Below, in pieces: positions 1 through 64,000 of a DNA stretch of 64,000 nucleotides. The notes under the pieces were generated by a model. The model searched no databases. It was not told the origin of the DNA and saw only the letters and a program-made list of their open reading frames with translations. The position numbers and the translations under genes are program-made. The stretch comes from Aquimarina sp. BL5. GTDB taxonomy: Bacteria; Bacteroidota; Bacteroidia; Flavobacteriales; Flavobacteriaceae. The DNA lies in the NCBI RefSeq assembly GCF_003443675.1, contig NZ_CP031963.1, forward strand, positions 1,263,501 to 1,327,500, given 5' to 3'. Within the stretch, counting starts at the first letter, position 1. The number at the start of each line of letters is the position of its first letter.

Positions 1-152
1 GCTTTATAAAAATGCTTTTCTCTGATAAACGGATCACTATGTATTTTAATTTCTTTTTCAAAAAGACTTTGCTCTTTTTTTTGTTGTGAAAAAGAAATAT
101 TAGCGATCATAAAGCTAATTAAAAGAAAAAATAGTTTAAGAGTTCGTAGCAT
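1..152 (-). CDS. exported protein, N-terminal part only
   Basis: The reverse strand reads ATG at 152-150 and stays open to the window edge, giving about 50 residues. The first 24 are a hydrophobic signal peptide ending in ISFSQ, the usual Flavobacteriia export signal. The rest is charged and not recognisable. It lies downstream of the terminator of the next gene (253-858) and is probably transcribed on its own. The function cannot be told from this fragment. Confidence 0.7.
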   Translation of the reverse strand, partial: MLRTLKLFFLLISFMIANISFSQQKKEQSLFEKEIKIHSDPFIREKHFYK

Positions 153-191
153 TAGTATTTTTAACAGAATAACACCATTACAATATACAAA

Positions 192-214
192 AAGCAGGGA
201 GAATACCCCTGCTT
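192..214 (-). terminator. rho-independent terminator of the 253-858 gene
   Basis: AAGCAGGG (192-199) pairs with CCCTGCTT (207-214) around a 7-nt loop. On the minus strand it is followed by a short T-rich run, 40 bases past the stop codon of the 253-858 gene. Confidence 0.75.
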
Positions 215-252
215 ATGATTAAACTCATTAAGTACTATACTAGGACAGTATT

Positions 253-858
253 TTATTCATCACTAGGCTGAACTGTAGTTACTGTACCTCTTGATGTTTC
301 TGGATCTTCATCTAATAAAAAAGCTCGGACTGTCTCAAAAGTATTAATGCCAAATATTGATGATTCCGGAAATACAAGAAAATATGGAAAAACATTAAAT
401 TTATTTTTGTTCACATTACCTCCCTTTTCCGCTAAGACTTCCCTATTGTAACTAAAATATATATCTAGCTGTAAATTTCCTTCAGAGCCTAAAGAAAAAT
501 TATATTGAAATAAAGTTTTTTTTAGTTCCCCATATCCATATACAGTAGCAGAAAGAAAAATACCAATGAAAGAAGAAGATAAAGGATTTTGGAAATGATC
601 ATTTCTAAAAGCCTGCACTATTGGTTGAATAGCTCTTACATTATTTAAATATTGTTTATGAATATTTAATGAGCTATCAAGACCTTCTTTTGGGCTCAAG
701 GGGATAGCACTTGTTTCTCCCATCACAGGTAGTTTATTGTCAGCAACATCACTCTTAATATGTTCATTAAATTCTACTTCCTTTATAGGAATCGCACTTT
801 CTAAAATTTTATGATATCTAAGTTGTTTTACAGTTTGTTCAATTTCTAATGTACTCAT
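253..858 (-). CDS. hypothetical protein, 201 aa
   Basis: An intact soluble reading frame with no signal peptide or membrane segment. The N-terminal third is acidic and probably extended. The central part (about residues 85-165) alternates hydrophobic and polar residues, as in a beta-rich fold. I do not recognise the family. It is the last gene before the gene-free flank of the integron and is followed by its own terminator. A 5' region rich in A/T separates it from 859 onward. Confidence 0.75.
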   Translation of the reverse strand: MSTLEIEQTVKQLRYHKILESAIPIKEVEFNEHIKSDVADNKLPVMGETSAIPLSPKEGLDSSLNIHKQYLNNVRAIQPIVQAFRNDHFQNPLSSSFIGIFLSATVYGYGELKKTLFQYNFSLGSEGNLQLDIYFSYNREVLAEKGGNVNKNKFNVFPYFLVFPESSIFGINTFETVRAFLLDEDPETSRGTVTTVQPSDE

Positions 859-1671
859 AATTAAAATAGGTTTAAAAGTTATTATTTAATGCAATAGCAT
901 TACTATGTTCTTCAAAAGTAATTCTATTGCAAAAAAACAATAGAATGGTAAAGACTTTACTAAAAATGGCACAAAGCAAGAAAATTTTGGCATAAACTAT
1001 CAAAAACAGAGAAGCAAATTAAAATCCAAATGCAATTCATTATTTCGTACAAGTCTTTACAAGATTACTAAGGATACTAAAAAAACAGGTGTTCTTAAAT
1101 TTTATAATAAGAATTAAATTCCGGCAACATATAATACACTTCTAGCACTAATCTAGCACAACGGTAATAACATATGAAGTAGAGTGTCTCTGGCAATTAT
1201 ATCGTGCTACTAAGAGTGAGTCGCAACTGTTCATCCTTGCTGATAAAAAATGCTGAGGTTTTCATAAAAGAAAAGAGAATTCTACTAGGTGTATCTCTAT
1301 AGCCTACCAAATGCCACATAATAATTGTTAAAAAATTAACAGTACAGCACCTGATAGGGGTACTGCAGGAGTACTCCCCTCCTATCTCTACGGTAGCCTT
1401 ACGGTATGTACAACAGAAGTGGTGCTTCCATCTAACACAAGAGCGACTTCTCTCTAGACATAGCAACACTTCTGTTTCTACCTAGTGCTTCTTCTGTTTT
1501 AGGTACCCCAAACCGATGTTTTAATATCGTACCCCCACCATCACCAGTACCCTCTGCTTTGTTTTCTTACTAAGCACCCTACTGGTATAAGTACCCCTCC
1601 CACACTTATAGTAGTGGGTTTTGAGGTATGTAAGCGGAAAAAACACTTAAATTAACAGTTTATGTTAAAAT
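859..1671. other. gene-free stretch upstream of the integron
   Basis: No convincing gene on either strand. The only open frame (1197-1469, minus) is rich in Cys, Arg and Ser with no family likeness. Between about 1340 and 1620 the DNA is less AT-rich than the neighbours and contains several GGTAC/GTACC-centred short dyads, for example around 1356-1379 and 1500-1535. These could fold but match no RNA family I can name. Confidence 0.5.
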
Positions 1672-2049
1672 TTAAATACTATCCATATAGGATTGCCACT
1701 GCACCAATACATACTTTTCTATTTGATGCTTTTGTACCTTAGTGAAACCGTATTCATAACAAAATAAATAGACTTGCCCTTTGCTATTTTTCCAATAATG
1801 AGTGAAATACTTAGGATCGAAACCTTCTTCTAAAAGTTTTTCTTTTCGGATAGTTACTAAACCAGCTTTATTATACGTCTTTAGTATTTTACGGTTCTTT
1901 TTTAATTGATCATCTATTTTTTTAAAAAGAGTATCTTCTTTCTCCTTATTTTGTTGATAATAAAAAGCCGATCTACAATAAGAGGAACAGTACTTTTTAC
2001 CAATTCTTCCTTCGAACTTCTCATTACAATAGGTACAATTTCGCATCAT
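1672..2049 (-). CDS. zinc-ribbon protein, 125 aa, function unknown
   Basis: The N-terminus has a four-cysteine zinc ribbon (C5, C8, C21, C25; CxxC-x12-CxxxC) followed by a lysine-rich helix and a mixed C-terminal domain. Small proteins of this layout are common and uncharacterised in Flavobacteriia. The gene is divergent from the integrase, and the 123-base gap holds a perfect palindrome. It could be a DNA-binding regulator of the integrase, but only the position supports that idea. A second Met directly follows the first, so the start is uncertain by one codon. Confidence 0.8.
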   Translation of the reverse strand: MMRNCTYCNEKFEGRIGKKYCSSYCRSAFYYQQNKEKEDTLFKKIDDQLKKNRKILKTYNKAGLVTIRKEKLLEEGFDPKYFTHYWKNSKGQVYLFCYEYGFTKVQKHQIEKYVLVQWQSYMDSI

Positions 2050-2097
2050 AACATATCCCTTTCTAATATAGTGTCATTATTCTTATAAATGTTACCT

Positions 2098-2140
2098 ATC
2101 CATCGAATTAAACGTTTATTAAACGTTTAATTCGATGGAT
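2098..2140. repeat. perfect 43-bp palindrome before the integrase gene
   Basis: Arms 2098-2118 and 2120-2140 are exact reverse complements, 21 bases each, around the single base T2119. It lies in the divergent gap between the zinc-ribbon gene and the integrase, so it is not positioned as the terminator of either. It contains the motif AAACGTTTA twice, similar to the AAACGTTR core at the ends of the attC sites. It may be a strong dimeric operator or a single-strand hairpin site. Confidence 0.85.
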
Positions 2141-2181
2141 TTTGTTGTAATACACTATTAAAAAAAGCATATTTGATCAGC

Positions 2182-3315
2182 ATGAAACATATAAGTAAAA
2201 ATATCACTCTAAAGCACTTAATGATCGATCAACAAAAAATGATTGGTTTGCAGTTCTATCCTGATAAAGTTATTCAGGCTTTAATCAAAGAATTACCCAA
2301 TCCTAGATGGAGTCATCGTTTCAAAATGCCTTATATTATTAATAATCAAAAAAACATAGATTTAATTTTTGAGAAGTTTAGAGGTGTGGCTTGGCTCAAT
2401 TGTAATTATTTTTATAGCGATAAGGTTATTAACCATTCTAACCCAATTGCTAATCTTCAATCACTTAAGAATAGAAGGTTAGCAAACACCTACAGAGTTT
2501 GTCCTGAAGAATATTTGCAAAAACTATTATTAAAGCGTTATTCTCAAAATACGGTAAGATCTTATGTGAATGCTTTTGAAGCTTTTATAAATTATTATAC
2601 AGATATTGAACTTTTAAGCATTGGTGAGCTAGAAATAAGAAGGTATCTTAGAAAATTAATAAGTGAAAAAAAATCAAATTCTTATGTCAATCTAGCCATT
2701 AATAGTATAAAGTTTTATTACGAGATTGTTCTTAACATGCCAAACAGGTTTTATGCCATAGAACGACCTAGAAAACAGCAAAAACTTCCTATTGTATTAT
2801 GCAAAGAGGAAATCTTATCCATCATCAATAATACAAATAACCTAAAACACAAATGTATTGTTAGTCTATTATATTCTGCTGGATTACGAAGAGCTGAGTT
2901 ACTCAATTTAAAAATATCAGATATCGATAGCAAGCGAATGGTAATCAGGGTTGTCCACGCAAAAGGTAACAAAGACAGGTATACATTATTATCTACCAAT
3001 GTATTAAAAGATTTAAGGAATTATTTCAAGCAATACCAACCTAAACATTTTTTATTTGAAGGGCCAAAAGGAAATCCATACAGTGCAAGCAGTGTAAAAG
3101 CAATCATAGAAAAAGCAGCCAAAAAATCTAAAATTACAAAGAGAATTACCCCTCATACGCTAAGGCACAGTTTTGCTACACATTTACTAGAGAACGGAAC
3201 CGATCTTCGTTATATACAATCATTATTGGGTCATAGCTCTAGTAAAACAACTGAAATTTACACCCACGTTGCTACAAATACTTTTAGAATGATTAAAAAT
3301 CCCCTAGATTTGTAA
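2182..3315 (+). CDS. tyrosine recombinase, proposed integron integrase
   Basis: This is a site-specific recombinase of the XerC/D-IntI superfamily. With the ATG at 2182 (a TTG lies 9 bases upstream) the protein has 377 residues. Catalytic residues in order are R236 (AGLRRAELL), K261 (HAKGNKDR), H325 and R328 (HTLRH), H351 (LLGH) and nucleophile Y360 (EIYTHV). A core-binding SAM-like domain covers about residues 105-190. Before it lies an extra domain of about 90 residues with the WSHRFKMPYI patch seen in Bacteroidota recombinases. Between KDR and HTLRH there are only 58 residues, the Xer spacing, so the insertion expected in IntI proteins is absent. The stop codon is 41 bases from the first cassette junction, and gene and cassettes point the same way. 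A plain Xer-type phage or element integrase is the alternative, but the array right after it favours an integron role. Confidence 0.85.
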   Translation: MKHISKNITLKHLMIDQQKMIGLQFYPDKVIQALIKELPNPRWSHRFKMPYIINNQKNIDLIFEKFRGVAWLNCNYFYSDKVINHSNPIANLQSLKNRRLANTYRVCPEEYLQKLLLKRYSQNTVRSYVNAFEAFINYYTDIELLSIGELEIRRYLRKLISEKKSNSYVNLAINSIKFYYEIVLNMPNRFYAIERPRKQQKLPIVLCKEEILSIINNTNNLKHKCIVSLLYSAGLRRAELLNLKISDIDSKRMVIRVVHAKGNKDRYTLLSTNVLKDLRNYFKQYQPKHFLFEGPKGNPYSASSVKAIIEKAAKKSKITKRITPHTLRHSFATHLLENGTDLRYIQSLLGHSSSKTTEIYTHVATNTFRMIKNPLDL

Positions 3316-3332
3316 GTGATAAAAGATATATA

Positions 3333-3362
3333 ACAGCAATAGCAGTTATACTATTGTTGTGC
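3333..3362 (+). other. candidate attI site
   Basis: The first cassette junction is G3356^TTGTGC. The arm ACAGCAATAG (3333-3342) is the reverse complement of CTATTGTTGT (3351-3360) with one mismatch and an 8-base spacer, the arrangement expected for two recombinase-binding arms. It lies 17 bases past the integrase stop codon. No attC-like second hairpin is present, as expected for attI. Confidence 0.6.
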
Positions 3363-3367
3363 ACAAT

Positions 3368-3955
3368 ATGAAAAAAACTCTAGCTTCCATATTAATTATT
3401 TGCATTACCGCAATATCCTTTTCACAAAATCTAATGGAAAAGGGACTCGAAGATATGACCAAGTTGATTTATCAAAAGCCATACAAATTCAAAGTTGATA
3501 ATGATAAATGGGCCAATAGAAATCGTTTGGGTTCATTAAAAGAACAAAAAATAATTCTAGACAACCCAAACATTCTGACCGATTCGTTGACAATTGTAGA
3601 ATTGTTTGAAAATGCAAAAATACAGGATTTGAAGAACTGGAATAAGGACGAACTAAAGAATGTCTATTTAATATCAAATAATCAAAACTTAAGTTTTCGA
3701 AAAGTCCAACGTGAACTCGAATTGTCGGAAAAAGAACAAATTAAAAAATTAAAAAAACAGATTCGTCAATTCAATAATAACAAAAGCAAATGGAGAAGTT
3801 TTCCTATCTCAATTTCTCGACCAATTTATACAAATGATAAAAAGTATGCGTTGATTGCCTATAATCTTGGAAATAACGGAGGGAAAATTGTAATCTATAA
3901 ACTGGATGGAGAAAACTGGATTTTTGCGGGAGAACCCAAAAGGTGGGCATACTGA
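3368..3955 (+). CDS. exported hypothetical protein, cassette 1
   Basis: 195 residues from the ATG at 3368. An upstream GTG in frame lies inside the recombination box and is less likely. A signal peptide covers the first 20 residues (ends ISFSQ). The middle is lysine-rich and probably helical (residues 105-140). The last 45 residues form a beta pattern ending NWIFAGEPKRWAY. I do not know the family. It is the first cassette after attI, hence the position normally best expressed and most recently acquired. Confidence 0.8.
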   Translation: MKKTLASILIICITAISFSQNLMEKGLEDMTKLIYQKPYKFKVDNDKWANRNRLGSLKEQKIILDNPNILTDSLTIVELFENAKIQDLKNWNKDELKNVYLISNNQNLSFRKVQRELELSEKEQIKKLKKQIRQFNNNKSKWRSFPISISRPIYTNDKKYALIAYNLGNNGGKIVIYKLDGENWIFAGEPKRWAY

Positions 3956-3966
3956 AAAAATACTGT

Positions 3967-4166
3967 GCACAACACAGGCTATAACAAATAGGGCATAAAG
4001 TGCTATAGTTAAAGGCTTAAGCGTGTTTGCGAAGTCCTCCAAATCTTTTGGATTTGGCAATTAAAAAAGAAAAAATAATTACAAAACAAAAAGCTCTGGC
4101 TCGTAGACTAGACGGAAACGAAAAGTTTCCTTGCCTGCCCTACTTGCCATAGCCCAACCGTTAGGT
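3967..4166 (+). other. attC site of cassette 1
   Basis: First box GCACAAC (3967-3973) is complementary to the cassette start GTTGTGC (3356-3362). Inner boxes GGCTAT and ATAGCC pair. Final box GTTAGGT is at 4160-4166. At about 200 nt it is long for an attC. Confidence 0.8.
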
Positions 4167-4672
4167 GCAATTGTCCCATTTTGATCTGACAATTTTTTCG
4201 AAGGGATACGCTGGTATTACGGAGTTTTATTCTGATATGCAGTACGGACAAATACTTTGCTAAAAGGAATTGCCCAAGTATTTTGCGATGGTATCGTGGA
4301 GAGTTACACTATCCAAACGCTGTCACGTTATAAATACTTGATCAAGGTCGCGAAAATTTTTTACAAAGTCAAATTTGAAGCGGAATTGCGGAATGTTTAT
4401 CAGAATGGAAAACGGAGTATTAAGTTCCCTGCACCAACAGATTATAGACTGATCTATAAATCCATAGGTTTGGGTAGCTCCGAAAAAGTTGGGAGTTTTT
4501 TTGCCTGCCAAAATAGAACAACTGAGATTTTATTTTTTAATTTTACGATAAATTAATCAAAAAAGAAAAGCACATAACATTATGTAAGAATGCATTGATC
4601 AAATACTTTGTCTTCGCTAACGCTGCGCAAACGATTTAATCAACGACGCTATCGCTCTTCTTACACTTATTG
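4161..4672 (+). repeat. 512-bp cassette, copy 1 of 3 (cassette 2)
   Basis: A complete cassette that recurs at 9732-10243 and 12953-13464 with the same length and near-identical sequence. It holds one 99-codon frame and a typical attC. Its beginning contains a short dyad (TTGTC ... GACAA, 4169-4193). Confidence 0.9.
4257..4556 (+). CDS. possible 99-aa protein of the triplicated cassette, copy 1
   Basis: The frame fills the usual place of a cassette gene, ending 13 bases before the first attC box. It must start at TTG (4257) because a stop lies 8 codons upstream and no ATG is available. The product is basic and aromatic, with no family I recognise. A 62-codon frame on the other strand is less convincing. 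Coding is uncertain. Confidence 0.45.
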   Translation: MLKGIAQVFCDGIVESYTIQTLSRYKYLIKVAKIFYKVKFEAELRNVYQNGKRSIKFPAPTDYRLIYKSIGLGSSEKVGSFFACQNRTTEILFFNFTIN

Positions 4673-4678
4673 TTATAT
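4570..4678 (+). other. attC site of cassette 2
   Basis: GCACATAAC (4570-4578) against cassette start GTTAGGTGC (one mismatch). The inner pair ATGTAAGAA / TTCTTACA is strong. The final box GTTATAT is at 4672-4678. Length about 109 nt. Confidence 0.85.
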
Positions 4679-5081
4679 GCCAGCATCTGAGGTCTGAAAA
4701 GTAAAACGCAAGCAGAAATTAAACGGACGGGCTACGGACTAGAGGGCTGAGTTTGTTTTTGAAAGTCCGTTCTGATACAAAGTCTAGTACAAATCAGCGA
4801 CTGACGGAAGGTCTGAGCATTTTTATGATGGCAAGTACATAATCCAAAGTCACAAAGCGATCGCAGAGAATTAAAAAATATAACGCAAATAGTAGCTAAG
4901 CAATCATCGCTTTGCTTGGGTAAGTTTGCAAAGTATAGGCTTGTAAAAAAGCCGGCATATAACAAAATGTATAATTCATAGCGGCGGAAATTCCTAACGG
5001 AATTTCACGCGCGTTTGCTATCTTTGGGTGGCTGCGGAGGGTGAGTTTTGTGCCCGCCCGCTATAAACCATACATCAAACG
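4673..5081 (+). other. gene-less cassette 3
   Basis: No plus-strand frame of useful length. A 77-codon minus frame (4732-4965) overlaps its counterpart in cassette 4 but has no family likeness and no credible start. The cassette is about 85-90% identical to cassette 4, and its 3' half shares blocks with cassette 20: CGATCGCAGAGA, then AGGCTTGTAAAA about 78 bases later, just before attC. A structured RNA or a degraded gene are both possible. Confidence 0.55.
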
Positions 5082-5087
5082 TTATAT
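4954..5087 (+). other. attC site of cassette 3
   Basis: GGCATATAAC (4954-4963) is the exact complement of the cassette start GTTATATGCC. Inner pair ATGTATAATTCATAGCGG / CCGCTATAAACCATACAT. Final box GTTATAT at 5081-5087. Confidence 0.85.
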
Positions 5088-5488
5088 GCCAGCATCTGAG
5101 GACTGAAAAGCAAAACGCAAGCAAAAATTAAACGGACAGGCCACGGACGAGAGGGCTGGGTTTGTTTTTGAAAGTCCGCTCTGATACAAAGTCTCTTACA
5201 AATCAGCGACTGACGGAAGGTCTGAGTATTTTTATGATGGCAAGTACATAATCCAAAGTCGCAAAGCGATCGCAGAGAATTAAAAAATATAACGCAAATA
5301 GTAGTTAAGCAATCATCGCTTTGCTTGGGTAATTTTGCAAAGTGTAGGGTCAAAAAAGCCGGCACATAACAAAATGTATAATTCATAGCGGCGGAAATTC
5401 CTAACGGAATTTCACGCGCGTTTGCTATCTTTGGGTGGCGGTGGAGGGTAAGTTTTGTGCCCGCCCGCTACAAACCATACATCAATCG
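5082..5488 (+). other. gene-less cassette 4, tandem near-copy of cassette 3
   Basis: Begins with the same bases as cassette 3 and follows it directly. The two differ by scattered substitutions and small gaps, including one in the 3' part (GTATAGGCTTG against GTAGGGTC). No plus-strand gene. The minus frame 5075-5386 crosses the cassette boundary, which argues against it being a gene. Confidence 0.55.
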
Positions 5489-5494
5489 TTATGT
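5361..5494 (+). other. attC site of cassette 4
   Basis: GGCACATAAC (5361-5370), one mismatch to the cassette start. Same inner stem family as cassette 3. Final box GTTATGT at 5488-5494. Confidence 0.85.
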
Positions 5495-5506
5495 TCAATC
5501 AAAAAA

Positions 5507-6088
5507 ATGACTAGAGCTGAAATAAGACAATCTGAAAAACTGAAAAAATTCCAGCTGAATGAAGCTATAAAAAGAAATTTAGCTCTTAAAGTTGGATTGA
5601 ACGAACTTTATGCTGGCGGACATACAATTCGTAATGAAAAAGGTTGGCGTGACAACGAAATTTCAATAGATTATATTTGGATCGCAAAAATGAGTTTGTC
5701 ATTTGTTGGTTGGGGTGGTTTAATAACAATTAAGTATAACAAAACTGAATTCAGAGGAATTAATAATCCTGAGAAACTTACTCAAGGTCTTTTTCTCTAT
5801 AACGCTAATGGAGAAATTACAGAATTATATGTTGAAGACAAAATCAATGATACTGATGATCCTATCTGGAAAATAAATAAGCTTGAAATGTTTGACGCCA
5901 ACAAAGGAATTACATTGGATGGAGTTTCTTACGAGTATAATGTAATTGCAAAAAATATTGAAACTCAAATTTTGGCAAATAATCCAAATAGTACTGGATG
6001 GAAAAACTGGGAAAAAGAGATTTGGAATTTAGGGCATAGTTTAGCTCAGAACTCTGGAAACAAAGAAATGGCAGAGTTATTTAAATGA
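5507..6088 (+). CDS. hypothetical protein, first gene of cassette 5
   Basis: 193 residues from ATG 5507. The frame is open upstream into the previous attC, but 5507 is the first ATG inside the cassette and follows an A-rich stretch. It is soluble, with a helical N-terminus and then a beta-rich body (YIWIAKMSLSFVGWGG). The family is not recognised. It overlaps the next gene by four bases (ATGA), so the two are translationally coupled and probably act together. Confidence 0.8.
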   Translation: MTRAEIRQSEKLKKFQLNEAIKRNLALKVGLNELYAGGHTIRNEKGWRDNEISIDYIWIAKMSLSFVGWGGLITIKYNKTEFRGINNPEKLTQGLFLYNANGEITELYVEDKINDTDDPIWKINKLEMFDANKGITLDGVSYEYNVIAKNIETQILANNPNSTGWKNWEKEIWNLGHSLAQNSGNKEMAELFK

Positions 6089-6546
6089 AAAAGAACAACA
6101 GGATATATATCGAATTTGGAATTCCAGAACATGGATGGCTATTTATGAATTTTCAATGGCAGGATTTCAGTTTAGAAATAGATCTTTCTAATGTTCCAAC
6201 CGATCCAATTGAACAATTATGTGATACGTTACTTCAATTAAGTAGCGGAATAACAAACCCTTCGAAAGTAATCTGGCATTTGGAACCTCATTGTTATTAT
6301 TTTGAGATAAAAAAACTTGAGAAAAGTTACAACATTATAATTTCAGAATCTGACGAATTCGAAAGTAAACCAGTAAAACTGGTCAAAGAATTCGAAGGGA
6401 ATTATGATCAAATAATTTTACCATTGTACCGAGCAATCAAAAAATTTAATTCATATTCATATAAAAAACCTCATTGGGATGAAATGGATTCAAAAAGAAT
6501 ATTAAAGTTGACCGAACAAATAAAAAAAGAACATAACACTATATAA
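6085..6546 (+). CDS. immunity-like hypothetical protein, second gene of cassette 5
   Basis: 153 residues, soluble. The run from residue 9 to 75 (PEHGWLF ... WHLEPHCYYFE) resembles small immunity-type proteins of polymorphic toxin systems in general style, but I cannot assign a family. It is coupled to the gene before it by ATGA overlap. The last residues, EHNTI, are encoded by the attC site itself, and the cassette-9 protein ends with the same five residues from the same site type. Confidence 0.8.
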   Translation: MKKNNRIYIEFGIPEHGWLFMNFQWQDFSLEIDLSNVPTDPIEQLCDTLLQLSSGITNPSKVIWHLEPHCYYFEIKKLEKSYNIIISESDEFESKPVKLVKEFEGNYDQIILPLYRAIKKFNSYSYKKPHWDEMDSKRILKLTEQIKKEHNTI

Positions 6547-6599
6547 CAAAACATAGTTGTCCTTCGGAACAACAACGTTTGTTATATTTACCGTTGTAT
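6530..6599 (+). other. attC site of cassette 5 (short family)
   Basis: GAACATAAC (6530-6538) exactly complements cassette start GTTATGTTC. Inner stem ATATAACAAA / TTTGTTATAT, then a second stem GTTGT / ACAAC around CCTTCGGA. Final box GTTGTAT at 6593-6599. Only about 70 nt. Same family at 12302, 22431 and 26964. Confidence 0.9.
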
Positions 6600-6701
6600 G
6601 CCATTAAAAACGCAACGGTTCAATTTTCAATAATCTTCAGTTAATAACTTCTGGAGAAACTCTATTAAATTTATTGCTTTCATAAAATCAATCATATAAA
6701 T

Positions 6702-6718
6702 TTGACACTTATTGTCAA
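6702..6718. promoter_or_regulatory. putative operator of the XRE regulator
   Basis: TTGACA (6702-6707) and TGTCAA (6713-6718) form a perfect inverted repeat with a 5-base spacer, 14 bases before the ATG at 6733. The position fits self-repression by the HTH protein, as controller proteins of restriction-modification systems do. The left arm also resembles a -35 element, though Bacteroidota promoters differ. Confidence 0.5.
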
Positions 6719-6732
6719 GTAATAATTTTCAA

Positions 6733-7041
6733 ATGGAAACAATCGGAGAAATTTTACGCAATCAAAGACAAGCGCTTGGACTTCTTTTAAGACAAGTTTC
6801 TGCCTATGTTGATATCGACCAAGCTATATTGAGTAAAATCGAAAGAAACGAACGAAAACCGACAAAAGAAATGTTGGATAAACTTGCTGAAATACTAACA
6901 CTCGATAAAGATGAGTTATTAGTCCAATTTATGAGTGACAAAATTGCCTATGAAATAGCAGGTGAAGATTGTGCAAACAAAGTTCTAAAAGTAGCCGAAA
7001 AAAAAGTTAAATATTTGAAATCACATCCAATTAAAAACTAA
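6733..7041 (+). CDS. XRE-family HTH regulator of the R-M cassette
   Basis: 102 residues from ATG 6733. The TTG at 6712 lies inside the operator-like repeat, so I reject it. Residues 1-60 form a Cro/C1-type helix-turn-helix (IGEILRNQR ... VDIDQAILSKIERNERKPT), and the rest is a basic helix. It stands first in a four-gene operon with a methyltransferase nine bases on. This is the usual place for a controller that delays nuclease expression until the DNA is methylated. That role is inferred from context. Confidence 0.85.
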   Translation: METIGEILRNQRQALGLLLRQVSAYVDIDQAILSKIERNERKPTKEMLDKLAEILTLDKDELLVQFMSDKIAYEIAGEDCANKVLKVAEKKVKYLKSHPIKN

Positions 7042-7050
7042 TCAGATAGA

Positions 7051-8139
7051 ATGAGTACAGATATAGAAAATGTAAACATTGTCAAGGAACCACAGTTAAG
7101 GATATATTCACCACCAATTGAAAAATTAAAAGAGCAATCGAAAGAAAAAATTGATGTCATTTCACTTTTTTCAGGTTGTGGCGGAATGGATTTAGGTTTT
7201 GACAAAGCTGGTTTCAATATAAAATGGGCAAATGATATTGAACAAAGAGCTTGCGAAACTTATGCTAAAAACATTGGAGACCATATTGTTTGTGGAGATA
7301 TTACTCAATTAGATTATTCTAAAATACCAGATGCAGATTTGATTCTTGGCGGTTTCCCTTGTCAAGATTTTTCTATGATTTGGAAAAGAGGCGGAATAAC
7401 AACAGACAGAGGTAATTTATATCAAAATTTTGTTGAAATAGTTTCTCAAAAGCAACCTTTAATGTTTGTTGCAGAAAATGTAAAAGGAATTTTAACTGCG
7501 AATAAGAAAAAAGCCATAAAGACAATAATTAAAGACTTTTCAGAAACAGGAGATCACGGTTATAATACAACTGCATATTTAGTGAATTTCGCAGAGTATG
7601 GAGTAGCTCAACTTCGTCAAAGAGTTTTGATTATTGGAGTAAGAAAAGATTTAGATACATTTTTTGACATTCCTGCACCAACAAATGACGCTGACAATTA
7701 TTTATCTGCCAAAGAAGCCTTAAAAGGGGTGAAAAAAGTAAAACATAACAATGAGCATCAAAACATACAGGCTGGTACTATTGAAAAACTAAAGTTAATT
7801 CCACCAGGAGGCAATTTTACTGACATACCAAAAGACTCACCACATTATGTAAAAGGAATGATTTCTCACGTTTATCGCAGGCTTCATCCTAACAAACCAT
7901 CAACGACCATTATTGCAGCCGGTGGTGGCGGAACTTGGGGATATCATTATGATGAACCAAGGCCATTAACAAACAGAGAAAGAGCAAGGTTATTTGGTTA
8001 TCCAGACGATTTTGTATTTGAGGGTACTATTACAGAAGTGAGAAAACAAATTGGAAATTCTGTTCCACCTTCAGGTATTTATCCTTTTGCAAAACAGATT
8101 AAAACATTTTTAGAAAACATCAAGGTTAATGCACACTAA
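7051..8139 (+). CDS. DNA (cytosine-5) methyltransferase of the R-M cassette
   Basis: 362 residues. It transfers methyl groups from S-adenosylmethionine to carbon 5 of cytosine in the recognition site, protecting host DNA. Motif I is ISLFSGCGGMDLGF (residues 38-50). The catalytic Cys is C104 in GGFPCQDFS, motif VI is AENVKG, motif VIII is QLRQRV, and motif X is RKQIGNSVPP near the C-terminus. The target-recognition region lies between VIII and X. All motifs are present in the canonical order. It overlaps the nuclease gene by 11 bases. Length is normal for a type II enzyme. Confidence 0.95.
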   Translation: MSTDIENVNIVKEPQLRIYSPPIEKLKEQSKEKIDVISLFSGCGGMDLGFDKAGFNIKWANDIEQRACETYAKNIGDHIVCGDITQLDYSKIPDADLILGGFPCQDFSMIWKRGGITTDRGNLYQNFVEIVSQKQPLMFVAENVKGILTANKKKAIKTIIKDFSETGDHGYNTTAYLVNFAEYGVAQLRQRVLIIGVRKDLDTFFDIPAPTNDADNYLSAKEALKGVKKVKHNNEHQNIQAGTIEKLKLIPPGGNFTDIPKDSPHYVKGMISHVYRRLHPNKPSTTIIAAGGGGTWGYHYDEPRPLTNRERARLFGYPDDFVFEGTITEVRKQIGNSVPPSGIYPFAKQIKTFLENIKVNAH

Positions 8140-9145
8140 TATTCAAAAATATGGAGGCGATTTTCGGAATGTTTTAGATAAAGAATTTAAGACGTCAAAT
8201 AATATTACTGTTGCATCAGGCTACGCTTCACTTGACGTAATTAATGCTTTTGAAAAACCGTTTATTGAAATTGCCAAAAAAGGTGGTACATCGAGACTGC
8301 TATTAGGTATGGCATTTTATGAGGGTTTAGGTCAAAAAAAGCTAATCGCAGTAACAAAATTGAATGATGCTTTAAAAGCTTACGATAACAATTCAGGTGT
8401 ATTCGTAACTAATGGCAGAAGATACCACGGTAAAGTATATCAATTCGATAAAGATGTTACGTCAAATATTTATGTTGGTTCATCAAATTTTTCTGCAAGT
8501 GGTACTAAAGGAAATATAGAATGTACAGTCCCAATTTTAGATGACAATCAAAAAGTAAATCTAATTGCATTTTTGAATGACCTTTACTCACCTTCCTACT
8601 CTATCTCAATAGACCAAGCTGATATAACAGTTCCTGGTAAAAAGAAAATTGTTCTTGATAAAGTAGAGAGGCTTTGGACCAGTCTAAAAACTTATGATTC
8701 TTCATCAATTTCTTTAGAAAAACTACCAAAATTTATTTTCCCATTAGACAGAGTTGCTGAAAAGGAAAAATCAAACCTGAATGTTTATTTTGGAAAAGGA
8801 AGAGAAAACAAAAAAACTGGGAAAATTAAACCAAGACCTTGGTATGAAATAGAACTTATTGCAAATAATGATTTGAATTCTCAAACCTTTTATCCTAAAG
8901 GCGATTTTCTTGCTTATACCGATGATGGTTTAATAATTCCTATGAGAACTCAAGGAGATTATTTTAAAAATATCCGTTCAAAAGATAGTTTACAGGTTTT
9001 TGGAATATGGCTAAAGGGAAAATTAGAAAAAAGCGGAGTTTTAAAAAAATATGAACCTGTGACATTGGAAACTTTAGAGGAATATGGAAGTGACAAGTTG
9101 ACTTTTTACAAATTTGAAGAGGGGAAATATTATATGGCTTTCTGA
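8129..9145 (+). CDS. PLD-type restriction endonuclease (NgoFVII-like)
   Basis: 338 residues. The N-terminal half has a phospholipase-D-type active site, HGKVYQF (HxK) followed by YVGSSNFSASG, which cleaves without metal in the BfiI/NgoFVII class. The C-terminal half (from about FPLDR, residues 205-330) looks like the B3-type DNA-recognition domain of that class, with PRPWYEIELI. Only one HxK motif is present, so a dimer is expected to share one site. Its place right after a C5 methyltransferase supports the restriction role. The recognition sequence is unknown. Confidence 0.85.
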   Translation: MHTNIQKYGGDFRNVLDKEFKTSNNITVASGYASLDVINAFEKPFIEIAKKGGTSRLLLGMAFYEGLGQKKLIAVTKLNDALKAYDNNSGVFVTNGRRYHGKVYQFDKDVTSNIYVGSSNFSASGTKGNIECTVPILDDNQKVNLIAFLNDLYSPSYSISIDQADITVPGKKKIVLDKVERLWTSLKTYDSSSISLEKLPKFIFPLDRVAEKEKSNLNVYFGKGRENKKTGKIKPRPWYEIELIANNDLNSQTFYPKGDFLAYTDDGLIIPMRTQGDYFKNIRSKDSLQVFGIWLKGKLEKSGVLKKYEPVTLETLEEYGSDKLTFYKFEEGKYYMAF

Positions 9146-9687
9146 TGGAAATAGATTTTTTAAAACAAATACCACATTTTAAAATTGTTAAAGTTCCAAA
9201 GTATATTACTGGAAAAATACAAGAATGCGCCCTTAATCATTTGAATTTAAAAGATATGGGACAATTAAGAGATAGAATGGAAGGCCAAATGTATTATAAC
9301 AAACTAAGAAATAACATTTTGTCTGAGTATGCCTTTGAAAATACTTTATTTAAAACTCCATTTGATTGGGACAAAAGAATGAATAAAAATTATAAAAGAA
9401 AACCATATTTTATTGAAGGTTTCAGCATTAACCTAATTACTTTTAAAACAAATAATTATCCAAAAATAAGTCTAAATCATGCAAATCTATGTGTTATGGG
9501 AGTAGCAACTGAAGACTCTAAAGTATATTTAAGTGGTATAGCAACTAAGAAGCTAATAAAAATTAATGGAGTAAATATTAGAGATCAAATTTTCGAATTA
9601 AGAAATTTTGACCAACTCATTACATTTTCGACACAACAAGATTTAATCATTCAACTTAAAAAAAACGGCATACAACAATTTGTATAA
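9145..9687 (+). CDS. unknown protein, last gene of the R-M cassette
   Basis: 180 residues, starting one base inside the stop codon of the nuclease gene, so it is translationally coupled. Basic, with no signal peptide and no motif I recognise. Coupling suggests a partner or second subunit of the restriction enzyme. The C-terminus (NGIQQFV) is encoded inside the attC site, whose first box starts 18 bases before the stop codon. Confidence 0.75.
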   Translation: MEIDFLKQIPHFKIVKVPKYITGKIQECALNHLNLKDMGQLRDRMEGQMYYNKLRNNILSEYAFENTLFKTPFDWDKRMNKNYKRKPYFIEGFSINLITFKTNNYPKISLNHANLCVMGVATEDSKVYLSGIATKKLIKINGVNIRDQIFELRNFDQLITFSTQQDLIIQLKKNGIQQFV

Positions 9688-9737
9688 TGCATATGCACCC
9701 TGCGGGATGCAAACGCACCATACAATGGACGTTAGGT
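9667..9737 (+). other. attC site of cassette 6
   Basis: GGCATACAAC (9667-9676) exactly complements cassette start GTTGTATGCC at 6593, 3.1 kb away. Inner pair TTGTAT / ATACAA. Short hairpin with CACCCTGCGGGATG. Final box GTTAGGT at 9731-9737. Confidence 0.9.
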
Positions 9738-10243
9738 GCAATTGTCCCATTTTGATCTGACAATTTTTTCGAAGGGATACGCTGGTATTACGGAGTTTTA
9801 TTCTGATATGCAGTACGGACAAATACTTTGCTAAAAGGAATTGCCCAAGTATTTTGCGATGGTATCGTGGAGAGTTACACTATCCAAACGCTGTCACGTT
9901 ATAAATACTTGATCAAGGTCGCGAAAATTTTTTACAAAGTCAAATTTGAAGCGGAATTGCGGAATGTTTATCAGAATGGAAAACGGAGTATTATGTTCCC
10001 TGCACCAACAGATTATAGACTGATCTATAAATCCATAGGTTTGGGTAGCTCCGAAAAAGTTGGGAGTTTTTTTGCCTGCCAAAATAGAACAACTGAGATT
10101 TTATTTTTTAATTTTACGATAAATTAATCAAAAAAGAAAAGCACATAACACTATGTAAGAATGCATTGATCAAATAGTTTGTCTTCGCTATCGCTACGCA
10201 AACGATTTAATCAACGACGCTATCGCTCTTCTTACACTTATTG
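9732..10243 (+). repeat. 512-bp cassette, copy 2 of 3 (cassette 7)
   Basis: Same length and sequence as 4161-4672 apart from a few substitutions, including an AAG to ATG change (Lys to Met in the 99-codon frame) and changes in the attC loop. Confidence 0.9.
9828..10127 (+). CDS. possible 99-aa protein of the triplicated cassette, copy 2
   Basis: Same TTG-started frame as at 4257, differing by one residue (Met for Lys in SIKFPAP). No family recognised and coding is uncertain. Confidence 0.45.
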   Translation: MLKGIAQVFCDGIVESYTIQTLSRYKYLIKVAKIFYKVKFEAELRNVYQNGKRSIMFPAPTDYRLIYKSIGLGSSEKVGSFFACQNRTTEILFFNFTIN

Positions 10244-10249
10244 TTACCA
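10141..10249 (+). other. attC site of cassette 7
   Basis: GCACATAAC (10141-10149), inner pair ATGTAAGAA / TTCTTACA, final box GTTACCA at 10243-10249. Confidence 0.85.
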
Positions 10250-10276
10250 GCAAGCAAAACAAAACGTAATTTCTAA

Positions 10277-11257
10277 ATGATTTTATATAATCCAGAAAAT
10301 AACATTTACGGAAACACACTTGAAATTCATTATTGGTTTGAGGATACAACTCATACAATGAATGCTGTTGTTCAGAATAGGTGTGAATATGAAATTTTAG
10401 GAATTATCAAGGAAGTTTCGACTCTTTTAGGAACTGAAATAACAATCGAAACTGAACCTTTTGGTGAAGGAGGTCTTAAAAAATGGTTGAAAGTTGTAAA
10501 AAAAGGAGAAAAGAAAAATGCTACTGTAACAAGTGCTGTAATAATAAGCTTAGTTACTGTTCTTTTAACAACTCCGATTGCTAAAATATCTGAAAAAATC
10601 ATAGATAAACTATTTGAAGACACTGAACTTAATGAATTGCAAAAAGAGAAACTACGACTTGAGATAAAAGAACTTCAAGATAAATCCAAAAATGACATCG
10701 AGACTATTGATTTCAATAATGTCATAAAAAAGAAAAAATCTAACTTTTATGAAAGTTTAGATAAATACCCTAAAGTTCAAAAAGTTTCCTATCGTATTTC
10801 TGACGAGGAAAAAGTCAATTCAACAAAAGATATTTTCATTGAAAGAGTAAAATTTAAAAGTTACATTCTAACTTCTGATGACCTTGAACCTATTAATATA
10901 GAAAATGCTATTATAGAAATCATATCACCTGTATTAAAAAAAGGAAAATATAAATGGACTGGATATTTTAATGGAGAACCTATTCCATTTTATATGAAAT
11001 CTAATGAGTTTAAAACATTAGTACAAACTGGGAATATTGAATTTAAAAATGGCTCATCAATCAATTGTCATTTAATAATACACAAGAAAATTGACAACGA
11101 AGGAATTGAAAAAATAGTTAAATACGAAGTTATTAGAGTGAATGAATATTTCGAAAACGATAAGCCAATTGAGACGAAAGAAGGACGAAACTATCGCAAA
11201 AAGAAAGAAGCAGATGAAAAGCAATACGATTTATTCAATGATAAAAACAAAAAATAG
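10277..11257 (+). CDS. membrane-anchored hypothetical protein, cassette 8
   Basis: 326 residues. The N-terminal domain (1-75) has EIHYWFEDTTHTMNA ... LLGTEITIETEPFGEGGLKKW, a layout I associate with an uncharacterised Bacteroidota family. One transmembrane segment follows at about residues 83-103 (VIISLVTVLLTTPI), then a coiled-coil-like charged helix (110-150), and a C-terminal beta-rich domain with a very basic end. A membrane anchor between two soluble domains suggests a sensor-effector layout, possibly defensive. That is inference only. Confidence 0.8.
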   Translation: MILYNPENNIYGNTLEIHYWFEDTTHTMNAVVQNRCEYEILGIIKEVSTLLGTEITIETEPFGEGGLKKWLKVVKKGEKKNATVTSAVIISLVTVLLTTPIAKISEKIIDKLFEDTELNELQKEKLRLEIKELQDKSKNDIETIDFNNVIKKKKSNFYESLDKYPKVQKVSYRISDEEKVNSTKDIFIERVKFKSYILTSDDLEPINIENAIIEIISPVLKKGKYKWTGYFNGEPIPFYMKSNEFKTLVQTGNIEFKNGSSINCHLIIHKKIDNEGIEKIVKYEVIRVNEYFENDKPIETKEGRNYRKKKEADEKQYDLFNDKNKK

Positions 11258-11260
11258 CCA

Positions 11261-11455
11261 GCTGGTAACACGGTGTATAAAACATAGCTAATAAGTGCTT
11301 AACCCAAAGGTTTATGTATATTTAGAAAGTCCGCCAAACTTTTAATTTGGCTTTAAAACTGAAAAATTAAATCAAAATATAAAAATTCGGCTCTGTGTTA
11401 ACCCGAAAAGTTAGTGTCTTTTTGTACGCTACGTTTCATACATAGAACGTTATGC
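11261..11455 (+). other. attC site of cassette 8
   Basis: GCTGGTAAC (11261-11269) exactly complements start GTTACCAGC. Inner pair GTGTAT(G)AAAC / GTTTCATACAT. Final box GTTATGC at 11449-11455. About 195 nt. Same family as cassette 22. Confidence 0.85.
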
Positions 11456-11483
11456 TCAATCGCTCAAAAACTTAATAATCTCA

Positions 11484-12317
11484 ATGATAAAAATCAAGCT
11501 GAAACCGTCATTTCATAAATTCTCTTCAATTATATTGGATGGAAATGATATTGAATATGAAATTCACCCTAGACTCAAAGATCTGAATGGGCTTGATAAA
11601 AAAGACAAATTAACAACAGCGGAATATCTTGAATTAAAAAAATTAAAGTCTTTTAATGAAGAGGCTGAAAAAGAACGTTACTCAGCGAAAAATAAAATTC
11701 TGGACAGTAATATTTCGGAAAAGTTTAAAATAGGTGAATTGATTACTCAAATATTTGAAAAACCTCAAATTGATGAAAGAATAATTCTAGACGGAATAGG
11801 AATTGAATGCAGCCTAAATGAATTGGATTCGGAATCAAAAATAATTAAATTTCACTCACCGAATAATAAAACTAGAGAATTAGAAATCATCAAAAACCTA
11901 TTTTTAATTCTCAACAATTGTTTTAAAAGTGGACCTGTTTTAAATCACATTGAATTAATTCAAGGATATTTTGGAATAAGTGAACAATGGAAAATCACAA
12001 ACAAAACCCCATTAACTGTAAGATTATTTGGAAGTTTAAGCATTCATGAAAAAGAGCAATTAACTGACTTCTTTAAAACCCTAAACTCGAACGAATCTCT
12101 AATACTAGATCTTAGAAATTTAGATGGAATGGGATCCACATTTCACGAATGTTTTAAAGAGTTAGTCGCTAGAATGAAAGTTGTGTATTGGTTAATACAA
12201 GATAACGAAAATGAGTTGTTAAATCGACACTTTGATGAAATGGAAATACCGAGCACTTATATATTGAATAACAAAGAAGAAATAATCGAAAAAATAAAAG
12301 AGCATAACACTATATAA
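11484..12317 (+). CDS. hypothetical protein with STAS-like C-terminal part, cassette 9
   Basis: 277 residues, soluble. The N-terminal part is charged and mostly helical. Residues about 170-255 read VRLFGSLSIHEKEQL ... SLILDLRNLDGMGSTFHECFKEL, which has the strand-helix pattern of STAS domains (anti-sigma antagonist type). The usual phosphorylatable Ser would fall at GST. This is a weak likeness, not an assignment. The last residues (EHNTI) come from the attC site. Confidence 0.75.
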   Translation: MIKIKLKPSFHKFSSIILDGNDIEYEIHPRLKDLNGLDKKDKLTTAEYLELKKLKSFNEEAEKERYSAKNKILDSNISEKFKIGELITQIFEKPQIDERIILDGIGIECSLNELDSESKIIKFHSPNNKTRELEIIKNLFLILNNCFKSGPVLNHIELIQGYFGISEQWKITNKTPLTVRLFGSLSIHEKEQLTDFFKTLNSNESLILDLRNLDGMGSTFHECFKELVARMKVVYWLIQDNENELLNRHFDEMEIPSTYILNNKEEIIEKIKEHNTI

Positions 12318-12370
12318 CAAAACATAGCTGCCCTTTAGGTCAGCAACGTTTGTTATATTTAACGTTAGAC
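12302..12370 (+). other. attC site of cassette 9 (short family)
   Basis: GCATAAC (12302-12308) complements start GTTATGC. Stem ATATAACAAA / TTTGTTATAT and an inner GCTG / CAGC hairpin. Final box GTTAGAC at 12364-12370. Overlaps the end of the gene. Confidence 0.9.
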
Positions 12371-12380
12371 AACATTAGAA

Positions 12381-12779
12381 ATGAAAAGTAAAACTAACCT
12401 GAAATATTATGGAATAATTTTAATTGGAATTATTTGTTTTGCTCTAATTTATTATACCTATTCTATTGTAAGTTTTGCAAATTCGGACATTTTTAACGGA
12501 TTGGATTACGTAGAAGTAAAATTTGACAAAGAATTGTGGACTAGAGATAAAGAAGAAAGATATGTTATGTCAAAAGATATAATTGAGAGTAAAATTCTAG
12601 TCGGACTGAATAAAGAAAATGTTATTGAAATATTGGGTTCTGATTATGATTCGTATTCTGAAAATACTATTTCTTATTGTCTAGGTTTTGTTCCAAGCAT
12701 TAGCGGATCAGACCCAGATTTATTAGAATTGACTTTTGAAAACGGAAAAGTTAAAAGTGTTAGACAACACGGAACATAA
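12381..12779 (+). CDS. small membrane or exported protein, BamE/SmpA-like fold, cassette 10
   Basis: 132 residues. One hydrophobic segment (residues 8-32) anchors or exports it. The rest, MSKDIIESKILVGLNKENVIEILG and LLELTFENGKVKSVR, has the helix-helix-strand pattern of the SmpA/OmlA (BamE-like) fold common in small Bacteroidota proteins. The gene starts only 17 bases after the cassette junction, so its promoter must lie in or before the preceding attC. Confidence 0.8.
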   Translation: MKSKTNLKYYGIILIGIICFALIYYTYSIVSFANSDIFNGLDYVEVKFDKELWTRDKEERYVMSKDIIESKILVGLNKENVIEILGSDYDSYSENTISYCLGFVPSISGSDPDLLELTFENGKVKSVRQHGT

Positions 12780-12786
12780 AAACGTT

Positions 12787-12958
12787 GCCTAACAAGATAT
12801 ATGAAATCAGAGCAAAGTTTAGTGCTAGATCGAAAAGTCATTTCCTTTTTGCAGTGGCGCTAGATTTTTATAAATTAAACAAGAAATAAAAATGCACAGA
12901 TAGATCGATTGGTTCAGGCTTGCTTGCCCTGCTCCGATTCATATATTTGGCGTTAGGT
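12787..12958 (+). other. attC site of cassette 10
   Basis: GCCTAAC at 12787-12793 (one mismatch to the complement of the cassette start GTTAGAC). Inner pair ATATATGAAATCAGAGCA / GCTCCGATTCATATAT. Final box GTTAGGT at 12952-12958. Family also at 20332, 24412 and 25151. Confidence 0.85.
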
Positions 12959-13464
12959 GCAATTGTCCCATTTTGATCTGACAATTTTTTCGAAGGGATA
13001 CGCTGGTATTACGGAGTTTTATTCTGATATGCAGTACGGACAAATACTTTGCTAAAAGGAATTGCCCAAGTATTTTGCGATGGTATCGTGGAGAGTTACA
13101 CTATCCAAACGCTGTCACGTTATAAATACTTGATCAAGGTCGCGAAAATTTTTTACAAAGTCAAATTTGAAGCGGAATTGCGGAATGTTTATCAGAATGG
13201 AAAACGGAGTATTAAGTTCCCTGCACCAACAGATTATAGACTGATCTATAAATCCATAGGTTTGGGTAGCTCCGAAAAAGTTGGGAGTTTTTTTGCCTGC
13301 CAAAATAGAACAACTGAGATTTTATTTTTTAATTTTACGATAAATTAATCAAAAAAGAAAAGCACATAACATTATGTAAGAATGCATTGATCAAATACTT
13401 TGTCTTCGCTAACGCTGCGCAAACGATTTAATCAACGACGCTATCGCTCTTCTTACACTTATTG
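12953..13464 (+). repeat. 512-bp cassette, copy 3 of 3 (cassette 11)
   Basis: Matches copy 1 (4161-4672) base for base wherever compared by eye, including the AAG codon that differs in copy 2. It lies 8.8 kb away with eight other cassettes between. Confidence 0.9.
13049..13348 (+). CDS. possible 99-aa protein of the triplicated cassette, copy 3
   Basis: Frame identical to the one at 4257. Same doubts about the TTG start and coding status. Confidence 0.45.
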   Translation: MLKGIAQVFCDGIVESYTIQTLSRYKYLIKVAKIFYKVKFEAELRNVYQNGKRSIKFPAPTDYRLIYKSIGLGSSEKVGSFFACQNRTTEILFFNFTIN

Positions 13465-13470
13465 TTAGGC
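13362..13470 (+). other. attC site of cassette 11
   Basis: GCACATAAC (13362-13370), inner pair ATGTAAGAA / TTCTTACA, final box GTTAGGC at 13464-13470. Confidence 0.85.
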
Positions 13471-13489
13471 TTTATTAATAACAAACTGA

Positions 13490-14056
13490 ATGAATATACC
13501 TGAATTTCTATTTCATTATTACGAACTTGACAATGGGCCATTCTTAAATATTACTGAATATGGTTACGAAAAAGCTGAGAGTATCCAGAATAAAATCTCG
13601 GAAGGATGGAATAGTAAAAGACCTGAAAACTATCTTGATTTAAGATTCTCGTTAGAAAAGAGAATTAAGGAACAGTTTATTTTAAAAGGTGGACAACCTA
13701 ACAGAAGTGATCCTTTCTACTTTACGTTAGGAGAATGTGAATGGGCAAAATCCTGGTATATAAATCCTGGTGTTATAAAAATACCGTTAACTGACTTCAA
13801 AGCGAACCATGTAAGTTTTACTTATCCTGACAGTATGGTATCATATCAATTTTATGATGAGCCCAAACTTGATACATATAGAAAGGATTGTAATGGGCGA
13901 GTTTTCTTATTGAGTGAAATAAGTAGTCTAATTAATGAATATGGACTACCATCTGAGGCAAAATCTCAAGCTAAGGAAAGTTTAAAATATGACAAATATA
14001 TAGAAGTTCAAGTGTGGGATGATCAAATAATAAATGAATACAAAACAAAAGCCTAA
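13490..14056 (+). CDS. conserved hypothetical protein, cassette 12
   Basis: 188 residues, soluble. The order LFHYYELDNGPF, YLDLRFSLEKRIKEQF, FTLGECEWAKSWY, IKIPLTDF, VSFTYPDSM and YIEVQVWDDQII matches a family of unknown function that I recall from Firmicutes and other bacteria. The Tyr- and Trp-rich blocks could form a nucleotide- or ADP-ribose-binding pocket, but no activity is known to me. The stop codon overlaps the first attC box. Confidence 0.8.
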   Translation: MNIPEFLFHYYELDNGPFLNITEYGYEKAESIQNKISEGWNSKRPENYLDLRFSLEKRIKEQFILKGGQPNRSDPFYFTLGECEWAKSWYINPGVIKIPLTDFKANHVSFTYPDSMVSYQFYDEPKLDTYRKDCNGRVFLLSEISSLINEYGLPSEAKSQAKESLKYDKYIEVQVWDDQIINEYKTKA

Positions 14057-14221
14057 CAACATATATGTGATCATAACAGCCAAGTGAGCAATCGATTGGT
14101 TATTGTATTTTTGGCAAGGCGCAATGCTTGCAAAATGGAAAAGTTAGCAACCAATGCGCAGAAATATCGAAAAGTAAGGTAACATTTTGCCCAGCTACGA
14201 CACATATATTAAACGTTGTGA
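14051..14221 (+). other. attC site of cassette 12
   Basis: GCCTAAC (14051-14057) exactly complements start GTTAGGC. Inner pair ATATATGTG / CACATATAT. Final box GTTGTGA at 14215-14221. Family also at 21215, 23108, 23889 and 29781. Confidence 0.9.
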
Positions 14222-14266
14222 CTCATATCAAGTTGAAAGAAAAGTAAAAATTCCTAACTTTACATC

Positions 14267-15310
14267 ATGGCAAGAAAAAATATTGTGGCGCCGATAACTG
14301 ATGAAATGCGTGATGCTGCTGAAAAACAGATAAAAGAGCAGCAAACAGAAACGAAATATGATTTACGAGACTTTACTGTAGACTACATTGTTCAAGAATT
14401 TCAAAGTGGACTATTCTTCATACCGGATTATCAGAGAAAATTTATTTGGCCAGAAAAAAATAAGATTGGCTTCATAGAATCACTTTTTCTAGGACTACCA
14501 ATTCCAATGCTATTTGTAGCGGATTTAGACGATGGAAGATTAGAAATTGTGGATGGAGCACAAAGAATTCAAACCCTTGAAGCTTTCCGAAATGACGATT
14601 TAAAGTTAAAGGACTTGAAATATCTTACGAGCTTGGAAAATTTTAAATATTCTGATCTACCAAAATCTTATCAGCGAAAATTTAATACAAGAGCTCTTCG
14701 AATGGTAATTCTTGAAGATTCTACGACTTTGGAAAGAAGGCAAGAGATATTCAATAGAATTAATACCAGCGCTATTAAGGCTAAACCTTCTGAGATTAGA
14801 CGTGGAGATTTTGATTCAAAATTCATGCAATTCATTACAAAATGTTCCAAAGACCCATTGTTCGTTTCACTTTGTCCAGTATCCAAGCAACTTGAAGATA
14901 GAAGAGAACGTGAGGAATTAGTTCTTAGATTTTTTGCTTATTCAAGTGAATATAAGAAGTTCAAACATGATGTTGGTAAATTCTTAGATAAATTCTTAAA
15001 GGATAACGAAGATACATTTGATGAAAATAAATTAGCTAAGGATTTTAAGAATATGTTGACTTTTGTTGATCGTTATTTTTCAAGTGGTTTTGCCAAGAAA
15101 AAAGGCTATAAGTCTACTCCAAGAGTGAGATTTGAGTCAATATCTGTTGGGGTTCATCTGGCGCTTATGCAAAATCCCAATTTAGTTCCTCATTCCATGA
15201 ATTGGTTAGATTCTAAAGAATTTAAAACACATACCACTACCCACGCAAGTAATTCAGGCCCAAAGCTTCGAGGACGTGTCGAATACGTTAGAGATGTATT
15301 ATTAAAATAA
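14267..15310 (+). CDS. DUF262 (GmrS/ParB-like) protein of defence cassette 13
   Basis: 347 residues. The N-terminal DUF262 domain (ParB/Srx-like fold that hydrolyses nucleotides in GmrS-type restriction proteins) shows IPDYQRKFIWP (about 55-65), FIESLFLGLPIPMLF, the signature VDGAQRIQTLEAF, and FNRINTSA. The C-terminal part is helical and basic. It heads a three-gene operon with a HEPN protein and a C5 methyltransferase, five bases before the next gene. The combination suggests a restriction-like system in which the DUF262 and HEPN proteins supply the effector. Confidence 0.85.
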   Translation: MARKNIVAPITDEMRDAAEKQIKEQQTETKYDLRDFTVDYIVQEFQSGLFFIPDYQRKFIWPEKNKIGFIESLFLGLPIPMLFVADLDDGRLEIVDGAQRIQTLEAFRNDDLKLKDLKYLTSLENFKYSDLPKSYQRKFNTRALRMVILEDSTTLERRQEIFNRINTSAIKAKPSEIRRGDFDSKFMQFITKCSKDPLFVSLCPVSKQLEDRREREELVLRFFAYSSEYKKFKHDVGKFLDKFLKDNEDTFDENKLAKDFKNMLTFVDRYFSSGFAKKKGYKSTPRVRFESISVGVHLALMQNPNLVPHSMNWLDSKEFKTHTTTHASNSGPKLRGRVEYVRDVLLK

Positions 15311-15315
15311 TTAAA

Positions 15316-16014
15316 ATGCAAGACGTTTTAGACAACTTTAATGAGAGGGTTAAAGAAGTAGAGAAGTACTATAAAGTTCTTGAAACTTTAGATGACACTA
15401 GAACCGTAATCTATAAACAATATGCTAATAGAAAATCGATTGTTAGTCTGGACAACGATGCTTTGAAAATAATGAAATCTACTTGTTTTCTTATACTTTA
15501 CAATCTGGTCGAGTCTACAATTAAAGAATCATTTACTGAGTTATATGATCAAATAAATAATGAAGAAACTACAATTGATCAAATAAATACAAGTTTTCGA
15601 AAACTTTGGATTAAACAACAATTTAAAAATGCTGATCCACTTTCTTCGAATCAAAATACTTATAGAGAAATAATTACTACAGTTGTTAATAGTATTTTAG
15701 ACATGGAGTTTTTTACTCTTAATTCTAACCACTTACCAATAAGTGGAAACCTCGATGCTAGAAAAATAAGGGAATTATATAATAAACATTCAATTGATTT
15801 AAAAATTCATTATACTGCTTTAGCTGGAGGAGAGCTAAGAACTGTAAAGGATAAAAGAAATGCTTTAGCACACGGAAATATTTCATTTAGTCAATGCGGT
15901 CAAGAATATACTGTAGAAGATCTAATAAATATAAAGCGAAAGACTGTTACTTATATAAAATCATCTTTACGCTACATTAAAAAATACGCTGATGGAAACG
16001 GTTATGCAGTTTAA
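15316..16014 (+). CDS. HEPN-domain protein (MAE_28990-like) of defence cassette 13
   Basis: 232 residues, mostly helical. Near the C-terminus it has KDKRNALAHGN, the R-x4-H motif of HEPN domains, which are often RNases in toxin and abortive-infection systems. The N-terminal helices and the KSTCFLILYNLVESTIKESF stretch fit the MAE_28990/MAE_18760 group known to sit beside DUF262 proteins. It overlaps the next gene by 23 bases, so it is coupled. RNase activity is inferred from the motif. Confidence 0.8.
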   Translation: MQDVLDNFNERVKEVEKYYKVLETLDDTRTVIYKQYANRKSIVSLDNDALKIMKSTCFLILYNLVESTIKESFTELYDQINNEETTIDQINTSFRKLWIKQQFKNADPLSSNQNTYREIITTVVNSILDMEFFTLNSNHLPISGNLDARKIRELYNKHSIDLKIHYTALAGGELRTVKDKRNALAHGNISFSQCGQEYTVEDLINIKRKTVTYIKSSLRYIKKYADGNGYAV

Positions 16015-17167
16015 TATTGGTTTAAATAGTGAATTTACTTCAAAATGGGTGACTCGATCTGAGCCTAAAACAACTCAATTCGATCCAGAGACTAGAGCAT
16101 TTAACATTGTAGATCTTTTTTGTGGTTGTGGTGGATTAACTGCTGGAATAGTTGAAGCTTGCATTGATCAAAATATTAAACCAAATATAGCACTTGCTTT
16201 GGACTTCGACCCACATGCGCTGAAAGTCTATAAAGATAATTTCAGTTCGTTTTCAGATAAGATTCTCTTAAAAGACATCAGAGAAATTTTCCCAACAGAA
16301 CTTAATGACACGAATGATTTTGTTTTAATTCCTAAAAAAGAGCCTATTGATTTGTTAGTTGCTGGACCTCCATGCCAGGGCCACTCCGATTTAAATAATT
16401 CAACCAGGAGAAACGATCCTCGTAATAATCTTTATTTATCTTGCTTAAATGCCATTCGAGAATTAAAACCAGATTTTGTATTAATTGAAAACGTACCTAC
16501 AGTAATCCATGCGAGAGAAAAGGTAGTATCACGAACAAAAGAGGATTTAGAGGAATGGGGATATGAAGTACGTGAAGTCAAAATTGATTTTGTAAACCTT
16601 GGTTTACCCCAAACTCGAAAGAGACATGTATTGTTAGCCTCTAGAAAAAAAGATATTTTAGATTATATTTCTTTTAATAACTCAGATTATGATCAACCTA
16701 AATTGATTGACTTTATAAAAGATCTCGAATCTCGTGAACTGAACTTATCTACTTTTCATGCCTCTACCAAAATATCAGAGGAGAACTCTAAAAGAATAAA
16801 TTTTTTATTTAAAAATGGATTGTTTGACTTGCCAGATTCCGAACGACCAAAATGTCATAAAAACGGTAATCATTCTTATAAGTCAAACTATGGGAGATTA
16901 AGATATGACTCTCCTGCCCAAACCATTACTTCTGGTTATGGATCAATGGGTCAAGGTCGATATGTACATCCAACTCAAAAAAGAACAATTACGTCAAATG
17001 AAGCCGCTCGAATCCAAGGTTTTCCGGATGATCATATTTTTTCTGGAGTACAAAGTTCAACTGCTTTAAGAAAAATGATAGCCAATGCGGTTCCTCCTCA
17101 GTTAGGTTTTGCATTAACCCGTATGATACTAGAAATGAAAAATAAAAACGAGTCACAACAATGGTAA
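15992..17167 (+). CDS. DNA (cytosine-5) methyltransferase of defence cassette 13
   Basis: 391 residues (or 387 from the ATG at 16004). Motif I is NIVDLFCGCGGLTAG, the catalytic Cys is C128 in AGPPCQGHSDLN, motif VI is ENVP, motif VIII is PQTRKRHVL and motif X is MIANAVPPQLG, all in normal order. Unlike the cassette-6 enzyme it has no dedicated nuclease next to it. It follows DUF262 and HEPN genes, so it should mark self DNA for that system. The first attC box lies within the last codons. Confidence 0.93.
   Translation: METVMQFNIGLNSEFTSKWVTRSEPKTTQFDPETRAFNIVDLFCGCGGLTAGIVEACIDQNIKPNIALALDFDPHALKVYKDNFSSFSDKILLKDIREIFPTELNDTNDFVLIPKKEPIDLLVAGPPCQGHSDLNNSTRRNDPRNNLYLSCLNAIRELKPDFVLIENVPTVIHAREKVVSRTKEDLEEWGYEVREVKIDFVNLGLPQTRKRHVLLASRKKDILDYISFNNSDYDQPKLIDFIKDLESRELNLSTFHASTKISEENSKRINFLFKNGLFDLPDSERPKCHKNGNHSYKSNYGRLRYDSPAQTITSGYGSMGQGRYVHPTQKRTITSNEAARIQGFPDDHIFSGVQSSTALRKMIANAVPPQLGFALTRMILEMKNKNESQQW
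17152..17161 (+). other. attC site of cassette 13, left part
   Basis: GTCACAAC (17152-17159) exactly complements cassette start GTTGTGAC at 14215. The site is cut two bases later by IS copy 1 and continues at 18852. Confidence 0.8.
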
Positions 17168-18851
17168 CCGTTGCACAAGTACTTAACTTTTGATGGGGTT
17201 GACATTAAAAATACTATTTTAAACCTCTTTTATTTTGAAAATGCTTGTTGAAATTTCAAAAATTTGAGTGCTTAAAATGAAGGCTAGTGTTTGTATTAAG
17301 ACCAATTTTTCAAAAAAAAGAGGAGCAAGTGCTTTTGCTTCACTTTTTACTCGTTTTTCTGTGAATTTTAGATATTTCTTTAAATTATAAGCCATTGCCG
17401 ATAGATGCATCACTTTGTTAGCCTGCTTTATGCCAATAGTGTTGATCTTGCGCAGTCCCATAAACTGGGTGAGGGTTCCAAAAACAGGCTCTACAGTACT
17501 TTGCCGTTTGGCTTTCATTACTTTGCCTTTGGGAGTGGCTAGTCGAGCATTGTTACGCTCATATTCCTCCCGATAGTAGGTTACACTAAATTTCTTTTCT
17601 TTAGCTGTTTTTCCCAAACAGCTAAGTGATAGTGGACAGTCTCTACATATTTTACTGGAAATACGGTATTCTTTCTTTAAGGTTTGGGTACGGTAGTCTT
17701 TGAACACTTTCTTGAAAGGTACTATTGCTCTGTTGGGACAGATATAATGATCTTCACTTTTTATATATTCAAAGCCATCTGGACCACCTTTGTAAGTGCC
17801 ATGTGGTGGTATGTAACCTTTGATCTCTTTATTTTCTAAATAAGCGTACACCTCTCCGCTACTATATCCTGTATCTGCCAGTACGTTTTCTAATTGAAAT
17901 CCTGACTTCCACAACCGCCGTTGAACACGATCTACAATGTCCTCCATATATTGACTATCCTTACCATCTGCATGATAAGCTTTGATGTCAGTAATCACAT
18001 GATTTGCCGTGTCTACACTAAGTTGGCTGCTATAATTGAGTTTTCGAGCCTTGCCTGGCTTCACACTTATTCTAGCATCTGGATCGGTTGGACTGTAGTG
18101 TGTCTTGTTGCTTGTATAACGGCTACCCTTGTTATTTGCACCTGGGCGCCTGTCTTGATTCTTGCTCCAGTTCTTGTTCCTGGACTCAATACTTTTTAGT
18201 TCTTGTTTTGTGGCAGTAATACTTTGCTGCTCTTCACTGGCTTTGTTTTCCTTGGCTTTGCGAAAAACCTCTTGATCCCGATGGCTAATATGGCGTACAG
18301 CAGCTAAGTGTGCTTCTAAATCTTGACAAGGAACTTTTAACTCCAGACTATCCATACTGGCATTTGCTTTTACAGGTGCAGAATCTATCGCTTGGGTGCG
18401 CCCTTTTACCATACCCTTGCCGATGCACATCTCCAAAATGTGGATGAATACTTGTTCAAAAATTTCTTCAGGGAACAACTGGCGTGTCCTACTGATAGTC
18501 GAATGCCAAGGTAGTGTCTCATCAATGTCATAGCCCACAAAATAGAGGATATCCAAGCGCATACTACAGTGCTCGATAAGCTTTCTATCGCTTATAATAT
18601 TTTCTAGATAACCAACTAAACAAAGCTTGAAAAACACTACAGGATCAATACTACGTTGACCACTTCTACCGTAATAGGTACTGGTTTTTTTATATAAAAA
18701 GTCTAAATGCAAAACACTCTTTAAACGATAATAAAAATTGGTCTCCGCTACACGATCACTTAAACGGAAATCACTAAACAACTTCTCTTGATATATCTTT
18801 TTTCCTTGCATATCATGAAATTAATCCTTTTTACTAACTTGTGCAACAGGC
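17162..18851 (-). mobile_element. IS1182-type insertion sequence, copy 1
   Basis: 1690 bp. The ends share GTTGCACAAGT (17170-17180) and ACTTGTGCAAC (18837-18847). ACAA flanks both sides (17158-17161 and 18852-18855). Inserted right after the first box of attC 13. Confidence 0.85.
17219..18811 (-). CDS. IS1182-family transposase, copy 1
   Basis: 530 residues. The N-terminal DUF772-type domain has RSIDPVVFFKLCLVGYLEN and DETLPWHSTISRTR. A DDE catalytic core follows, with candidate acids in AIDSAPVKANASMDS, the LADTGYSSGE stretch and the TVEPVFGTL stretch. A cysteine cluster (SKICRDCPLSLSCLG) sits before the last acid. Intact and identical to copies 2 and 3, which indicates recent transposition. 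Confidence 0.95.
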   Translation of the reverse strand: MQGKKIYQEKLFSDFRLSDRVAETNFYYRLKSVLHLDFLYKKTSTYYGRSGQRSIDPVVFFKLCLVGYLENIISDRKLIEHCSMRLDILYFVGYDIDETLPWHSTISRTRQLFPEEIFEQVFIHILEMCIGKGMVKGRTQAIDSAPVKANASMDSLELKVPCQDLEAHLAAVRHISHRDQEVFRKAKENKASEEQQSITATKQELKSIESRNKNWSKNQDRRPGANNKGSRYTSNKTHYSPTDPDARISVKPGKARKLNYSSQLSVDTANHVITDIKAYHADGKDSQYMEDIVDRVQRRLWKSGFQLENVLADTGYSSGEVYAYLENKEIKGYIPPHGTYKGGPDGFEYIKSEDHYICPNRAIVPFKKVFKDYRTQTLKKEYRISSKICRDCPLSLSCLGKTAKEKKFSVTYYREEYERNNARLATPKGKVMKAKRQSTVEPVFGTLTQFMGLRKINTIGIKQANKVMHLSAMAYNLKKYLKFTEKRVKSEAKALAPLFFEKLVLIQTLAFILSTQIFEISTSIFKIKEV

Positions 18852-19042
18852 ACAATGGCTATAATTAATGCGGACTTCGGGTTAAAACGCCAAGATCTGT
18901 GTATATTTATGATGTCGCAAAATCTTTGGGATTTTGCTTCGTGCAAGAAAAAAACAAAACAAAACCCAAAGCTTTTGCTTAGCGCGAGAAAGGAAATTCG
19001 CTGGATTTCCGCCCCGCACTAATCATAGCCGAACCGTTGTAA
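18852..19042 (+). other. attC site of cassette 13, right part
   Basis: Inner boxes GGCTATAATTAATGCGG (18858 on) and CCCGCACTAATCATAGCC (19013-19030) pair over about 17 bases. Final box GTTGTAA at 19036-19042. Confidence 0.8.
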
Positions 19043-19074
19043 AACATTAACCAATCAGAACGCTAAAAACAATA

Positions 19075-19503
19075 ATGAATTTAAAAAAAGTAGATTTAGG
19101 AGAAACTTGCAACGGAATGACTTGTGACTTTTTTACTCAAAATTTAAGAGACACTCATCTAATTGACATTCTTCATATCAAATTTAGCGGAAAATATAGA
19201 CCTGGTTCAATGGGAAAATCTGAATTGGGATATATGACAGGGAATTATGAACTGGGAAAAGCTGTTTGGAGACCATTTAAAATAGTAATTGACATTAGCG
19301 AAGTGGATTATGAATGGGGAGATGATATGGAATTATTGCTTGACATATCTGACCCTAAATCTTCTTTGATGATTGTTGGAGATAAAAATAGGAAAGCAAT
19401 ATCAACTCTTATGTTTGGAATGGAAACAGAAAAAGATATAGTTGACAACAAATTCTTTTTTGATGATTTGGAAAAAGGAATTGAAAAATTAAAAAGAAAA
19501 TAA
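19075..19503 (+). CDS. hypothetical protein, cassette 14
   Basis: 142 residues, soluble, acidic, with no motif I recognise. Two aromatic-rich blocks (KYRPGSMGKSELGYMTG and KAVWRPFKIVIDISEVDYEWG) suggest a beta fold. The stop codon is four bases before the first attC box. Single-gene cassette with about 38 bases of leader. Confidence 0.75.
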   Translation: MNLKKVDLGETCNGMTCDFFTQNLRDTHLIDILHIKFSGKYRPGSMGKSELGYMTGNYELGKAVWRPFKIVIDISEVDYEWGDDMELLLDISDPKSSLMIVGDKNRKAISTLMFGMETEKDIVDNKFFFDDLEKGIEKLKRK

Positions 19504-19504
19504 C

Positions 19505-19640
19505 GTTTTACAACAATGTATAATCGCAATTACGGCGGATTCGACTACGTCCGAATCCACTCGGAATTGCTAACGTCAGTGCCAAACCGAAAATTAAAGC
19601 ATATTAACCCGTAACTGACGGTTATACGAAACCGTTACCT
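19505..19640 (+). other. attC site of cassette 14
   Basis: GTTTTACAAC (19505-19514) exactly complements start GTTGTAAAAC. Inner pair GTATAA / TTATAC and an internal GGATTCG / CGAATCC hairpin. Final box GTTACCT at 19634-19640. Confidence 0.85.
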
Positions 19641-19652
19641 GCAAGCGCATAA

Positions 19653-20339
19653 ATGACAAACGAAAGAAAAATACAAATAGCCGAATCATTCTCTGAAAAA
19701 AATATAGAGATGGAATTGGATATTGATTTATCAGAAAAAGAATTCGAGCTTCTTAAAAAAGGGGTATTTGCAGGAAGTATGGACGAAAAATGGAATATTT
19801 TTATTCTAAACGACTTTTTGTACTTGGCTAGAAATTGGACGGATAATTGTATTTACAAAGCTTCATTCAAGACCGAAAGACGTGGAATTAAAATTGACAA
19901 ATTAAAAATCACTCGAAATACTGCTCATTATAAAGGCGCAGATTTAAAATCGGACTCTAACCTGTTTAAAAAATTACTACAAGGATATTTAAATCGAGAA
20001 GATCTATATAGAGACGATAGGATTGATCTACCACTTATAAAATCTATCCTCGAAAAATATAATGAAGACAGTTTAAGAAAAAGTATTGGTTCCCAAAGTA
20101 TTGAATTGAATTTGAGTATATACAATTCTTTTAAAAAATCGAATTCTAAGTTTATGACTATTAACGGACTTAAGGAATTAACCAAAAACACAAAAAAATA
20201 TAAACCAAATTACCAACTATTGAGCTTGCATATCTCAAATAAAGAAAACCCAAAGAAAGATGCAACAACATTTTTCTTCAATCAAGAGGGAACGGAATTA
20301 CTCGGACAAATAACAATCGTTAGAAAAGCCAGCAGGTAA
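19653..20339 (+). CDS. conserved hypothetical protein, cassette 15
   Basis: 228 residues, soluble. The block MDEKWNIFILNDFLYLARNWTDNCIYK resembles a recurrent motif (KWFIY ... LYFHRSWTG.CIY) in proteins of unknown function across bacteria. The second half is lysine-rich and helical, with a beta C-terminus. The TAA stop lies inside the first attC box. It starts 19 bases after the junction. Confidence 0.8.
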   Translation: MTNERKIQIAESFSEKNIEMELDIDLSEKEFELLKKGVFAGSMDEKWNIFILNDFLYLARNWTDNCIYKASFKTERRGIKIDKLKITRNTAHYKGADLKSDSNLFKKLLQGYLNREDLYRDDRIDLPLIKSILEKYNEDSLRKSIGSQSIELNLSIYNSFKKSNSKFMTINGLKELTKNTKKYKPNYQLLSLHISNKENPKKDATTFFFNQEGTELLGQITIVRKASR

Positions 20340-20505
20340 CATTATATATGAAATCAGAGCAGAATTTAGTGCCAAATCTAAGGGCTATTTCCTTTTTGCA
20401 ATGGCGCTAGATTTTTATAAATTAATCAAGAAATAAAAATGCGCAGATAAATCGATTGGTTCAGGTGTACTTGCCTTGCTCCGATTCATATATTTGGCGT
20501 TAGCA
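20332..20505 (+). other. attC site of cassette 15
   Basis: GCAGGTAAC (20332-20340) exactly complements start GTTACCTGC. Inner pair ATATATGAAATC / GATTCATATAT. Final box GTTAGCA at 20499-20505. Confidence 0.85.
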
Positions 20506-20520
20506 CACATAAAACTCATA

Positions 20521-21210
20521 ATGAAATACATAAAACTATTCTTTATACTGATTTTAATAGTCAGCTGTTCTAATGAAAAGCAAATTTCTGAATTTGAGAA
20601 TGTTTTAGGAAAAGAAAACAGTAAAACTCTTACTTACCTAGTTTCTGATTTTGAAAATGATTTCTTAAAGAGGAATTATCCAGACTTAAATACCGAACAA
20701 GCCTATCACAAATTTTTAAATGAACTTGAAAACAATACAACTGGAAATTGGAAAAAAACATCTAAAAAAAGCAGAAAGGTATTTGACAATAGTAATTTAA
20801 AATTACAAGTATATGGAATTCCTGATTCTGTTTGGATTGAAAGAAATCCCGACACTCTAAGTCTTAATAATTCTGTTCCAAGGGTTAAGACTCGACGGAA
20901 GTTCTTAAAACAAGACGGAACATACTGGATTGGAATGTCTGAGTCTTCATTTAACGACCTAAAGTCTCAGAGTGACGATTCAATTATAAAGCTATATAAA
21001 AAATACAATGAGATCAATTATTACGGAAAATACAGAGCTGCTCTTAAATCTGTTGCCGGTCAAAGTGATTTTATTAAAGAATATTTGGATATGACAGAAG
21101 CTGCAGGTATTCTAGATCCAAGATTAATTGCTGCTGAAATTTTGAACAAGAATGTAGATGTATCGGATTATTTTGTTAAAAGACTAATTGTAACGGAAAT
21201 AATATATTAA
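20521..21210 (+). CDS. lipoprotein of unknown function, cassette 16
   Basis: 229 residues from ATG 20521. The longer frame from 20476 would begin inside the previous attC. A lipoprotein signal ends in ILIVSCSN, with the lipidated Cys near residue 16. The body is charged with several Trp/Tyr patches and no known motif. The first attC box follows closely, so the cassette holds this gene only. Confidence 0.8.
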   Translation: MKYIKLFFILILIVSCSNEKQISEFENVLGKENSKTLTYLVSDFENDFLKRNYPDLNTEQAYHKFLNELENNTTGNWKKTSKKSRKVFDNSNLKLQVYGIPDSVWIERNPDTLSLNNSVPRVKTRRKFLKQDGTYWIGMSESSFNDLKSQSDDSIIKLYKKYNEINYYGKYRAALKSVAGQSDFIKEYLDMTEAAGILDPRLIAAEILNKNVDVSDYFVKRLIVTEIIY

Positions 21211-21214
21211 ATAC

Positions 21215-21389
21215 GTTTGCTAACAACATATATGTGATCATAGCAGCTAAGTGATCAATCAATTGGTTCTTGTATATTTGGTAAGGCGCAATGCTTGCAG
21301 AATGAAAAAGTTAGCAACCAATGCGCAAGAAAAATCGAAAAACAGGGTAACAATTTGCCCTGCTACGACACATATATTAAACGTTATAA
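21215..21389 (+). other. attC site of cassette 16
   Basis: GTTTGCTAAC (21215-21224), two mismatches to the complement of start GTTAGCACAC. Inner pair ATATATGTG / CACATATAT. Final box GTTATAA at 21383-21389. Confidence 0.85.
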
Positions 21390-21459
21390 GCAATTTCTCA
21401 AAATTTTAAGGTAACATTTTCTACAAATAAGACACTTAATTATAAATGATAAAAACTTA

Positions 21460-22428
21460 ATGATGAAAAAAATAATTTTAATTATTTCTTTATTTGGAAT
21501 ATTTAGTTTGATTAATGCTCAGGAATACGTTGAATCTAAAACAAGTATTCCTTCTAATAATGCAAATAATGCTATAGGAGAAAAAAATGCAATTTGGAGA
21601 AACAATCAAATTGCTCCTCCAACAGAAAACAACTTTCCAAATTCACAAAATTGGTGGTCAATTTTTCAAACTCAATTTAATGATACTAGATATGACGCTC
21701 AACTAGCTTTTGGGCTAAACAGAGAAGATTTATGGTTGAGATACAATTTTAATGGTAACTGGAAAAATTGGAAAAAAATTATTCTTTCAGATTACAACGG
21801 GAATGTTGGAATAGGTACAACCACTACTAGTAATGGAATATTAACTGTAAATGGTGACAGTTATAGTACAATGCGTTTAGAAAATGATACTCCAAATAGA
21901 GAGGCTAGCATTAGATTCAGATCAAAAAGTAACTCTGGTGGAACGTTACATTCTGATATTTCTTTGTATGCTATAGGGAATAATCAAGGATACTTAGGAT
22001 TTAAAGTTCCTCACAATAATACAGTTAATAATGGCTATGATATGATTATTAATCATAGTGGAAATGTCGGTATTGGTACAACTAACCCTGAATCTTGGAG
22101 ATTAGCTGTTAATGGTAAAATTAGAGCAAAAGAAATCAAAGTAGAGACTGGATGGTCTGACTTTGTGTTTTTTGATGATTATCAACTACCAACTCTACAA
22201 GAAGTAGAAAATTACATTAAAGAGAATGGGCATTTAAAAGATATTCCAAGTGAAAAAGAGGTAGAAGAAAATGGAATTTTTCTAGGAGAAATGGACTCTA
22301 AATTACTTCAAAAAATTGAGGAATTGACACTTTATACGATCGAACAAGAAAAACAACTGAATAAGCAATCGGAAGAAATCGCGGAGTTAAAAACACTAGT
22401 TAAAAAACTACTCGAAACAAAAAAATAA
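21460..22428 (+). CDS. exported tail-fibre-like protein, cassette 17
   Basis: 322 residues. A signal peptide (MMKKIILIISLFGIFSLINAQ) is followed by repeated GNVGIGTT units (about 110-120 and 203-210), which build trimeric beta fibres. The C-terminal block RAKEIKVE ... LPTLQEVENYIKENGHLKDIPS and a terminal coiled coil (LLQKIEELTLYTIEQEKQL) are standard in Bacteroidota surface fibres and act in trimerisation. Probably an extracellular adhesin-like fibre. A second Met follows the first. It is longer than most cassette products here. Confidence 0.85.
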   Translation: MMKKIILIISLFGIFSLINAQEYVESKTSIPSNNANNAIGEKNAIWRNNQIAPPTENNFPNSQNWWSIFQTQFNDTRYDAQLAFGLNREDLWLRYNFNGNWKNWKKIILSDYNGNVGIGTTTTSNGILTVNGDSYSTMRLENDTPNREASIRFRSKSNSGGTLHSDISLYAIGNNQGYLGFKVPHNNTVNNGYDMIINHSGNVGIGTTNPESWRLAVNGKIRAKEIKVETGWSDFVFFDDYQLPTLQEVENYIKENGHLKDIPSEKEVEENGIFLGEMDSKLLQKIEELTLYTIEQEKQLNKQSEEIAELKTLVKKLLETKK

Positions 22429-22430
22429 AA

Positions 22431-22501
22431 GCTTATAACACTATATAACAAAACATAGTTGCCCTTTGGGACAACAACGTTTGTTATATTTACCGTTGTA
22501 A
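22431..22501 (+). other. attC site of cassette 17 (short family)
   Basis: GCTTATAAC (22431-22439) exactly complements start GTTATAAGC. Stem ATATAACAAA / TTTGTTATAT. Final box GTTGTAA at 22495-22501. Confidence 0.9.
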
Positions 22502-22506
22502 CACAT

Positions 22507-23103
22507 TTGAGAAAAACATTCTACATATCACTAGCGGTTTCAGTAATCCTGATTTCTTGTGTCGCTAATAAGGAAATATTTGAAGCGGAAAGATTCGCTG
22601 ACTTCAATAGTTTGACGGTTCAAAAAGCGGAAAATATAGAAACAAATTTTGGTTCAAAAGATGTAACGCCAAGTAGCGGAGTAAGTATTGGAGAAAGTCT
22701 TTATCCAAATAAGAATAAACACAAATTAGCGACACCGAAAACGTATCAACGGATTGTAAATAATAAGTTTAATCTCGAAACGGAATATTTTTATACGGCA
22801 ACTGATAGTTTGGTTAGAGTAATGATGTACGAATGGACAGAACCTCGCGGACAAAATCGATTTGACTCAAGCAGGAAAACAGACACAAAAAAGTTCCGAA
22901 GAAAATACGCTGGATTGAAAAAACAACTAAAATCAAAACTTGGAGAACCGAGTTTTATTGAAATTGCTTCAGATACAGCTAAATCAAACTTTCGTGATGG
23001 AATTAAATGGTTGAATGGAAATGAAAACAAGGCATATTTATTTATGCTTGGGAGCAATACAACTAATTATAGAAAAATACGATTAGTAATTTATCGTGAA
23101 TAA
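22507..23103 (+). CDS. lipoprotein of unknown function, cassette 18
   Basis: 198 residues if started at TTG 22507, 12 bases after the junction. The open frame continues upstream into attC but has no better start. Lipobox VILISCVANK (Cys near residue 18). The mature part is basic and ends in a beta-hairpin-like pattern (YLFMLGSNTTNYRKIRLVIY). No family recognised. The non-ATG start so close to the junction suggests that translation signals may lie partly in the upstream attC. Confidence 0.7.
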   Translation: MRKTFYISLAVSVILISCVANKEIFEAERFADFNSLTVQKAENIETNFGSKDVTPSSGVSIGESLYPNKNKHKLATPKTYQRIVNNKFNLETEYFYTATDSLVRVMMYEWTEPRGQNRFDSSRKTDTKKFRRKYAGLKKQLKSKLGEPSFIEIASDTAKSNFRDGIKWLNGNENKAYLFMLGSNTTNYRKIRLVIYRE

Positions 23104-23107
23104 AAAC

Positions 23108-23281
23108 GTGTTACAACAACATATATGTGCTCATAGCAGCTAAGTGATCAATCAAAAGGTTATTGTATTTTTGGTAAGGCGCAATGTTTGCAGAATGTTA
23201 AAGTTAGCAACCAATGCACAGAAAAATCGAAAAGTAGGTTAACATTTTGCCCTGCTACGACACATATATTAAACGTTATCT
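23108..23281 (+). other. attC site of cassette 18
   Basis: GTGTTACAAC (23108-23117) exactly complements start GTTGTAACAC. Inner pair ATATATGTG / CACATATAT. Final box GTTATCT at 23275-23281. Confidence 0.9.
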
Positions 23282-23295
23282 ACTATACATATTTA

Positions 23296-23583
23296 ATGGA
23301 AATAAAATGTGAAGAATATAATCCTGAATGGCTAACTGAAATAGCTAAGAAACAAATCCCTGAGGAAATTGAAATAATAAATTCTATCCGAAATTGTACC
23401 CAAATTTATTGGGAAAGCAAAGCCTATGGATATTTTATTGAACCTAAAAATGCTAATCAGCCAAACTCTGAATGGCAATTTGAACAAAATATCACTTTAT
23501 ATGACAAAAAAAGGTGAACTTATATTGGATATTTTAACAGGAAAAAGAATAGGCGGAATTGAATTTTTAAAAAATTTAAAATG
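23296..23583 (+). pseudogene. frameshifted immunity-like gene, cassette 19
   Basis: The frame from ATG 23296 stops at 23517 after NITLYDKKR. Dropping one A from the run of seven A at 23506-23512 continues it as GELILDILTGKRIGGIEFLKNLK to a stop at about 23583. That is a coherent protein end, so one base was gained in the homopolymer. The 95-residue product would be soluble, of the small immunity-protein kind. A slippage switch, a true loss or a sequencing error would look the same. Confidence 0.75.
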
Positions 23584-23892
23584 AATAACCTGAATAAAAC
23601 ATATCACAAAGGAAATTTTAGAGGTGGTGAATGGTCTAAACACCTTCGCCCCTATCTAAAAAGAGTTGGTAATAAACGTTGGAGGAAAACTGGAAAAGGA
23701 TTATCTGAATCTGAAGAACTACCAAGTTTAAGAGGACGAAAAACTTTAAAAAAGAAAATAGTCATTCGTATTACTAAGAAGTTCTACGGTGATAAAGAAT
23801 TTACACGTATTCGCAAGTATAGAAATATTAGAGACGCTAATAATGCTATGAAAAGATCAGATGCAGTTCGAGCGGAAATAATAAAAAAGTAG
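23581..23892 (+). CDS. small basic hypothetical protein, second gene of cassette 19
   Basis: 103 residues, very basic (many Lys and Arg), soluble, with no known motif. It begins with ATGA overlapping the restored stop codon of the frameshifted gene before it, so the two were once coupled. Such a basic partner might bind nucleic acid. It ends right at the first attC box. Confidence 0.7.
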   Translation: MNNLNKTYHKGNFRGGEWSKHLRPYLKRVGNKRWRKTGKGLSESEELPSLRGRKTLKKKIVIRITKKFYGDKEFTRIRKYRNIRDANNAMKRSDAVRAEIIKK

Positions 23893-24061
23893 ATAACACT
23901 ATATGATGTGATCATAGCTGATTAGTGATTAATCGAATGGTTCTTGTATATTTAGGATGGCCAGTGATTTTAAAGCTGAATTAAAGTATAAAATCTGCGC
24001 AGAAGTGTCCAAGGTTAGGTAACAATTTGTTCCGCCACGACACATATATTAAACGTTATGG
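23889..24061 (+). other. attC site of cassette 19
   Basis: GTAGATAAC (23889-23897) exactly complements start GTTATCTAC. Inner pair ATATGATGTG / CACATATAT. Final box GTTATGG at 24055-24061. Confidence 0.85.
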
Positions 24062-24578
24062 CGCATACGGTTGAACGGAAAAGCAAAACGGAATCGAGAT
24101 GCTGGCTAACGGGACTCGCGGGTACAAACTGTCTATTTTTGGAGCAGCCTGCCCTACCGAATGAAAAAAGCGATAAAAAACCACGAAAACGGAGGTTTAC
24201 GGAGTAAAATCGGATGAAAAATCGCTTTTTTGGCTATTCTGGATGAAATTGTGGAAAAATGAGCCCGTGATTTATTGGTTTGGTTCTGGAATAATCCAGT
24301 GGCAGCAAGACGATCGCAGAGAGAAAATAATAATCAATACGGAACAACAACGCAAGTAATATCGTCTCACTGCGGAGTATTTGCCAAGTACAGGCTTGTA
24401 AAAGTGGTACCCGCCATAACAAGATGTATGAAATCAGGGCAGTTTATGGACAACCCAATGATCATTTTGTGTTTGCAATGGCGCTGATTTTTAATAGGTT
24501 TGTATAAATTATAAAAAATAAGCGCGGCTGGATTGGTGGCAAAGGCTTTTTTGCAAGCCCCGATTCATACATGCAGCG
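24056..24578 (+). other. gene-less cassette 20, related to cassettes 3 and 4
   Basis: About 355 bases before attC with no credible gene on either strand. It shares ordered blocks with cassette 3: AATCCA, CGATCGCAGAGA (24310), AACGCAA and AGGCTTGTAAAA (24391), with similar spacing. The frames are not conserved between the two, which fits an RNA or a dead gene better than a protein. Confidence 0.55.
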
Positions 24579-24584
24579 TTACCA
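24412..24584 (+). other. attC site of cassette 20
   Basis: CGCCATAAC (24412-24420) exactly complements start GTTATGGCG. Inner pair ATGTATGAAATC / GATTCATACAT. Final box GTTACCA at 24578-24584. Confidence 0.85.
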
Positions 24585-24614
24585 TATATAAAAGAACATA
24601 CTGAATTCAAATTT

Positions 24615-25148
24615 ATGAATAAATGCATCTTTTGTTTAACCTTTTTATTTGGTTTTTTAACTTTTGGTCAGCAAAATGAGATTTGGTGGAATAGGGACTT
24701 GATTGATAGTATACATACAAAAAGATTGTGTACCGATTATCCAGGATTAACGAAAATTCAGAGCACTAAAGAAGCCCTAAACGAATCTGAAATTGTTTTT
24801 ACCGGAAAAGTGGTTGAAATTATTCGAGTCGAAAAGATGGAGCCATCAGATTATGGAGAAGGAGAAAATGGAGAATCAATTCCAATTGATTTTCAGCCAA
24901 TACAACATTACTGGTATATTTTTGAACCAAATAGGGTTTTTAAGGGCAAAAAAAAGAAGAAAATAAAAATTTATTCAAGAATTTTCAGCACCATCTCTCC
25001 GCTATTATTTATTGACAAAGAATATCTAATTTATGCTATCAAAGGTGAAATTCAAGAATCACCTTATATTTATTGCAATGGAAGTTCCTCACATATCGAA
25101 CATGCTGAAAACGAAATTGTAGAACTCGAAAAACTGACAAAAAAATAA
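24615..25148 (+). CDS. exported TIMP/NTR-like protein, cassette 21
   Basis: 177 residues with a signal peptide ending in TFGQQ. The mature part has EIVFTGKVVEI, a beta pattern with FEPNRVFKGKKKKKIKIYS, then FIDKEYLIYAI and a conserved-looking Cys/Ser/His stretch (YCNGSSSHIEH). This order resembles TIMP-like/NTR domain proteins of bacteria, whose role is mostly unknown. The assignment is by pattern only. The internal lysine run KKKKKIK is unusual. Confidence 0.75.
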   Translation: MNKCIFCLTFLFGFLTFGQQNEIWWNRDLIDSIHTKRLCTDYPGLTKIQSTKEALNESEIVFTGKVVEIIRVEKMEPSDYGEGENGESIPIDFQPIQHYWYIFEPNRVFKGKKKKKIKIYSRIFSTISPLLFIDKEYLIYAIKGEIQESPYIYCNGSSSHIEHAENEIVELEKLTKK

Positions 25149-25150
25149 CA

Positions 25151-25323
25151 TATGGTAACATTATATATGAAATCAGAGCAAAGTTTGGTTCCAATCGAGA
25201 GGTCATTTCCTTTTTGCAATGGCTCTAAATTTTTATAAATTAAACAAGAAATAAAAATGCGCAGATAGATCGATTGGTTCAGGTATACTTGCTTTGCTCC
25301 GATTCATATATTTAGCGTTACAA
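25151..25323 (+). other. attC site of cassette 21
   Basis: TATGGTAAC (25151-25159) complements start GTTACCATA. Inner pair ATATATGAAATC / GATTCATATAT. Final box GTTACAA at 25317-25323. Confidence 0.85.
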
Positions 25324-25326
25324 GCA

Positions 25327-25965
25327 ATGCAAAAACTGAGTTACATAATAGTATTTCTAATCTTTTCAAATTCTTTTTGTCAAGAAGCTAATTTTGTTCA
25401 AGTTAAAAAAATTGATGAACGAAATGAAACACTTATAGACACACTAAAAACAGAAAAATGGAATTCAATTGATGAACGGAGAAAATTAAAAATTCGGAAT
25501 TATATTGTTGAACAAAACTTGAGAATAAAAAGTGATAGTTCATCCACAACCCAAATTTTGTATTACGGATTACCTGAAAAAATAAAAATTATCACATCTG
25601 ATTTTGAAAAAACAATTAAAACAGAAAAACCATCTGAAAAATATTTCTATGAAAAAATGATATGCTATCCTGTTAAGGAAAAAGCATATGAATTGATTAC
25701 GTTTGATCGAAATGATGGAATTAAAGAATTTAAAATTTATTTTACTGACTCAAAGCGTTTTGCAAATTTAAAAGTGGATACTAAATTTTCAGAGATTTAC
25801 ATTAATCCTCAATTCGATATTGAACTAGTTGAATTTGAGGAGGGGACATTTGCATCTGAATTAGATGAAAATGGAATTCCTAAACCTGCAAAAGAAAAAT
25901 TGATTAAAATGGACGATGAAATTATAGTTGACCAAAGATATGCGAGAAAAAAGCAAAGCTTGTAA
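25327..25965 (+). CDS. exported hypothetical protein, cassette 22
   Basis: 212 residues from ATG 25327, 10 bases after the junction. Signal peptide to about residue 19 (IFSNSFCQ). The mature part is charged, Lys/Glu-rich, with no recognised domain. The C-terminal residues RKKQSL run into the first attC box, which overlaps the stop codon. Confidence 0.8.
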   Translation: MQKLSYIIVFLIFSNSFCQEANFVQVKKIDERNETLIDTLKTEKWNSIDERRKLKIRNYIVEQNLRIKSDSSSTTQILYYGLPEKIKIITSDFEKTIKTEKPSEKYFYEKMICYPVKEKAYELITFDRNDGIKEFKIYFTDSKRFANLKVDTKFSEIYINPQFDIELVEFEEGTFASELDENGIPKPAKEKLIKMDDEIIVDQRYARKKQSL

Positions 25966-26155
25966 CACGGTGTATAAAACATAGCTAATAAATGCTAAAC
26001 CGAAAGGTTTGTATTTATTTGCGAAGACCGCCAAATTTTTAATTTGGCTTTTAAAAATGATAAATTAAAAACAAAATATAAAAATTCGGCTCTGTGTTAA
26101 TCCGATAAGTTAGTGTCTTTTTACACGCTACGTTTCATACACAAGTCCGTTAGCC
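25958..26155 (+). other. attC site of cassette 22
   Basis: GCTTGTAAC (25958-25966) exactly complements start GTTACAAGC. Inner pair GTGTATAAAAC / GTTTCATACAC. Final box GTTAGCC at 26149-26155. Confidence 0.85.
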
Positions 26156-26193
26156 ATAATGACGAAAATGAATGAATTAAAAATTGTCAACTA

Positions 26194-26961
26194 ATGAAAA
26201 AAAATATAATTGTTCTGTTCTCACTTATTATTGTAATGAACACCTCTTTTGCTAAATGTAAGGCTGGAGGTATACAGTTTTATCCAGAACAAAAAGAAAT
26301 TAGTTTGAACTCGAAATTTATAATTCAAGGATTTGATAAAAGTCAAAAGACCATTGAAAATCTAAGAAATGAAGAAATATTTCTAATAAGTGAACAAGGA
26401 GAAATAATAAATTTAGAACTCCTAAAAGTTTTAAAGGGTCAGAAAAAACTAACTCAAGCAATATTTAAACCTACAAAAGAGCTAAAACCTAATACACTAT
26501 ATTTTTTAAAACATTCCAAAGATTCTTTAACCGAGAAGAATAAATTCACAAAATGGAATTCAAAAAACAAAAAATTTGAAAATGTAAATTGGAAAACTAC
26601 GAATCAAAAAAAAGCTGAATTACCTAATTCTGATCTAAAGATAGATTATATAAAAACGGAAATTATTTCTTATGGGTGTGGCCCTTCTGTAAATGCCGTA
26701 TTTAATGTAAAAAACAAATCAGAAATCGAAATTTGGTACAAAACAGAGTTGGTTGACCTATCCTCTAATGAGAATACAATTTATTACATTAAAGCAAATA
26801 ATGTAGATCTAAATGTAGGACATGGAATGTGTGCTGGAGCATTCAAATATAATAGAGAAGGAACATATAAAGTTAGATTTACTCCTACGAATATTGGTGG
26901 AGAATCATTATTTACCACAGAATGGATAACTTTTAACAGTCCATACATGAATTTAAAATAA
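26194..26961 (+). CDS. exported hypothetical protein, cassette 23
   Basis: 255 residues with a signal peptide ending near NTSFAKC. The mature part has two likely beta domains and four Cys that could pair (K-C-K near the start, SYGCGPSVNA, HGMCAGAF). The last 50 residues (YNREGTYKVRFTPTNIGGES) have the look of an immunoglobulin-like strand end. No family assigned. It is probably periplasmic or surface-located. Confidence 0.78.
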   Translation: MKKNIIVLFSLIIVMNTSFAKCKAGGIQFYPEQKEISLNSKFIIQGFDKSQKTIENLRNEEIFLISEQGEIINLELLKVLKGQKKLTQAIFKPTKELKPNTLYFLKHSKDSLTEKNKFTKWNSKNKKFENVNWKTTNQKKAELPNSDLKIDYIKTEIISYGCGPSVNAVFNVKNKSEIEIWYKTELVDLSSNENTIYYIKANNVDLNVGHGMCAGAFKYNREGTYKVRFTPTNIGGESLFTTEWITFNSPYMNLK

Positions 26962-26963
26962 AC

Positions 26964-27035
26964 TATGGCTAACACTATATAACAAAACATAGTTGCCCTT
27001 TAGGACAACAACGTTTGTTATATTAAACGTTAGCA
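26964..27035 (+). other. attC site of cassette 23 (short family)
   Basis: TATGGCTAAC (26964-26973) exactly complements start GTTAGCCATA. Stem ATATAACAAA / TTTGTTATAT. Final box GTTAGCA at 27029-27035. Confidence 0.9.
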
Positions 27036-27066
27036 ACAAGTACAAAAAAGCTCAACAGAAAAGAAA

Positions 27067-27495
27067 ATGGAAAAAATTATAATCAGAAAAAATATTCTAA
27101 ACGCAAAACGTGAATTAGTATGGGATACTCTTACTAACCCAAAAAAGACAAAACTATTTATGTTTAATTGTGAAGCTCATTCTGAATGGAAAGTTGGAAG
27201 TCAAATTAAGTGGAAAGGAAACTTTAACGGATATGAAAGTGGAGAAAAAGGAACTATTTTAGAACTGACAAAAAATGAGCGCTTAAAATACTCTTCAATT
27301 GACCCTAATTTTGGAATTGAAGACATTCCCGTGAATTATTTACACGTAACATATGATTTGAACGAAGTAGATGGAAAAACTCATTTGACAACTACTATTG
27401 AGAACTTTAATGACGACTCTGAAAGAATTGGACATATAGCAAAAGGTTGGGATAATGTAGTATTACCTGCGATTGAAAAATTACATAACCAATAG
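27067..27495 (+). CDS. SRPBCC (AHSA1-like) protein, cassette 24
   Basis: 142 residues with the START-like helix-grip fold of the AHSA1 group: KNILNAKRELVWDTLTNP at the start, WKVGSQIKWKG in the first sheet, GTILELTKNERLKYS, then HVTYDLNEVDGKTHLTTTIENF and the long C-terminal helix KGWDNVVLPAIEKL. Such proteins bind hydrophobic ligands or act as small stress proteins, and the ligand here is unknown. It is one of the few cassette genes with a clear household-type fold. Confidence 0.88.
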   Translation: MEKIIIRKNILNAKRELVWDTLTNPKKTKLFMFNCEAHSEWKVGSQIKWKGNFNGYESGEKGTILELTKNERLKYSSIDPNFGIEDIPVNYLHVTYDLNEVDGKTHLTTTIENFNDDSERIGHIAKGWDNVVLPAIEKLHNQ

Positions 27496-27505
27496 AAAAA
27501 AACCT

Positions 27506-27516
27506 GTTGCTAACAA
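27506..27516 (+). other. attC site of cassette 24, left part
   Basis: GTTGCTAAC (27506-27514) exactly complements start GTTAGCAAC. Cut two bases later by IS copy 2 and resumed at 29207. Confidence 0.8.
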
Positions 27517-29206
27517 TGGTAACCGTTGCACAAGTACTTAACTTTTGATGGGGTTGACATTAAAAATACTATTTTAAACCTCTTTTATTTTGAAAATGCT
27601 TGTTGAAATTTCAAAAATTTGAGTGCTTAAAATGAAGGCTAGTGTTTGTATTAAGACCAATTTTTCAAAAAAAAGAGGAGCAAGTGCTTTTGCTTCACTT
27701 TTTACTCGTTTTTCTGTGAATTTTAGATATTTCTTTAAATTATAAGCCATTGCCGATAGATGCATCACTTTGTTAGCCTGCTTTATGCCAATAGTGTTGA
27801 TCTTGCGCAGTCCCATAAACTGGGTGAGGGTTCCAAAAACAGGCTCTACAGTACTTTGCCGTTTGGCTTTCATTACTTTGCCTTTGGGAGTGGCTAGTCG
27901 AGCATTGTTACGCTCATATTCCTCCCGATAGTAGGTTACACTAAATTTCTTTTCTTTAGCTGTTTTTCCCAAACAGCTAAGTGATAGTGGACAGTCTCTA
28001 CATATTTTACTGGAAATACGGTATTCTTTCTTTAAGGTTTGGGTACGGTAGTCTTTGAACACTTTCTTGAAAGGTACTATTGCTCTGTTGGGACAGATAT
28101 AATGATCTTCACTTTTTATATATTCAAAGCCATCTGGACCACCTTTGTAAGTGCCATGTGGTGGTATGTAACCTTTGATCTCTTTATTTTCTAAATAAGC
28201 GTACACCTCTCCGCTACTATATCCTGTATCTGCCAGTACGTTTTCTAATTGAAATCCTGACTTCCACAACCGCCGTTGAACACGATCTACAATGTCCTCC
28301 ATATATTGACTATCCTTACCATCTGCATGATAAGCTTTGATGTCAGTAATCACATGATTTGCCGTGTCTACACTAAGTTGGCTGCTATAATTGAGTTTTC
28401 GAGCCTTGCCTGGCTTCACACTTATTCTAGCATCTGGATCGGTTGGACTGTAGTGTGTCTTGTTGCTTGTATAACGGCTACCCTTGTTATTTGCACCTGG
28501 GCGCCTGTCTTGATTCTTGCTCCAGTTCTTGTTCCTGGACTCAATACTTTTTAGTTCTTGTTTTGTGGCAGTAATACTTTGCTGCTCTTCACTGGCTTTG
28601 TTTTCCTTGGCTTTGCGAAAAACCTCTTGATCCCGATGGCTAATATGGCGTACAGCAGCTAAGTGTGCTTCTAAATCTTGACAAGGAACTTTTAACTCCA
28701 GACTATCCATACTGGCATTTGCTTTTACAGGTGCAGAATCTATCGCTTGGGTGCGCCCTTTTACCATACCCTTGCCGATGCACATCTCCAAAATGTGGAT
28801 GAATACTTGTTCAAAAATTTCTTCAGGGAACAACTGGCGTGTCCTACTGATAGTCGAATGCCAAGGTAGTGTCTCATCAATGTCATAGCCCACAAAATAG
28901 AGGATATCCAAGCGCATACTACAGTGCTCGATAAGCTTTCTATCGCTTATAATATTTTCTAGATAACCAACTAAACAAAGCTTGAAAAACACTACAGGAT
29001 CAATACTACGTTGACCACTTCTACCGTAATAGGTACTGGTTTTTTTATATAAAAAGTCTAAATGCAAAACACTCTTTAAACGATAATAAAAATTGGTCTC
29101 CGCTACACGATCACTTAAACGGAAATCACTAAACAACTTCTCTTGATATATCTTTTTTCCTTGCATATCATGAAATTAATCCTTTTTACTAACTTGTGCA
29201 ACAGGC
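27517..29206 (-). mobile_element. IS1182-type insertion sequence, copy 2
   Basis: 1690 bp, same ends as copy 1. ACAA flanks both sides (27513-27516 and 29207-29210). Inserted at the same point of an attC site. Confidence 0.85.
27574..29166 (-). CDS. IS1182-family transposase, copy 2
   Basis: 530 residues, identical in translation to copy 1, intact. Transcribed against the cassette genes, so it separates cassette 24 from any read-through toward cassette 25. Confidence 0.95.
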   Translation of the reverse strand: MQGKKIYQEKLFSDFRLSDRVAETNFYYRLKSVLHLDFLYKKTSTYYGRSGQRSIDPVVFFKLCLVGYLENIISDRKLIEHCSMRLDILYFVGYDIDETLPWHSTISRTRQLFPEEIFEQVFIHILEMCIGKGMVKGRTQAIDSAPVKANASMDSLELKVPCQDLEAHLAAVRHISHRDQEVFRKAKENKASEEQQSITATKQELKSIESRNKNWSKNQDRRPGANNKGSRYTSNKTHYSPTDPDARISVKPGKARKLNYSSQLSVDTANHVITDIKAYHADGKDSQYMEDIVDRVQRRLWKSGFQLENVLADTGYSSGEVYAYLENKEIKGYIPPHGTYKGGPDGFEYIKSEDHYICPNRAIVPFKKVFKDYRTQTLKKEYRISSKICRDCPLSLSCLGKTAKEKKFSVTYYREEYERNNARLATPKGKVMKAKRQSTVEPVFGTLTQFMGLRKINTIGIKQANKVMHLSAMAYNLKKYLKFTEKRVKSEAKALAPLFFEKLVLIQTLAFILSTQIFEISTSIFKIKEV

Positions 29207-29400
29207 ACAAAGGCTAAAATTAATACGGGTTTTGGTGCTTAATCCAAAGTTTAGTGCATTTTTATTAAGTCCGCCAAATCTTTTGATTTGGCTTTAGAAT
29301 AAGAAAAATTTAAAACAAAATAAAAAGTTTTGGCTAAGTGCTTAATCCGAAATTAAATACTAATTTAACCCCGTACTAACCTTAGCCGGAACGTTGTAGT
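29207..29400 (+). other. attC site of cassette 24, right part
   Basis: Inner boxes GGCTAAAATTAATACGGG and CCCGTACTAACCTTAGCC pair over 18 bases. Final box GTTGTAG at 29394-29400. Confidence 0.8.
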
Positions 29401-29419
29401 TAATTAAAGTAAATTAGAC

Positions 29420-29776
29420 ATGAGTTACGATTTAGATTTTTGGAAATACAAAAAAGACACATACTTGAACAATCAGGAGGTTTATGAAAAATGTTCTGAA
29501 GAAAAAATTGTAGAGGGTTTAGAAGATTTACCAATCGATTCAATTCTAAAAGACGTTCAAACCGAATTTACTGATTGGAAAATGGAGGAAAGTAATATTG
29601 ATTATGAAAATCCTAAAGGAAATGGAGCTTTTCAAATATTCAACACAAAGCAATTTGTTAGATTTGACTGTTACGGAATGGAAGGAGAAGATATGAATCG
29701 AATTATTGATGTGATGGATAAATATGATTGTCCTCTTTATGATCCACAAGTAACTCAAAGATTTGACGGAAAATAG
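29420..29776 (+). CDS. immunity-like hypothetical protein, cassette 25
   Basis: 118 residues, acidic, soluble. It begins MSYDLDFWKY, an opening shared by many small proteins of unknown function that occur near polymorphic toxins. The rest (NTKQFVRFDCYGMEGEDMNRIIDVMDKYDCPLYDPQ) has two Cys and a helix-strand pattern. An immunity role is a guess from style and size. Single-gene cassette. Confidence 0.78.
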   Translation: MSYDLDFWKYKKDTYLNNQEVYEKCSEEKIVEGLEDLPIDSILKDVQTEFTDWKMEESNIDYENPKGNGAFQIFNTKQFVRFDCYGMEGEDMNRIIDVMDKYDCPLYDPQVTQRFDGK

Positions 29777-29780
29777 AACT

Positions 29781-29953
29781 AACTACAACACGATATATGT
29801 GATCATAGCAGTTAGGTGATCAATCGAATGGTTCTTGTATATTTGGTAAGGTGCAATGCTTGCAGAATGTTAAAATTAGCAACCAATGCGCAGAAAGATC
29901 GAAAAGCAAGGTAACATTTTGCCCTGCTACGACACATATATTAAACGTTGTAG
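29781..29953 (+). other. attC site of cassette 25
   Basis: AACTACAAC (29781-29789) exactly complements start GTTGTAGTT. Inner pair GATATATGTG / CACATATAT. Final box GTTGTAG at 29947-29953. Confidence 0.9.
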
Positions 29954-30090
29954 CTAATTCTCCACATAAAGAAACTCTATTAATTTCTTTTGCTAACGTT
30001 ACGAAGTCCCGAACTTTATTGTGATCCTATGAAAGGCCGATTTTTAAACTGATGCATAATAGCTCGGGCGTAATTCTGGTTGAAATGTAA

Positions 30091-30233
30091 AAGCCTCTGA
30101 ATTCGTGGTTCAGAGGCTTGTTGATAATTTCAGTGGTGGAACTGATTGCTCAGTTACCCCGTTCAGAATAATTTTCAAGTACAAAGTTACATTTCCTTAG
30201 GGTCATTTTTTATGAATCTTTAATTTTTTTAAA
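30091..30233 (+). ncRNA. candidate IS110 bridge RNA region
   Basis: The leader upstream of the transposase contains a perfect 11-bp hairpin (30091-30101 with 30109-30119, loop TTCGTGG) followed by about 110 bases with further short dyads. In IS110/IS621 elements this leader encodes the bridge RNA that pairs with target and donor DNA. Target and donor loops are not assigned here. Confidence 0.5.
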
Positions 30234-31613
30234 ATGGAAAGAAAAATGAAACTAGGAATGGATGTGGTGAATTTCAATGCAGCAGGAATTGATATTGGAA
30301 GTCGTTCTCATTATGCTGCTATTGGTCAAGAGTTAGAAGATGTAAAAGAGTTTGGCGTATATGCTGAGGATTTGACTTCATTATGTGAGTGGTTTGTGAG
30401 CAACGATGTAACTACTGTAGCTATGGAATCTACAGGAGATTATTGGCAGAATCTATATACGGAACTTATTAGTTTTGGTTTTGAGGTAGTACTAGTCAAT
30501 GGGAAATTCACTAAAAATGCCAAAGGAAAAAAGACCGATGTGAAAGATTGTAGATGGATACAAAAACTACATACTCTTGGGCTACTTACGGGAAGTTTTC
30601 TACCAGATCTTGTTACTGAACATTTACGAACATATTGCCGACAAAGAACAAATTGGATTGAACTTGCTTCATCTGCAACACATAAAATGCAGAAATATCT
30701 AAAACTACTGAACTTCAGATTGGATGTAGTAGTCAAAGATGTTTGCGGACTTACTGGAATGAAAATCATTGAAGATATCTGTAAAGGTAATCTTGATCCA
30801 TATAACCTAGCAGAACATCGGCATTTTAACTGTAGAAAACCTAAAGAAGAAATTGCAAAAGCGCTACACGGTAATAATAGAGAAGACTTCCTTTTTGGAT
30901 TGCAACAAGAGCTCAAAAGTTATCAATTCTTCCAAAGAAACATAAAAGCTTGTGACAAAAAGATTGAGCAGTTTATAAAACAAGAACTCAAACAATATCC
31001 CGAAAGAAAAAAACTCAAAACAACAGAAAAAACTTATAAAAGAATCAATAAAAATGCTCCTAAAATTAAAAATATGAATCAAATTGCTTTTAGATATTTT
31101 GATGGTGTTGACCTTTTTGCAATTGAAGGATTGAGTCATTCATCCATTCTTAGCATTATGAGCGAAATTGGACCTGAAGGTTTTAAAAAATTCCCTACTG
31201 CTAAACATTTTACCTCTTGGCTAAGGTTGGCTCCCAACAACAAAATATCTGGAGGAAAAATACTAAGTAATAGAGTGCCCAAAGGAAGTAACAGACTCAA
31301 AATAGCACTCAGGCAAGCAGCAAATGCTATTGGAAACTTAAAAGATACTCATCTTTCTGATTTTTTCAGAAGAGTAGCCTACAGGAAGGGAAGGCACTCA
31401 GCGGTAAGCGCAACAGCTAGAAAGTTGGCAGTAATAATATGGAATATGATAACTAAGAAAATACAATACCAACCGCCTAAACTATATTTATTCCTCGATC
31501 AAAAAAGAAAACTAGGGCTTGTCAAAAGAATTAAAAAACAAATCGATAAATTTGACTTAAAACCCGAAGATTTAGGGTTTAACAACAGCATAATAATCAA
31601 TAAACAAAATTGA
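30234..31613 (+). CDS. IS110-family transposase (DEDD)
   Basis: 459 residues. The RuvC-like DEDD domain shows GIDIGSRSH (Asp), VAMESTGDYW (Glu) and KKTDVKDCRWI (two Asp). The C-terminal Tnp part has FAIEGLSHSSILSIMSEIG and LRLAPNNKISGGKIL with the conserved Ser region. The length is normal and no break is seen, so it may be active. The stop codon is 24 bases before the ATG of the cassette gene downstream. Confidence 0.93.
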   Translation: MERKMKLGMDVVNFNAAGIDIGSRSHYAAIGQELEDVKEFGVYAEDLTSLCEWFVSNDVTTVAMESTGDYWQNLYTELISFGFEVVLVNGKFTKNAKGKKTDVKDCRWIQKLHTLGLLTGSFLPDLVTEHLRTYCRQRTNWIELASSATHKMQKYLKLLNFRLDVVVKDVCGLTGMKIIEDICKGNLDPYNLAEHRHFNCRKPKEEIAKALHGNNREDFLFGLQQELKSYQFFQRNIKACDKKIEQFIKQELKQYPERKKLKTTEKTYKRINKNAPKIKNMNQIAFRYFDGVDLFAIEGLSHSSILSIMSEIGPEGFKKFPTAKHFTSWLRLAPNNKISGGKILSNRVPKGSNRLKIALRQAANAIGNLKDTHLSDFFRRVAYRKGRHSAVSATARKLAVIIWNMITKKIQYQPPKLYLFLDQKRKLGLVKRIKKQIDKFDLKPEDLGFNNSIIINKQN

Positions 31614-31639
31614 CGTTAGTCAGAATTAAAACAAAAATT

Positions 31640-33217
31640 ATGAAAAAGTATTTATATTTTTTTTCTATTTTGATTTCAATAACTTCCTGGTCACAGGACT
31701 TTGAAAAAATAACCATTCCCAATTTTTCTAACTACGTTGTTCCACATTTTATCGATTTGGATGGAATTTTATACTGCACTGCGAAACTATATGATTCTAA
31801 TAATGGGTGGCAGAACTATATTGCCCAATATGATATAGAGCAAGGTTCAATAGAAATAGTGGATTATGATTTTTTCCGAACCCCAGAACTAAATCCTCTC
31901 TGGTATGATAGTCGATGGCAGAGCTTTACAACATTCTTTGAATATGGCAATTATATTTATTTTAGATTTGAATCTGAATTGTATAGAAAACAAAAAGGCA
32001 CTAGCAATATAGAAACCTACTTAACGAATTTTGATTATTCAGGTCAAGTAGGGCAATATATTATTTATAGTGGTGCTACTAGTGATTTTAGTATTTTTAA
32101 GATACACGATTTAGAAACTAATCAGCAGATTGGTGAGTTTACTGCTAGAAATGCAGATGAATTTTATATCCACAATAATAGTATTTATTTTTTTGCAGAA
32201 TATAATACTTCACCTAATGCAGACAATAAGTATAATTACATTTATAAATATGATTTAGCTACTAATTCATTAAGCACACTCTACTCTAGTATACAAGGAC
32301 CAGAACACGCTATAGCTTTAGATCAGTATACTCGAATGGAAAAAGTAGGAGATAATCTAGTTTATAATGTTAGAGATAATTACAATAACATAATTTGTAT
32401 CTCTATTAGCTTAAATAATGATTCTCTAAATTCTAATTTCACTTTTAATTATGGAAATCCAGAAACCCTTTATCTTTATTATGAAGATATGTTTGTTATT
32501 GATGGAGAGGTGTTTTTTAACAATGAGGAGAGCTTTTATAAGTCTGATGGTATCCAACAACCATCACCTATAAATTTAGATTTTGACAGTAAGTCTTTTA
32601 CTTCCCTAAGAGGAGAAAGTAATTATTTAGATTATAATGGAAAAGTTTTTGGCAGTTATAACTCAGATGATTTTGGTAGAGAGATGTATTATACAGATGG
32701 TCGGTCAAGTTATTTACTAAAAGATATAATTTCAGGAGAAGGTAGCGGATATTTTGGAAGTGAACGTGTCTATAATAATAATTTATTTTTTTATGAATTT
32801 AGTACTGATTCTTATTATGTATCTGACGGAACAACAGAAGGTACTGAAAAATTATTTACAATGGAATCAGAAAACTTTGGATATGTCCAACATTATGCTA
32901 ACAAAATTTTCTTTTTTGCAGAATCAGATACTAATAACGGTCTATATGTTTTCGAACAAGTTAGTTTGAGTACACCTGATTTTGATTTAAGTCTTAATTC
33001 CGTAACGCTCTGGTTAGATTCTACAAATAGTATTTTAAATTATCAAAGCAAACAGAAACCAACAAAAATTAAAGTTTTTGATACTCTGGGTAGAGAAATT
33101 AATGTTGGAGTAGATTTTAATAATAATACTATTAATATTAACCGTTTAGTAGGAATGCATATAATAATCTTCGAATTTGAACAAGGTAAAGTTTCGAAAA
33201 AAATTATATTAAAATAA
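31640..33217 (+). CDS. exported beta-propeller-like protein with T9SS sorting domain, cassette 26
   Basis: 525 residues from ATG 31640. The frame is open back to 31610 but that part belongs to the IS110 end. Signal peptide ends in SWSQ. The middle has units such as GREMYYTDGRSSYLLKDI and YYVSDGTTEGTEKLF, the ELWxxDGT-type repeats of Bacteroidota surface propellers. The last 75 residues (KIKVFDTLGREI ... GMHIIIFEFEQGKVSKKIILK) form a type A type-IX-secretion sorting domain. The product is therefore probably exported through T9SS. It is the largest single cassette protein here. The IS110 element now separates it from its own cassette start and perhaps its promoter. Confidence 0.85.
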   Translation: MKKYLYFFSILISITSWSQDFEKITIPNFSNYVVPHFIDLDGILYCTAKLYDSNNGWQNYIAQYDIEQGSIEIVDYDFFRTPELNPLWYDSRWQSFTTFFEYGNYIYFRFESELYRKQKGTSNIETYLTNFDYSGQVGQYIIYSGATSDFSIFKIHDLETNQQIGEFTARNADEFYIHNNSIYFFAEYNTSPNADNKYNYIYKYDLATNSLSTLYSSIQGPEHAIALDQYTRMEKVGDNLVYNVRDNYNNIICISISLNNDSLNSNFTFNYGNPETLYLYYEDMFVIDGEVFFNNEESFYKSDGIQQPSPINLDFDSKSFTSLRGESNYLDYNGKVFGSYNSDDFGREMYYTDGRSSYLLKDIISGEGSGYFGSERVYNNNLFFYEFSTDSYYVSDGTTEGTEKLFTMESENFGYVQHYANKIFFFAESDTNNGLYVFEQVSLSTPDFDLSLNSVTLWLDSTNSILNYQSKQKPTKIKVFDTLGREINVGVDFNNNTININRLVGMHIIIFEFEQGKVSKKIILK

Positions 33218-33218
33218 C

Positions 33219-33230
33219 TAGCTACAACAA
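33219..33230 (+). other. attC site of cassette 26, left part
   Basis: TAGCTACAAC (33219-33228) exactly complements cassette start GTTGTAGCTA at 29947, across the IS110 insertion. Cut by IS copy 3. The matching right part appears to be the sequence after IS copy 4 (37776 on) and is decayed. Confidence 0.75.
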
Positions 33231-34920
33231 GGGTAACCGTTGCACAAGTACTTAACTTTTGATGGGGTTGACATTAAAAATACTATTTTAAACCTCTTTT
33301 ATTTTGAAAATGCTTGTTGAAATTTCAAAAATTTGAGTGCTTAAAATGAAGGCTAGTGTTTGTATTAAGACCAATTTTTCAAAAAAAAGAGGAGCAAGTG
33401 CTTTTGCTTCACTTTTTACTCGTTTTTCTGTGAATTTTAGATATTTCTTTAAATTATAAGCCATTGCCGATAGATGCATCACTTTGTTAGCCTGCTTTAT
33501 GCCAATAGTGTTGATCTTGCGCAGTCCCATAAACTGGGTGAGGGTTCCAAAAACAGGCTCTACAGTACTTTGCCGTTTGGCTTTCATTACTTTGCCTTTG
33601 GGAGTGGCTAGTCGAGCATTGTTACGCTCATATTCCTCCCGATAGTAGGTTACACTAAATTTCTTTTCTTTAGCTGTTTTTCCCAAACAGCTAAGTGATA
33701 GTGGACAGTCTCTACATATTTTACTGGAAATACGGTATTCTTTCTTTAAGGTTTGGGTACGGTAGTCTTTGAACACTTTCTTGAAAGGTACTATTGCTCT
33801 GTTGGGACAGATATAATGATCTTCACTTTTTATATATTCAAAGCCATCTGGACCACCTTTGTAAGTGCCATGTGGTGGTATGTAACCTTTGATCTCTTTA
33901 TTTTCTAAATAAGCGTACACCTCTCCGCTACTATATCCTGTATCTGCCAGTACGTTTTCTAATTGAAATCCTGACTTCCACAACCGCCGTTGAACACGAT
34001 CTACAATGTCCTCCATATATTGACTATCCTTACCATCTGCATGATAAGCTTTGATGTCAGTAATCACATGATTTGCCGTGTCTACACTAAGTTGGCTGCT
34101 ATAATTGAGTTTTCGAGCCTTGCCTGGCTTCACACTTATTCTAGCATCTGGATCGGTTGGACTGTAGTGTGTCTTGTTGCTTGTATAACGGCTACCCTTG
34201 TTATTTGCACCTGGGCGCCTGTCTTGATTCTTGCTCCAGTTCTTGTTCCTGGACTCAATACTTTTTAGTTCTTGTTTTGTGGCAGTAATACTTTGCTGCT
34301 CTTCACTGGCTTTGTTTTCCTTGGCTTTGCGAAAAACCTCTTGATCCCGATGGCTAATATGGCGTACAGCAGCTAAGTGTGCTTCTAAATCTTGACAAGG
34401 AACTTTTAACTCCAGACTATCCATACTGGCATTTGCTTTTACAGGTGCAGAATCTATCGCTTGGGTGCGCCCTTTTACCATACCCTTGCCGATGCACATC
34501 TCCAAAATGTGGATGAATACTTGTTCAAAAATTTCTTCAGGGAACAACTGGCGTGTCCTACTGATAGTCGAATGCCAAGGTAGTGTCTCATCAATGTCAT
34601 AGCCCACAAAATAGAGGATATCCAAGCGCATACTACAGTGCTCGATAAGCTTTCTATCGCTTATAATATTTTCTAGATAACCAACTAAACAAAGCTTGAA
34701 AAACACTACAGGATCAATACTACGTTGACCACTTCTACCGTAATAGGTACTGGTTTTTTTATATAAAAAGTCTAAATGCAAAACACTCTTTAAACGATAA
34801 TAAAAATTGGTCTCCGCTACACGATCACTTAAACGGAAATCACTAAACAACTTCTCTTGATATATCTTTTTTCCTTGCATATCATGAAATTAATCCTTTT
34901 TACTAACTTGTGCAACAGGC
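33231..34920 (-). mobile_element. IS1182-type insertion sequence, copy 3
   Basis: 1690 bp, same ends as copy 1. ACAA at 33227-33230 and 34921-34924. The next base differs: G on the left, T on the right. Confidence 0.85.
33288..34880 (-). CDS. IS1182-family transposase, copy 3
   Basis: 530 residues, identical in translation to copies 1 and 2, intact. Confidence 0.95.
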   Translation of the reverse strand: MQGKKIYQEKLFSDFRLSDRVAETNFYYRLKSVLHLDFLYKKTSTYYGRSGQRSIDPVVFFKLCLVGYLENIISDRKLIEHCSMRLDILYFVGYDIDETLPWHSTISRTRQLFPEEIFEQVFIHILEMCIGKGMVKGRTQAIDSAPVKANASMDSLELKVPCQDLEAHLAAVRHISHRDQEVFRKAKENKASEEQQSITATKQELKSIESRNKNWSKNQDRRPGANNKGSRYTSNKTHYSPTDPDARISVKPGKARKLNYSSQLSVDTANHVITDIKAYHADGKDSQYMEDIVDRVQRRLWKSGFQLENVLADTGYSSGEVYAYLENKEIKGYIPPHGTYKGGPDGFEYIKSEDHYICPNRAIVPFKKVFKDYRTQTLKKEYRISSKICRDCPLSLSCLGKTAKEKKFSVTYYREEYERNNARLATPKGKVMKAKRQSTVEPVFGTLTQFMGLRKINTIGIKQANKVMHLSAMAYNLKKYLKFTEKRVKSEAKALAPLFFEKLVLIQTLAFILSTQIFEISTSIFKIKEV

Positions 34921-35080
34921 ACAATGGTCATAGTTAATATGGGTTTTTGGTACCTAACTGAAAATGTCGAGATTTATACGAAGTCTACCAAATCTTTTTG
35001 ATTTAGCTAAGTGCTTAATATATAATTAATTAATTTTAATTCCTATACTAACCATAGCCAAGGAGCTATGTATAATTAAA
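34921..35080 (+). other. displaced right part of attC 27
   Basis: Inner boxes GGTCATAGTTAATATGGG (34926 on) and CCTATACTAACCATAGCC (35041-35058) pair over 18 bases. The final box is degenerate (GAGCTATG near 35065, where GTTGTGC is expected). It lies before its gene instead of after it. Confidence 0.6.
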
Positions 35081-35091
35081 AACAGACGATA

Positions 35092-36072
35092 ATGAAAACA
35101 CCTTTTAAGGTATTATTTTTACTCTTCTTGATTTTTTTTAGTACGAAATCTTTTTCTCAGAAAATGGATGAATATTACGAATCGGTAAAAAATGATAGCC
35201 TGAGAGTTGGAATAGGAGAAAATGACTTTTTACCTTTCATTCAAAAAGGGTATACTCTAATGCTTCCTGAAAATAAGGAAATAAAAGGTGTGCTCATTTT
35301 CCTCGAAGATTCGAAGTATGACAAAAAGAACAACAGCTCAAAGCAGATGTATACTCAAGCATCGGAAAAAGACTTTGCAGTATTATCAGTTTCAACCGAA
35401 ATTCCTCTTGACTTTTACTTTTCTAAATCATCCATGATTTCTACACATAAGCTAATTAAAGAAGTATTTTATAAATTTAATTTACCAAATAATAATATTT
35501 TCTTTTTAGGAGCAAGTTTAGTTGGACATAGAGCGATGCGCTATATCAAATTTATGAAAGAGAACGACTTAAAATTTCAACTTAAAATTAAAGGTATCGT
35601 AGCTTGCAATTTCACGATGGACTTTATAAGAAAATGGTATCAACATAAACGTGACATAAGAATTAACCGAATTGACCTTTGGGAACCAAAATTCATAAAC
35701 TATCTATTGGAAACGAACTTGGGAGGAACACCAATAACCAATCCAGAAAATTATCACAACTTTTCATCGTATAGTTACTCTAATGAAAAGAATGAAAATG
35801 TAAAGCTATACAAAGACTATGGAGTTCGGGCGTATATAGAACCTGCTATAGAATATAAACTAAAAAAACAATTAAGAACCTTATACGAGAATAATTCGAC
35901 AGACATAGTAGGCTTTCTAGCTGAATTGAGAATAAAAGGAAATAAAAACACCGAATTGATTGTATTACAACCTGGGGACAATCCATCACAAGAAAGGAAT
36001 ACTCAATCAACTTGGAACTCGATAAATAAAGATGAACTTATGGATTGGATTCAAAAGCAGACAGAAAAATAG
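35092..36072 (+). CDS. exported alpha/beta-hydrolase-like protein, cassette 27
   Basis: 326 residues. Signal peptide ends in TKSFSQ. The middle has FFLGASLVGHRAMRYIKF, a nucleophile-elbow-like GxSxxG (Ser in GASLVG) following a strand, as in alpha/beta hydrolases of the esterase/peptidase kind. Earlier strands read GVLIFLEDSKYD and FAVLSVSTE. A catalytic Asp and His are not obvious, so activity is uncertain. It lies alone between two direct IS copies, with its attC halves on the wrong sides. Confidence 0.75.
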   Translation: MKTPFKVLFLLFLIFFSTKSFSQKMDEYYESVKNDSLRVGIGENDFLPFIQKGYTLMLPENKEIKGVLIFLEDSKYDKKNNSSKQMYTQASEKDFAVLSVSTEIPLDFYFSKSSMISTHKLIKEVFYKFNLPNNNIFFLGASLVGHRAMRYIKFMKENDLKFQLKIKGIVACNFTMDFIRKWYQHKRDIRINRIDLWEPKFINYLLETNLGGTPITNPENYHNFSSYSYSNEKNENVKLYKDYGVRAYIEPAIEYKLKKQLRTLYENNSTDIVGFLAELRIKGNKNTELIVLQPGDNPSQERNTQSTWNSINKDELMDWIQKQTEK

Positions 36073-36085
36073 CTACGCACAACAA
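36071..36085 (+). other. left part of attC 27
   Basis: ACGCACAAC (36075-36083) is the first box. Cut two bases later by IS copy 4. Confidence 0.65.
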
Positions 36086-37775
36086 TGGTAACCGTTGCAC
36101 AAGTACTTAACTTTTGATGGGGTTGACATTAAAAATACTATTTTAAACCTCTTTTATTTTGAAAATGCTTGTTGAAATTTCAAAAATTTGAGTGCTTAAA
36201 ATGAAGGCTAGTGTTTGTATTAAGACCAATTTTTCAAAAAAAAGAGGAGCAAGTGCTTTTGCTTCACTTTTTACTCGTTTTTCTGTGAATTTTAGATATT
36301 TCTTTAAATTATAAGCCATTGCCGATAGATGCATCACTTTGTTAGCCTGCTTTATGCCAATAGTGTTGATCTTGCGCAGTCCCATAAACTGGGTGAGGGT
36401 TCCAAAAACAGGCTCTACAGTACTTTGCCGTTTGGCTTTCATTACTTTGCCTTTGGGAGTGGCTAGTCGAGCATTGTTACGCTCATATTCCTCCCGATAG
36501 TAGGTTACACTAAATTTCTTTTCTTTAGCTGTTTTTCCCAAACAGCTAAGTGATAGTGGACAGTCTCTACATATTTTACTGGAAATACGGTATTCTTTCT
36601 TTAAGGTTTGGGTACGGTAGTCTTTGAACACTTTCTTGAAAGGTACTATTGCTCTGTTGGGACAGATATAATGATCTTCACTTTGTATATACTCAAAGTC
36701 ATCTGGACCTCCTTTGTAGGTACCATGGGGAGGTATATAACCTTTGATTCCTTTACTTTCTAAATAAGCATACACCTCTCCGCTACTATAGCCAGTATCT
36801 GCCAGTACATTTTCTAATTGAAACCCTGACTTCCACAACCGCCGTTGAACACGATCTACAATGTCCTTCATATATTGATTATCCTTACCATCTGCATGAT
36901 AAGCTTTAATATCGGTAATCACATGAGTTGCTGTATCTACACTAAGTTGGCTGCTATAATTGAGTTTTCGAGCCTTGCCGGGCTTCACACTTATTCTGGC
37001 ATCTGGATCGGTTGGACTATAGTGGGTCTTGTTACTTGTATAACGGCTACCCTTGTTATTTGACCCTGGGCGCCTGTCTTGATCCTTGCTCCAGTTCTTG
37101 TTTCTAGCTACAATACTGTTAAGTTGGTTTTTGTTGGCTGTGATCGTTTTCTGTTCTCTATTGGATTTATCTACTTTAGCTTTTCGAAAAACTTCTTTAT
37201 CTCTATGGCTTATATGGCGTACAGCAGCTAAATGAGCTTCTAATTCTTGAGAAGGAACTTTTAACTCCAGACTATCCATACTGGCATTTGCTTTTACAGG
37301 TGCAGAATCTATCGCTTGGGTGCTCCCTTTTACCATACCCTTGCCGATGCACATCTCCAAAATGTGGATGAATACTTGTTCAAAAATTTCTTCAGGGAAC
37401 AACTGGCGTGTCCTACTGATAGTCGAATGCCAAGGTAGTGTCTCATCAATGTCATAGCCCACAAAATAGAGGATATCCAAGCGCATACTACAGTGCTCGA
37501 TAAGCTTTCTATCGCTTATAATATTTTCTAGATAACCAACTAAACAAAGCTTGAAAAACACTACAGGATCAATACTACGTTGACCACTTCTACCGTAATA
37601 GGTACTGGTTTTTTTATATAAAAAGTCTAAATGCAAAACACTCTTTAAACGATAATAAAAATTGGTCTCCGCTACACGATCACTTAAACGGAAATCACTA
37701 AACAACTTCTCTTGATATATCTTTTTTCCTTGCATATCATGAAATTAATCCTTTTTACTAACTTGTGCAACAGGC
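36086..37775 (-). mobile_element. IS1182-type insertion sequence, copy 4 (mosaic)
   Basis: 1690 bp with the same ends. ACAA at 36082-36085 and 37776-37779. An internal block, 36685-37324, differs from copies 1-3 at many positions, while the rest is identical by eye. Confidence 0.85.
36143..37735 (-). CDS. IS1182-family transposase, copy 4 (mosaic)
   Basis: 530 residues, intact. It differs from the other copies only between about residues 137 and 350, for example SQELEAHL for CQDLEAHL and VDKSNREQKTITANKNQ for ENKASEEQQSITATKQE. The N-terminal domain and the last 180 residues are identical. Catalytic regions are kept. Confidence 0.93.
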   Translation of the reverse strand: MQGKKIYQEKLFSDFRLSDRVAETNFYYRLKSVLHLDFLYKKTSTYYGRSGQRSIDPVVFFKLCLVGYLENIISDRKLIEHCSMRLDILYFVGYDIDETLPWHSTISRTRQLFPEEIFEQVFIHILEMCIGKGMVKGSTQAIDSAPVKANASMDSLELKVPSQELEAHLAAVRHISHRDKEVFRKAKVDKSNREQKTITANKNQLNSIVARNKNWSKDQDRRPGSNNKGSRYTSNKTHYSPTDPDARISVKPGKARKLNYSSQLSVDTATHVITDIKAYHADGKDNQYMKDIVDRVQRRLWKSGFQLENVLADTGYSSGEVYAYLESKGIKGYIPPHGTYKGGPDDFEYIQSEDHYICPNRAIVPFKKVFKDYRTQTLKKEYRISSKICRDCPLSLSCLGKTAKEKKFSVTYYREEYERNNARLATPKGKVMKAKRQSTVEPVFGTLTQFMGLRKINTIGIKQANKVMHLSAMAYNLKKYLKFTEKRVKSEAKALAPLFFEKLVLIQTLAFILSTQIFEISTSIFKIKEV

Positions 37776-38245
37776 ACAAGGGCTATAGGTAATTGCTTGT
37801 TCTCGCATACTTATGAAAATTGCTGGTGCCAGTTCGCTTCATTCGTATCTCGGGGATTTTCAGTTTTGTGTGTAATTGTAAAGCTGAACGCCAAACTTCT
37901 CAATTACTTGAATACCAAAATACTAACAAAAAAAAACCTAAATCAATTGCACAAAACACCACCCAAATTTCACCATCAAAACTATATGAGAGCACTAAAT
38001 TTAGGATTTAATAAAATAAAGAATATCCCTAGAAGCATCTAGGATTATCTATGTTGACGAAGTCTGTAGCTTCTATTTGTATATTAATCTTAATCCTCTC
38101 TTTATTCTTTCTGGTTACATCTTAAATTTGCTATATTTCAAACTTAAGATCTGTATAGTGCATATACTCCCTTCGGGAAGCAAATGCAACATAAGATACT
38201 TTATACATAAACTTAAGAGAATAAAACTGTAGATTAAAATTCTGA
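37776..38245. other. gene-free decayed end of the compact array
   Basis: It begins with ACAAGGGCTATAGGTAATTGC, resembling the inner box of the attC family hit by the IS, but I see no partner box. Short frames (37797-38042, 37820-38011) look random. At 38151-38212 the sequence GCATATACTCCCTTCGGGAAGCAAATGC resembles attC 6 and the site at 43687, with a lost final box. Confidence 0.5.
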
Positions 38246-39073
38246 ATGGAAACAATAATTAACTCTTTTAAAAATCATATTAATTTTTCTAATTTTTGGA
38301 TTAGAAATGGCGCTATAGTTATAATACTTTCCATTTTGGTTAATCACCTTTTTGAGCCAAAATATTTTCCGTTTCATAGAGATTATAAATTCCCTTTGTT
38401 TCCTATTGTTGTTTCAATTATTGCAGGAAGTGTAATACTTATTATTGCTCGCTTTAATTTCAACTATTTTAGAAACAAATACTTTACTAAAAAGATTAAC
38501 TCACAAATACTAGTACGGTTTCTATTTTCAACTTTAGGTTATATTACGATATTATATCTCTTTTTATATTTTGGTTTAAATGGTTTGATTAACGGGACTG
38601 AATCATACAGTGTTTATAATTTACTAACAGGACTTTCAATCTCCTTACTGATAAGCGCTATCGGAATTGCTCTTTTATTTTCAACTGATATATATAAACT
38701 TCACAAACTTATCTCCATAAAAGGGACACTTAAAGTTAGACAAGGCGGTGCAATAACCTTGGTTAAGTATCCAGAAATTGCCTTTATATATAGTGAAAAT
38801 AAAATCGTATATATTGTAAAAACTGATGGAACTAGAGTTATTACAGATTTCACCTTAAATGAAGTTGAAAGTAAAATTAACGAACAAATTTTTTATAGAG
38901 CAAATAGGCAAATAATTCTTCATGCGCGTTCTATCGAACAAGTAAAATCAATAGAAAATGGAAAACTATCCGTACTACTTAAACCAACAATTTCTGACGA
39001 AAAAAGCTTTCAGATAAACATTAGTAGATATAAAAGACCTGCATTTATGAATTGGTTTGAAAGCAAACTGTAA
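38246..39073 (+). CDS. membrane-bound LytTR transcriptional regulator
   Basis: 275 residues. Four membrane segments in the first 150 residues (for example NGAIVIILSILVNHLF and FPIVVSIIAGSVILIIA) are followed by a LytTR DNA-binding domain (about 175-260) with IAFIYSENKIVYIVKTDGTRV, LNEVESKI and FYRANRQIILHARSIEQV. Proteins of this layout bind direct repeats and usually control a neighbour. The CAAX-type protease gene 116 bases downstream, preceded by a tandem 10-bp repeat, is the likely target. Confidence 0.88.
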   Translation: METIINSFKNHINFSNFWIRNGAIVIILSILVNHLFEPKYFPFHRDYKFPLFPIVVSIIAGSVILIIARFNFNYFRNKYFTKKINSQILVRFLFSTLGYITILYLFLYFGLNGLINGTESYSVYNLLTGLSISLLISAIGIALLFSTDIYKLHKLISIKGTLKVRQGGAITLVKYPEIAFIYSENKIVYIVKTDGTRVITDFTLNEVESKINEQIFYRANRQIILHARSIEQVKSIENGKLSVLLKPTISDEKSFQINISRYKRPAFMNWFESKL

Positions 39074-39120
39074 ATTGGCCTGGTTATTCAGCTATTTTTT
39101 TAATACCATTCAGTAAAAAT

Positions 39121-39140
39121 CCCTGATTTTCCCTGATTTT
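39121..39140 (+). promoter_or_regulatory. tandem 10-bp repeat, possible LytTR site
   Basis: CCCTGATTTT occurs twice in direct tandem (39121-39130, 39131-39140), 49 bases before the protease ATG. LytTR proteins bind direct repeats of about this size, and a LytTR gene is next door. The link is inferred. Confidence 0.45.
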
Positions 39141-39188
39141 TATGGCTTTGCTATTGTTACTTCGTTTAAAATTTAAAACGATATAACA

Positions 39189-39839
39189 ATGAACAAAACT
39201 TTTTTAAGAACAAAACTGACTCCTGTAATCGCTATTATTCTTTGCTGTATTCTATACGTATCAGGATATTTTCAAATGATTATAGCCGCTTCAATATTAA
39301 TAGTAGCAAGTGCTATAGAGTATAAAAAAGATGCATTTAGATCTTTAGGCTTTCAACGCAAAAGAATAAATGTAAAAAATCTATTAATCATAGCACCACT
39401 AGTAGGTATTTTCACTTTTCTGTTTTATTCCTATATATTGGTTCCAGGTGTTACTTCTCTTACGGGGCAACCTTTAGACTATTCGGTGTTCGAGCCATTT
39501 GAAGGAAATCTGCCTGCCATATTAAACCTATTTGTTTATATATTGGCATCCGCAGCATTTGGCGAAGAAATTGTGTTTAGAGGATACCTAATGAGGCAGT
39601 TTACTAAGTTTTTTGGCTCCAGTAAAATAAGTATTGTAATTAATATTTTACTATTTGGGTTTATTTTTGGGCTGTCTCATGCATATCAAGGTATAAGTGG
39701 TCAAATAATAACAGGTATTCTTGGTATGTTCTTAGCCCTCGTTTTTCATATAAAAAAAGATGATTTGTGGTTTAATATCGCTGTACACGGTTTTATTGAC
39801 ACTATTGCTTTGGTATATCTATATTATGGTTGGATTTAA
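39189..39839 (+). CDS. CPBP (CAAX-type) intramembrane metalloprotease
   Basis: 216 residues with about six membrane segments. The CPBP/ABI motifs are present: EEIVFRGYLMRQF (motif 1, EExxxR), GLSHAYQG (motif 2, FxxxH type) and NIAVHGFIDT (motif 3, His). These supply the catalytic Glu and the metal-binding His residues. Bacterial members are often linked to bacteriocin self-immunity or regulatory proteolysis. The LytTR gene upstream fits peptide-related regulation. Confidence 0.9.
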   Translation: MNKTFLRTKLTPVIAIILCCILYVSGYFQMIIAASILIVASAIEYKKDAFRSLGFQRKRINVKNLLIIAPLVGIFTFLFYSYILVPGVTSLTGQPLDYSVFEPFEGNLPAILNLFVYILASAAFGEEIVFRGYLMRQFTKFFGSSKISIVINILLFGFIFGLSHAYQGISGQIITGILGMFLALVFHIKKDDLWFNIAVHGFIDTIALVYLYYGWI

Positions 39840-39864
39840 TAGCTTAAAATGTACAGAATCTATA

Positions 39865-40000
39865 CATACAATGTATAAGAAACGTGGGTAGTTTGTACTT
39901 GCCGAAAAGTCTGAAAACACTTATATTTAGCTAAGTAGTAAACCGAAACGACAGTGCTTATCTCCTGCCCTATTTTCTTATACGAGACGAAACGTTAACT
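39865..40000 (+). other. degenerate attC relic
   Basis: GTATAAGAAA (39873-39882) pairs exactly with TTTCTTATAC (39974-39983), and GTTAACT at 39994-40000 follows AAAC as in intact sites. The first box (CATACAAT) no longer fits RYYYAAC well. Confidence 0.65.
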
Positions 40001-40112
40001 GACATGTAAAAACCACCAATACCTGCAGACAAACAAATAGAAATATGTATAATTTTTCATACTTCAAAGAAAAAGACAAGCAAACAATTTTGGATTTTAT
40101 AGAAGAAAATTC

Positions 40113-40256
40113 CATTCTAAAGCAGCAGTCCAAATCGCCTTACAATGGCTAATTCAAAGGGGAGTCGTTGCAATTCCAAAATATGTAAGTCTAAAAAGAA
40201 TAGTTGAAAATTTAAAAGTTTATGATTTTTAACTAATTGATAATCAAATGAAAATA
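40113..40256 (+). pseudogene. aldo/keto reductase, C-terminal remnant
   Basis: In one frame it reads [39 protein letters not shown], a stop, then LIDNQMK. This is the well-known C-terminal NADPH-binding end of aldo/keto reductases (IPKSV..R..EN). The upstream part is frameshifted and full of stops, and the N-terminal barrel is missing. It lies between two attC relics, so it is a dead cassette gene. Confidence 0.8.
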
Positions 40257-40342
40257 GAAGGTTAGCTGAAGACTTATTACATATGGAATAAGATAAAACA
40301 AAGTATGACAATGCCTATAATTCATTGTTACTTTTTTGGTGC

Positions 40343-40448
40343 AGTAAATTACTTATAAAAAGTAAAACTTAGTAACCAATGTGCAAGAAAAATCAATAAA
40401 ACAATGTAACATTTTGCACTTTTATGACTCATATAGTAAACGTTAGAG
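40343..40448 (+). other. degenerate attC relic, right part
   Basis: It matches the 3' half of the cassette-12 family (TTAGTAACCAATGTGCAAG, TAACATTTTGCAC) and ends in AAACGTTAGAG with box GTTAGAG at 40442-40448. The 5' half is not recognisable. Confidence 0.65.
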
Positions 40449-40451
40449 AAA

Positions 40452-40922
40452 ATGGAAAAACGAAAAAAAATCTCTGTAGGAATAGCATTTAAAAAATATT
40501 TCTTGTCTTGGTTCACTATTCTTGTTTTATTTATAATTACTAAGCTTGTTACTATCAATTCACTATTCCTACTTTATGCAGTTTGGGCTTTGGCTATACT
40601 ATTTTCTATTTTGTGTATTTCCTTAAAAAAGGTAGAATTCACTTCGGACATTGTATACTTTGGTGGCAAAGCTTTTAACTATAGCCTAATTAAGGATTTA
40701 AAAATATTTGAATTCAATAAAGACACCTTCTATCTTTTTATTACAGAATCGGATAATGTTTTTAGTAAGTATCATTTTACACAGTTAGGTTTTGGTAAAA
40801 AAATAGGATATCTAGGAATATTAAGAATGTTATATTCAAAAACTTTAGATAAAAAAATACCGCTCGCTGAGTTTCTCGAATTACTAGAAGAAAAGTCAGA
40901 AATTAAAAAGAAGTTGAATTAA
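40452..40922 (+). CDS. small membrane protein, degenerate cassette
   Basis: 156 residues. Two membrane segments (about 17-33 and 38-56) are followed by a soluble domain with KVEFTSDIVYFGGKAFNYSLIKDLKIFEF, which looks like a PH-type beta domain of membrane proteins of unknown role. It starts 10 bases after a GTTAGAG box and ends 8 bases before GCTAAC, so it is still framed as a cassette. Confidence 0.75.
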   Translation: MEKRKKISVGIAFKKYFLSWFTILVLFIITKLVTINSLFLLYAVWALAILFSILCISLKKVEFTSDIVYFGGKAFNYSLIKDLKIFEFNKDTFYLFITESDNVFSKYHFTQLGFGKKIGYLGILRMLYSKTLDKKIPLAEFLELLEEKSEIKKKLN

Positions 40923-40929
40923 AACTTTT

Positions 40930-41047
40930 GCTAACCCAAAATATCGAATTATAACTGATTAGTTATTCATCAATTGATTGTATTTTTAATAAGACGAAAA
41001 AAAACCAACATTTTGCCTTGTCATAATATATATTTTAAATGTTACTA
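40930..41047 (+). other. degenerate attC relic
   Basis: GCTAAC (40930-40935) and GTTACTA (41041-41047) with inner AATATCGAATTATAAC and ATAATATATATT, in the style of the cassette-12 family. Pairing is imperfect. Confidence 0.6.
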
Positions 41048-41143
41048 TACATATCTAAGATGTCCAAAACTGAATGTACTAGAATTATAAAAGAGTTAGT
41101 AGATGTTACAATTTGAAATTAAAACGAAACACGAAATGATCTT

Positions 41144-41374
41144 ATGATACTTTTACACGGAGGTTCATTATGGATATACTTACTGTTCTTTTTTTTAATG
41201 ATGGTTATACCAACCATCATTATTTTTATAGTTCTAAAAAAGTTTATTTTTAAAAAGTATATTAAAAAGCAAAAATATAAATCAACAAGAGTAATTTCTT
41301 ACATATTTATATTTCTGTTATCAATAGTATTAATATTACTAGTAAATTACTCATTTCACAGCGTTTGGCAATAA
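41144..41374 (+). CDS. small two-helix membrane protein
   Basis: 76 residues with two membrane segments (about 10-30 and 50-68) joined by a very basic loop (KKFIFKKYIKKQKYKSTR). No family recognised. It could be a small inner-membrane protein or, less likely, a membrane toxin. It sits between two attC relics. Confidence 0.6.
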   Translation: MILLHGGSLWIYLLFFFLMMVIPTIIIFIVLKKFIFKKYIKKQKYKSTRVISYIFIFLLSIVLILLVNYSFHSVWQ

Positions 41375-41379
41375 TCTAG

Positions 41380-41530
41380 AAGAAAACCGTAAAGCTGTTA
41401 TGACTATTAAAAAGGTAATTTACAAGTCGCCAAATATAAAATTTGGAGTTTATGAGAAAAAAATAATCGCAACATATAGATTATCACCTTCTACCCTACA
41501 TTTATTAAACTAGATCTTATAAGTTAATCA
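41380..41530 (+). other. attC-like relic of the cassette-8 family
   Basis: AAGTCGCCAAATATAAAATTTGG (from 41425) resembles the internal loop of attC 8 and attC 22 (GTCCGCCAAA..TTTAATTTGG). The outer boxes are lost. Confidence 0.45.
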
Positions 41531-41545
41531 GAAACCTAATATAAA

Positions 41546-42082
41546 ATGCGCAGTAAATTCCCAATCCTAGAATCCGAAAGAGTAATCTTAAGACAATTTA
41601 CTGAATCAGATTTAGAAAACGTTTTTAGAGGACTTTCTCATCCTGATATTATAAAATATTATGGCATTAGTTTCGATACTTTGGAAGCTACAAAAGAACA
41701 AATGGTTTGGTTTTCTGATCTTGAAAAAAATGAAAATGGAATTTGGTGGGCTGTTTGTTCTAAAGATGATGGAAAATTTCTTGGAGCGGGTGGATTAAAT
41801 GATCTAAATAAAGAAAACAAAAAGGCGGAAATTGGTTTTTGGTTGTTGCCGGAAAATTGGGGAAAAGGACTTATGACCGAAACAATACCGCTTATCTTAC
41901 AACATGCGTTTGAGACTATTGGACTACATAGAATTGAAGGTTTTGTCGAAACGGAAAACTTGAACTGTAAAAAAGCTCTTGCAAAATTACAATTCAATTT
42001 AGAAGGTACTATGCAAGACTGTGAAATTAAGAATGGAGCGTTTATTAGTATAGATATTTACTCGAAAATAGCTAATAAATAA
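41546..42082 (+). CDS. GNAT-family N-acetyltransferase (RimJ/RimL type)
   Basis: 178 residues. It begins with the strand ESERVILRQFTESDLENVFR typical of the RimJ/RimL group. The acetyl-CoA-binding motif region is AEIGFWLLPENWGKGLMTETIPLIL, followed by RIEGFVETENLNCKKALAKLQF and LEGTMQDCEI. The substrate is unknown, and relatives acetylate ribosomal proteins or antibiotics. It is followed by a decayed attC of the cassette-12 family, so it is an old cassette gene. Confidence 0.92.
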   Translation: MRSKFPILESERVILRQFTESDLENVFRGLSHPDIIKYYGISFDTLEATKEQMVWFSDLEKNENGIWWAVCSKDDGKFLGAGGLNDLNKENKKAEIGFWLLPENWGKGLMTETIPLILQHAFETIGLHRIEGFVETENLNCKKALAKLQFNLEGTMQDCEIKNGAFISIDIYSKIANK

Positions 42083-42090
42083 AAAAACAA

Positions 42091-42255
42091 ACCACAACAC
42101 GATATATGTGTTCAAAGTAAATAGAAGTTTAATTGAATCTTGTTGTGTCTTTGAGAAGACCCAATACTCTCCGAAAGTAAAAGTTAGCAACCAATGCCCT
42201 AGAATACCTAAAAGCTAGGGACACTTTATGTTGGTCCTATTCACGTATTTGGCTT
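42091..42255 (+). other. degenerate attC relic
   Basis: ACCACAAC (42091-42098), ACGATATATGTG, TTAGCAACCAATGC and a CACGTATTTGGC end match the cassette-12 family, but the final GTTRRRY box is mutated. Confidence 0.6.
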
Positions 42256-42285
42256 CATCTATAAGAATAGTAACAAGTGTTATCC

Positions 42286-42738
42286 CTAATCACCTCTTTT
42301 TTTTCGTTTTGCTTGTCTTAGCAATTTTCTTTGACTTCTCTTTAGCTTTCGTGCTTGTCTTTTTTCTGGAGAGCCTCGTACCAAATATACCATATACGCA
42401 ATACCGTTCCCTGCACCTATAGCTATATAATGGGGAATGGCAAAAAAGCCTTCAAATATTTGACCAAAGACAGTACCATGTTGGGCTGTACATGCCCTTC
42501 CAATATAAGACATACGCCACCAATGACGTGTAGACTTCCCTTCACTCCCGTCCTTATACACCTCTGTAGCAGTAATATAAACACATTGCATATGATGCCA
42601 AGGGGTACATTTATTTACATTTCGCGTTCCTCTATCAAAAAGTTTTACAGAAAGACTGTCCTTTACAGTTAGTACTTCATTCTGTGCTACACTTGGTGCG
42701 TAAACCAATAACATAATAATGACAAACAAAACCTTCAT
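42286..42738 (-). CDS. exported hypothetical protein, basic C-terminus
   Basis: 150 residues. Signal peptide MKVLFVIIMLLVYAPSVAQ. The mature part has His, Trp and Cys residues (KCTPWHHMQC, STRHWWRMSYIGRACTAQHG), a Gly-rich hydrophobic stretch (FFAIPHYIAIGAGNGIAYMVY) and an end of almost only Arg and Lys. Not recognised. It is the only minus-strand gene inside the old array zone, so it is probably chromosomal or inserted. The overlapping plus frame 42355-42672 is rejected. Confidence 0.7.
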   Translation of the reverse strand: MKVLFVIIMLLVYAPSVAQNEVLTVKDSLSVKLFDRGTRNVNKCTPWHHMQCVYITATEVYKDGSEGKSTRHWWRMSYIGRACTAQHGTVFGQIFEGFFAIPHYIAIGAGNGIAYMVYLVRGSPEKRQARKLKRSQRKLLRQAKRKKRGD

Positions 42739-42864
42739 AATACTAAGATAAGTAATTTGAATATAAGATGAATGCTAGTTCAATTCTTCTCTCCTTCTTT
42801 CTTCAAATTCTACTTTTTCAACTTAAGACATTAGTTTTCTATATTTTGGATAAGAAGTCAACTA

Positions 42865-42925
42865 CCTCGGGACAAGTCCACGAGGCATTAAAACGAACTG
42901 ATTTTTAATTTCGAGGCAAGCCTCG
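42865..42925. repeat. pair of REP-like hairpins
   Basis: CCTCG-GGAC-AA-GTCC-A-CGAGG (42865-42885) and CGAGGC-AA-GCCTCG (42912-42925), both followed by ATTAAA. This is GC-rich against the local background, which suggests a short interspersed palindromic repeat family. Confidence 0.55.
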
Positions 42926-43033
42926 GAGTATTAAACCCTTTGGCGGTCCCAATAAATTTGGTAAGTTGCAAACATGAGATTCAGTATTTATTAGAAATAA
43001 TAAACGTAAAACATTTAACTCAACCAAGAAAGT

Positions 43034-43681
43034 ATGGAAATAGACCATATATTTATATTTTCAAAAAATAATGGAAAGGAAGCTGACGACTTAGTTAGTT
43101 TTGGCTTTGTGGAAGGTAGTAGTAGAATTCATCGAGGACAAGGGACAATAAACCGAAAATTTTATTTCGAGAATTTTTTCCTAGAAATTTTATGGGTGAT
43201 AGATGAAAAGGAAATACAAAATGAAACAACTGCACAAACAACACTTTGGGAACGTTCCCAATTTAAGGAAAATGGATATTCGCCTTATGGCTTGTGCCTA
43301 CTAAATTGTGATCTTACTGACACACTGTTTAAAGAAAGTAAAATTTATCAACCTGATTATTTCCCAAAAGGGATGTCTATTGATATAATTACTAACGAGA
43401 AACGCCCTCAATTACCTTGGACATTCAGACTTCCTTATAGAGGAGAAAAGAAAGTTAACGATGAACCGATTGAACATTCAAATGGAATTAAGTTTTTGAC
43501 CCGAATAGAATTTGAAGTAAACGACAAAATCTGTAAAGGTCATTTTACAGATTATTTTACAGGATTTGATCATATTGCGTTCAAGGAAAGTAAAAGAACG
43601 CATCTGAATCTTGAGTTTGATAATAAAACTCAGGGCAAGAAAAAAGAATTTCCTGAACTTGGTCTAACTATAAACTATTAA
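43034..43681 (+). CDS. glyoxalase-like (VOC) domain protein
   Basis: 215 residues. It starts MEIDHIFIFSKNNGKEADDLVSFGFVEGSSRIHRGQGT, the first beta-alpha-beta unit of the glyoxalase-like group (PF13468 type), with a metal-ligand-like His in DHI. KFYFENFFLEILWVIDE carries the matching Glu. The second half is less typical and ends in FPELGLTINY. The enzymatic role is unknown. A decayed but readable attC follows directly. Confidence 0.85.
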   Translation: MEIDHIFIFSKNNGKEADDLVSFGFVEGSSRIHRGQGTINRKFYFENFFLEILWVIDEKEIQNETTAQTTLWERSQFKENGYSPYGLCLLNCDLTDTLFKESKIYQPDYFPKGMSIDIITNEKRPQLPWTFRLPYRGEKKVNDEPIEHSNGIKFLTRIEFEVNDKICKGHFTDYFTGFDHIAFKESKRTHLNLEFDNKTQGKKKEFPELGLTINY

Positions 43682-43686
43682 AAAGT

Positions 43687-43757
43687 GTTTTACAACAATT
43701 TGAGTATCATATATGTTCCATTTGGGAAGCAAGCGCAAGATATAAGAGACGTTATAA
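43687..43757 (+). other. last readable attC-like site
   Basis: GTTTTACAAC (43687-43696) and GTTATAA (43751-43757) enclose CATTTGGGAAGC, in the style of attC 6. The inner boxes pair only partly. Confidence 0.65.
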
Positions 43758-43848
43758 CACAATCATTAAAATAAATGAAGAATCTAGTTCATTTAATTGA
43801 GATGTAGATTTATTCGTATTTTCGATATTATAAGACTAAATTTAATTA

Positions 43849-44328
43849 ATGATGACAAAAAGTGAACTTATTGCCAATCGATTAAGAGAAGTTTTATTAA
43901 ATGGAACTTGGATAGCAAACACCAATTATAAACAACAAATAGAAAGTGTGACTTGGCAACAGGCTAATCAAAAGATTGAAACCCTAAACACTATTGCAAT
44001 ACTCACATATCATATCAATTACTATCTTGCCGGGATTCTAAATGTTTTTCTAGGGGGTAATCTTGAAATTAGAGATACCTTTAGCTTTGATATACCACCC
44101 ATTACATCTGAAACTGATTGGAAAAACCTTAAAAATGAATTCTTGACCAACGCCGAAAAATTTGCTCTACAAGTAGAAAAAATGGAAGATCAAAAATTGG
44201 ATCAGATATTTGTAGATCAAAAGTATGGAACTTACCTAAGAAATATTGAAGGTGTCATCGAGCACAGCTATTATCATCTTGGACAGATTTCTCTGATTAA
44301 AAAACTTATAACAAAAAATAGCAAATAA
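43849..44328 (+). CDS. DinB-like (DUF1572) protein
   Basis: 159 residues (a second Met directly follows). It is a four-helix bundle of the DinB/YfiT group with the metal-binding histidines in LTYHINYYLAG and EHSYYHLGQISLIKKL. Such proteins are often thiol transferases or damage-related. The specific role is unknown. It follows the last attC-like site and could be either the last cassette or chromosomal. Confidence 0.85.
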   Translation: MMTKSELIANRLREVLLNGTWIANTNYKQQIESVTWQQANQKIETLNTIAILTYHINYYLAGILNVFLGGNLEIRDTFSFDIPPITSETDWKNLKNEFLTNAEKFALQVEKMEDQKLDQIFVDQKYGTYLRNIEGVIEHSYYHLGQISLIKKLITKNSK

Positions 44329-44499
44329 CATACTTCAATGTGACTTAAAATTAATTTTATTATTTAGTCTTATCTGGATATTCCAAATATAGGATATGTA
44401 CTTCTACTAATACAATTCAGATGACAAATCCGACAATTCGGTAAGGTTTTTTACCCATTTACTTAAGGTAACAATAACTTTCGAATAAATTAATACGTT

Positions 44500-45012
44500 A
44501 TGTTTTTAAGTACCATAGGGGTAATTCACTTCGCGTCCTCAATCATTTCATTAATAACCGGCACGGTAGTTTTATATAAATCAAAAGGAACAACACCCCA
44601 TAAACAAATCGGTTATATATATACGATATCAATGTTCATTGTTCTTGCAACTTCGTTTATGTTATATAGACTGCATGGAACATTTGGAGTTCTTCATTGG
44701 TTTGCTGTGATAAGTAGTATCACGCTCTTGTTAGGAATTGTGCCGATGTTTATTAAACCTAAGGAGTATTTAAAACTTCATTATGGTTTTATGTATTGGA
44801 GTGTTATCGGATTGTATTGTGCTTTTTTTGCTGAAGTACTTACAAGAATTCCGTTTATTCTTAAAGTGGATACTAATATAATTCCAATTTTTTATTCATT
44901 AGTAGGAGTTGCTACAGCACTGGTTAGCGCTATTGGTTCTATCTATTTTAGAAAATATAAGGAGAAATGGAATGCTTTGATAGATGACTCCAAGAATAAT
45001 CTCGAAATCTAA
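44500..45012 (+). CDS. DUF2306 membrane protein
   Basis: 170 residues with about five membrane segments. HFASSIISLITGTVVLYKSKGTTPHKQIGYIYTISM is the typical opening of DUF2306, with a conserved His after the first segment and the KGT.xH linker. It is an inner-membrane protein of unknown function, ending before a strong bidirectional hairpin. Confidence 0.85.
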   Translation: MFLSTIGVIHFASSIISLITGTVVLYKSKGTTPHKQIGYIYTISMFIVLATSFMLYRLHGTFGVLHWFAVISSITLLLGIVPMFIKPKEYLKLHYGFMYWSVIGLYCAFFAEVLTRIPFILKVDTNIIPIFYSLVGVATALVSAIGSIYFRKYKEKWNALIDDSKNNLEI

Positions 45013-45104
45013 ATGGCTCTATTTATATAGTAAAAAAATATAAGAACACTAAGATGATCCATCATCATAATATTAAGAAGTAACTATCTATTCTTTTTTA
45101 AAAT

Positions 45105-45129
45105 AAGCGCCGTAACGAATACGGCGCTT
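45105..45129. terminator. strong hairpin terminator between convergent genes
   Basis: AAGCGCCGTA (45105-45114) pairs perfectly with TACGGCGCTT (45120-45129). The T-rich side follows on the minus strand, so it mainly ends the fasciclin gene. Confidence 0.85.
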
Positions 45130-45150
45130 TACAAAACAACATAATGACTA

Positions 45151-45669
45151 TTACTTAGGCATCACAACATCACCAATTACATGAATCACTCCGTTTGTAG
45201 CCATTACATCAGTCTTTATGATTTCACTATAATTTCCGTTTTGATCTTTTAACCAGATCTTACCGTCTTTTTTTACGGCTTTTAGTTTCGCACCACTTAG
45301 GGTAGTTAACTCTGCCTTTCCTCCTCCACTTTTTAATGCTTTTACAACAGCAGCCGCATCGATCTTACCTGATACTACATGATACGTTAGGATAGAAGTT
45401 AACTTACTTTTGTTGGCTGGTTCCAATAAAGAATTCAGAGTTTTAGAATCGATCTTGGCAAAAGCATCATTGGTAGGGGCAAATACCGTAAAAGGTCCAT
45501 CACCTTTTAGAGCTCCAACCAGATCAGCTGCTTTAAGCGCTGTTACCAAGGTAGAAAAATCGTCTACTGATACAGCTACATCTACAATGTCCTTTTTTGA
45601 TTGTGCAAATGTGGATTGAGTGCATACGAATAAGAAAAGAGTCGAGGCAATAAAAATTAGTTTTTTCAT
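45151..45669 (-). CDS. exported fasciclin-domain protein
   Basis: 172 residues. Signal peptide ends in TQSTFAQ. A single FAS1 domain with the H1 motif GPFTVFAPTNDAFAKI and the H2 motif TNGVIHVIGDVVMPK. It is probably a secreted or surface adhesion protein. It is divergent from an ECF sigma/anti-sigma operon 122 bases away. This pairing is frequent in bacteria and suggests control by that sigma factor. Confidence 0.93.
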   Translation of the reverse strand: MKKLIFIASTLFLFVCTQSTFAQSKKDIVDVAVSVDDFSTLVTALKAADLVGALKGDGPFTVFAPTNDAFAKIDSKTLNSLLEPANKSKLTSILTYHVVSGKIDAAAVVKALKSGGGKAELTTLSGAKLKAVKKDGKIWLKDQNGNYSEIIKTDVMATNGVIHVIGDVVMPK

Positions 45670-45791
45670 GATTTTATTTTTTAAGAATTAAACATTGTTA
45701 AACGCGCTTTACATATTCATATACACAAGTTTGTTTCATTTGGATGAGTTTGGATGAGATTTTTTTTAAATTTGAAGAAGCCAATAACTAA

Positions 45792-46346
45792 ATGAAAGAC
45801 GATTTAGAACTTATAAAGAAGTTACAGAGTCAAGATTCTTATGCCTTGTCTAAGGTTTATGATCTCTATTCTGGTGCACTTTATGGGGTGATTTTAAGAA
45901 TGTGCAAAGATGAGCCTCTAGCACAGGATTTATTACAAGAAACATTTATGAAAATTTGGCGAAAATCGCATACGTATAATCCGGAAAAAGGAAAGTTTTT
46001 TACCTGGTCATATCGAATTGCAAGGAATATAACGTTAAACGCGCTACGCAAAAAGAATATCCTCATCCAAAATGAGGATTTAAGTGTATATAAAGATAGA
46101 AGTACTTCTGAAGTAGAAAAAGAAACATTAGAATTAGATGGTTCTTTAAAAAAATTAGAACCTCATCATCAAAAAGCTTTAGAGCTTGTATATTTTAATG
46201 GGCTCACGCATAGAGAGGCACAAGAGGAAATGGATGTTCCTTTAGGAACATTTAAATCTTATATAAAACAAGCTCTTAAAAAATTAAGAGAATCTTATAA
46301 AGAAGAACTTCTAGTAGTATGGATTATTATTGAAATGATGAGATGA
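45792..46346 (+). CDS. ECF RNA polymerase sigma factor
   Basis: 184 residues. Region 2 is YDLYSGALYGVILRMCKDEPLAQDLLQETFMKIWRKSHTY, and region 4 is LDGSLKKLEPHHQKALELVYFNGLTHREAQEEMDVPLGTFKSYIKQALKKLRE. It directs RNA polymerase to its own promoters. It overlaps the anti-sigma gene by four bases (ATGA). The length is normal. Confidence 0.95.
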   Translation: MKDDLELIKKLQSQDSYALSKVYDLYSGALYGVILRMCKDEPLAQDLLQETFMKIWRKSHTYNPEKGKFFTWSYRIARNITLNALRKKNILIQNEDLSVYKDRSTSEVEKETLELDGSLKKLEPHHQKALELVYFNGLTHREAQEEMDVPLGTFKSYIKQALKKLRESYKEELLVVWIIIEMMR

Positions 46347-47131
46347 TGGATAGGAATACGATAAAAGATACAGGAATACTAGAACAATATCTATTAGGTG
46401 AACTTTCTGAGGAGCAATCTATAGAAGTAGAGAACATTCTTAAAAAAGATAAAGAGTTACGAGAGTATTTCAATAAAATGGAAAATGATATGGAGCAAAT
46501 AGCATTAGAAAATGCAATTACTCCTCCTGTTCATATTAAAACAGCGATATTAAATGAACTAGAAAATTCTAGCTTGGTTGCTAAAGAAAAAGTAATTCCA
46601 TTGCAAAAAAGAAAAAGAGTCTCCTACAATTTTGCGATTGCCGCGAGTCTTGCTGCGCTATTTTTATTGAGTTCTGGTTGGTTGTATAACCAATGGAAAA
46701 ATACGGAACGTACTATGATTACATTACAAAAAGAGACCAATGATCTAAAAGATAGGCTTGTAAACTTAGAAGGTAATTATCAGAAAACTGAAAAATGGTA
46801 TCAAGCGATCAATAAACCAGAAGTAGTACAGTTGGTATTAAAAGGGAATGAAAAATCACCTGGTTCTGCTGCTATAGCATATGTAAATCATAAGAACAAA
46901 GAGGTTATCCTTAACCCAACGGGACTTTCTAAACTAAAGAATAATAAAACCTATCAAATGTGGGCAGATGTAAATGGAGAAATGATCGATATGGGTGTGA
47001 TTTCTGCTAATCAAGAAATGATCACAATGAAATATATTGAGAATGCGGAATCATTAAATATAACAATTGAACCCGCTGGGGGAAATGATCATCCTACGGT
47101 AGAACAACTAATTTCTAATGTATATCTTTAG
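46343..47131 (+). CDS. anti-sigma factor, RskA type
   Basis: 262 residues. The N-terminal cytoplasmic anti-sigma domain (EQYLLGELSEEQSIEVENIL) is followed by one membrane segment (about 95-112, FAIAASLAALFLLSSGWLY) and a coiled region. The C-terminal RskA-type extracytoplasmic domain has NHKNKEVILNPTGLSKLKNNKTYQMWADVNGEMIDMGVI. It is coupled to the sigma gene and holds it inactive at the membrane. The length suits the family. Confidence 0.92.
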   Translation: MMDRNTIKDTGILEQYLLGELSEEQSIEVENILKKDKELREYFNKMENDMEQIALENAITPPVHIKTAILNELENSSLVAKEKVIPLQKRKRVSYNFAIAASLAALFLLSSGWLYNQWKNTERTMITLQKETNDLKDRLVNLEGNYQKTEKWYQAINKPEVVQLVLKGNEKSPGSAAIAYVNHKNKEVILNPTGLSKLKNNKTYQMWADVNGEMIDMGVISANQEMITMKYIENAESLNITIEPAGGNDHPTVEQLISNVYL

Positions 47132-47166
47132 TACTAGAATCTGCATAAACTTAGCGGTAATTAAAT

Positions 47167-47997
47167 ATGATATTCGAAACTCATCAACTGAATTCTCCAA
47201 TTAGCAAGTACATTGAATCTATATTTCATTTTAAAGATTTTATACCGGACCATTCTATAGAGCGAGTTGTACCCACTGGGCATGTGTTTATTATTTTCGA
47301 ATTAGATGACATCCCAAGAAATACATTTGATAATATTACGCTAAAACCTAACAAAACATATACGAAAGCTTGGATATCTGGGATACACAAAAACTATATC
47401 TCAATTTCTGCTCATCCAAAATCCGAAATGTTTGTGATTCAATTTAAGCCTTTTGGAACCTATCCTTTTTTTCATTTTCCTGCAGCAGATCTAAGTGAAA
47501 AAATTCTTTCTTATGAAGAAGTTTTTGAAAAAGAGCTCCTAGTATTAAGAGAAAACCTTCTAAAACAAGAGGCTTCTCTAGATAAATTCAATGTAGCGGA
47601 AAAATGGTTAATAAGTAGATTTAATGAATCTAAAGTACCATCTAAAGAATTACTTTCTGTAGTACAAAAGTTAGAAACAGAACCTGTAACTAATTTTAAT
47701 GATGCCATCGGAAGCTATCCATATACTCAGAAACACCTTATAGATCAATTTAAAAAATACATAGGCGTGACTCCTAAATATTATCAACGAATCTTACGTT
47801 TCAATGAAATCTTACAACAAATTCAACAAAAAGAAAGTATATCTTGGTCCCAAGTAGCTTATCAATGTGGGTATGCGGATCAATCTCACTTTATCAAAGA
47901 GTTTAATCATTTTTCTGGTTTTAATCCTCAAGAATTTATCAAGAAAGAATTCAATAAAGATGAGTCAAATTTCTTTCCTTTGGATAGAGAAGGTTAA
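47167..47997 (+). CDS. AraC-family transcriptional regulator
   Basis: 276 residues. The N-terminal ligand domain has the FKPFGTYPFFHFPAADLSEK patch of the DUF6597 group. The C-terminal double helix-turn-helix reads YPYTQKHLIDQFKKYIGVTPKYYQRILRFNEIL and WSQVAYQCGYADQSHFIKEFNHFSGFNPQEF. It probably controls the next SRPBCC gene, 57 bases downstream. Confidence 0.93.
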   Translation: MIFETHQLNSPISKYIESIFHFKDFIPDHSIERVVPTGHVFIIFELDDIPRNTFDNITLKPNKTYTKAWISGIHKNYISISAHPKSEMFVIQFKPFGTYPFFHFPAADLSEKILSYEEVFEKELLVLRENLLKQEASLDKFNVAEKWLISRFNESKVPSKELLSVVQKLETEPVTNFNDAIGSYPYTQKHLIDQFKKYIGVTPKYYQRILRFNEILQQIQQKESISWSQVAYQCGYADQSHFIKEFNHFSGFNPQEFIKKEFNKDESNFFPLDREG

Positions 47998-48054
47998 TTT
48001 TTTACTATTATAGTATTTTTTGTTTTTCGTACTTAGCGTTAAACTTATTACAAA

Positions 48055-48639
48055 ATGAAAAAAATTACTTTCATCATCTTACTATTTCTTCCTGGTTTAT
48101 TTATTTATTCACAGAATCAAAAGATACAAACAGAAAAAAGAGTTACTTCTACGATTGATTCCACCAACAAAAAGGAGCTTGTACTCATACAAGAGTTTAT
48201 TGTTAATGTACCGTTAGATTCTGTTTGGAATGCATATACAACCAAAAACGGTTGGGAAAGTTGGGTAGTGCCTTTGGCCGAAGTTGATTTTAAAATTAAC
48301 GGGACAATCAAAACCAATTATGACAAGAACGGAAAGATTGGAGATAGTACCACGATCAACTTAAAAGTGGTTAATTATATCCCAAAAAAGTTGATTACTT
48401 TACAAGCGGAACTCACTAATAACTTTCCTGATTTTATGAAAAAAGATGAAAAAGATCTCTATAACATTATTTGTTTTGAGTCTTTAACCAGCAAAAAAAC
48501 AAAGATAATCTCTTATGGAATTGGATATAAAAACAATCCGAAATATCTATCATTAATGAAATTCTTTATTTCTGGAAACGAAATGTCATATCAACAGTTA
48601 ATTGCATATCTTGAAAAAGGAAAAGCTATAAAATTCTAA
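48055..48639 (+). CDS. exported SRPBCC (AHSA1-like) protein
   Basis: 194 residues. Signal peptide ends in FIYSQ. The mature part has the AHSA1-type fold (VNVPLDSVWNAYTTKNGWESWVVPLAEVDFKINGTIKTNY). A secreted version of this ligand-binding fold is less common than the cytosolic one. It is four bases before the DUF4287 gene, so they form one operon. Confidence 0.85.
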   Translation: MKKITFIILLFLPGLFIYSQNQKIQTEKRVTSTIDSTNKKELVLIQEFIVNVPLDSVWNAYTTKNGWESWVVPLAEVDFKINGTIKTNYDKNGKIGDSTTINLKVVNYIPKKLITLQAELTNNFPDFMKKDEKDLYNIICFESLTSKKTKIISYGIGYKNNPKYLSLMKFFISGNEMSYQQLIAYLEKGKAIKF

Positions 48640-48643
48640 CACG

Positions 48644-49186
48644 ATGGATCCAGCACTACAAACAATGATTAATAATATGCCTGAGAAAACAGGCAAGTCC
48701 TTAGAGGAATGGAAACAAATTCTAAAAGAACAATCTTTTGCAAAACACGGTGAAGCAGTTAAATTCTTAAAAACAGAACATAGTGTAACTCACGGTTTCG
48801 CTAATACTATAGTCGCTTTATCTAAAGAATCTGATGATACTCCTAATGATTTGGTAACCAGCCAATACAAGGGCAAAGAAAACTTACTCCCTATTTATGA
48901 AAAGCTTCTTACCGTCGTAACATCTTTTGGTGATGATGTTGTTAAAACACCTAAAAAAACAAGTGTTAGCATTATTAGAAAAAAGCAATTTGCACTTATT
49001 AAACCCGCTACTAAAACCAGAATTGATCTGGGTTTAAAGCTAAAAGGGAAACCTACTACCGAACGGCTTCAAAACTCTGGTCCTTTTGGTACCATGTGTA
49101 CTCATAGAGTTCAAATAATATCTATAGATCAAGTAGATACTGAACTCACAGAATGGTTAAAAGAAGCTTATGAAATGTCTGTGTAA
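48644..49186 (+). CDS. DUF4287/DUF5655 protein
   Basis: 180 residues. The N-terminal DUF4287 has KTGKSLEEWKQILKEQSFAKHGEAVKFLKTEHSVTHGFANTIV, and the C-terminal DUF5655 has YEKLLTVVTSFGDDV and KKTSVSIIRKKQFALIKPATKTRIDLGLKLKG. It is cytosolic with an unknown role, possibly nucleic acid or ligand binding. Co-transcribed with the SRPBCC gene. Confidence 0.9.
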   Translation: MDPALQTMINNMPEKTGKSLEEWKQILKEQSFAKHGEAVKFLKTEHSVTHGFANTIVALSKESDDTPNDLVTSQYKGKENLLPIYEKLLTVVTSFGDDVVKTPKKTSVSIIRKKQFALIKPATKTRIDLGLKLKGKPTTERLQNSGPFGTMCTHRVQIISIDQVDTELTEWLKEAYEMSV

Positions 49187-49347
49187 TAAATCCTAAGTAC
49201 TATAAACCACTATTTATCATTGTATTACTATATACTCTACAATCATCAATAAAACTTTATACTTTATTTATGATGTAATTCTCATTTTTGGTGCAGTATT
49301 ATCAAGATATTGCCGTGAAATTAGAATACTCATAAAATAAAATTTAA

Positions 49348-49746
49348 ATGAACATTACATTAGAACAAGCGGAGAAAATTATTAGCGCTGCTAAGACAAA
49401 ATCGATTGCATTAAATACAAAAATGAATATCTCTATCGTTGATGCGGGAGCAAATCTTGTAGCTTTTGCGCGTATGGATGGAGCTTGGTTAGGTTCTCTT
49501 GATATCTCTTTAAAGAAAGCAAAAACAGCTCGTTTCTTTGATATGAATACAGGTATCATTGGAGAACTATCACAACCCGGAGGTTCTTTATATAACATCG
49601 AGCATTCTAACGGAGGCCTAATAACTTTTCCAGGAGGAGTTCCTATCAAGAATGAAAACGATGAGATCATAGGAGCAATTGGAGTAAGTGGGAGTAGCGT
49701 AGAAAATGATCATGCTGTGGCAGAAGCTGGTGCAAACGCTTTATAA
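49348..49746 (+). CDS. GlcG/HbpS-family protein
   Basis: 132 residues, the normal family length. [54 protein letters not shown] and [22 protein letters not shown] match the GlcG/HbpS/PduO-C fold. Some members bind haem or cobalamin. The ligand here is unknown. Confidence 0.93.
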
Positions 49747-49914
49747 TTATTTAAAAATTAGCGTGTAGGTTATCTAAAATTAAATATGAATAATCTGCAC
49801 GTTTATATTTTATACAAGTTCTGATTTAAAAATACTCAAATAAAACATAGGTATTTTTAAGTCAGAAATGGTATTCGTCTAAATATCGCTACTAACTATC
49901 TCCAATATTGATAC

Positions 49915-50556
49915 ATGAAAAAAATCGTTAGTTATATCTGGCCACTTACTAAAAAAATTCAGTCTAAAATTAACGGAACATTGGAAATCACCTGGATGAA
50001 TGGAAAAAAAGTGTTGGATAGTGAAACCGCTAATTACTCTTATGGTTCATTACAGCGTATTTTAGATTATGGATTGTCTAAAATATATTTTGATAGTAAG
50101 TCGAGTATTCTATTATTGGGAATGGGCGGAGGAAGTGTTATAGATACATTAAGAAATCGATATAAACACATTGGTCATATTACCGCTGTAGAAATTGATC
50201 CAATAATTATTCAATTGGCAAAAGATGAATTCGATATTGCGGAAAACAAAGAACTATCAATTATTTCTGATGATGCACTTGATTTTGTATCTAATTGTAA
50301 AAATTCTTTTGACTTAATCATTATAGATCTTTTTATTGATCTAAAGGTACCTATCGAATTTTATCAGATCTCTTTTTGGGATCAACTTACTAAATTAATA
50401 AAACCTAAAGGAAATTTGCTTTTTAATGCTGGTATCCAACTGAATGATGATTCTGACATACAATTGCTTATAACCAATTACTCCAAAAAGATAGAGTTCC
50501 AACTACACAGTAATGTCCATGGAACTAATACTCTATTAATAGGTAGAAAAAAATAG
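49915..50556 (+). CDS. spermidine-synthase-like methyltransferase-fold protein
   Basis: 213 residues. The Rossmann part has SSILLLGMGGGSVIDTLRNR (nucleotide motif), ITAVEIDPIIIQLAKDEF and SFDLIIIDLFIDLKVP. This is the spermidine synthase fold but shorter than the usual 280-300 residues. The aminopropyl-transfer residues cannot be confirmed, so it may be a related methyltransferase-like protein. Confidence 0.8.
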   Translation: MKKIVSYIWPLTKKIQSKINGTLEITWMNGKKVLDSETANYSYGSLQRILDYGLSKIYFDSKSSILLLGMGGGSVIDTLRNRYKHIGHITAVEIDPIIIQLAKDEFDIAENKELSIISDDALDFVSNCKNSFDLIIIDLFIDLKVPIEFYQISFWDQLTKLIKPKGNLLFNAGIQLNDDSDIQLLITNYSKKIEFQLHSNVHGTNTLLIGRKK

Positions 50557-50588
50557 TATCTTCGTTATTGATCTTATTTTTTATTAGC

Positions 50589-51524
50589 ATGAATGCGAAA
50601 AGCCTTACCGATACTGCCCAAACCATAGCATCCTATATACATAGAACTCCTATCCTTACATCACGACTTCTTAACAAGATTTCAGGAGCTGATTTATACT
50701 TTAAGTGTGAAAATTTTCAGCGAATGGGAGCTTTTAAGATGCGTGGTGCAACACATGCAATTTTACAATTATCTAATGAACAAAAAGCTAAAGGAGTAGT
50801 GACACACTCTTCGGGTAATTTTGCGCAGGCATTATCTCTTGCTGCTCAGACTTTAGGAGTCAGAGCATATATTGTAATGCCATCTAATGCTCCACAAGTA
50901 AAAAAAGATGCAGTTAAAGATTATGGAGGAGAAATTATAGAATGCCCTCCTACTCATAAAGATCGTGAAGCAACAGCGAATAAAATTCAAACTGAAAAAG
51001 GAGCAACTTTTTTACATCCCTATAATGACCACAATGTAATATTAGGACAAGGAACTGCAGCTTTAGAATTACTGGAAGATTATCCTGATTTAGAATATAT
51101 ATTTTCTCCTGTTGGCGGTGGCGGACTGATTTCTGGAACGGCATTGGCAGCTTATTTTTATGGAAAAAACTGTAAAGTCATTGGCGGAGAACCTTTTGAA
51201 GTAGATGATGCTTATAGAGCATTACAAAGTGGTACGTTAGAAATTAACGAAACCACCAACACTGCTGCTGACGGACTCAAAATGCCTTTAGGTGATCTTA
51301 CTTTTCCCATCATACAGAAACACGTTTCGGAGATTATTCGAGTAGATGAGGAAGAAATTATATCGGCCATGCGTTTGATTTGGGAACGTATGAAAATCAT
51401 TATAGAACCTTCTTGTTCAGTTCCATTAGCCGCTTTGCTTAGAGAAAAGGAACGATTTCAGAATAAAAAAATAGGAATTATTCTCTCCGGAGGAAACGTG
51501 GATTTAGGTAATCTACCTTTTTAA
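50589..51524 (+). CDS. threonine/serine dehydratase-like PLP enzyme
   Basis: 311 residues from ATG 50589. The frame is open from a TTG at 50568, but the ATG gives the standard start. Fold-type II motifs: FKCENFQRMGAFKMRGATHAI (PLP-binding Lys in FKMRG), HSSGNFAQALS, PVGGGGLISGTALA (phosphate loop) and ILSGGNVDLGNLPF at the end. It lacks the regulatory ACT domain, so it is a catabolic dehydratase or serine racemase rather than biosynthetic IlvA. Confidence 0.92.
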   Translation: MNAKSLTDTAQTIASYIHRTPILTSRLLNKISGADLYFKCENFQRMGAFKMRGATHAILQLSNEQKAKGVVTHSSGNFAQALSLAAQTLGVRAYIVMPSNAPQVKKDAVKDYGGEIIECPPTHKDREATANKIQTEKGATFLHPYNDHNVILGQGTAALELLEDYPDLEYIFSPVGGGGLISGTALAAYFYGKNCKVIGGEPFEVDDAYRALQSGTLEINETTNTAADGLKMPLGDLTFPIIQKHVSEIIRVDEEEIISAMRLIWERMKIIIEPSCSVPLAALLREKERFQNKKIGIILSGGNVDLGNLPF

Positions 51525-51592
51525 AAACACTTTAGCACATATTTAACAATCTCTTAAAACGCCTATAAAAAAACACTTACGACATAAAACTC

Positions 51593-51645
51593 CTAATTAA
51601 TTAGTTAAACTACTAACTAATTAGTTGCAAAACTAATCAATTAGT
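51593..51645. promoter_or_regulatory. triple dyad operator for BlaI
   Basis: Three palindromes with core CTAAT..ATTAG: CTAATTAATTAG (51593-51604), AACTAATTAGTT (51615-51626) and ACTAATCAATTAGT (51632-51645), 31 bases before the BlaI ATG. This fits autoregulation by a BlaI/MecI dimer. Confidence 0.65.
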
Positions 51646-51675
51646 AGTACGTTTGCTATATCAAATTTCAAGATC

Positions 51676-52035
51676 ATGCAAAAGTTAGCAAAAAGAGAAG
51701 AACAGATCATGCAGAGTTTATGGAAACTGGAGAAAGCCTTCATTAAGGAAATTATTGAAGAACTGCCTGATCCCAAGCCTCATTATAATACAACTGCTAC
51801 GATTGTAAAGATTCTAGAAGAAAAAGGCTTCATCAGCCACAAAGCATTTGGTAATAGTTTTCAGTACTACCCATTGATTTCTAAAAATGAGTATCAAAAA
51901 GATGTTTTAGGTGAGGTAGTTAATAATTACTTCGACAACTCACCACTAGCTTTGGTAAAGTTCTTTGCCAAAGAAGAAAAAATAAATACCGAAGAATTAG
52001 AAGAAATTATTAAACTCATTAAAAACAATAAGTAA
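51676..52035 (+). CDS. blaI: BlaI/MecI/CopY-family repressor
   Basis: 119 residues, the normal length. Winged-helix domain: LAKREEQIMQSLWKLEKAFIKEIIEELPDPKPHYNTTATIVKILEEKGFISHKAFGNSFQYYPLISK. The C-terminal dimerisation helices follow. It overlaps the BlaR1-type gene by one base and is preceded by three operator-like dyads, so it is predicted to repress this operon until cleaved by the partner protease. Confidence 0.93.
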   Translation: MQKLAKREEQIMQSLWKLEKAFIKEIIEELPDPKPHYNTTATIVKILEEKGFISHKAFGNSFQYYPLISKNEYQKDVLGEVVNNYFDNSPLALVKFFAKEEKINTEELEEIIKLIKNNK

Positions 52036-54785
52036 TGACTTATATCATCTACAGTGCAGCGCTTATAGGTTTATCGTATTTAATCTACAGATTATTCCTT
52101 TCTAAAGAGACATTCTACCACTTAAACAGATGGGTTTTACTAGGATTAATCTTTGTTTCGTTCTCATTACCTTTTATATCAATACCAGAAAATATTTCTT
52201 TTAGAACTACTATTTTTCAGAAATCTGAAATTGAAAATCAACCTACTGAAGTAGCTGAATTTGCAATTACCGAAAATGAAATTCAATATAACGAATCTAT
52301 AAGTGTATCGACTTTAGCTTCTGAAAATATTGCAAATACTATTACTCCTTCTATTATTTCTTTAGATTGGAAATCCATTATCATCTATATCTACATTTTA
52401 GGTGTTATGGCTTTTGGTGTTAATTTTTTAATTCAATTGGCTGTGCTCTTATATAGGATGATACAATATCCTAGTATAGAAGTGGATAGATATAAAATAG
52501 TAGAAACAGATACGAATCATGCTCCTTACTCTTTCTGGAACAGAATATTTATCAACCCAAATCAATATAATCCCGATACGTATTTGCAAATCTTGAAACA
52601 TGAACAAATGCATATTACTGGTAAACACAGCTTAGACATGTTGTTGGTAGAATTGCTAGTAACCGTACAATGGTTTAATCCTTTTGCGTGGTTATATCGA
52701 AAAGCTATTGATAATAACCTCGAATATCTCACAGATAATGGTATGCTAACTAAAGGTGAGGATAAAGAAATTTATCAAATGAATTTACTAAAAGTATCAA
52801 CCCCAGATATGCCAACAGGTTTGGCAACAAGTTACAATCAATCCTTTCTCAAAAAACGAATAATTATGATGAATTCTAAAAAATCGACTGCAAAATCAGG
52901 ATGGAAATACTTAATCATTATTCCATTACTGGCTATAACCGTGTTATCATTCAATCCGGTTAGTATTAATCCATCAATCGCTGAAGCTGATGAGACTTAT
53001 TCAAATGAATTAGAAACTCCAACTGATGAACATTTTAAAGAGTCAAAATTTAAAAATGATTTTACTAAAGGTGTTTGGGATGCCGAAGTTGGTGGAGGAA
53101 AACTATGTGTTATGTATAGAAGCGCAGAACCTCTTAAACGAAGTTTTTGGTCAACAACTCGTTGTTATGATCCGTCTTTCTTTGCGGATTTCCCCTCTGG
53201 TGATAAACAAAAACTAGAAATAACGAGAGATGCGGGAACTATGGTATATATAGGTGAATTCGAAAATGGAATCGGAGATGGAAGATATACTTTCACACCG
53301 AACACTAGTTTCAGTAGTGCTCTGTCTAAACTAGGGTTCACAGCAGATAACGAAGAACTAGTTCATTGTTTTCTTACAGATTTTGATACTACATATTTAG
53401 CATATCTAAAAAAAGAAAACCTTTCCTTAAGTCAAGATGATTTTGAAAATATAATTCATAAAGGACTTTCTCTCGAAAAATTAAAAATGTATCGAAAAGA
53501 ACTGTCAGCACTTGGATACACTAACTATACAATGAAAGAAGTAAGTAAATTAAACTTATTTGATGTAGATGCAGCTTATATAAAATTTATTAATAAGGTA
53601 AATGGTCAAAAAGCCACATTAAAGGAAATTACTAAAGCGAAAATTCATAATCTATCTCCGGAATTCATTAAATCATATAATGATAACGGATATAAAAAAA
53701 TGTCTCTAAATGACTATATGAAATTGAAAATCCATAATGTTTCTCCTGATTTTATTGCAAACTTTAAGAAAGAGGGATATACTAATATCTCTGCAAAAGA
53801 AGCACAAAACCTTAAGATTCATAATGTGACCCCTCAACATATTCAATCTTATAAGGATGCTGGGTATAAAAACATAACGCTAAAAGAGGCTAAAAACCTA
53901 AAAATTCATAACGTAACACCTTCCTTTATTAATAGTTTTAAAAAGATCGGATATCCTAATATTTCTTTAAAAGAAGCAAAAGATCTAAAAATTCATAATG
54001 TGACAGCCGATCTTATACAATCGTATAAAAAGTCGGGGCAAAGCAATATTTCATTAAAAGAAGCGATTAAACTAAGAATACATAATATTTCTCCAGAGCA
54101 AGTAAAAATAGCTAAAAGTAATGGCCAGTCTAGTTCTACCAATAGTTCTGGAAAAGCATATCAAGATTCTCAACAAACACCTGGTGATTTTATAAAACAA
54201 TTTAAAGCTCTTGGTTATGATAATGCATCCGTGGACGATATTATTTCTCTTAAAATCCATAACGTAACACCCGATTTTATAAAAAAATATCACGATGCAG
54301 GATATAAAAATATCCCGCTAGATGAAGTTGTAGGATTAAAAATTCACAATGTAACTCCAGAATTTATTAACACTTTCAAGAAAGCTGGATATAAGAATAT
54401 CTCGTTAGAAGAAGCTATGTCATTAAGAATCCATAATGTCTCTCCAGATGCCGCCGCCGAGTATGTGAAAATTGGATACAACAACCTAAGTATAGATGAT
54501 CTGATGTCTCTAAAAATTCATAATGTATCTCCAGAATATATTAAAGAATTTAAACAAACTAAGTTTGGTAATATTCCCTTAGACGACATTATGTCTTTTA
54601 AAATACATAATGTGACTCCAGAATTTGTAAAGACATTCGAAGATTTAGGATATACTAATATCACAGCAGATCAAGCACAGAGTTTAAAGATTCACGGAGT
54701 AACCCCGGAATTCGTAAAATCATTGAAAGATCAAGATAAAGACGTTTCATTGGATCAAGCTATTAGAATCAAGATTCATTTTTAA
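52035..54785 (+). CDS. BlaR1-type M56 metallopeptidase with long repeat tail
   Basis: 916 residues. The N-terminal part has three to four membrane segments (for example FVSFSLPFISIP and IYIYILGVMAFGVNFLIQLAVLLY) and the M56 zinc site HEQMH (189-193), followed by WFNPFAWLYRKAIDNNLEYLTDNGM. Another membrane segment is near residue 295. Instead of a penicillin-binding sensor domain, the outside part ends in a dozen 29-residue units starting KIHNVTPEFI (about 535-915). The repressor target is presumably the BlaI encoded just before. The inducer is unknown. Confidence 0.9.
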   Translation: MTYIIYSAALIGLSYLIYRLFLSKETFYHLNRWVLLGLIFVSFSLPFISIPENISFRTTIFQKSEIENQPTEVAEFAITENEIQYNESISVSTLASENIANTITPSIISLDWKSIIIYIYILGVMAFGVNFLIQLAVLLYRMIQYPSIEVDRYKIVETDTNHAPYSFWNRIFINPNQYNPDTYLQILKHEQMHITGKHSLDMLLVELLVTVQWFNPFAWLYRKAIDNNLEYLTDNGMLTKGEDKEIYQMNLLKVSTPDMPTGLATSYNQSFLKKRIIMMNSKKSTAKSGWKYLIIIPLLAITVLSFNPVSINPSIAEADETYSNELETPTDEHFKESKFKNDFTKGVWDAEVGGGKLCVMYRSAEPLKRSFWSTTRCYDPSFFADFPSGDKQKLEITRDAGTMVYIGEFENGIGDGRYTFTPNTSFSSALSKLGFTADNEELVHCFLTDFDTTYLAYLKKENLSLSQDDFENIIHKGLSLEKLKMYRKELSALGYTNYTMKEVSKLNLFDVDAAYIKFINKVNGQKATLKEITKAKIHNLSPEFIKSYNDNGYKKMSLNDYMKLKIHNVSPDFIANFKKEGYTNISAKEAQNLKIHNVTPQHIQSYKDAGYKNITLKEAKNLKIHNVTPSFINSFKKIGYPNISLKEAKDLKIHNVTADLIQSYKKSGQSNISLKEAIKLRIHNISPEQVKIAKSNGQSSSTNSSGKAYQDSQQTPGDFIKQFKALGYDNASVDDIISLKIHNVTPDFIKKYHDAGYKNIPLDEVVGLKIHNVTPEFINTFKKAGYKNISLEEAMSLRIHNVSPDAAAEYVKIGYNNLSIDDLMSLKIHNVSPEYIKEFKQTKFGNIPLDDIMSFKIHNVTPEFVKTFEDLGYTNITADQAQSLKIHGVTPEFVKSLKDQDKDVSLDQAIRIKIHF
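53640..54782 (+). repeat. 87-bp coding repeats of the BlaR1 tail
   Basis: Twelve units (consensus KIHNVTPEFI..F...GYKNISLEEA..L, 29 residues) and a final KIHF. One unit is enlarged to 59 residues by a Ser/Gln-rich insert near residue 700. DNA identity between units is moderate. Confidence 0.9.
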
Positions 54786-54834
54786 GCTAATAGTATTATA
54801 AGCTAACCAAGCTATTATTCATTCATCAATCATT

Positions 54835-54871
54835 AAAAATGCTGTTAATTATTTTAGTTAGCAGCATTTTT
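54835..54871 (+). terminator. terminator of the blaI-blaR1 operon
   Basis: AAAAATGCTG (54835-54844) pairs with CAGCATTTTT (54862-54871), extended by a partial TTAA/TTAG pairing. The T run follows on the plus strand. Confidence 0.75.
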
Positions 54872-54953
54872 CATATTTTATCTATTATCAATGATCAACT
54901 GATTTTATGAGACTTCAATTTCAGGTTTTCAGAAATTTCTTTTTCAATGTAGA

Positions 54954-55862
54954 TTAGTTATGTATATGCAATCCTATTTGTCTATGTATTCTTAGCGAAT
55001 TATCTTTTTCTCTACGCCAATATGAAATCCCGTTTCCTGCAGTACTCCCAGAAAATCCCGGAACTGTCCAATCTACATAAAATCCACCGTATTTTATATA
55101 ACCGTTTTCTAATTTATCGTATGCATACGTCATCAGTTCAAGAGAATCTATTTTTGCCGGATTATGATAATATGCCTTATAGTGATCTATCAAAACGGAC
55201 TTTCCTGTTTTAATGGTATCCGCAAACGGCAAGTACATTGCATCATCCGTATATGAATCCGCAGTTTTCGCAGGAATCCTAGCTATTACATTATTTTTAC
55301 CCAAAGCCATATATGCTTCTAATTCTCTTGGTATTGTTATAACTTTGGGTGTAGCGATAGTTGCTTCGGGGACAAGGAATATAGTAGGATTATCTATAGG
55401 TCGTAAATATCCAAATGATTCCGCACGTAATTTTAGTCTTCCTTGTTCATTCTTTTTCCAAACATTAAGATACTTACCTTCTAACTTTTCAGAGTCTTCA
55501 AAAATCTTGGTAAATAATCCTATCTCAATAATTCTGTTAGAGAATTCTAAAACCTCTATTGTTTCTCTATGATATTCTTTAATATCCTTTCTAGCAAATA
55601 AGGTATCATAATATGTCTTAATATTATCTTTATTTACTATTAAAGGATTGTAATCTGTCATCAACAAAGACTCTTGATCATATAAATCACTTATTACTTC
55701 GAATGATCCTGTCTTTGTAGCATTAATTATTTTTTGATTGTATTCTATTAAAAGATTTTTAATCGGATTTGACTGTTCAGATTCATCTTGCTTCTTCTTT
55801 TTAGAATCTTCGCACGCTAATAATAACAATAATGTTAGCGTTATAACTACATATTTTCTCAT
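54954..55862 (-). CDS. lipoprotein with SnoaL-like domains
   Basis: 302 residues. Lipobox LLLLLACEDS (Cys near residue 17), then a charged linker. Two halves follow, each with the NTF2/SnoaL-like pattern: LIEYNQKIINATKTGSFEVISDLYDQESLLMTD with KYLNVWKK, and later MYLPFADTIKTG with GNGISYWRRE. It resembles the 57536 protein in layout. Relatives include isomerases and many catalytically unknown proteins. Last gene of a minus-strand cluster. Confidence 0.82.
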   Translation of the reverse strand: MRKYVVITLTLLLLLACEDSKKKKQDESEQSNPIKNLLIEYNQKIINATKTGSFEVISDLYDQESLLMTDYNPLIVNKDNIKTYYDTLFARKDIKEYHRETIEVLEFSNRIIEIGLFTKIFEDSEKLEGKYLNVWKKNEQGRLKLRAESFGYLRPIDNPTIFLVPEATIATPKVITIPRELEAYMALGKNNVIARIPAKTADSYTDDAMYLPFADTIKTGKSVLIDHYKAYYHNPAKIDSLELMTYAYDKLENGYIKYGGFYVDWTVPGFSGSTAGNGISYWRREKDNSLRIHRQIGLHIHN

Positions 55863-55938
55863 TGTTTTAGTTTTTATCTCTATTTCAGTTTTTAACCATT
55901 ATCACCAATTTAAATACCACTTTAACATTTAGCTTTGT

Positions 55939-56406
55939 TTAAGAAGTCATATTAAAAATCACTTTCCATATTTTTAATGAGCTATCTTTCATTCTTCTAA
56001 AAACAAATAGGTTTTTAGTTTCAAAAGTATTGAATACACAATCATTAGCAGGGTAAAAAGTTCCTGTTACCTTGCCATGCATAACTACAATTTTTTCAAA
56101 AGAGTGTATTTCTGTAATCTCATGCTTCATATCGGCAAAACCATATTGTTTTTCTTTGTTGATATGTTGGATTAAGGAAGCTTTGTTAGTAATTAAGGGA
56201 TGATTTGGAGCCATATGTACTAAATCATCCACCCAAACATCCATTTTATTCTTGGTTGAAATAGTATGATCATCCAGAATTTCTAAAATATTTTGTATGG
56301 ATTTTTGATCCTGATTCTTATAAAAGCTTTTGTCTTCCATCTGGATTTCACATTGTATGCACACCAATATAGACATCAAGAGTATTGTTATAAAAGTTCT
56401 ATTCAT
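55939..56406 (-). CDS. exported SnoaL/DUF4440-like protein
   Basis: 155 residues. An N-terminal signal (TFITILLMSILVCIQC) may be a lipobox ending at Cys. One NTF2-like domain follows: DDHTISTKNKMDVWVDDLVHMAPNHPLITNKASLIQHIN, with the typical closing strands VVMHGKVTGTFYPAN and LFVFRRMKDSSLKIWKVIF. It is 18 bases downstream of the esterase-like gene, so the two are co-transcribed. Confidence 0.82.
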   Translation of the reverse strand: MNRTFITILLMSILVCIQCEIQMEDKSFYKNQDQKSIQNILEILDDHTISTKNKMDVWVDDLVHMAPNHPLITNKASLIQHINKEKQYGFADMKHEITEIHSFEKIVVMHGKVTGTFYPANDCVFNTFETKNLFVFRRMKDSSLKIWKVIFNMTS

Positions 56407-56424
56407 TGTTGTATATTTTGATTA

Positions 56425-57510
56425 TTAGAATCTCAGATGTTTATTTAAGAATGGTATGACCATTGTGGCAATGCGTCCATCATTTCCCCAATATTTATTC
56501 CAGGGATCTCCTACAAATTCAATTCCTTCATGATCAACACCTAAATCCATTAGCTTTTTACTAAATCTACGATTAGAAATAACATGTTCTTGTACTTGAT
56601 CGAATCTGGCCCAATCGAATGCGATTGCTTTTAAACTTCTTAAATTATCAGCATATTCATCTAATCTTTCATCTAAATGAAACCCCTTTTGTTCCTTTCT
56701 AACATTTTTTGGATGAAGTTTCAGTACTTCGTTTTCGTCTTTTTCAAATAGAAAATCGCAATACAATGGAGGTCTATCTGGATTAGGAAGAAATGCTTGA
56801 CATACGCTAGTAAAGATCTTGGTCCTTATATCATTCCCAACATCTTTATATGACTTTGCTAATAGCACTTTATCCCAATCAACACCTAAAGAAACTCTTG
56901 GTAAATATCCCGACCCCGTAGCTACTGGGTGCAAAGCGTAGACAATTCCAAAGATTTGCGGATAAGCCATAGCAACTTTTAAGGCTCCTCTTCCTCCCAT
57001 AAAATGACCGATTACTGCCCTACTGTTTTTATCAGAAATAGTTCGATATTTCTGATCTATAAACGGGACTAATTCTTTTATAATAAAATCCAACCAATAA
57101 CCACTCGTACTAGAGTTTTCAAAAAGACTTCCAATAGTCGGTGAAGTAAAATCCGCAACTACAAAAATGAACTCCTTAGATCGGTTTTCTGAAATATTTT
57201 TATCAATGACTTCAGGTGTTTTATGATCAGAAATCACATGATTAGGATTTACGAATAAACTATGTAGATAATAAACTACTGGATAGTTTTTTTTTGATGA
57301 TGAATAACCTGGCGGAAGATAAATTTTAACATTCCTACTTGTATTGAGTCCTATTTTACTAGCAACTAGAATTTTAGATTTAATAGTATCATCTATAATA
57401 TTTCCTTTCATTTTATATTGTGCAGAAATACTATGGATACAGAGTATCATGAAAACTGGTAGTATGGATATTTTACTCAAAAAAGTTATAAATATTTTGG
57501 AATACTTCAT
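56425..57510 (-). CDS. esterase D-family protein lacking the nucleophile Ser
   Basis: 361 residues. Signal peptide ends in SISAQ. Domain of the esterase D/Fes type: GLNTSRNVKIYLPPGYSSSKKNYPVVYYLHSLF. The nucleophile elbow, normally GHSMGG, here reads GHFMGG: the codon is TTT where TCT or similar is expected, with the rest of the elbow (RAVIGHFMGGRGALKVAMAYPQIFG) kept. It is otherwise intact. Either it has no esterase activity or it has become a binding protein. It lies in the SnoaL-like cluster. Confidence 0.85.
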   Translation of the reverse strand: MKYSKIFITFLSKISILPVFMILCIHSISAQYKMKGNIIDDTIKSKILVASKIGLNTSRNVKIYLPPGYSSSKKNYPVVYYLHSLFVNPNHVISDHKTPEVIDKNISENRSKEFIFVVADFTSPTIGSLFENSSTSGYWLDFIIKELVPFIDQKYRTISDKNSRAVIGHFMGGRGALKVAMAYPQIFGIVYALHPVATGSGYLPRVSLGVDWDKVLLAKSYKDVGNDIRTKIFTSVCQAFLPNPDRPPLYCDFLFEKDENEVLKLHPKNVRKEQKGFHLDERLDEYADNLRSLKAIAFDWARFDQVQEHVISNRRFSKKLMDLGVDHEGIEFVGDPWNKYWGNDGRIATMVIPFLNKHLRF

Positions 57511-57535
57511 AAGCTAATATATTTGATCAGTAATT

Positions 57536-58474
57536 TTAATCATAGGTGGATATTTGTCTAAAGATTTTCAATGTGCCATTAGATGCTCTTTTCCATATTT
57601 TAATTCCCTTTCCTGTGCTAATACCCGAATGTTCTCCGTGCCTCCAATTAGCAATATGACTAGCATAATTGACTACATAGTCTCCTAAATCGTTGATATA
57701 ATTGTTTCTAATATCTAATTTTTCGAAAATCGGAAGTTCTGCCACATGATTTTTAATAAATTCATCTAGCTTATTTTTATCTTTAAATACCGGCTTATAG
57801 CTAAATAAGGCAATGGGATTATCTGCATATAATTGCGACCATAACGTATGATCCTTATGAGCTATGAACTCTTCTGTAAAATGATTTATTGATGCAATTT
57901 CGAACCGAATGTTAGTATTAATAGGAAGGTGTCCTTGATATGCTAAAACAGTTCCAGGAATATCATTAAATTTTAAATGTTCTGTAAGATCTGTATAATG
58001 GTCATAATTCCATATTTCTGACATCAGAGAAAGTTTTTCATTTTCCTTTTTCCATATGTCTATGTATTTTCCTTTCAATTCTTCTACTTTAGTGCCATTC
58101 TTTAGTTTAACTTTCATGCTAAACGCTCCTATAACACTAAGTTGGGCTCCTAAATCCAATGTTTCGATATTTTTCCTCTCGTATTCTAAAATAGTAAATC
58201 GATCAAAAAATGCTTTGTGATAACGCAATGCATTTTCTTTTCCTAAAAGTGTTTTTTGAAAAGCAGGCATCAAATACATATCTGTGTCATAGTGATTGAC
58301 TATAATCTCAGGATTAGCTGTCAGCATTCCTTTAGTACAATCTGTAATGAATTGATTTAGATATACTTTTATGTTTTCAGTTTCAATTGACTCTGTCTGA
58401 GCAATTACGGGCTGAACATTCAAAAAAAATAGAAATAGCAATAGTAAGAGAAAGTTGTTTCTGAAATGACTCAT
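57536..58474 (-). CDS. exported protein with two SnoaL-like domains
   Basis: 312 residues from the Met at 58474 (MSHFRNNF..). The open frame begins nine codons earlier at 58501, but the internal Met gives a better signal peptide (ends PVIAQ). Two NTF2/SnoaL-like halves: LNQFITDCTKGMLTANPEIIVNHYDTDMYLMPAF with KYIDIWKKEN, and a second ending SGISTGKGIKIWKRASNGTLKIFRQIS. First gene of the minus-strand cluster. The divergent gap to the LytS gene is about 250 bases. Confidence 0.82.
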   Translation of the reverse strand: MSHFRNNFLLLLLFLFFLNVQPVIAQTESIETENIKVYLNQFITDCTKGMLTANPEIIVNHYDTDMYLMPAFQKTLLGKENALRYHKAFFDRFTILEYERKNIETLDLGAQLSVIGAFSMKVKLKNGTKVEELKGKYIDIWKKENEKLSLMSEIWNYDHYTDLTEHLKFNDIPGTVLAYQGHLPINTNIRFEIASINHFTEEFIAHKDHTLWSQLYADNPIALFSYKPVFKDKNKLDEFIKNHVAELPIFEKLDIRNNYINDLGDYVVNYASHIANWRHGEHSGISTGKGIKIWKRASNGTLKIFRQISTYD

Positions 58475-58722
58475 AGGTTTATTGTTTTTAGTGATTTCCA
58501 ACTAAAATATTCTGAAAATAAAAACAGTAAAGACTAAAATTGATAAAACCTCATCTGCGATTGATGATCTGCAAATTTTTACTGTTTATTTGAACAATTA
58601 TGGATACGATTAAATCTAGAACCGTTCATCAATAATTCGAATACATTCGTCAATAAAACAGTACTACTATATGTGTTTAAAAACTATTTTCTTATTTTAC
58701 TAAGTCTTAAGTACTACACTTT

Positions 58723-59880
58723 ATGCATATAGAATTGAATACTATAAAAAATTCTCAACTACTTATCGGTCTATACCGCTATAAAGTACATCACCTTCTT
58801 TTTTGGTTTGTATATCACTATATGTGGTGGGCTATTGGTATTGGTAGCGTTAAGGAAGCCGCGTATAATATTTTCTTTTCTCCCTATAATGTAAAATTTC
58901 TGTTTTATTTTGTTTTCCAAGCGGCAGCAGTCTATTTTAATCTGTATTATCTAATTCCTAAATTTCTCGAGAAAAGAAAATACTTAACCTATCTCTTTTT
59001 TTTCGGTCTAACGATAATAATCACCGTATTAATAATTACTTCTGGATATTTCGTTGCGGCCTATGTTGCCAATTCCACACTCTCAGAATTATTTGGTGAT
59101 CAAACTTTTGTCACGTTATTAAAATCAGGACCTTTATCTTCTACACTAGCAAGTATGACACTAGCAATGAGCATAAAACTTGCAAAAAAATGGATTAAAT
59201 TACAACAAAGACAACAATTGTTAGAAAAAGAAAAAGTAGAAACCGAACTTAAATTTTTAAAATCACAATTCAATCCTCATTTTTTATTCAATACCATCAA
59301 TTCGATTTTTGTATTGATTCATAAGAATCCTGATATGGCTTCAGAATCACTAGCCAATTTTTCGGATCTTATGCGTTATCAATTATATGAATGCAATGAG
59401 TCCAAAATCCCTTTAAATAAGGAAATAAATTATCTTCAGAATTTTATTGATTTAGGAAAACTAAGACTTGACAACACTGTAAAGGTAATTACTAACATCG
59501 AAGATCAAATCTATGGTAATGTTTCTGTAGCTCCTTTTATTTTAATGCCTTTCGTAGAAAATGCGTTCAAACATGTGTCACAAGGTGCTCATCAAAAAAA
59601 TTGGATTTCTATAAATTTTCATTTTTCAAATGAAAAAATCTTATTTGAAGTTGCAAATACTATCATTCATTATGATGACAATTCTGATGACTTGATGAAA
59701 AATAGTGGAATAGGCTTAAAAAATGTTCAGAGAAGATTAGATTTAGTATATCACGACCAATACGAACTGTCTATAAAAAAAACGGAAGGTATCTATAAGA
59801 TAAGGCTAGAAGTAACACTGAATGAAACTCCTACTCTATCAGAACTGTCTATTACACCTTTAACTTCATTACAATCTTAA
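58723..59880 (+). CDS. LytS-type sensor histidine kinase
   Basis: 385 residues. Four membrane segments occupy residues 1-150. The His-kinase domain has QFNPHFLFNTINSIFVLI (phospho-acceptor His in NPHFLFN), the N-box-like MPFVENAFKHVSQG and the G-box GIGLKNVQRRLDLVY. It phosphorylates the LytTR regulator encoded 11 bases downstream. The minus-strand SnoaL/esterase cluster across the divergent gap is a plausible target. Confidence 0.93.
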   Translation: MHIELNTIKNSQLLIGLYRYKVHHLLFWFVYHYMWWAIGIGSVKEAAYNIFFSPYNVKFLFYFVFQAAAVYFNLYYLIPKFLEKRKYLTYLFFFGLTIIITVLIITSGYFVAAYVANSTLSELFGDQTFVTLLKSGPLSSTLASMTLAMSIKLAKKWIKLQQRQQLLEKEKVETELKFLKSQFNPHFLFNTINSIFVLIHKNPDMASESLANFSDLMRYQLYECNESKIPLNKEINYLQNFIDLGKLRLDNTVKVITNIEDQIYGNVSVAPFILMPFVENAFKHVSQGAHQKNWISINFHFSNEKILFEVANTIIHYDDNSDDLMKNSGIGLKNVQRRLDLVYHDQYELSIKKTEGIYKIRLEVTLNETPTLSELSITPLTSLQS

Positions 59881-59891
59881 AAAAAGAAATC

Positions 59892-60626
59892 ATGGTTTTA
59901 AAATGTATTGTAATTGATGACGAACCTTTAGCAAGAGAATGTGTTTCTAATTATATAAACGAAGTAGATTTTCTGGAACTGCAAGGATCTTGTAATAATC
60001 CTTTGGAAATCAATAAGATAAAGAATGCTCATCAAGCAGACTTACTTTTTCTAGATATTCAGATGCCAAGAATGAATGGAATAGAGTTTTTAAAATCTAT
60101 GAAATCTCGACCAATGGTTATAATCACAACTGCTTTTCCTAACTATGCCTTGGATGGATTTGATTTAGACGTAATGGACTATTTATTAAAACCAATTACA
60201 TTTACTCGATTTTTTAAAGCTGTTTGTAAAGTAAAAGAACAGTATCTTTTGACACAAAGTAAAACTAATGTAACTCAGAATCAGGATACTTCAGGATCGG
60301 ATCATGTTTTTATAAAATGTGAGAGTACTTATAAAAAAATATATTTTGATGATATCTTATTCATCAAATCTATGCAAAACTATGTTGCTTTTCACACTAT
60401 TGATGGAAAGAAACATCTCTCTTTAATACCTCTTAAAGAAGTCGCTAAACAGTTAGATTCGGATATTTTTATGCAAGTCCATAAATCTTTTATTGTTTGT
60501 CTTCACAAAATTGAAGCTATTGAAACAGAAGGAATAACAATTGGTTCACATTATATTCCATTAGGACGTAACTATAGAACTTCTATTATGGAAAAAATAG
60601 TTAATGACAGAATATTAAAGAAGTAA
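59892..60626 (+). CDS. LytTR response regulator
   Basis: 244 residues. The receiver domain has CIVIDDEPLARE (acidic pocket), LLFLDIQMPRMNGIEFL (phospho-acceptor Asp), TTAFPNYALDGF and DYLLKPITFTRF. The C-terminal LytTR DNA-binding domain has DHVFIKCESTYKKIYFDDILFIKSMQNYVAFHTIDGKK and FMQVHKSFIVCLHKIEAI. Partner of the kinase before it. Confidence 0.95.
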   Translation: MVLKCIVIDDEPLARECVSNYINEVDFLELQGSCNNPLEINKIKNAHQADLLFLDIQMPRMNGIEFLKSMKSRPMVIITTAFPNYALDGFDLDVMDYLLKPITFTRFFKAVCKVKEQYLLTQSKTNVTQNQDTSGSDHVFIKCESTYKKIYFDDILFIKSMQNYVAFHTIDGKKHLSLIPLKEVAKQLDSDIFMQVHKSFIVCLHKIEAIETEGITIGSHYIPLGRNYRTSIMEKIVNDRILKK

Positions 60627-60661
60627 TTCTTATTCCAAATAAATAACGGTAGTATATAAAA

Positions 60662-60689
60662 AAGCTGCTAATTCGAAAGTTAGCAGCTT
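60662..60689. terminator. hairpin between convergent genes
   Basis: AAGCTGCTAA (60662-60671) pairs with TTAGCAGCTT (60680-60689), loop TTCGAAAG. It lies between the LytTR gene and gltD, which converge. Confidence 0.8.
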
Positions 60690-60743
60690 ATTATTAACAT
60701 CTAAAAAAAAAATGAGGTTTTTAAAACCTTATGGATCTAAATC

Positions 60744-62207
60744 CTATACTCTTGGCAAATCTCCATCCCCTTTAAGAGGCAAATTAGAGCTCCCCATTAA
60801 ATACGTATCTATATGATATGCTGCCTGTCTGCCTTCTGCTATTGCCCAAACAATTAATGATTGTCCTCTACGAGTGTCTCCTGCAGCAAAAACACCTTTT
60901 ACATTGGTGGCATAGTCATCCTCAGTAGCTTTTATATTTGTTCTGGCATCCATATCAATTCCTAATTGCTCTGCAATTGTTGGCTCAGATCCGGTGAATC
61001 CCATCGCTAATAAAGCTAACTCACATTTCCATTCTTTCTCTGTATTAGGGATTTCTTTTAATGTAAAACGACCATTCTCTTTTACCCACTCTACTTCAGA
61101 AGTTATTAAACCTTTAAGATTCCCATTTTCATCTCCTAAAAACTCTTTTGTAGAAATACTCCAATTACGTTCTACGCCTTCTTGATGAGAAGAGCTCGTA
61201 CGTAAACGCATAGGCCAAAATGGCCAAGGCTGATTGGCAGGGCGTTCTATAGTACCTTTACCCATAATTTCGAAATTCGTTACCGAGGTAGCTCCGTGAC
61301 GCACCGATGTCCCGATACAATCAGATCCTGTATCTCCTCCTCCAATTACAATCACATCCTTACCAGTTGCCAAGATTTCTTCGCCCAGCTCTTTTATGCC
61401 ATCTACTCTTCTATTGTTTTGCGGTAAGAAATCCATAGCCTGAACTACTCCTTTTAGATCAGATCCTTTTACCGGTAAGTTACGACGTACTGTTGCTCCT
61501 GTACACAATACTACTGCATCATACTCTGATTTTAATTGATCCGCTTTAATATCCTTTCCTATAGCAGTATTTGTCTTAAACACAATACCTTCTTCTTCTA
61601 AAACGGTAACACGACGATCAATCACATTCTTTTCCATCTTAAAGTCTGGAATTCCATAACGTAACAACCCTCCTACTTTTTCATCTCTTTCGAAAACGGT
61701 TACTAAATGTCCTGCTCGATTTAATTGTTGTGCAGTTGCTAGTCCGGCAGGTCCTGATCCAATTACTGCAACAGTTTTACCAGTTCTCTCTCTTGGCGGG
61801 TTCGCTTTTACCCATCCATTTTCAAAAGCTTGCTCTACTATATTCTTTTCTATATTTTCTATCGTCACAGGATCCTCATTAATTCCAAGTACACAAGCTT
61901 CTTCGCAAGGCGCAGGACATAGCCTACCCGTAAATTCCGGGAAGTTATTTGTCGAATGTAATATACTAGCAGCTTTCTCCCATTTACCTCGATACACTGC
62001 ATCGTTAAAATCAGGAATCAGATTTCCTAATGGACATCCACTATGACAAAACGGGATTCCACAATCCATACATCTTGCTCCTTGATTTTTTAGTTTACTT
62101 TCCTCCATAGGTACCGTAAACTCATTGTATCCTCTAATACGATCTTTAACAGGTTGGTACTGTTCTATCTCTCTTTCAAATTCTAAAAATCCAGTTATCT
62201 TTCCCAT
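60744..62207 (-). CDS. gltD: glutamate synthase small subunit
   Basis: 487 residues, normal length. It feeds electrons from NAD(P)H to the large subunit for glutamate formation from glutamine and 2-oxoglutarate. The N-terminal Cys motif CMDCGIPFCHSGCPLGNLIPDFN binds 4Fe-4S clusters. The FAD site is VIGSGPAGLATAQQLNRAG and the NAD(P) site is VIGGGDTGSDCIG. The C-terminal FAD part is GVFAAGDTRRGQSLIVWAIAEGRQAA. It begins 12 bases after the stop codon of gltB. Confidence 0.97.
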   Translation of the reverse strand: MGKITGFLEFEREIEQYQPVKDRIRGYNEFTVPMEESKLKNQGARCMDCGIPFCHSGCPLGNLIPDFNDAVYRGKWEKAASILHSTNNFPEFTGRLCPAPCEEACVLGINEDPVTIENIEKNIVEQAFENGWVKANPPRERTGKTVAVIGSGPAGLATAQQLNRAGHLVTVFERDEKVGGLLRYGIPDFKMEKNVIDRRVTVLEEEGIVFKTNTAIGKDIKADQLKSEYDAVVLCTGATVRRNLPVKGSDLKGVVQAMDFLPQNNRRVDGIKELGEEILATGKDVIVIGGGDTGSDCIGTSVRHGATSVTNFEIMGKGTIERPANQPWPFWPMRLRTSSSHQEGVERNWSISTKEFLGDENGNLKGLITSEVEWVKENGRFTLKEIPNTEKEWKCELALLAMGFTGSEPTIAEQLGIDMDARTNIKATEDDYATNVKGVFAAGDTRRGQSLIVWAIAEGRQAAYHIDTYLMGSSNLPLKGDGDLPRV

Positions 62208-62219
62208 GTATATTATCGT

Positions 62220-64000
62220 TTATGCTTGTGCTAATTTTTCTTCTTCTAATCGTTTTAAGGCCTGCTTATACTCTTCTGGGAATATCTTAATAAATTTAGG
62301 CAATTCGTTTTCCCAATTCTCTAGAATTCTTTGTGCCAATGGACTTAATGTTGCATTGTAATGTGATTCTATTAAGCCTTTTAATTCGATTACATCTTCT
62401 GGTAGTTCCACCGGATCTAGGTTTAACGCTTCTTTATTACAATGTGCTTCGAATGTCTTTTTATCGTCATAGATGTAAGCGATACCTCCAGACATCCCTG
62501 CTCCAAAATTTCTACCAACTTCTCCAAGGATCACTGCAACTCCACCGGTCATATATTCACATCCGTGATCTCCAATACCTTCTACAACTGCTTTGGCACC
62601 TGAGTTACGAACACAAAAACGTTCTCCTGCTTTACCATTAATGTATACCTCTCCATCTGTAGCTCCATATAAAGTAACATTACCTGTAATCACATTTTCT
62701 TCTGGCACTAAAGTCGCTTCGTCAGGTACTTTGATAATTAGCTTAGCTCCTGATAATCCTTTACCTAGATAATCATTGGTATTCCCATTAACTATCATAG
62801 TCAATCCTTTTGTAGCGAATGCTCCAAAACTTTGTCCTGCAGCACCTGTAAAATTCAATTTCAGCGTGCTATCTGGTAATCCTTGTGCTCCGTATATTTT
62901 AGATATTTCATTACTAAGAATTGCTCCTACTGCTCTATCTGTATTAGTAATATCAAAATCTAGCGTAGTCTTCTCCTTTCTAAACAATGCCTGGTGTGCT
63001 TGTTCTATAATTTCGAAATCTATTGATTTTCCTAAACAGTGATCTTGTATTTCTGAATTATAAATCCCAACTCCTTCAGCTGCTTCTACCTGATGTAAAA
63101 TTGGTGAAAGATCGACTCCAGCAGTTTTATAATGTTCAATCGCTTGTTTACGATCTAACTTATGTACTTGACCTACCATTTCATTAATTGTTCTGAAGCC
63201 AAGCTGTGCCATAATTTCTCTTAATTCCTGAGCAACGAAATACATATAGTTTACTACGTGTTCTGGTTTTCCTTTAAACTTCTTACGTAATTCTGGATTC
63301 TGAGTGGCAATACCCACAGGACACGTATTAAGGTGACAAACACGCATCATTACACATCCAGACGCTACTAAAGGTGCTGTAGCAAAACCAAACTCTTCTG
63401 CTCCTAATAAACACGCTACTGCAACATCACGACCTGTTTTTAACTGTCCATCACATTCTAAAACAATTCGGCTCCTAAGATTATTACCTACAAGTGTTTG
63501 TTGTGCTTCGGCAATTCCTAATTCCCAAGGTAAACCTGCATGCTTTAATGACGTTAGTGGTGACGCTCCTGTTCCTCCATCAAAACCAGAAATCAATACT
63601 ACGTCTGCTTTTGCTTTTGCTACACCGGCAGCCACTGTTCCTACTCCTACTTCTGATACTAATTTCACATTAATTCTAGCAGATCGGTTTGCTGATTTTA
63701 AGTCATAAATCAACTGAGATAAATCTTCAATAGAATAAATATCGTGATGCGGTGGTGGAGAGATCAACCCAACATATGGAGTGGAGTTACGGGTTTTGGC
63801 AATTTCAGGATTTACTTTTGGTCCTGGTAACTGTCCTCCTTCTCCTGGTTTAGCCCCTTGAGCCATTTTTATTTGTATCTCTGCAGCATTTGTTAAATAA
63901 TTTGAAGAAACTCCAAATCGACCAGAAGCAACTTGCTTAATCGCACTATTTTTCCAATCTCCATTTACATCTTTATAAAAACGTAACGGATTTTCTCCTC
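62220..64000 (-). CDS. gltB: glutamate synthase large subunit, 3' part
   Basis: The last 590 or so residues are visible. The frame is open to the window edge, and the Met at 63866 is internal. FMN/synthase domain: [41 protein letters not shown]. The 3Fe-4S cysteines lie in [13 protein letters not shown] and nearby CVMMRVC. The C-terminal GXGXG beta-helix is [30 protein letters not shown]. In an operon with gltD. Confidence 0.97.

Follow-up and report, generated by a model that had tools for sequence, protein, structure and literature searches.

A cassette array behind a Xer-like recombinase without the IntI insertion: a probable integron in Aquimarina sp. BL5

Introduction

IntI integrons (classes 1 to 5 and chromosomal) combine attC arrays bearing a circle signature, an attI site beside the integrase gene, a G^TT junction, a tyrosine recombinase and a single cassette orientation. 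The locus described here shares all of these, and its array resembles the gene-capture arrays by which hospital germs accumulate antibiotic-resistance genes. It differs in having no IntI insertion (58-61 versus 100 residues from KDR to HxxRH), a palindromic attI, a Zn-ribbon companion (in close relatives) and often an N-terminal extension; in the window and its close relatives, moreover, the integrase is read in the direction of the cassettes, with attI at its 3' end. With XerC/XerD and archaeal XerA, which act with dif, the recombinase shares the Xer-like catalytic spacing, a pass of model NF040815 and two-arm palindromes, here at attI. In contrast to XerC/XerD, it stands apart in trees and is linked to attC arrays, and the genome has an XerC/D-like pair of its own.

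Riemerella anatipestifer belongs to the same order as the host of our locus. In this species, a gene with 140 bp of 3' sequence that the authors liken to attC was reported to insert without homology, by a mechanism left unexplained; in contrast to our locus, no recombinase was identified (PMC13148043). In PMC9668308, searches recognize integrases by the IntI insertion, and a reverse orientation is attributed to typical Spirochaetota IntIs; their orientation is like that of the window, but they are IntIs by a definition that includes the IntI-specific domain. The insertion has been called essential for function in PMC8138268, which also describes its conservation within its subgroup as incomplete. 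Integrons in Bacteroidota are already on record (PMC8618304, PMC9668308, PMC2426708). A search of open papers returned no description of an insertion-less integron lineage.

Here we analyze a window of 64,000 nucleotides from this marine bacterium (the whole stretch; contig NZ_CP031963.1, positions 1,263,501 to 1,327,500). We put the probability at roughly 87% that the locus is an integron, functional now or in the past, that its lineage forms the sister or stem group of the IntI integrons, and that its integrase is a Xer-like recombinase of 377 residues.

Results

The recombinase and its neighborhood

1672-2049 (-): companion gene, divergent from the integrase; 125-aa protein with a Cys4 Zn-ribbon-like N-terminus
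2182-3315 (+): candidate insertion-less integron integrase, Xer-like tyrosine recombinase, 377 aa (PF00589, family-model scores)
2182-2475 (+): N-terminal extension of the integrase, residues ~1-98
3316-3358 (+): putative attI, an imperfect palindrome followed by the crossover G^TT at 3356-3358
3356-37830 (+): cassette array, 27 cassettes in a single orientation, right end approximate (chain search, ORF scan)

In a profile search the recombinase matched PF00589 at 148.7 bits. Its best-scoring family model is the XerA-type NF040815, described as "site-specific tyrosine recombinase/integron integrase," which it passes with 226.4 bits against a cut-off of 220, while it scores 202.9 bits against the IntI model TIGR02249 (cut-off 265) and stays below the cut-offs of the XerC/XerD models TIGR02224 and TIGR02225. 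Residues R236, K261, H325, R328, H351, and Y360, which we take to be catalytic, are invariant across an alignment of 52 rows. The earlier note had counted 58 residues between KDR and HTLRH and seen no IntI insertion, and the alignment agrees: the distance from KDR to HxLRH is 58 in the window recombinase, which lacks the 42-residue insertion, and the KDR-HxxRH spacing is 58-61 in 41/41 insertion-less rows and 100 in 34/34 IntI rows. The top Foldseek match of an AlphaFold model (pLDDT 82.9) is IntI4 (2a3v). The N-terminal extension that had been claimed is present, but it is dispensable for heading an array because the 305-aa relatives L120-L122 do so without it. Many relatives have an N-terminal domain with weak resemblance to branched-DNA-binding domains (UvsW/XPB/HARP-type; weak match).

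In 58 of the 68 related loci with room upstream, a homologue of the Zn-ribbon gene is oriented divergently and separated from the recombinase match by ~76-154 bp; judging by this conserved position, the gene probably plays an accessory or regulatory role. The companion protein matched no Pfam or NCBIfam family above the cut-off.

The cassette array and its circle signature

3967-4166 (+): attC, cassette 1 (3356-4159); signature, R1
4572-4678 (+): attC, cassette 2 (4160-4671); signature
4957-5087 (+): attC, cassette 3 (4672-5080); signature, R1 (training site of R1)
5364-5494 (+): attC, cassette 4 (5081-5487); signature, R1
6531-6599 (+): attC, cassette 5 (5488-6592); signature
9670-9737 (+): attC, cassette 6 (6593-9730), cargo type II restriction-modification; signature
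10143-10249 (+): attC, cassette 7 (9731-10242), copy of cassette 2; signature
11263-11455 (+): attC, cassette 8 (10243-11448); signature, R1
12302-12370 (+): attC, cassette 9 (11449-12363); signature, R1
12787-12958 (+): attC, cassette 10 (12364-12951); signature, R1
13364-13470 (+): attC, cassette 11 (12952-13463), copy of cassette 2; signature
14051-14221 (+): attC, cassette 12 (13464-14214); signature, R1
17153-19042 (+): attC, cassette 13 (14215-19035), IS-interrupted; score 10 at 17148-17159, R1 right half 18848-19042
19508-19640 (+): attC, cassette 14 (19036-19633); signature, R1 (training site of R1)
20334-20505 (+): attC, cassette 15 (19634-20498); signature, R1
21218-21389 (+): attC, cassette 16 (20499-21382); signature, R1
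22433-22501 (+): attC, cassette 17 (21383-22494); signature, R1
23111-23281 (+): attC, cassette 18 (22495-23274); signature, R1
23891-24061 (+): attC, cassette 19 (23275-24054); signature, R1
24414-24584 (+): attC, cassette 20 (24055-24577); signature, R1
25153-25323 (+): attC, cassette 21 (24578-25316); signature, R1
25960-26155 (+): attC, cassette 22 (25317-26148); signature, R1
26967-27035 (+): attC, cassette 23 (26149-27028); signature, R1
27508-29399 (+): attC, cassette 24 (27029-29392), IS-interrupted; R'' 27506-27514, R1 right half 29203-29399
29783-29953 (+): attC, cassette 25 (29393-29946); signature, R1
33222-35071 (+): attC, cassette 26 (from 29947), IS-interrupted, degenerate right end; score 10 at 33217-33228
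36077-37830 (+): attC, cassette 27, IS-interrupted, R' box looked for and none found; read by eye
17170-18847 (no strand assigned): 1678-bp IS within attC, DDE transposase on the minus strand
27525-29202 (no strand assigned): 1678-bp IS within attC
33239-34916 (no strand assigned): 1678-bp IS within attC
36094-37771 (no strand assigned): 1678-bp IS within attC
30234-31613 (+): IS110-family transposase within cassette 26 (PF01548, PF02371)

The chain search asked for the circle signature (R'' box equal to the reverse complement of the cassette's own start) together with L''/L' pairing. It gave a score of 112 over 25 links in the array, far above the 10 first-order Markov controls (at most 13) and window positions 45000-63900 (5), in keeping with the earlier description of some 27 cassettes in one orientation behind a tyrosine recombinase. 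Three of the 25 links (from 14215, 18131, and 27029) are wrong and pass through an IS; the 22 valid links and cassette 19036-19633 make 23 cassettes with uninterrupted attC, which have signature scores of 8-10 in 20 cases and 7 in three, the latter being copies of one repeated cassette. With IS-split cassettes 13 and 26, which score 10, and cassette 24, where inspection by eye showed an exact match of 9 bp at 27506-27514, the signature is present in 26 of 27 cassettes, where an exact signature had been claimed for at least 18; cassette 27 has no clear start. The array is thus made of attC-bounded cassettes carrying the circle signature, and the integrase gene adjoins attI where the first cassette joins, as in IntI integrons. 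The putative attI palindrome, read by eye as TATAACAGC-AATA-GCAGTTATA at ~3329-3350, is imperfect; in L012-L014 a palindrome with perfect 9-bp arms stands at the attI position (no chance control).

Of the 27 cassettes, 21 contain a plus-strand ORF that starts with ATG and reaches 90 aa or more, and the longest ATG ORF lies on that strand in 25 of 27 (only 19 aa in cassettes 2 and 11); for IS-split cassettes the scan covered the stretch to the left of the IS or the one flanked by two ISs. Cassette 9 recurs, 87% identical, as the second cassette of L017. Position 37775, given earlier as the end, lies within an interrupted attC, where the last IS terminates on its right side (37771). The attC model R1 found 20 sites in the window at E<=2.2e-6, all on the plus strand and within the array. 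They include two of the 35 sites on which the model was trained and the right halves of two sites split by an IS; for the degenerate right end of cassette 26 the model gave 34917-35071 at E 0.11 only. The 1678-bp IS sits at one fixed place of attC-like sequence in 7/7 genome copies. Insertion sequences of the IS1111-attC group target attC, and the fixed place is alike, but the transposase here is of the DUF772/DDE rather than the IS110/IS1111 type.

Predicted attC hairpins

In a structure-blind MAFFT alignment, 13 of 18 pairs in the attC stems show compensatory change; helix 2 of A4 contains two G-U cells, as expected for DNA. Ten attC bottom strands had predicted folds better than those of shuffles (z -2.3 to -5.3), and the L''/L' stem appears in the lowest-energy predicted fold of eight (exceptions 9670 and 19508). 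By prediction, then, these attCs form the single-stranded hairpin with unpaired features known from IntI integrons. The sequence TANNTTTG, presumably the motif of a cassette promoter in the attI region, follows the stop codon in 21/63 loci against 100/1260 random windows; at our locus it was not found there.

Relationship to IntI and XerC/XerD

If Xer is the outgroup, trees join the insertion-less integrases with IntI against XerC/D (100/99 and 100/92). XerC and XerD form a separate clade that excludes the window recombinase (100/97 and 99/96; only 26 SH-aLRT in a quick tree with far outgroups), so the phylogeny that the earlier note had proposed as a check does not place the enzyme with XerC/D. 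Could the system have arisen from Xer independently of IntI, with a convergent attC-like plan? The spacing, orientation, palindromic attI and companion gene all differ from class 1 type integrons, and the XerA-type model scores best, but the trees point the other way, and the R/L-box plan and G^TT junction would need to arise twice. We therefore consider this origin unlikely; because of the grouping with IntI, shared ancestry fits better as a reading of the sequences. Of the proposal of an independent or strongly altered lineage, "strongly altered" stands and "independent" is disfavored, also by a flavobacterial phage that holds an attC recombined by IntI1 and carries sites of the window's attC type, the recombined site not being matched to one of them (PMC9892861).

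Linkage of the recombinase to attC arrays

Among 70 GTDB loci of relatives, the attC type occurs on the recombinase strand in 44 of the 47 with at least 1.5 kb downstream and in 4/23 with less, which supports the claim that the insertion-less enzyme belongs to the array it directly precedes. Of 263 attC-model matches at E<=1e-3, 254 fall in the 325 kb that follow the recombinase on its own strand and nine in the 611 kb of upstream sequence and opposite strands; since 33 training sites of R1 were picked only downstream of the recombinase in these same loci, its matches there are not independent, and without them the count is 221/230. A model-free chain score above 8 was obtained downstream in 32/70 loci and upstream in 1/70. 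Cassette chains were found in 48/70 loci, starting in 38 at a GTT 42-89 nt past the recombinase. Five Aquimarina-type loci share 88-100% identity across the 60 nt leading to GTT and 20-50% across the following 60; at the sequence level, this conservation up to GTT and unrelatedness after it shows different first cassettes behind a conserved putative attI. In L036, six attCs precede the recombinase, and no attC was found in L124, L182, and L185.

The attC type was present in 141/149 family genomes, whereas for Bacteroidetes outside Chlorobi/Ignavibacteriae the IntegronFinder 2.0 passages mention a complete integron in Salinibacter ruber M1 alone (PMC9024848). All 110 family genomes with the recombinase at E<=1e-50 had attC, and all eight attC-negative ones were without the recombinase (Fisher P=1.2e-5). 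In the phylum sample, attC was present in 74/148 genomes, 44/51 recombinase-positive versus 30/97 recombinase-negative (P=1.1e-10); outside the family the co-occurrence gave P=5e-8, the genomes behind all these P values not being independent. Genomes with attC and no recombinase at the threshold numbered 31/141 in the family and 30/74 in the phylum, and 7/51 recombinase-positive phylum genomes had no attC match. The lineage is thus found across the phylum sample and is not confined to this genome.

It is improbable, in our estimate, that the recombinase is a bystander or has another job, such as dimer resolution at the palindrome, while XerC/XerD move the cassettes in trans. The genome does encode two XerC/D-like proteins (XerD-type genes occur in 11/13 phylum genomes tested), and the palindromes past the stop codon resemble Xer-type two-arm sites (no chance control), but XerC/D form their own clade, and it is this recombinase that adjoins the array and co-occurs with attC.

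Still less probable is that a canonical IntI works on the sites in trans, the array being a leftover of an IntI integron. The phage just cited would fit this, as would G001, G005, and others, which carry an IntI over the cut-off together with an insertion-less enzyme. However, a check for canonical IntI elsewhere in this complete one-contig genome found none over the model cut-off, and although 85/296 phylum genomes pass it, with canonical IntI in other classes, among the matches listed only G037 is in the window's class, where nearly all genomes of the family have attC. That the sites are transposon-like or regulatory palindromes is least probable of all: 14 of 26 listed matches (150 candidates scored) lie beyond the window in the same genome, but a plain repeat has no reason for a circle signature linking sites to their own cassette starts.

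Discussion

Taken together, these results favor an integron whose 377-aa enzyme, we infer, itself carries out cassette recombination. Its attC substrate would be a folded single strand, and the N-terminal domain or other surfaces may stand in for the IntI insertion in attC recognition. A cassette, as a circle or as the folded bottom strand of its attC, would be joined to attI just past the integrase stop codon, with strand exchange by the enzyme at G^TT; new cassettes would enter at attI, and excision would occur between attCs.

We tentatively hypothesize, at somewhat less than even odds, that integrons predate the IntI insertion. The insertion-less integrases would then be the stem or sister group of IntI, reading attC hairpins another way (many with an N-terminal branched-DNA-binding domain, close relatives with a Zn-ribbon partner), and would still head arrays in most genera of the family and in other Bacteroidota classes.

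If these enzymes recombine attC without the insertion, the way in which attC is recognized is not yet fully explained, and many integrons have escaped surveys that require the insertion. As sister enzymes they would be useful for asking how IntI evolved from Xer. For the order, the lineage provides an explanation of homology-independent gene capture that can be tested, and if the stem-group hypothesis is true, its arrays would constitute a largely unrecognized cassette reservoir.

A cassette array follows the insertion-less integrase

The genome carrying the window is a single contig of 6.01 Mb, placed in or near Aquimarina by its integrase (97% identical to that of locus L012), and the window holds the following features.

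2182-3315, + strand, integrase gene (377 aa)
3356 to ~37830, cassettes
4672-5487, tandem pair, cassettes 3 and 4
6593-9730, likely defence cargo, type II restriction-modification, NgoFVII-like
10243-11448, likely defence cargo, PDC-S42 candidate
14215-17169, likely defence cargo, GmrSD/HEPN/cytosine-methylase set
17170-18847, 27525-29202, 33239-34916 and 36094-37771, copies of a 1678-bp insertion sequence with a DUF772/DDE transposase

A loose search for chained cassettes returned 49 links in the window vs 53-62 in 6 Markov controls, although its score was still higher in the window (255 vs 159-187). Because the controls gave as many links, this search was dropped and replaced by a strict one that demanded both the circle signature (the R'' box of an attC is the reverse complement of its own cassette's start) and L''/L' pairing. 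The strict search scored 112 in the window, and none of ten Markov controls exceeded 13; the chain in the window comprised 25 links, 3 of which pass through the insertion sequence and were excluded. An early strict version scored both strands equally because the test is symmetric, and the orientation of the array is based on the ORFs and the asymmetry of the sites, not on the chain score. The earlier note had claimed about 27 cassettes in one orientation with an exact circle signature in at least 18; we found the signature in 26/27, including three readable sites split by the insertion sequence. A + strand ORF of at least 90 aa is present in 21/27 cassettes, and cassettes 2, 7, and 11 are near-identical copies. 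The tandem cassettes contain no + strand ATG ORF longer than 6 aa and may be ORF-less or carry cargo other than a protein gene. An Rfam scan of the window gave no match at the gathering score.

Outside the window, fourteen matches to the attC model were seen on the same contig among the matches listed, single or loosely grouped (near 170-182k, 1405k, 1646k, 4484-4486k, 4626k, 4682-4732k, and 4993-4996k), as if cassettes had inserted elsewhere in the genome.

The attC sites share a conserved paired structure

Uninterrupted attCs in the window (n=23) range from 68 to 200 nt, and among strict sites in the relatives 107/169 measure 130-139 nt. With 35 sites aligned by MAFFT, compensatory changes were observed at 13/18 stem pairs. 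When 89 sites were aligned to the attC model, an alignment that is fitted to structure, 93.9% of cells were paired and 307 were changed on both sides, while slid structures on the same alignment paired only 20-36%. The outer R-box pair was unpaired in 25 of these sites. G-U cells were few, with two in helix 2 and most of the other 17 in the outer R-box pair, which suggests that the hairpin or palindrome is one of DNA, not RNA. The predicted bottom-strand folds of ten sites (nine from the window, one from L038, a locus with a relative) were better than shuffles, with z from -2.3 to -5.3, and the L''/L' stem was absent from the lowest-energy fold in two of the ten.

Arrays lie downstream of related integrases

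Relatives of the integrase are encoded at seventy GTDB loci. With R1, an attC model trained on 33 downstream sites from these same loci and 2 from the window, 254/263 matches at E<=1e-3 were downstream on the recombinase strand; of the nine others, L036 accounted for six, all upstream, and L038, L022, and L077 for one apiece. A model-free chain score exceeded 8 downstream in 32/70 loci and upstream in 1/70. The scan of other genomes for the recombinase beside attC arrays, suggested in the earlier note, bore out the association: attCs were present in 44/47 loci whose downstream sequence reached 1.5 kb or more (exceptions L073, L077, and L080) and in 4/23 with less.

Further loci (L112-L131 and L157-L186) were hand-picked from search matches, several for nearby attC matches; in 19 of the same family, 119/120 matches were downstream on the integrase strand, with one upstream on the other strand in L129 and none at all in L124. 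L130 has an array with 13 attC matches and no integrase. Among 20 chosen loci of other families, the array was co-directional with the integrase in nine (L175-L181, L183, and L184) and divergent in nine (L167-L174 and L186), the latter with insertion-less integrases of ~280 aa in the layout of classical integrons; L182 and L185 had no attC match. As controls, 30 canonical IntI loci with short flanks yielded one R1 match only (E 0.05), and canonical IntI loci L163, L165, and L166 (14-15 kb) yielded none at E<=0.1.

Candidate attI and traces of past recombination

A chain was found in 48/70 loci, and in 38 of those its first position is a GTT that lies 42-89 nt beyond the recombinase match. A candidate palindrome precedes the GTT in many loci. 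A palindrome scan gave an uncalibrated raw score of at least 8 in 51/67 stretches including the window, where its best match is an inverted repeat other than the one named as putative attI. Among the window, L012, L013, L014, and L018, identity is 88-100% over the 60 nt that end at the GTT and 20-50% over the following 60 nt; by this comparison, different first cassettes occupy one and the same point. Cassette 9 reappears as the second cassette of L017 with 87% identity over its length. We take these conserved-then-unrelated junctions and the shared cassette as traces of past recombination, not as evidence that proves ongoing activity.

Companion gene, N-terminal domain, and insertion sequence

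In 58/68 loci, a divergent gene lies upstream of the integrase at a distance of ~76-154 bp, and it is also present beside L120-L122, L126, L131, and L156; the remaining divergent loci that were scanned, up to L166, gave no match to it at E<=1e-3. Its 125-aa product starts with a CxxC...CxxxC pattern, has 356 relatives at E<=1e-5, and matched no curated family over the cut-off. To our knowledge, classical integrons have no gene like this Zn-ribbon companion. Sequence searches of PDB and Pfam gave no credible match for the N-terminal domain of the integrase.

Besides the four copies in the window, the 1678-bp insertion sequence occurs near 4715k, 4694k, and 176k of the contig. All 7/7 copies found in the genome sit at the same place of an attC-like sequence, directly after the R'' box, and at one of them AAT replaces AAC at the insertion place. 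Judged by these positions, it would be an attC-specific insertion sequence; we know of no earlier description of one of the DUF772/DDE type.

Phylogeny and classification of the integrase

In trees of XerC/D, XerA, IntI, and insertion-less rows, IntI and the insertion-less rows came together (97 SH-aLRT; 100/99; 100/92), and IntI was a clade in all four trees. Its position differed, being nested among the insertion-less rows in the 100/99 tree and sister to them in the 100/92 tree (87/73); in a quick tree with far outgroups, a branch with support of 68 separated the insertion-less rows from all others. The grouping depends on Xer as the outgroup because the three groups meet at one node, and this choice of root is assumed here, as it is in two published trees (PMC2426708, PMC9668308). 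In the recombinase phylogeny that the earlier note had proposed, the insertion-less rows did stand apart from XerC/D, but not from IntI, which they joined with Xer as the assumed outgroup. Alignment A6, which mixed whole and partial proteins, was superseded by A8. L073 was left out of the trees (internal stop); L142, L164, L141, L121, L165, and L166 were left out of the 100/99 and 100/92 trees, and L012, L035, L173, and L181 also of the latter. Of the 34 IntI rows, 15 and 13, respectively, were kept in these two trees.

The claim of a Xer-like integrase without the IntI insertion was upheld, and because a test for this defining insertion showed it to be absent, we class the locus as an integron variant, not an IntI integron. 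Existing protein names hint at an integron role, since source annotations of some relatives read 'site-specific tyrosine recombinase/integron integrase' and one reads 'integron integrase intI2'. No description of this lineage was found in the open literature (subscription papers and preprints being outside its coverage). For a related species, PMC13148043 describes a gene that became inserted independently of homology and whose 140-bp tail is likened to attC.

Plasmid and phage relatives and distribution

The gene immediately upstream of tet(X3) on plasmid pHH1107 encodes an integrase relative (L154, 3037-3702) that is annotated as shorter; its identity over residues 149-377 is 57%. We searched for attI and attC beside this truncated relative and tet(X3) and found neither, so tet(X3) is not called a cassette here. 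The lytic phage P12002L (L197; Polaribacter host) has ten sites of the attC type (R1, E<=0.004; 30906-39713, + strand, and 14499-14628, - strand), nine of them within the region of its methyltransferase genes, suggesting a possible exchange of cassettes between phage and host. IntI1 is reported to recombine P12002L_attC2 and not attC1 (PMC9892861); the attC assayed there could not be assigned a coordinate.

At least 7999 proteins match the integrase at E<=1e-20. The window's family is taken to be Flavobacteriaceae on the strength of L012. Among 149 of its genomes, with attC counts per genome being lower bounds, 141 contained the attC type (E<=1e-6) and 110 the recombinase (E<=1e-50); all 8/8 attC-negative genomes were without the recombinase. 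In a phylum sample, 74/148 had the attC, 51/148 the recombinase, and 44 both. The combination of array and Xer-like integrase is real and widespread, and on sequence grounds the locus works like an integron.
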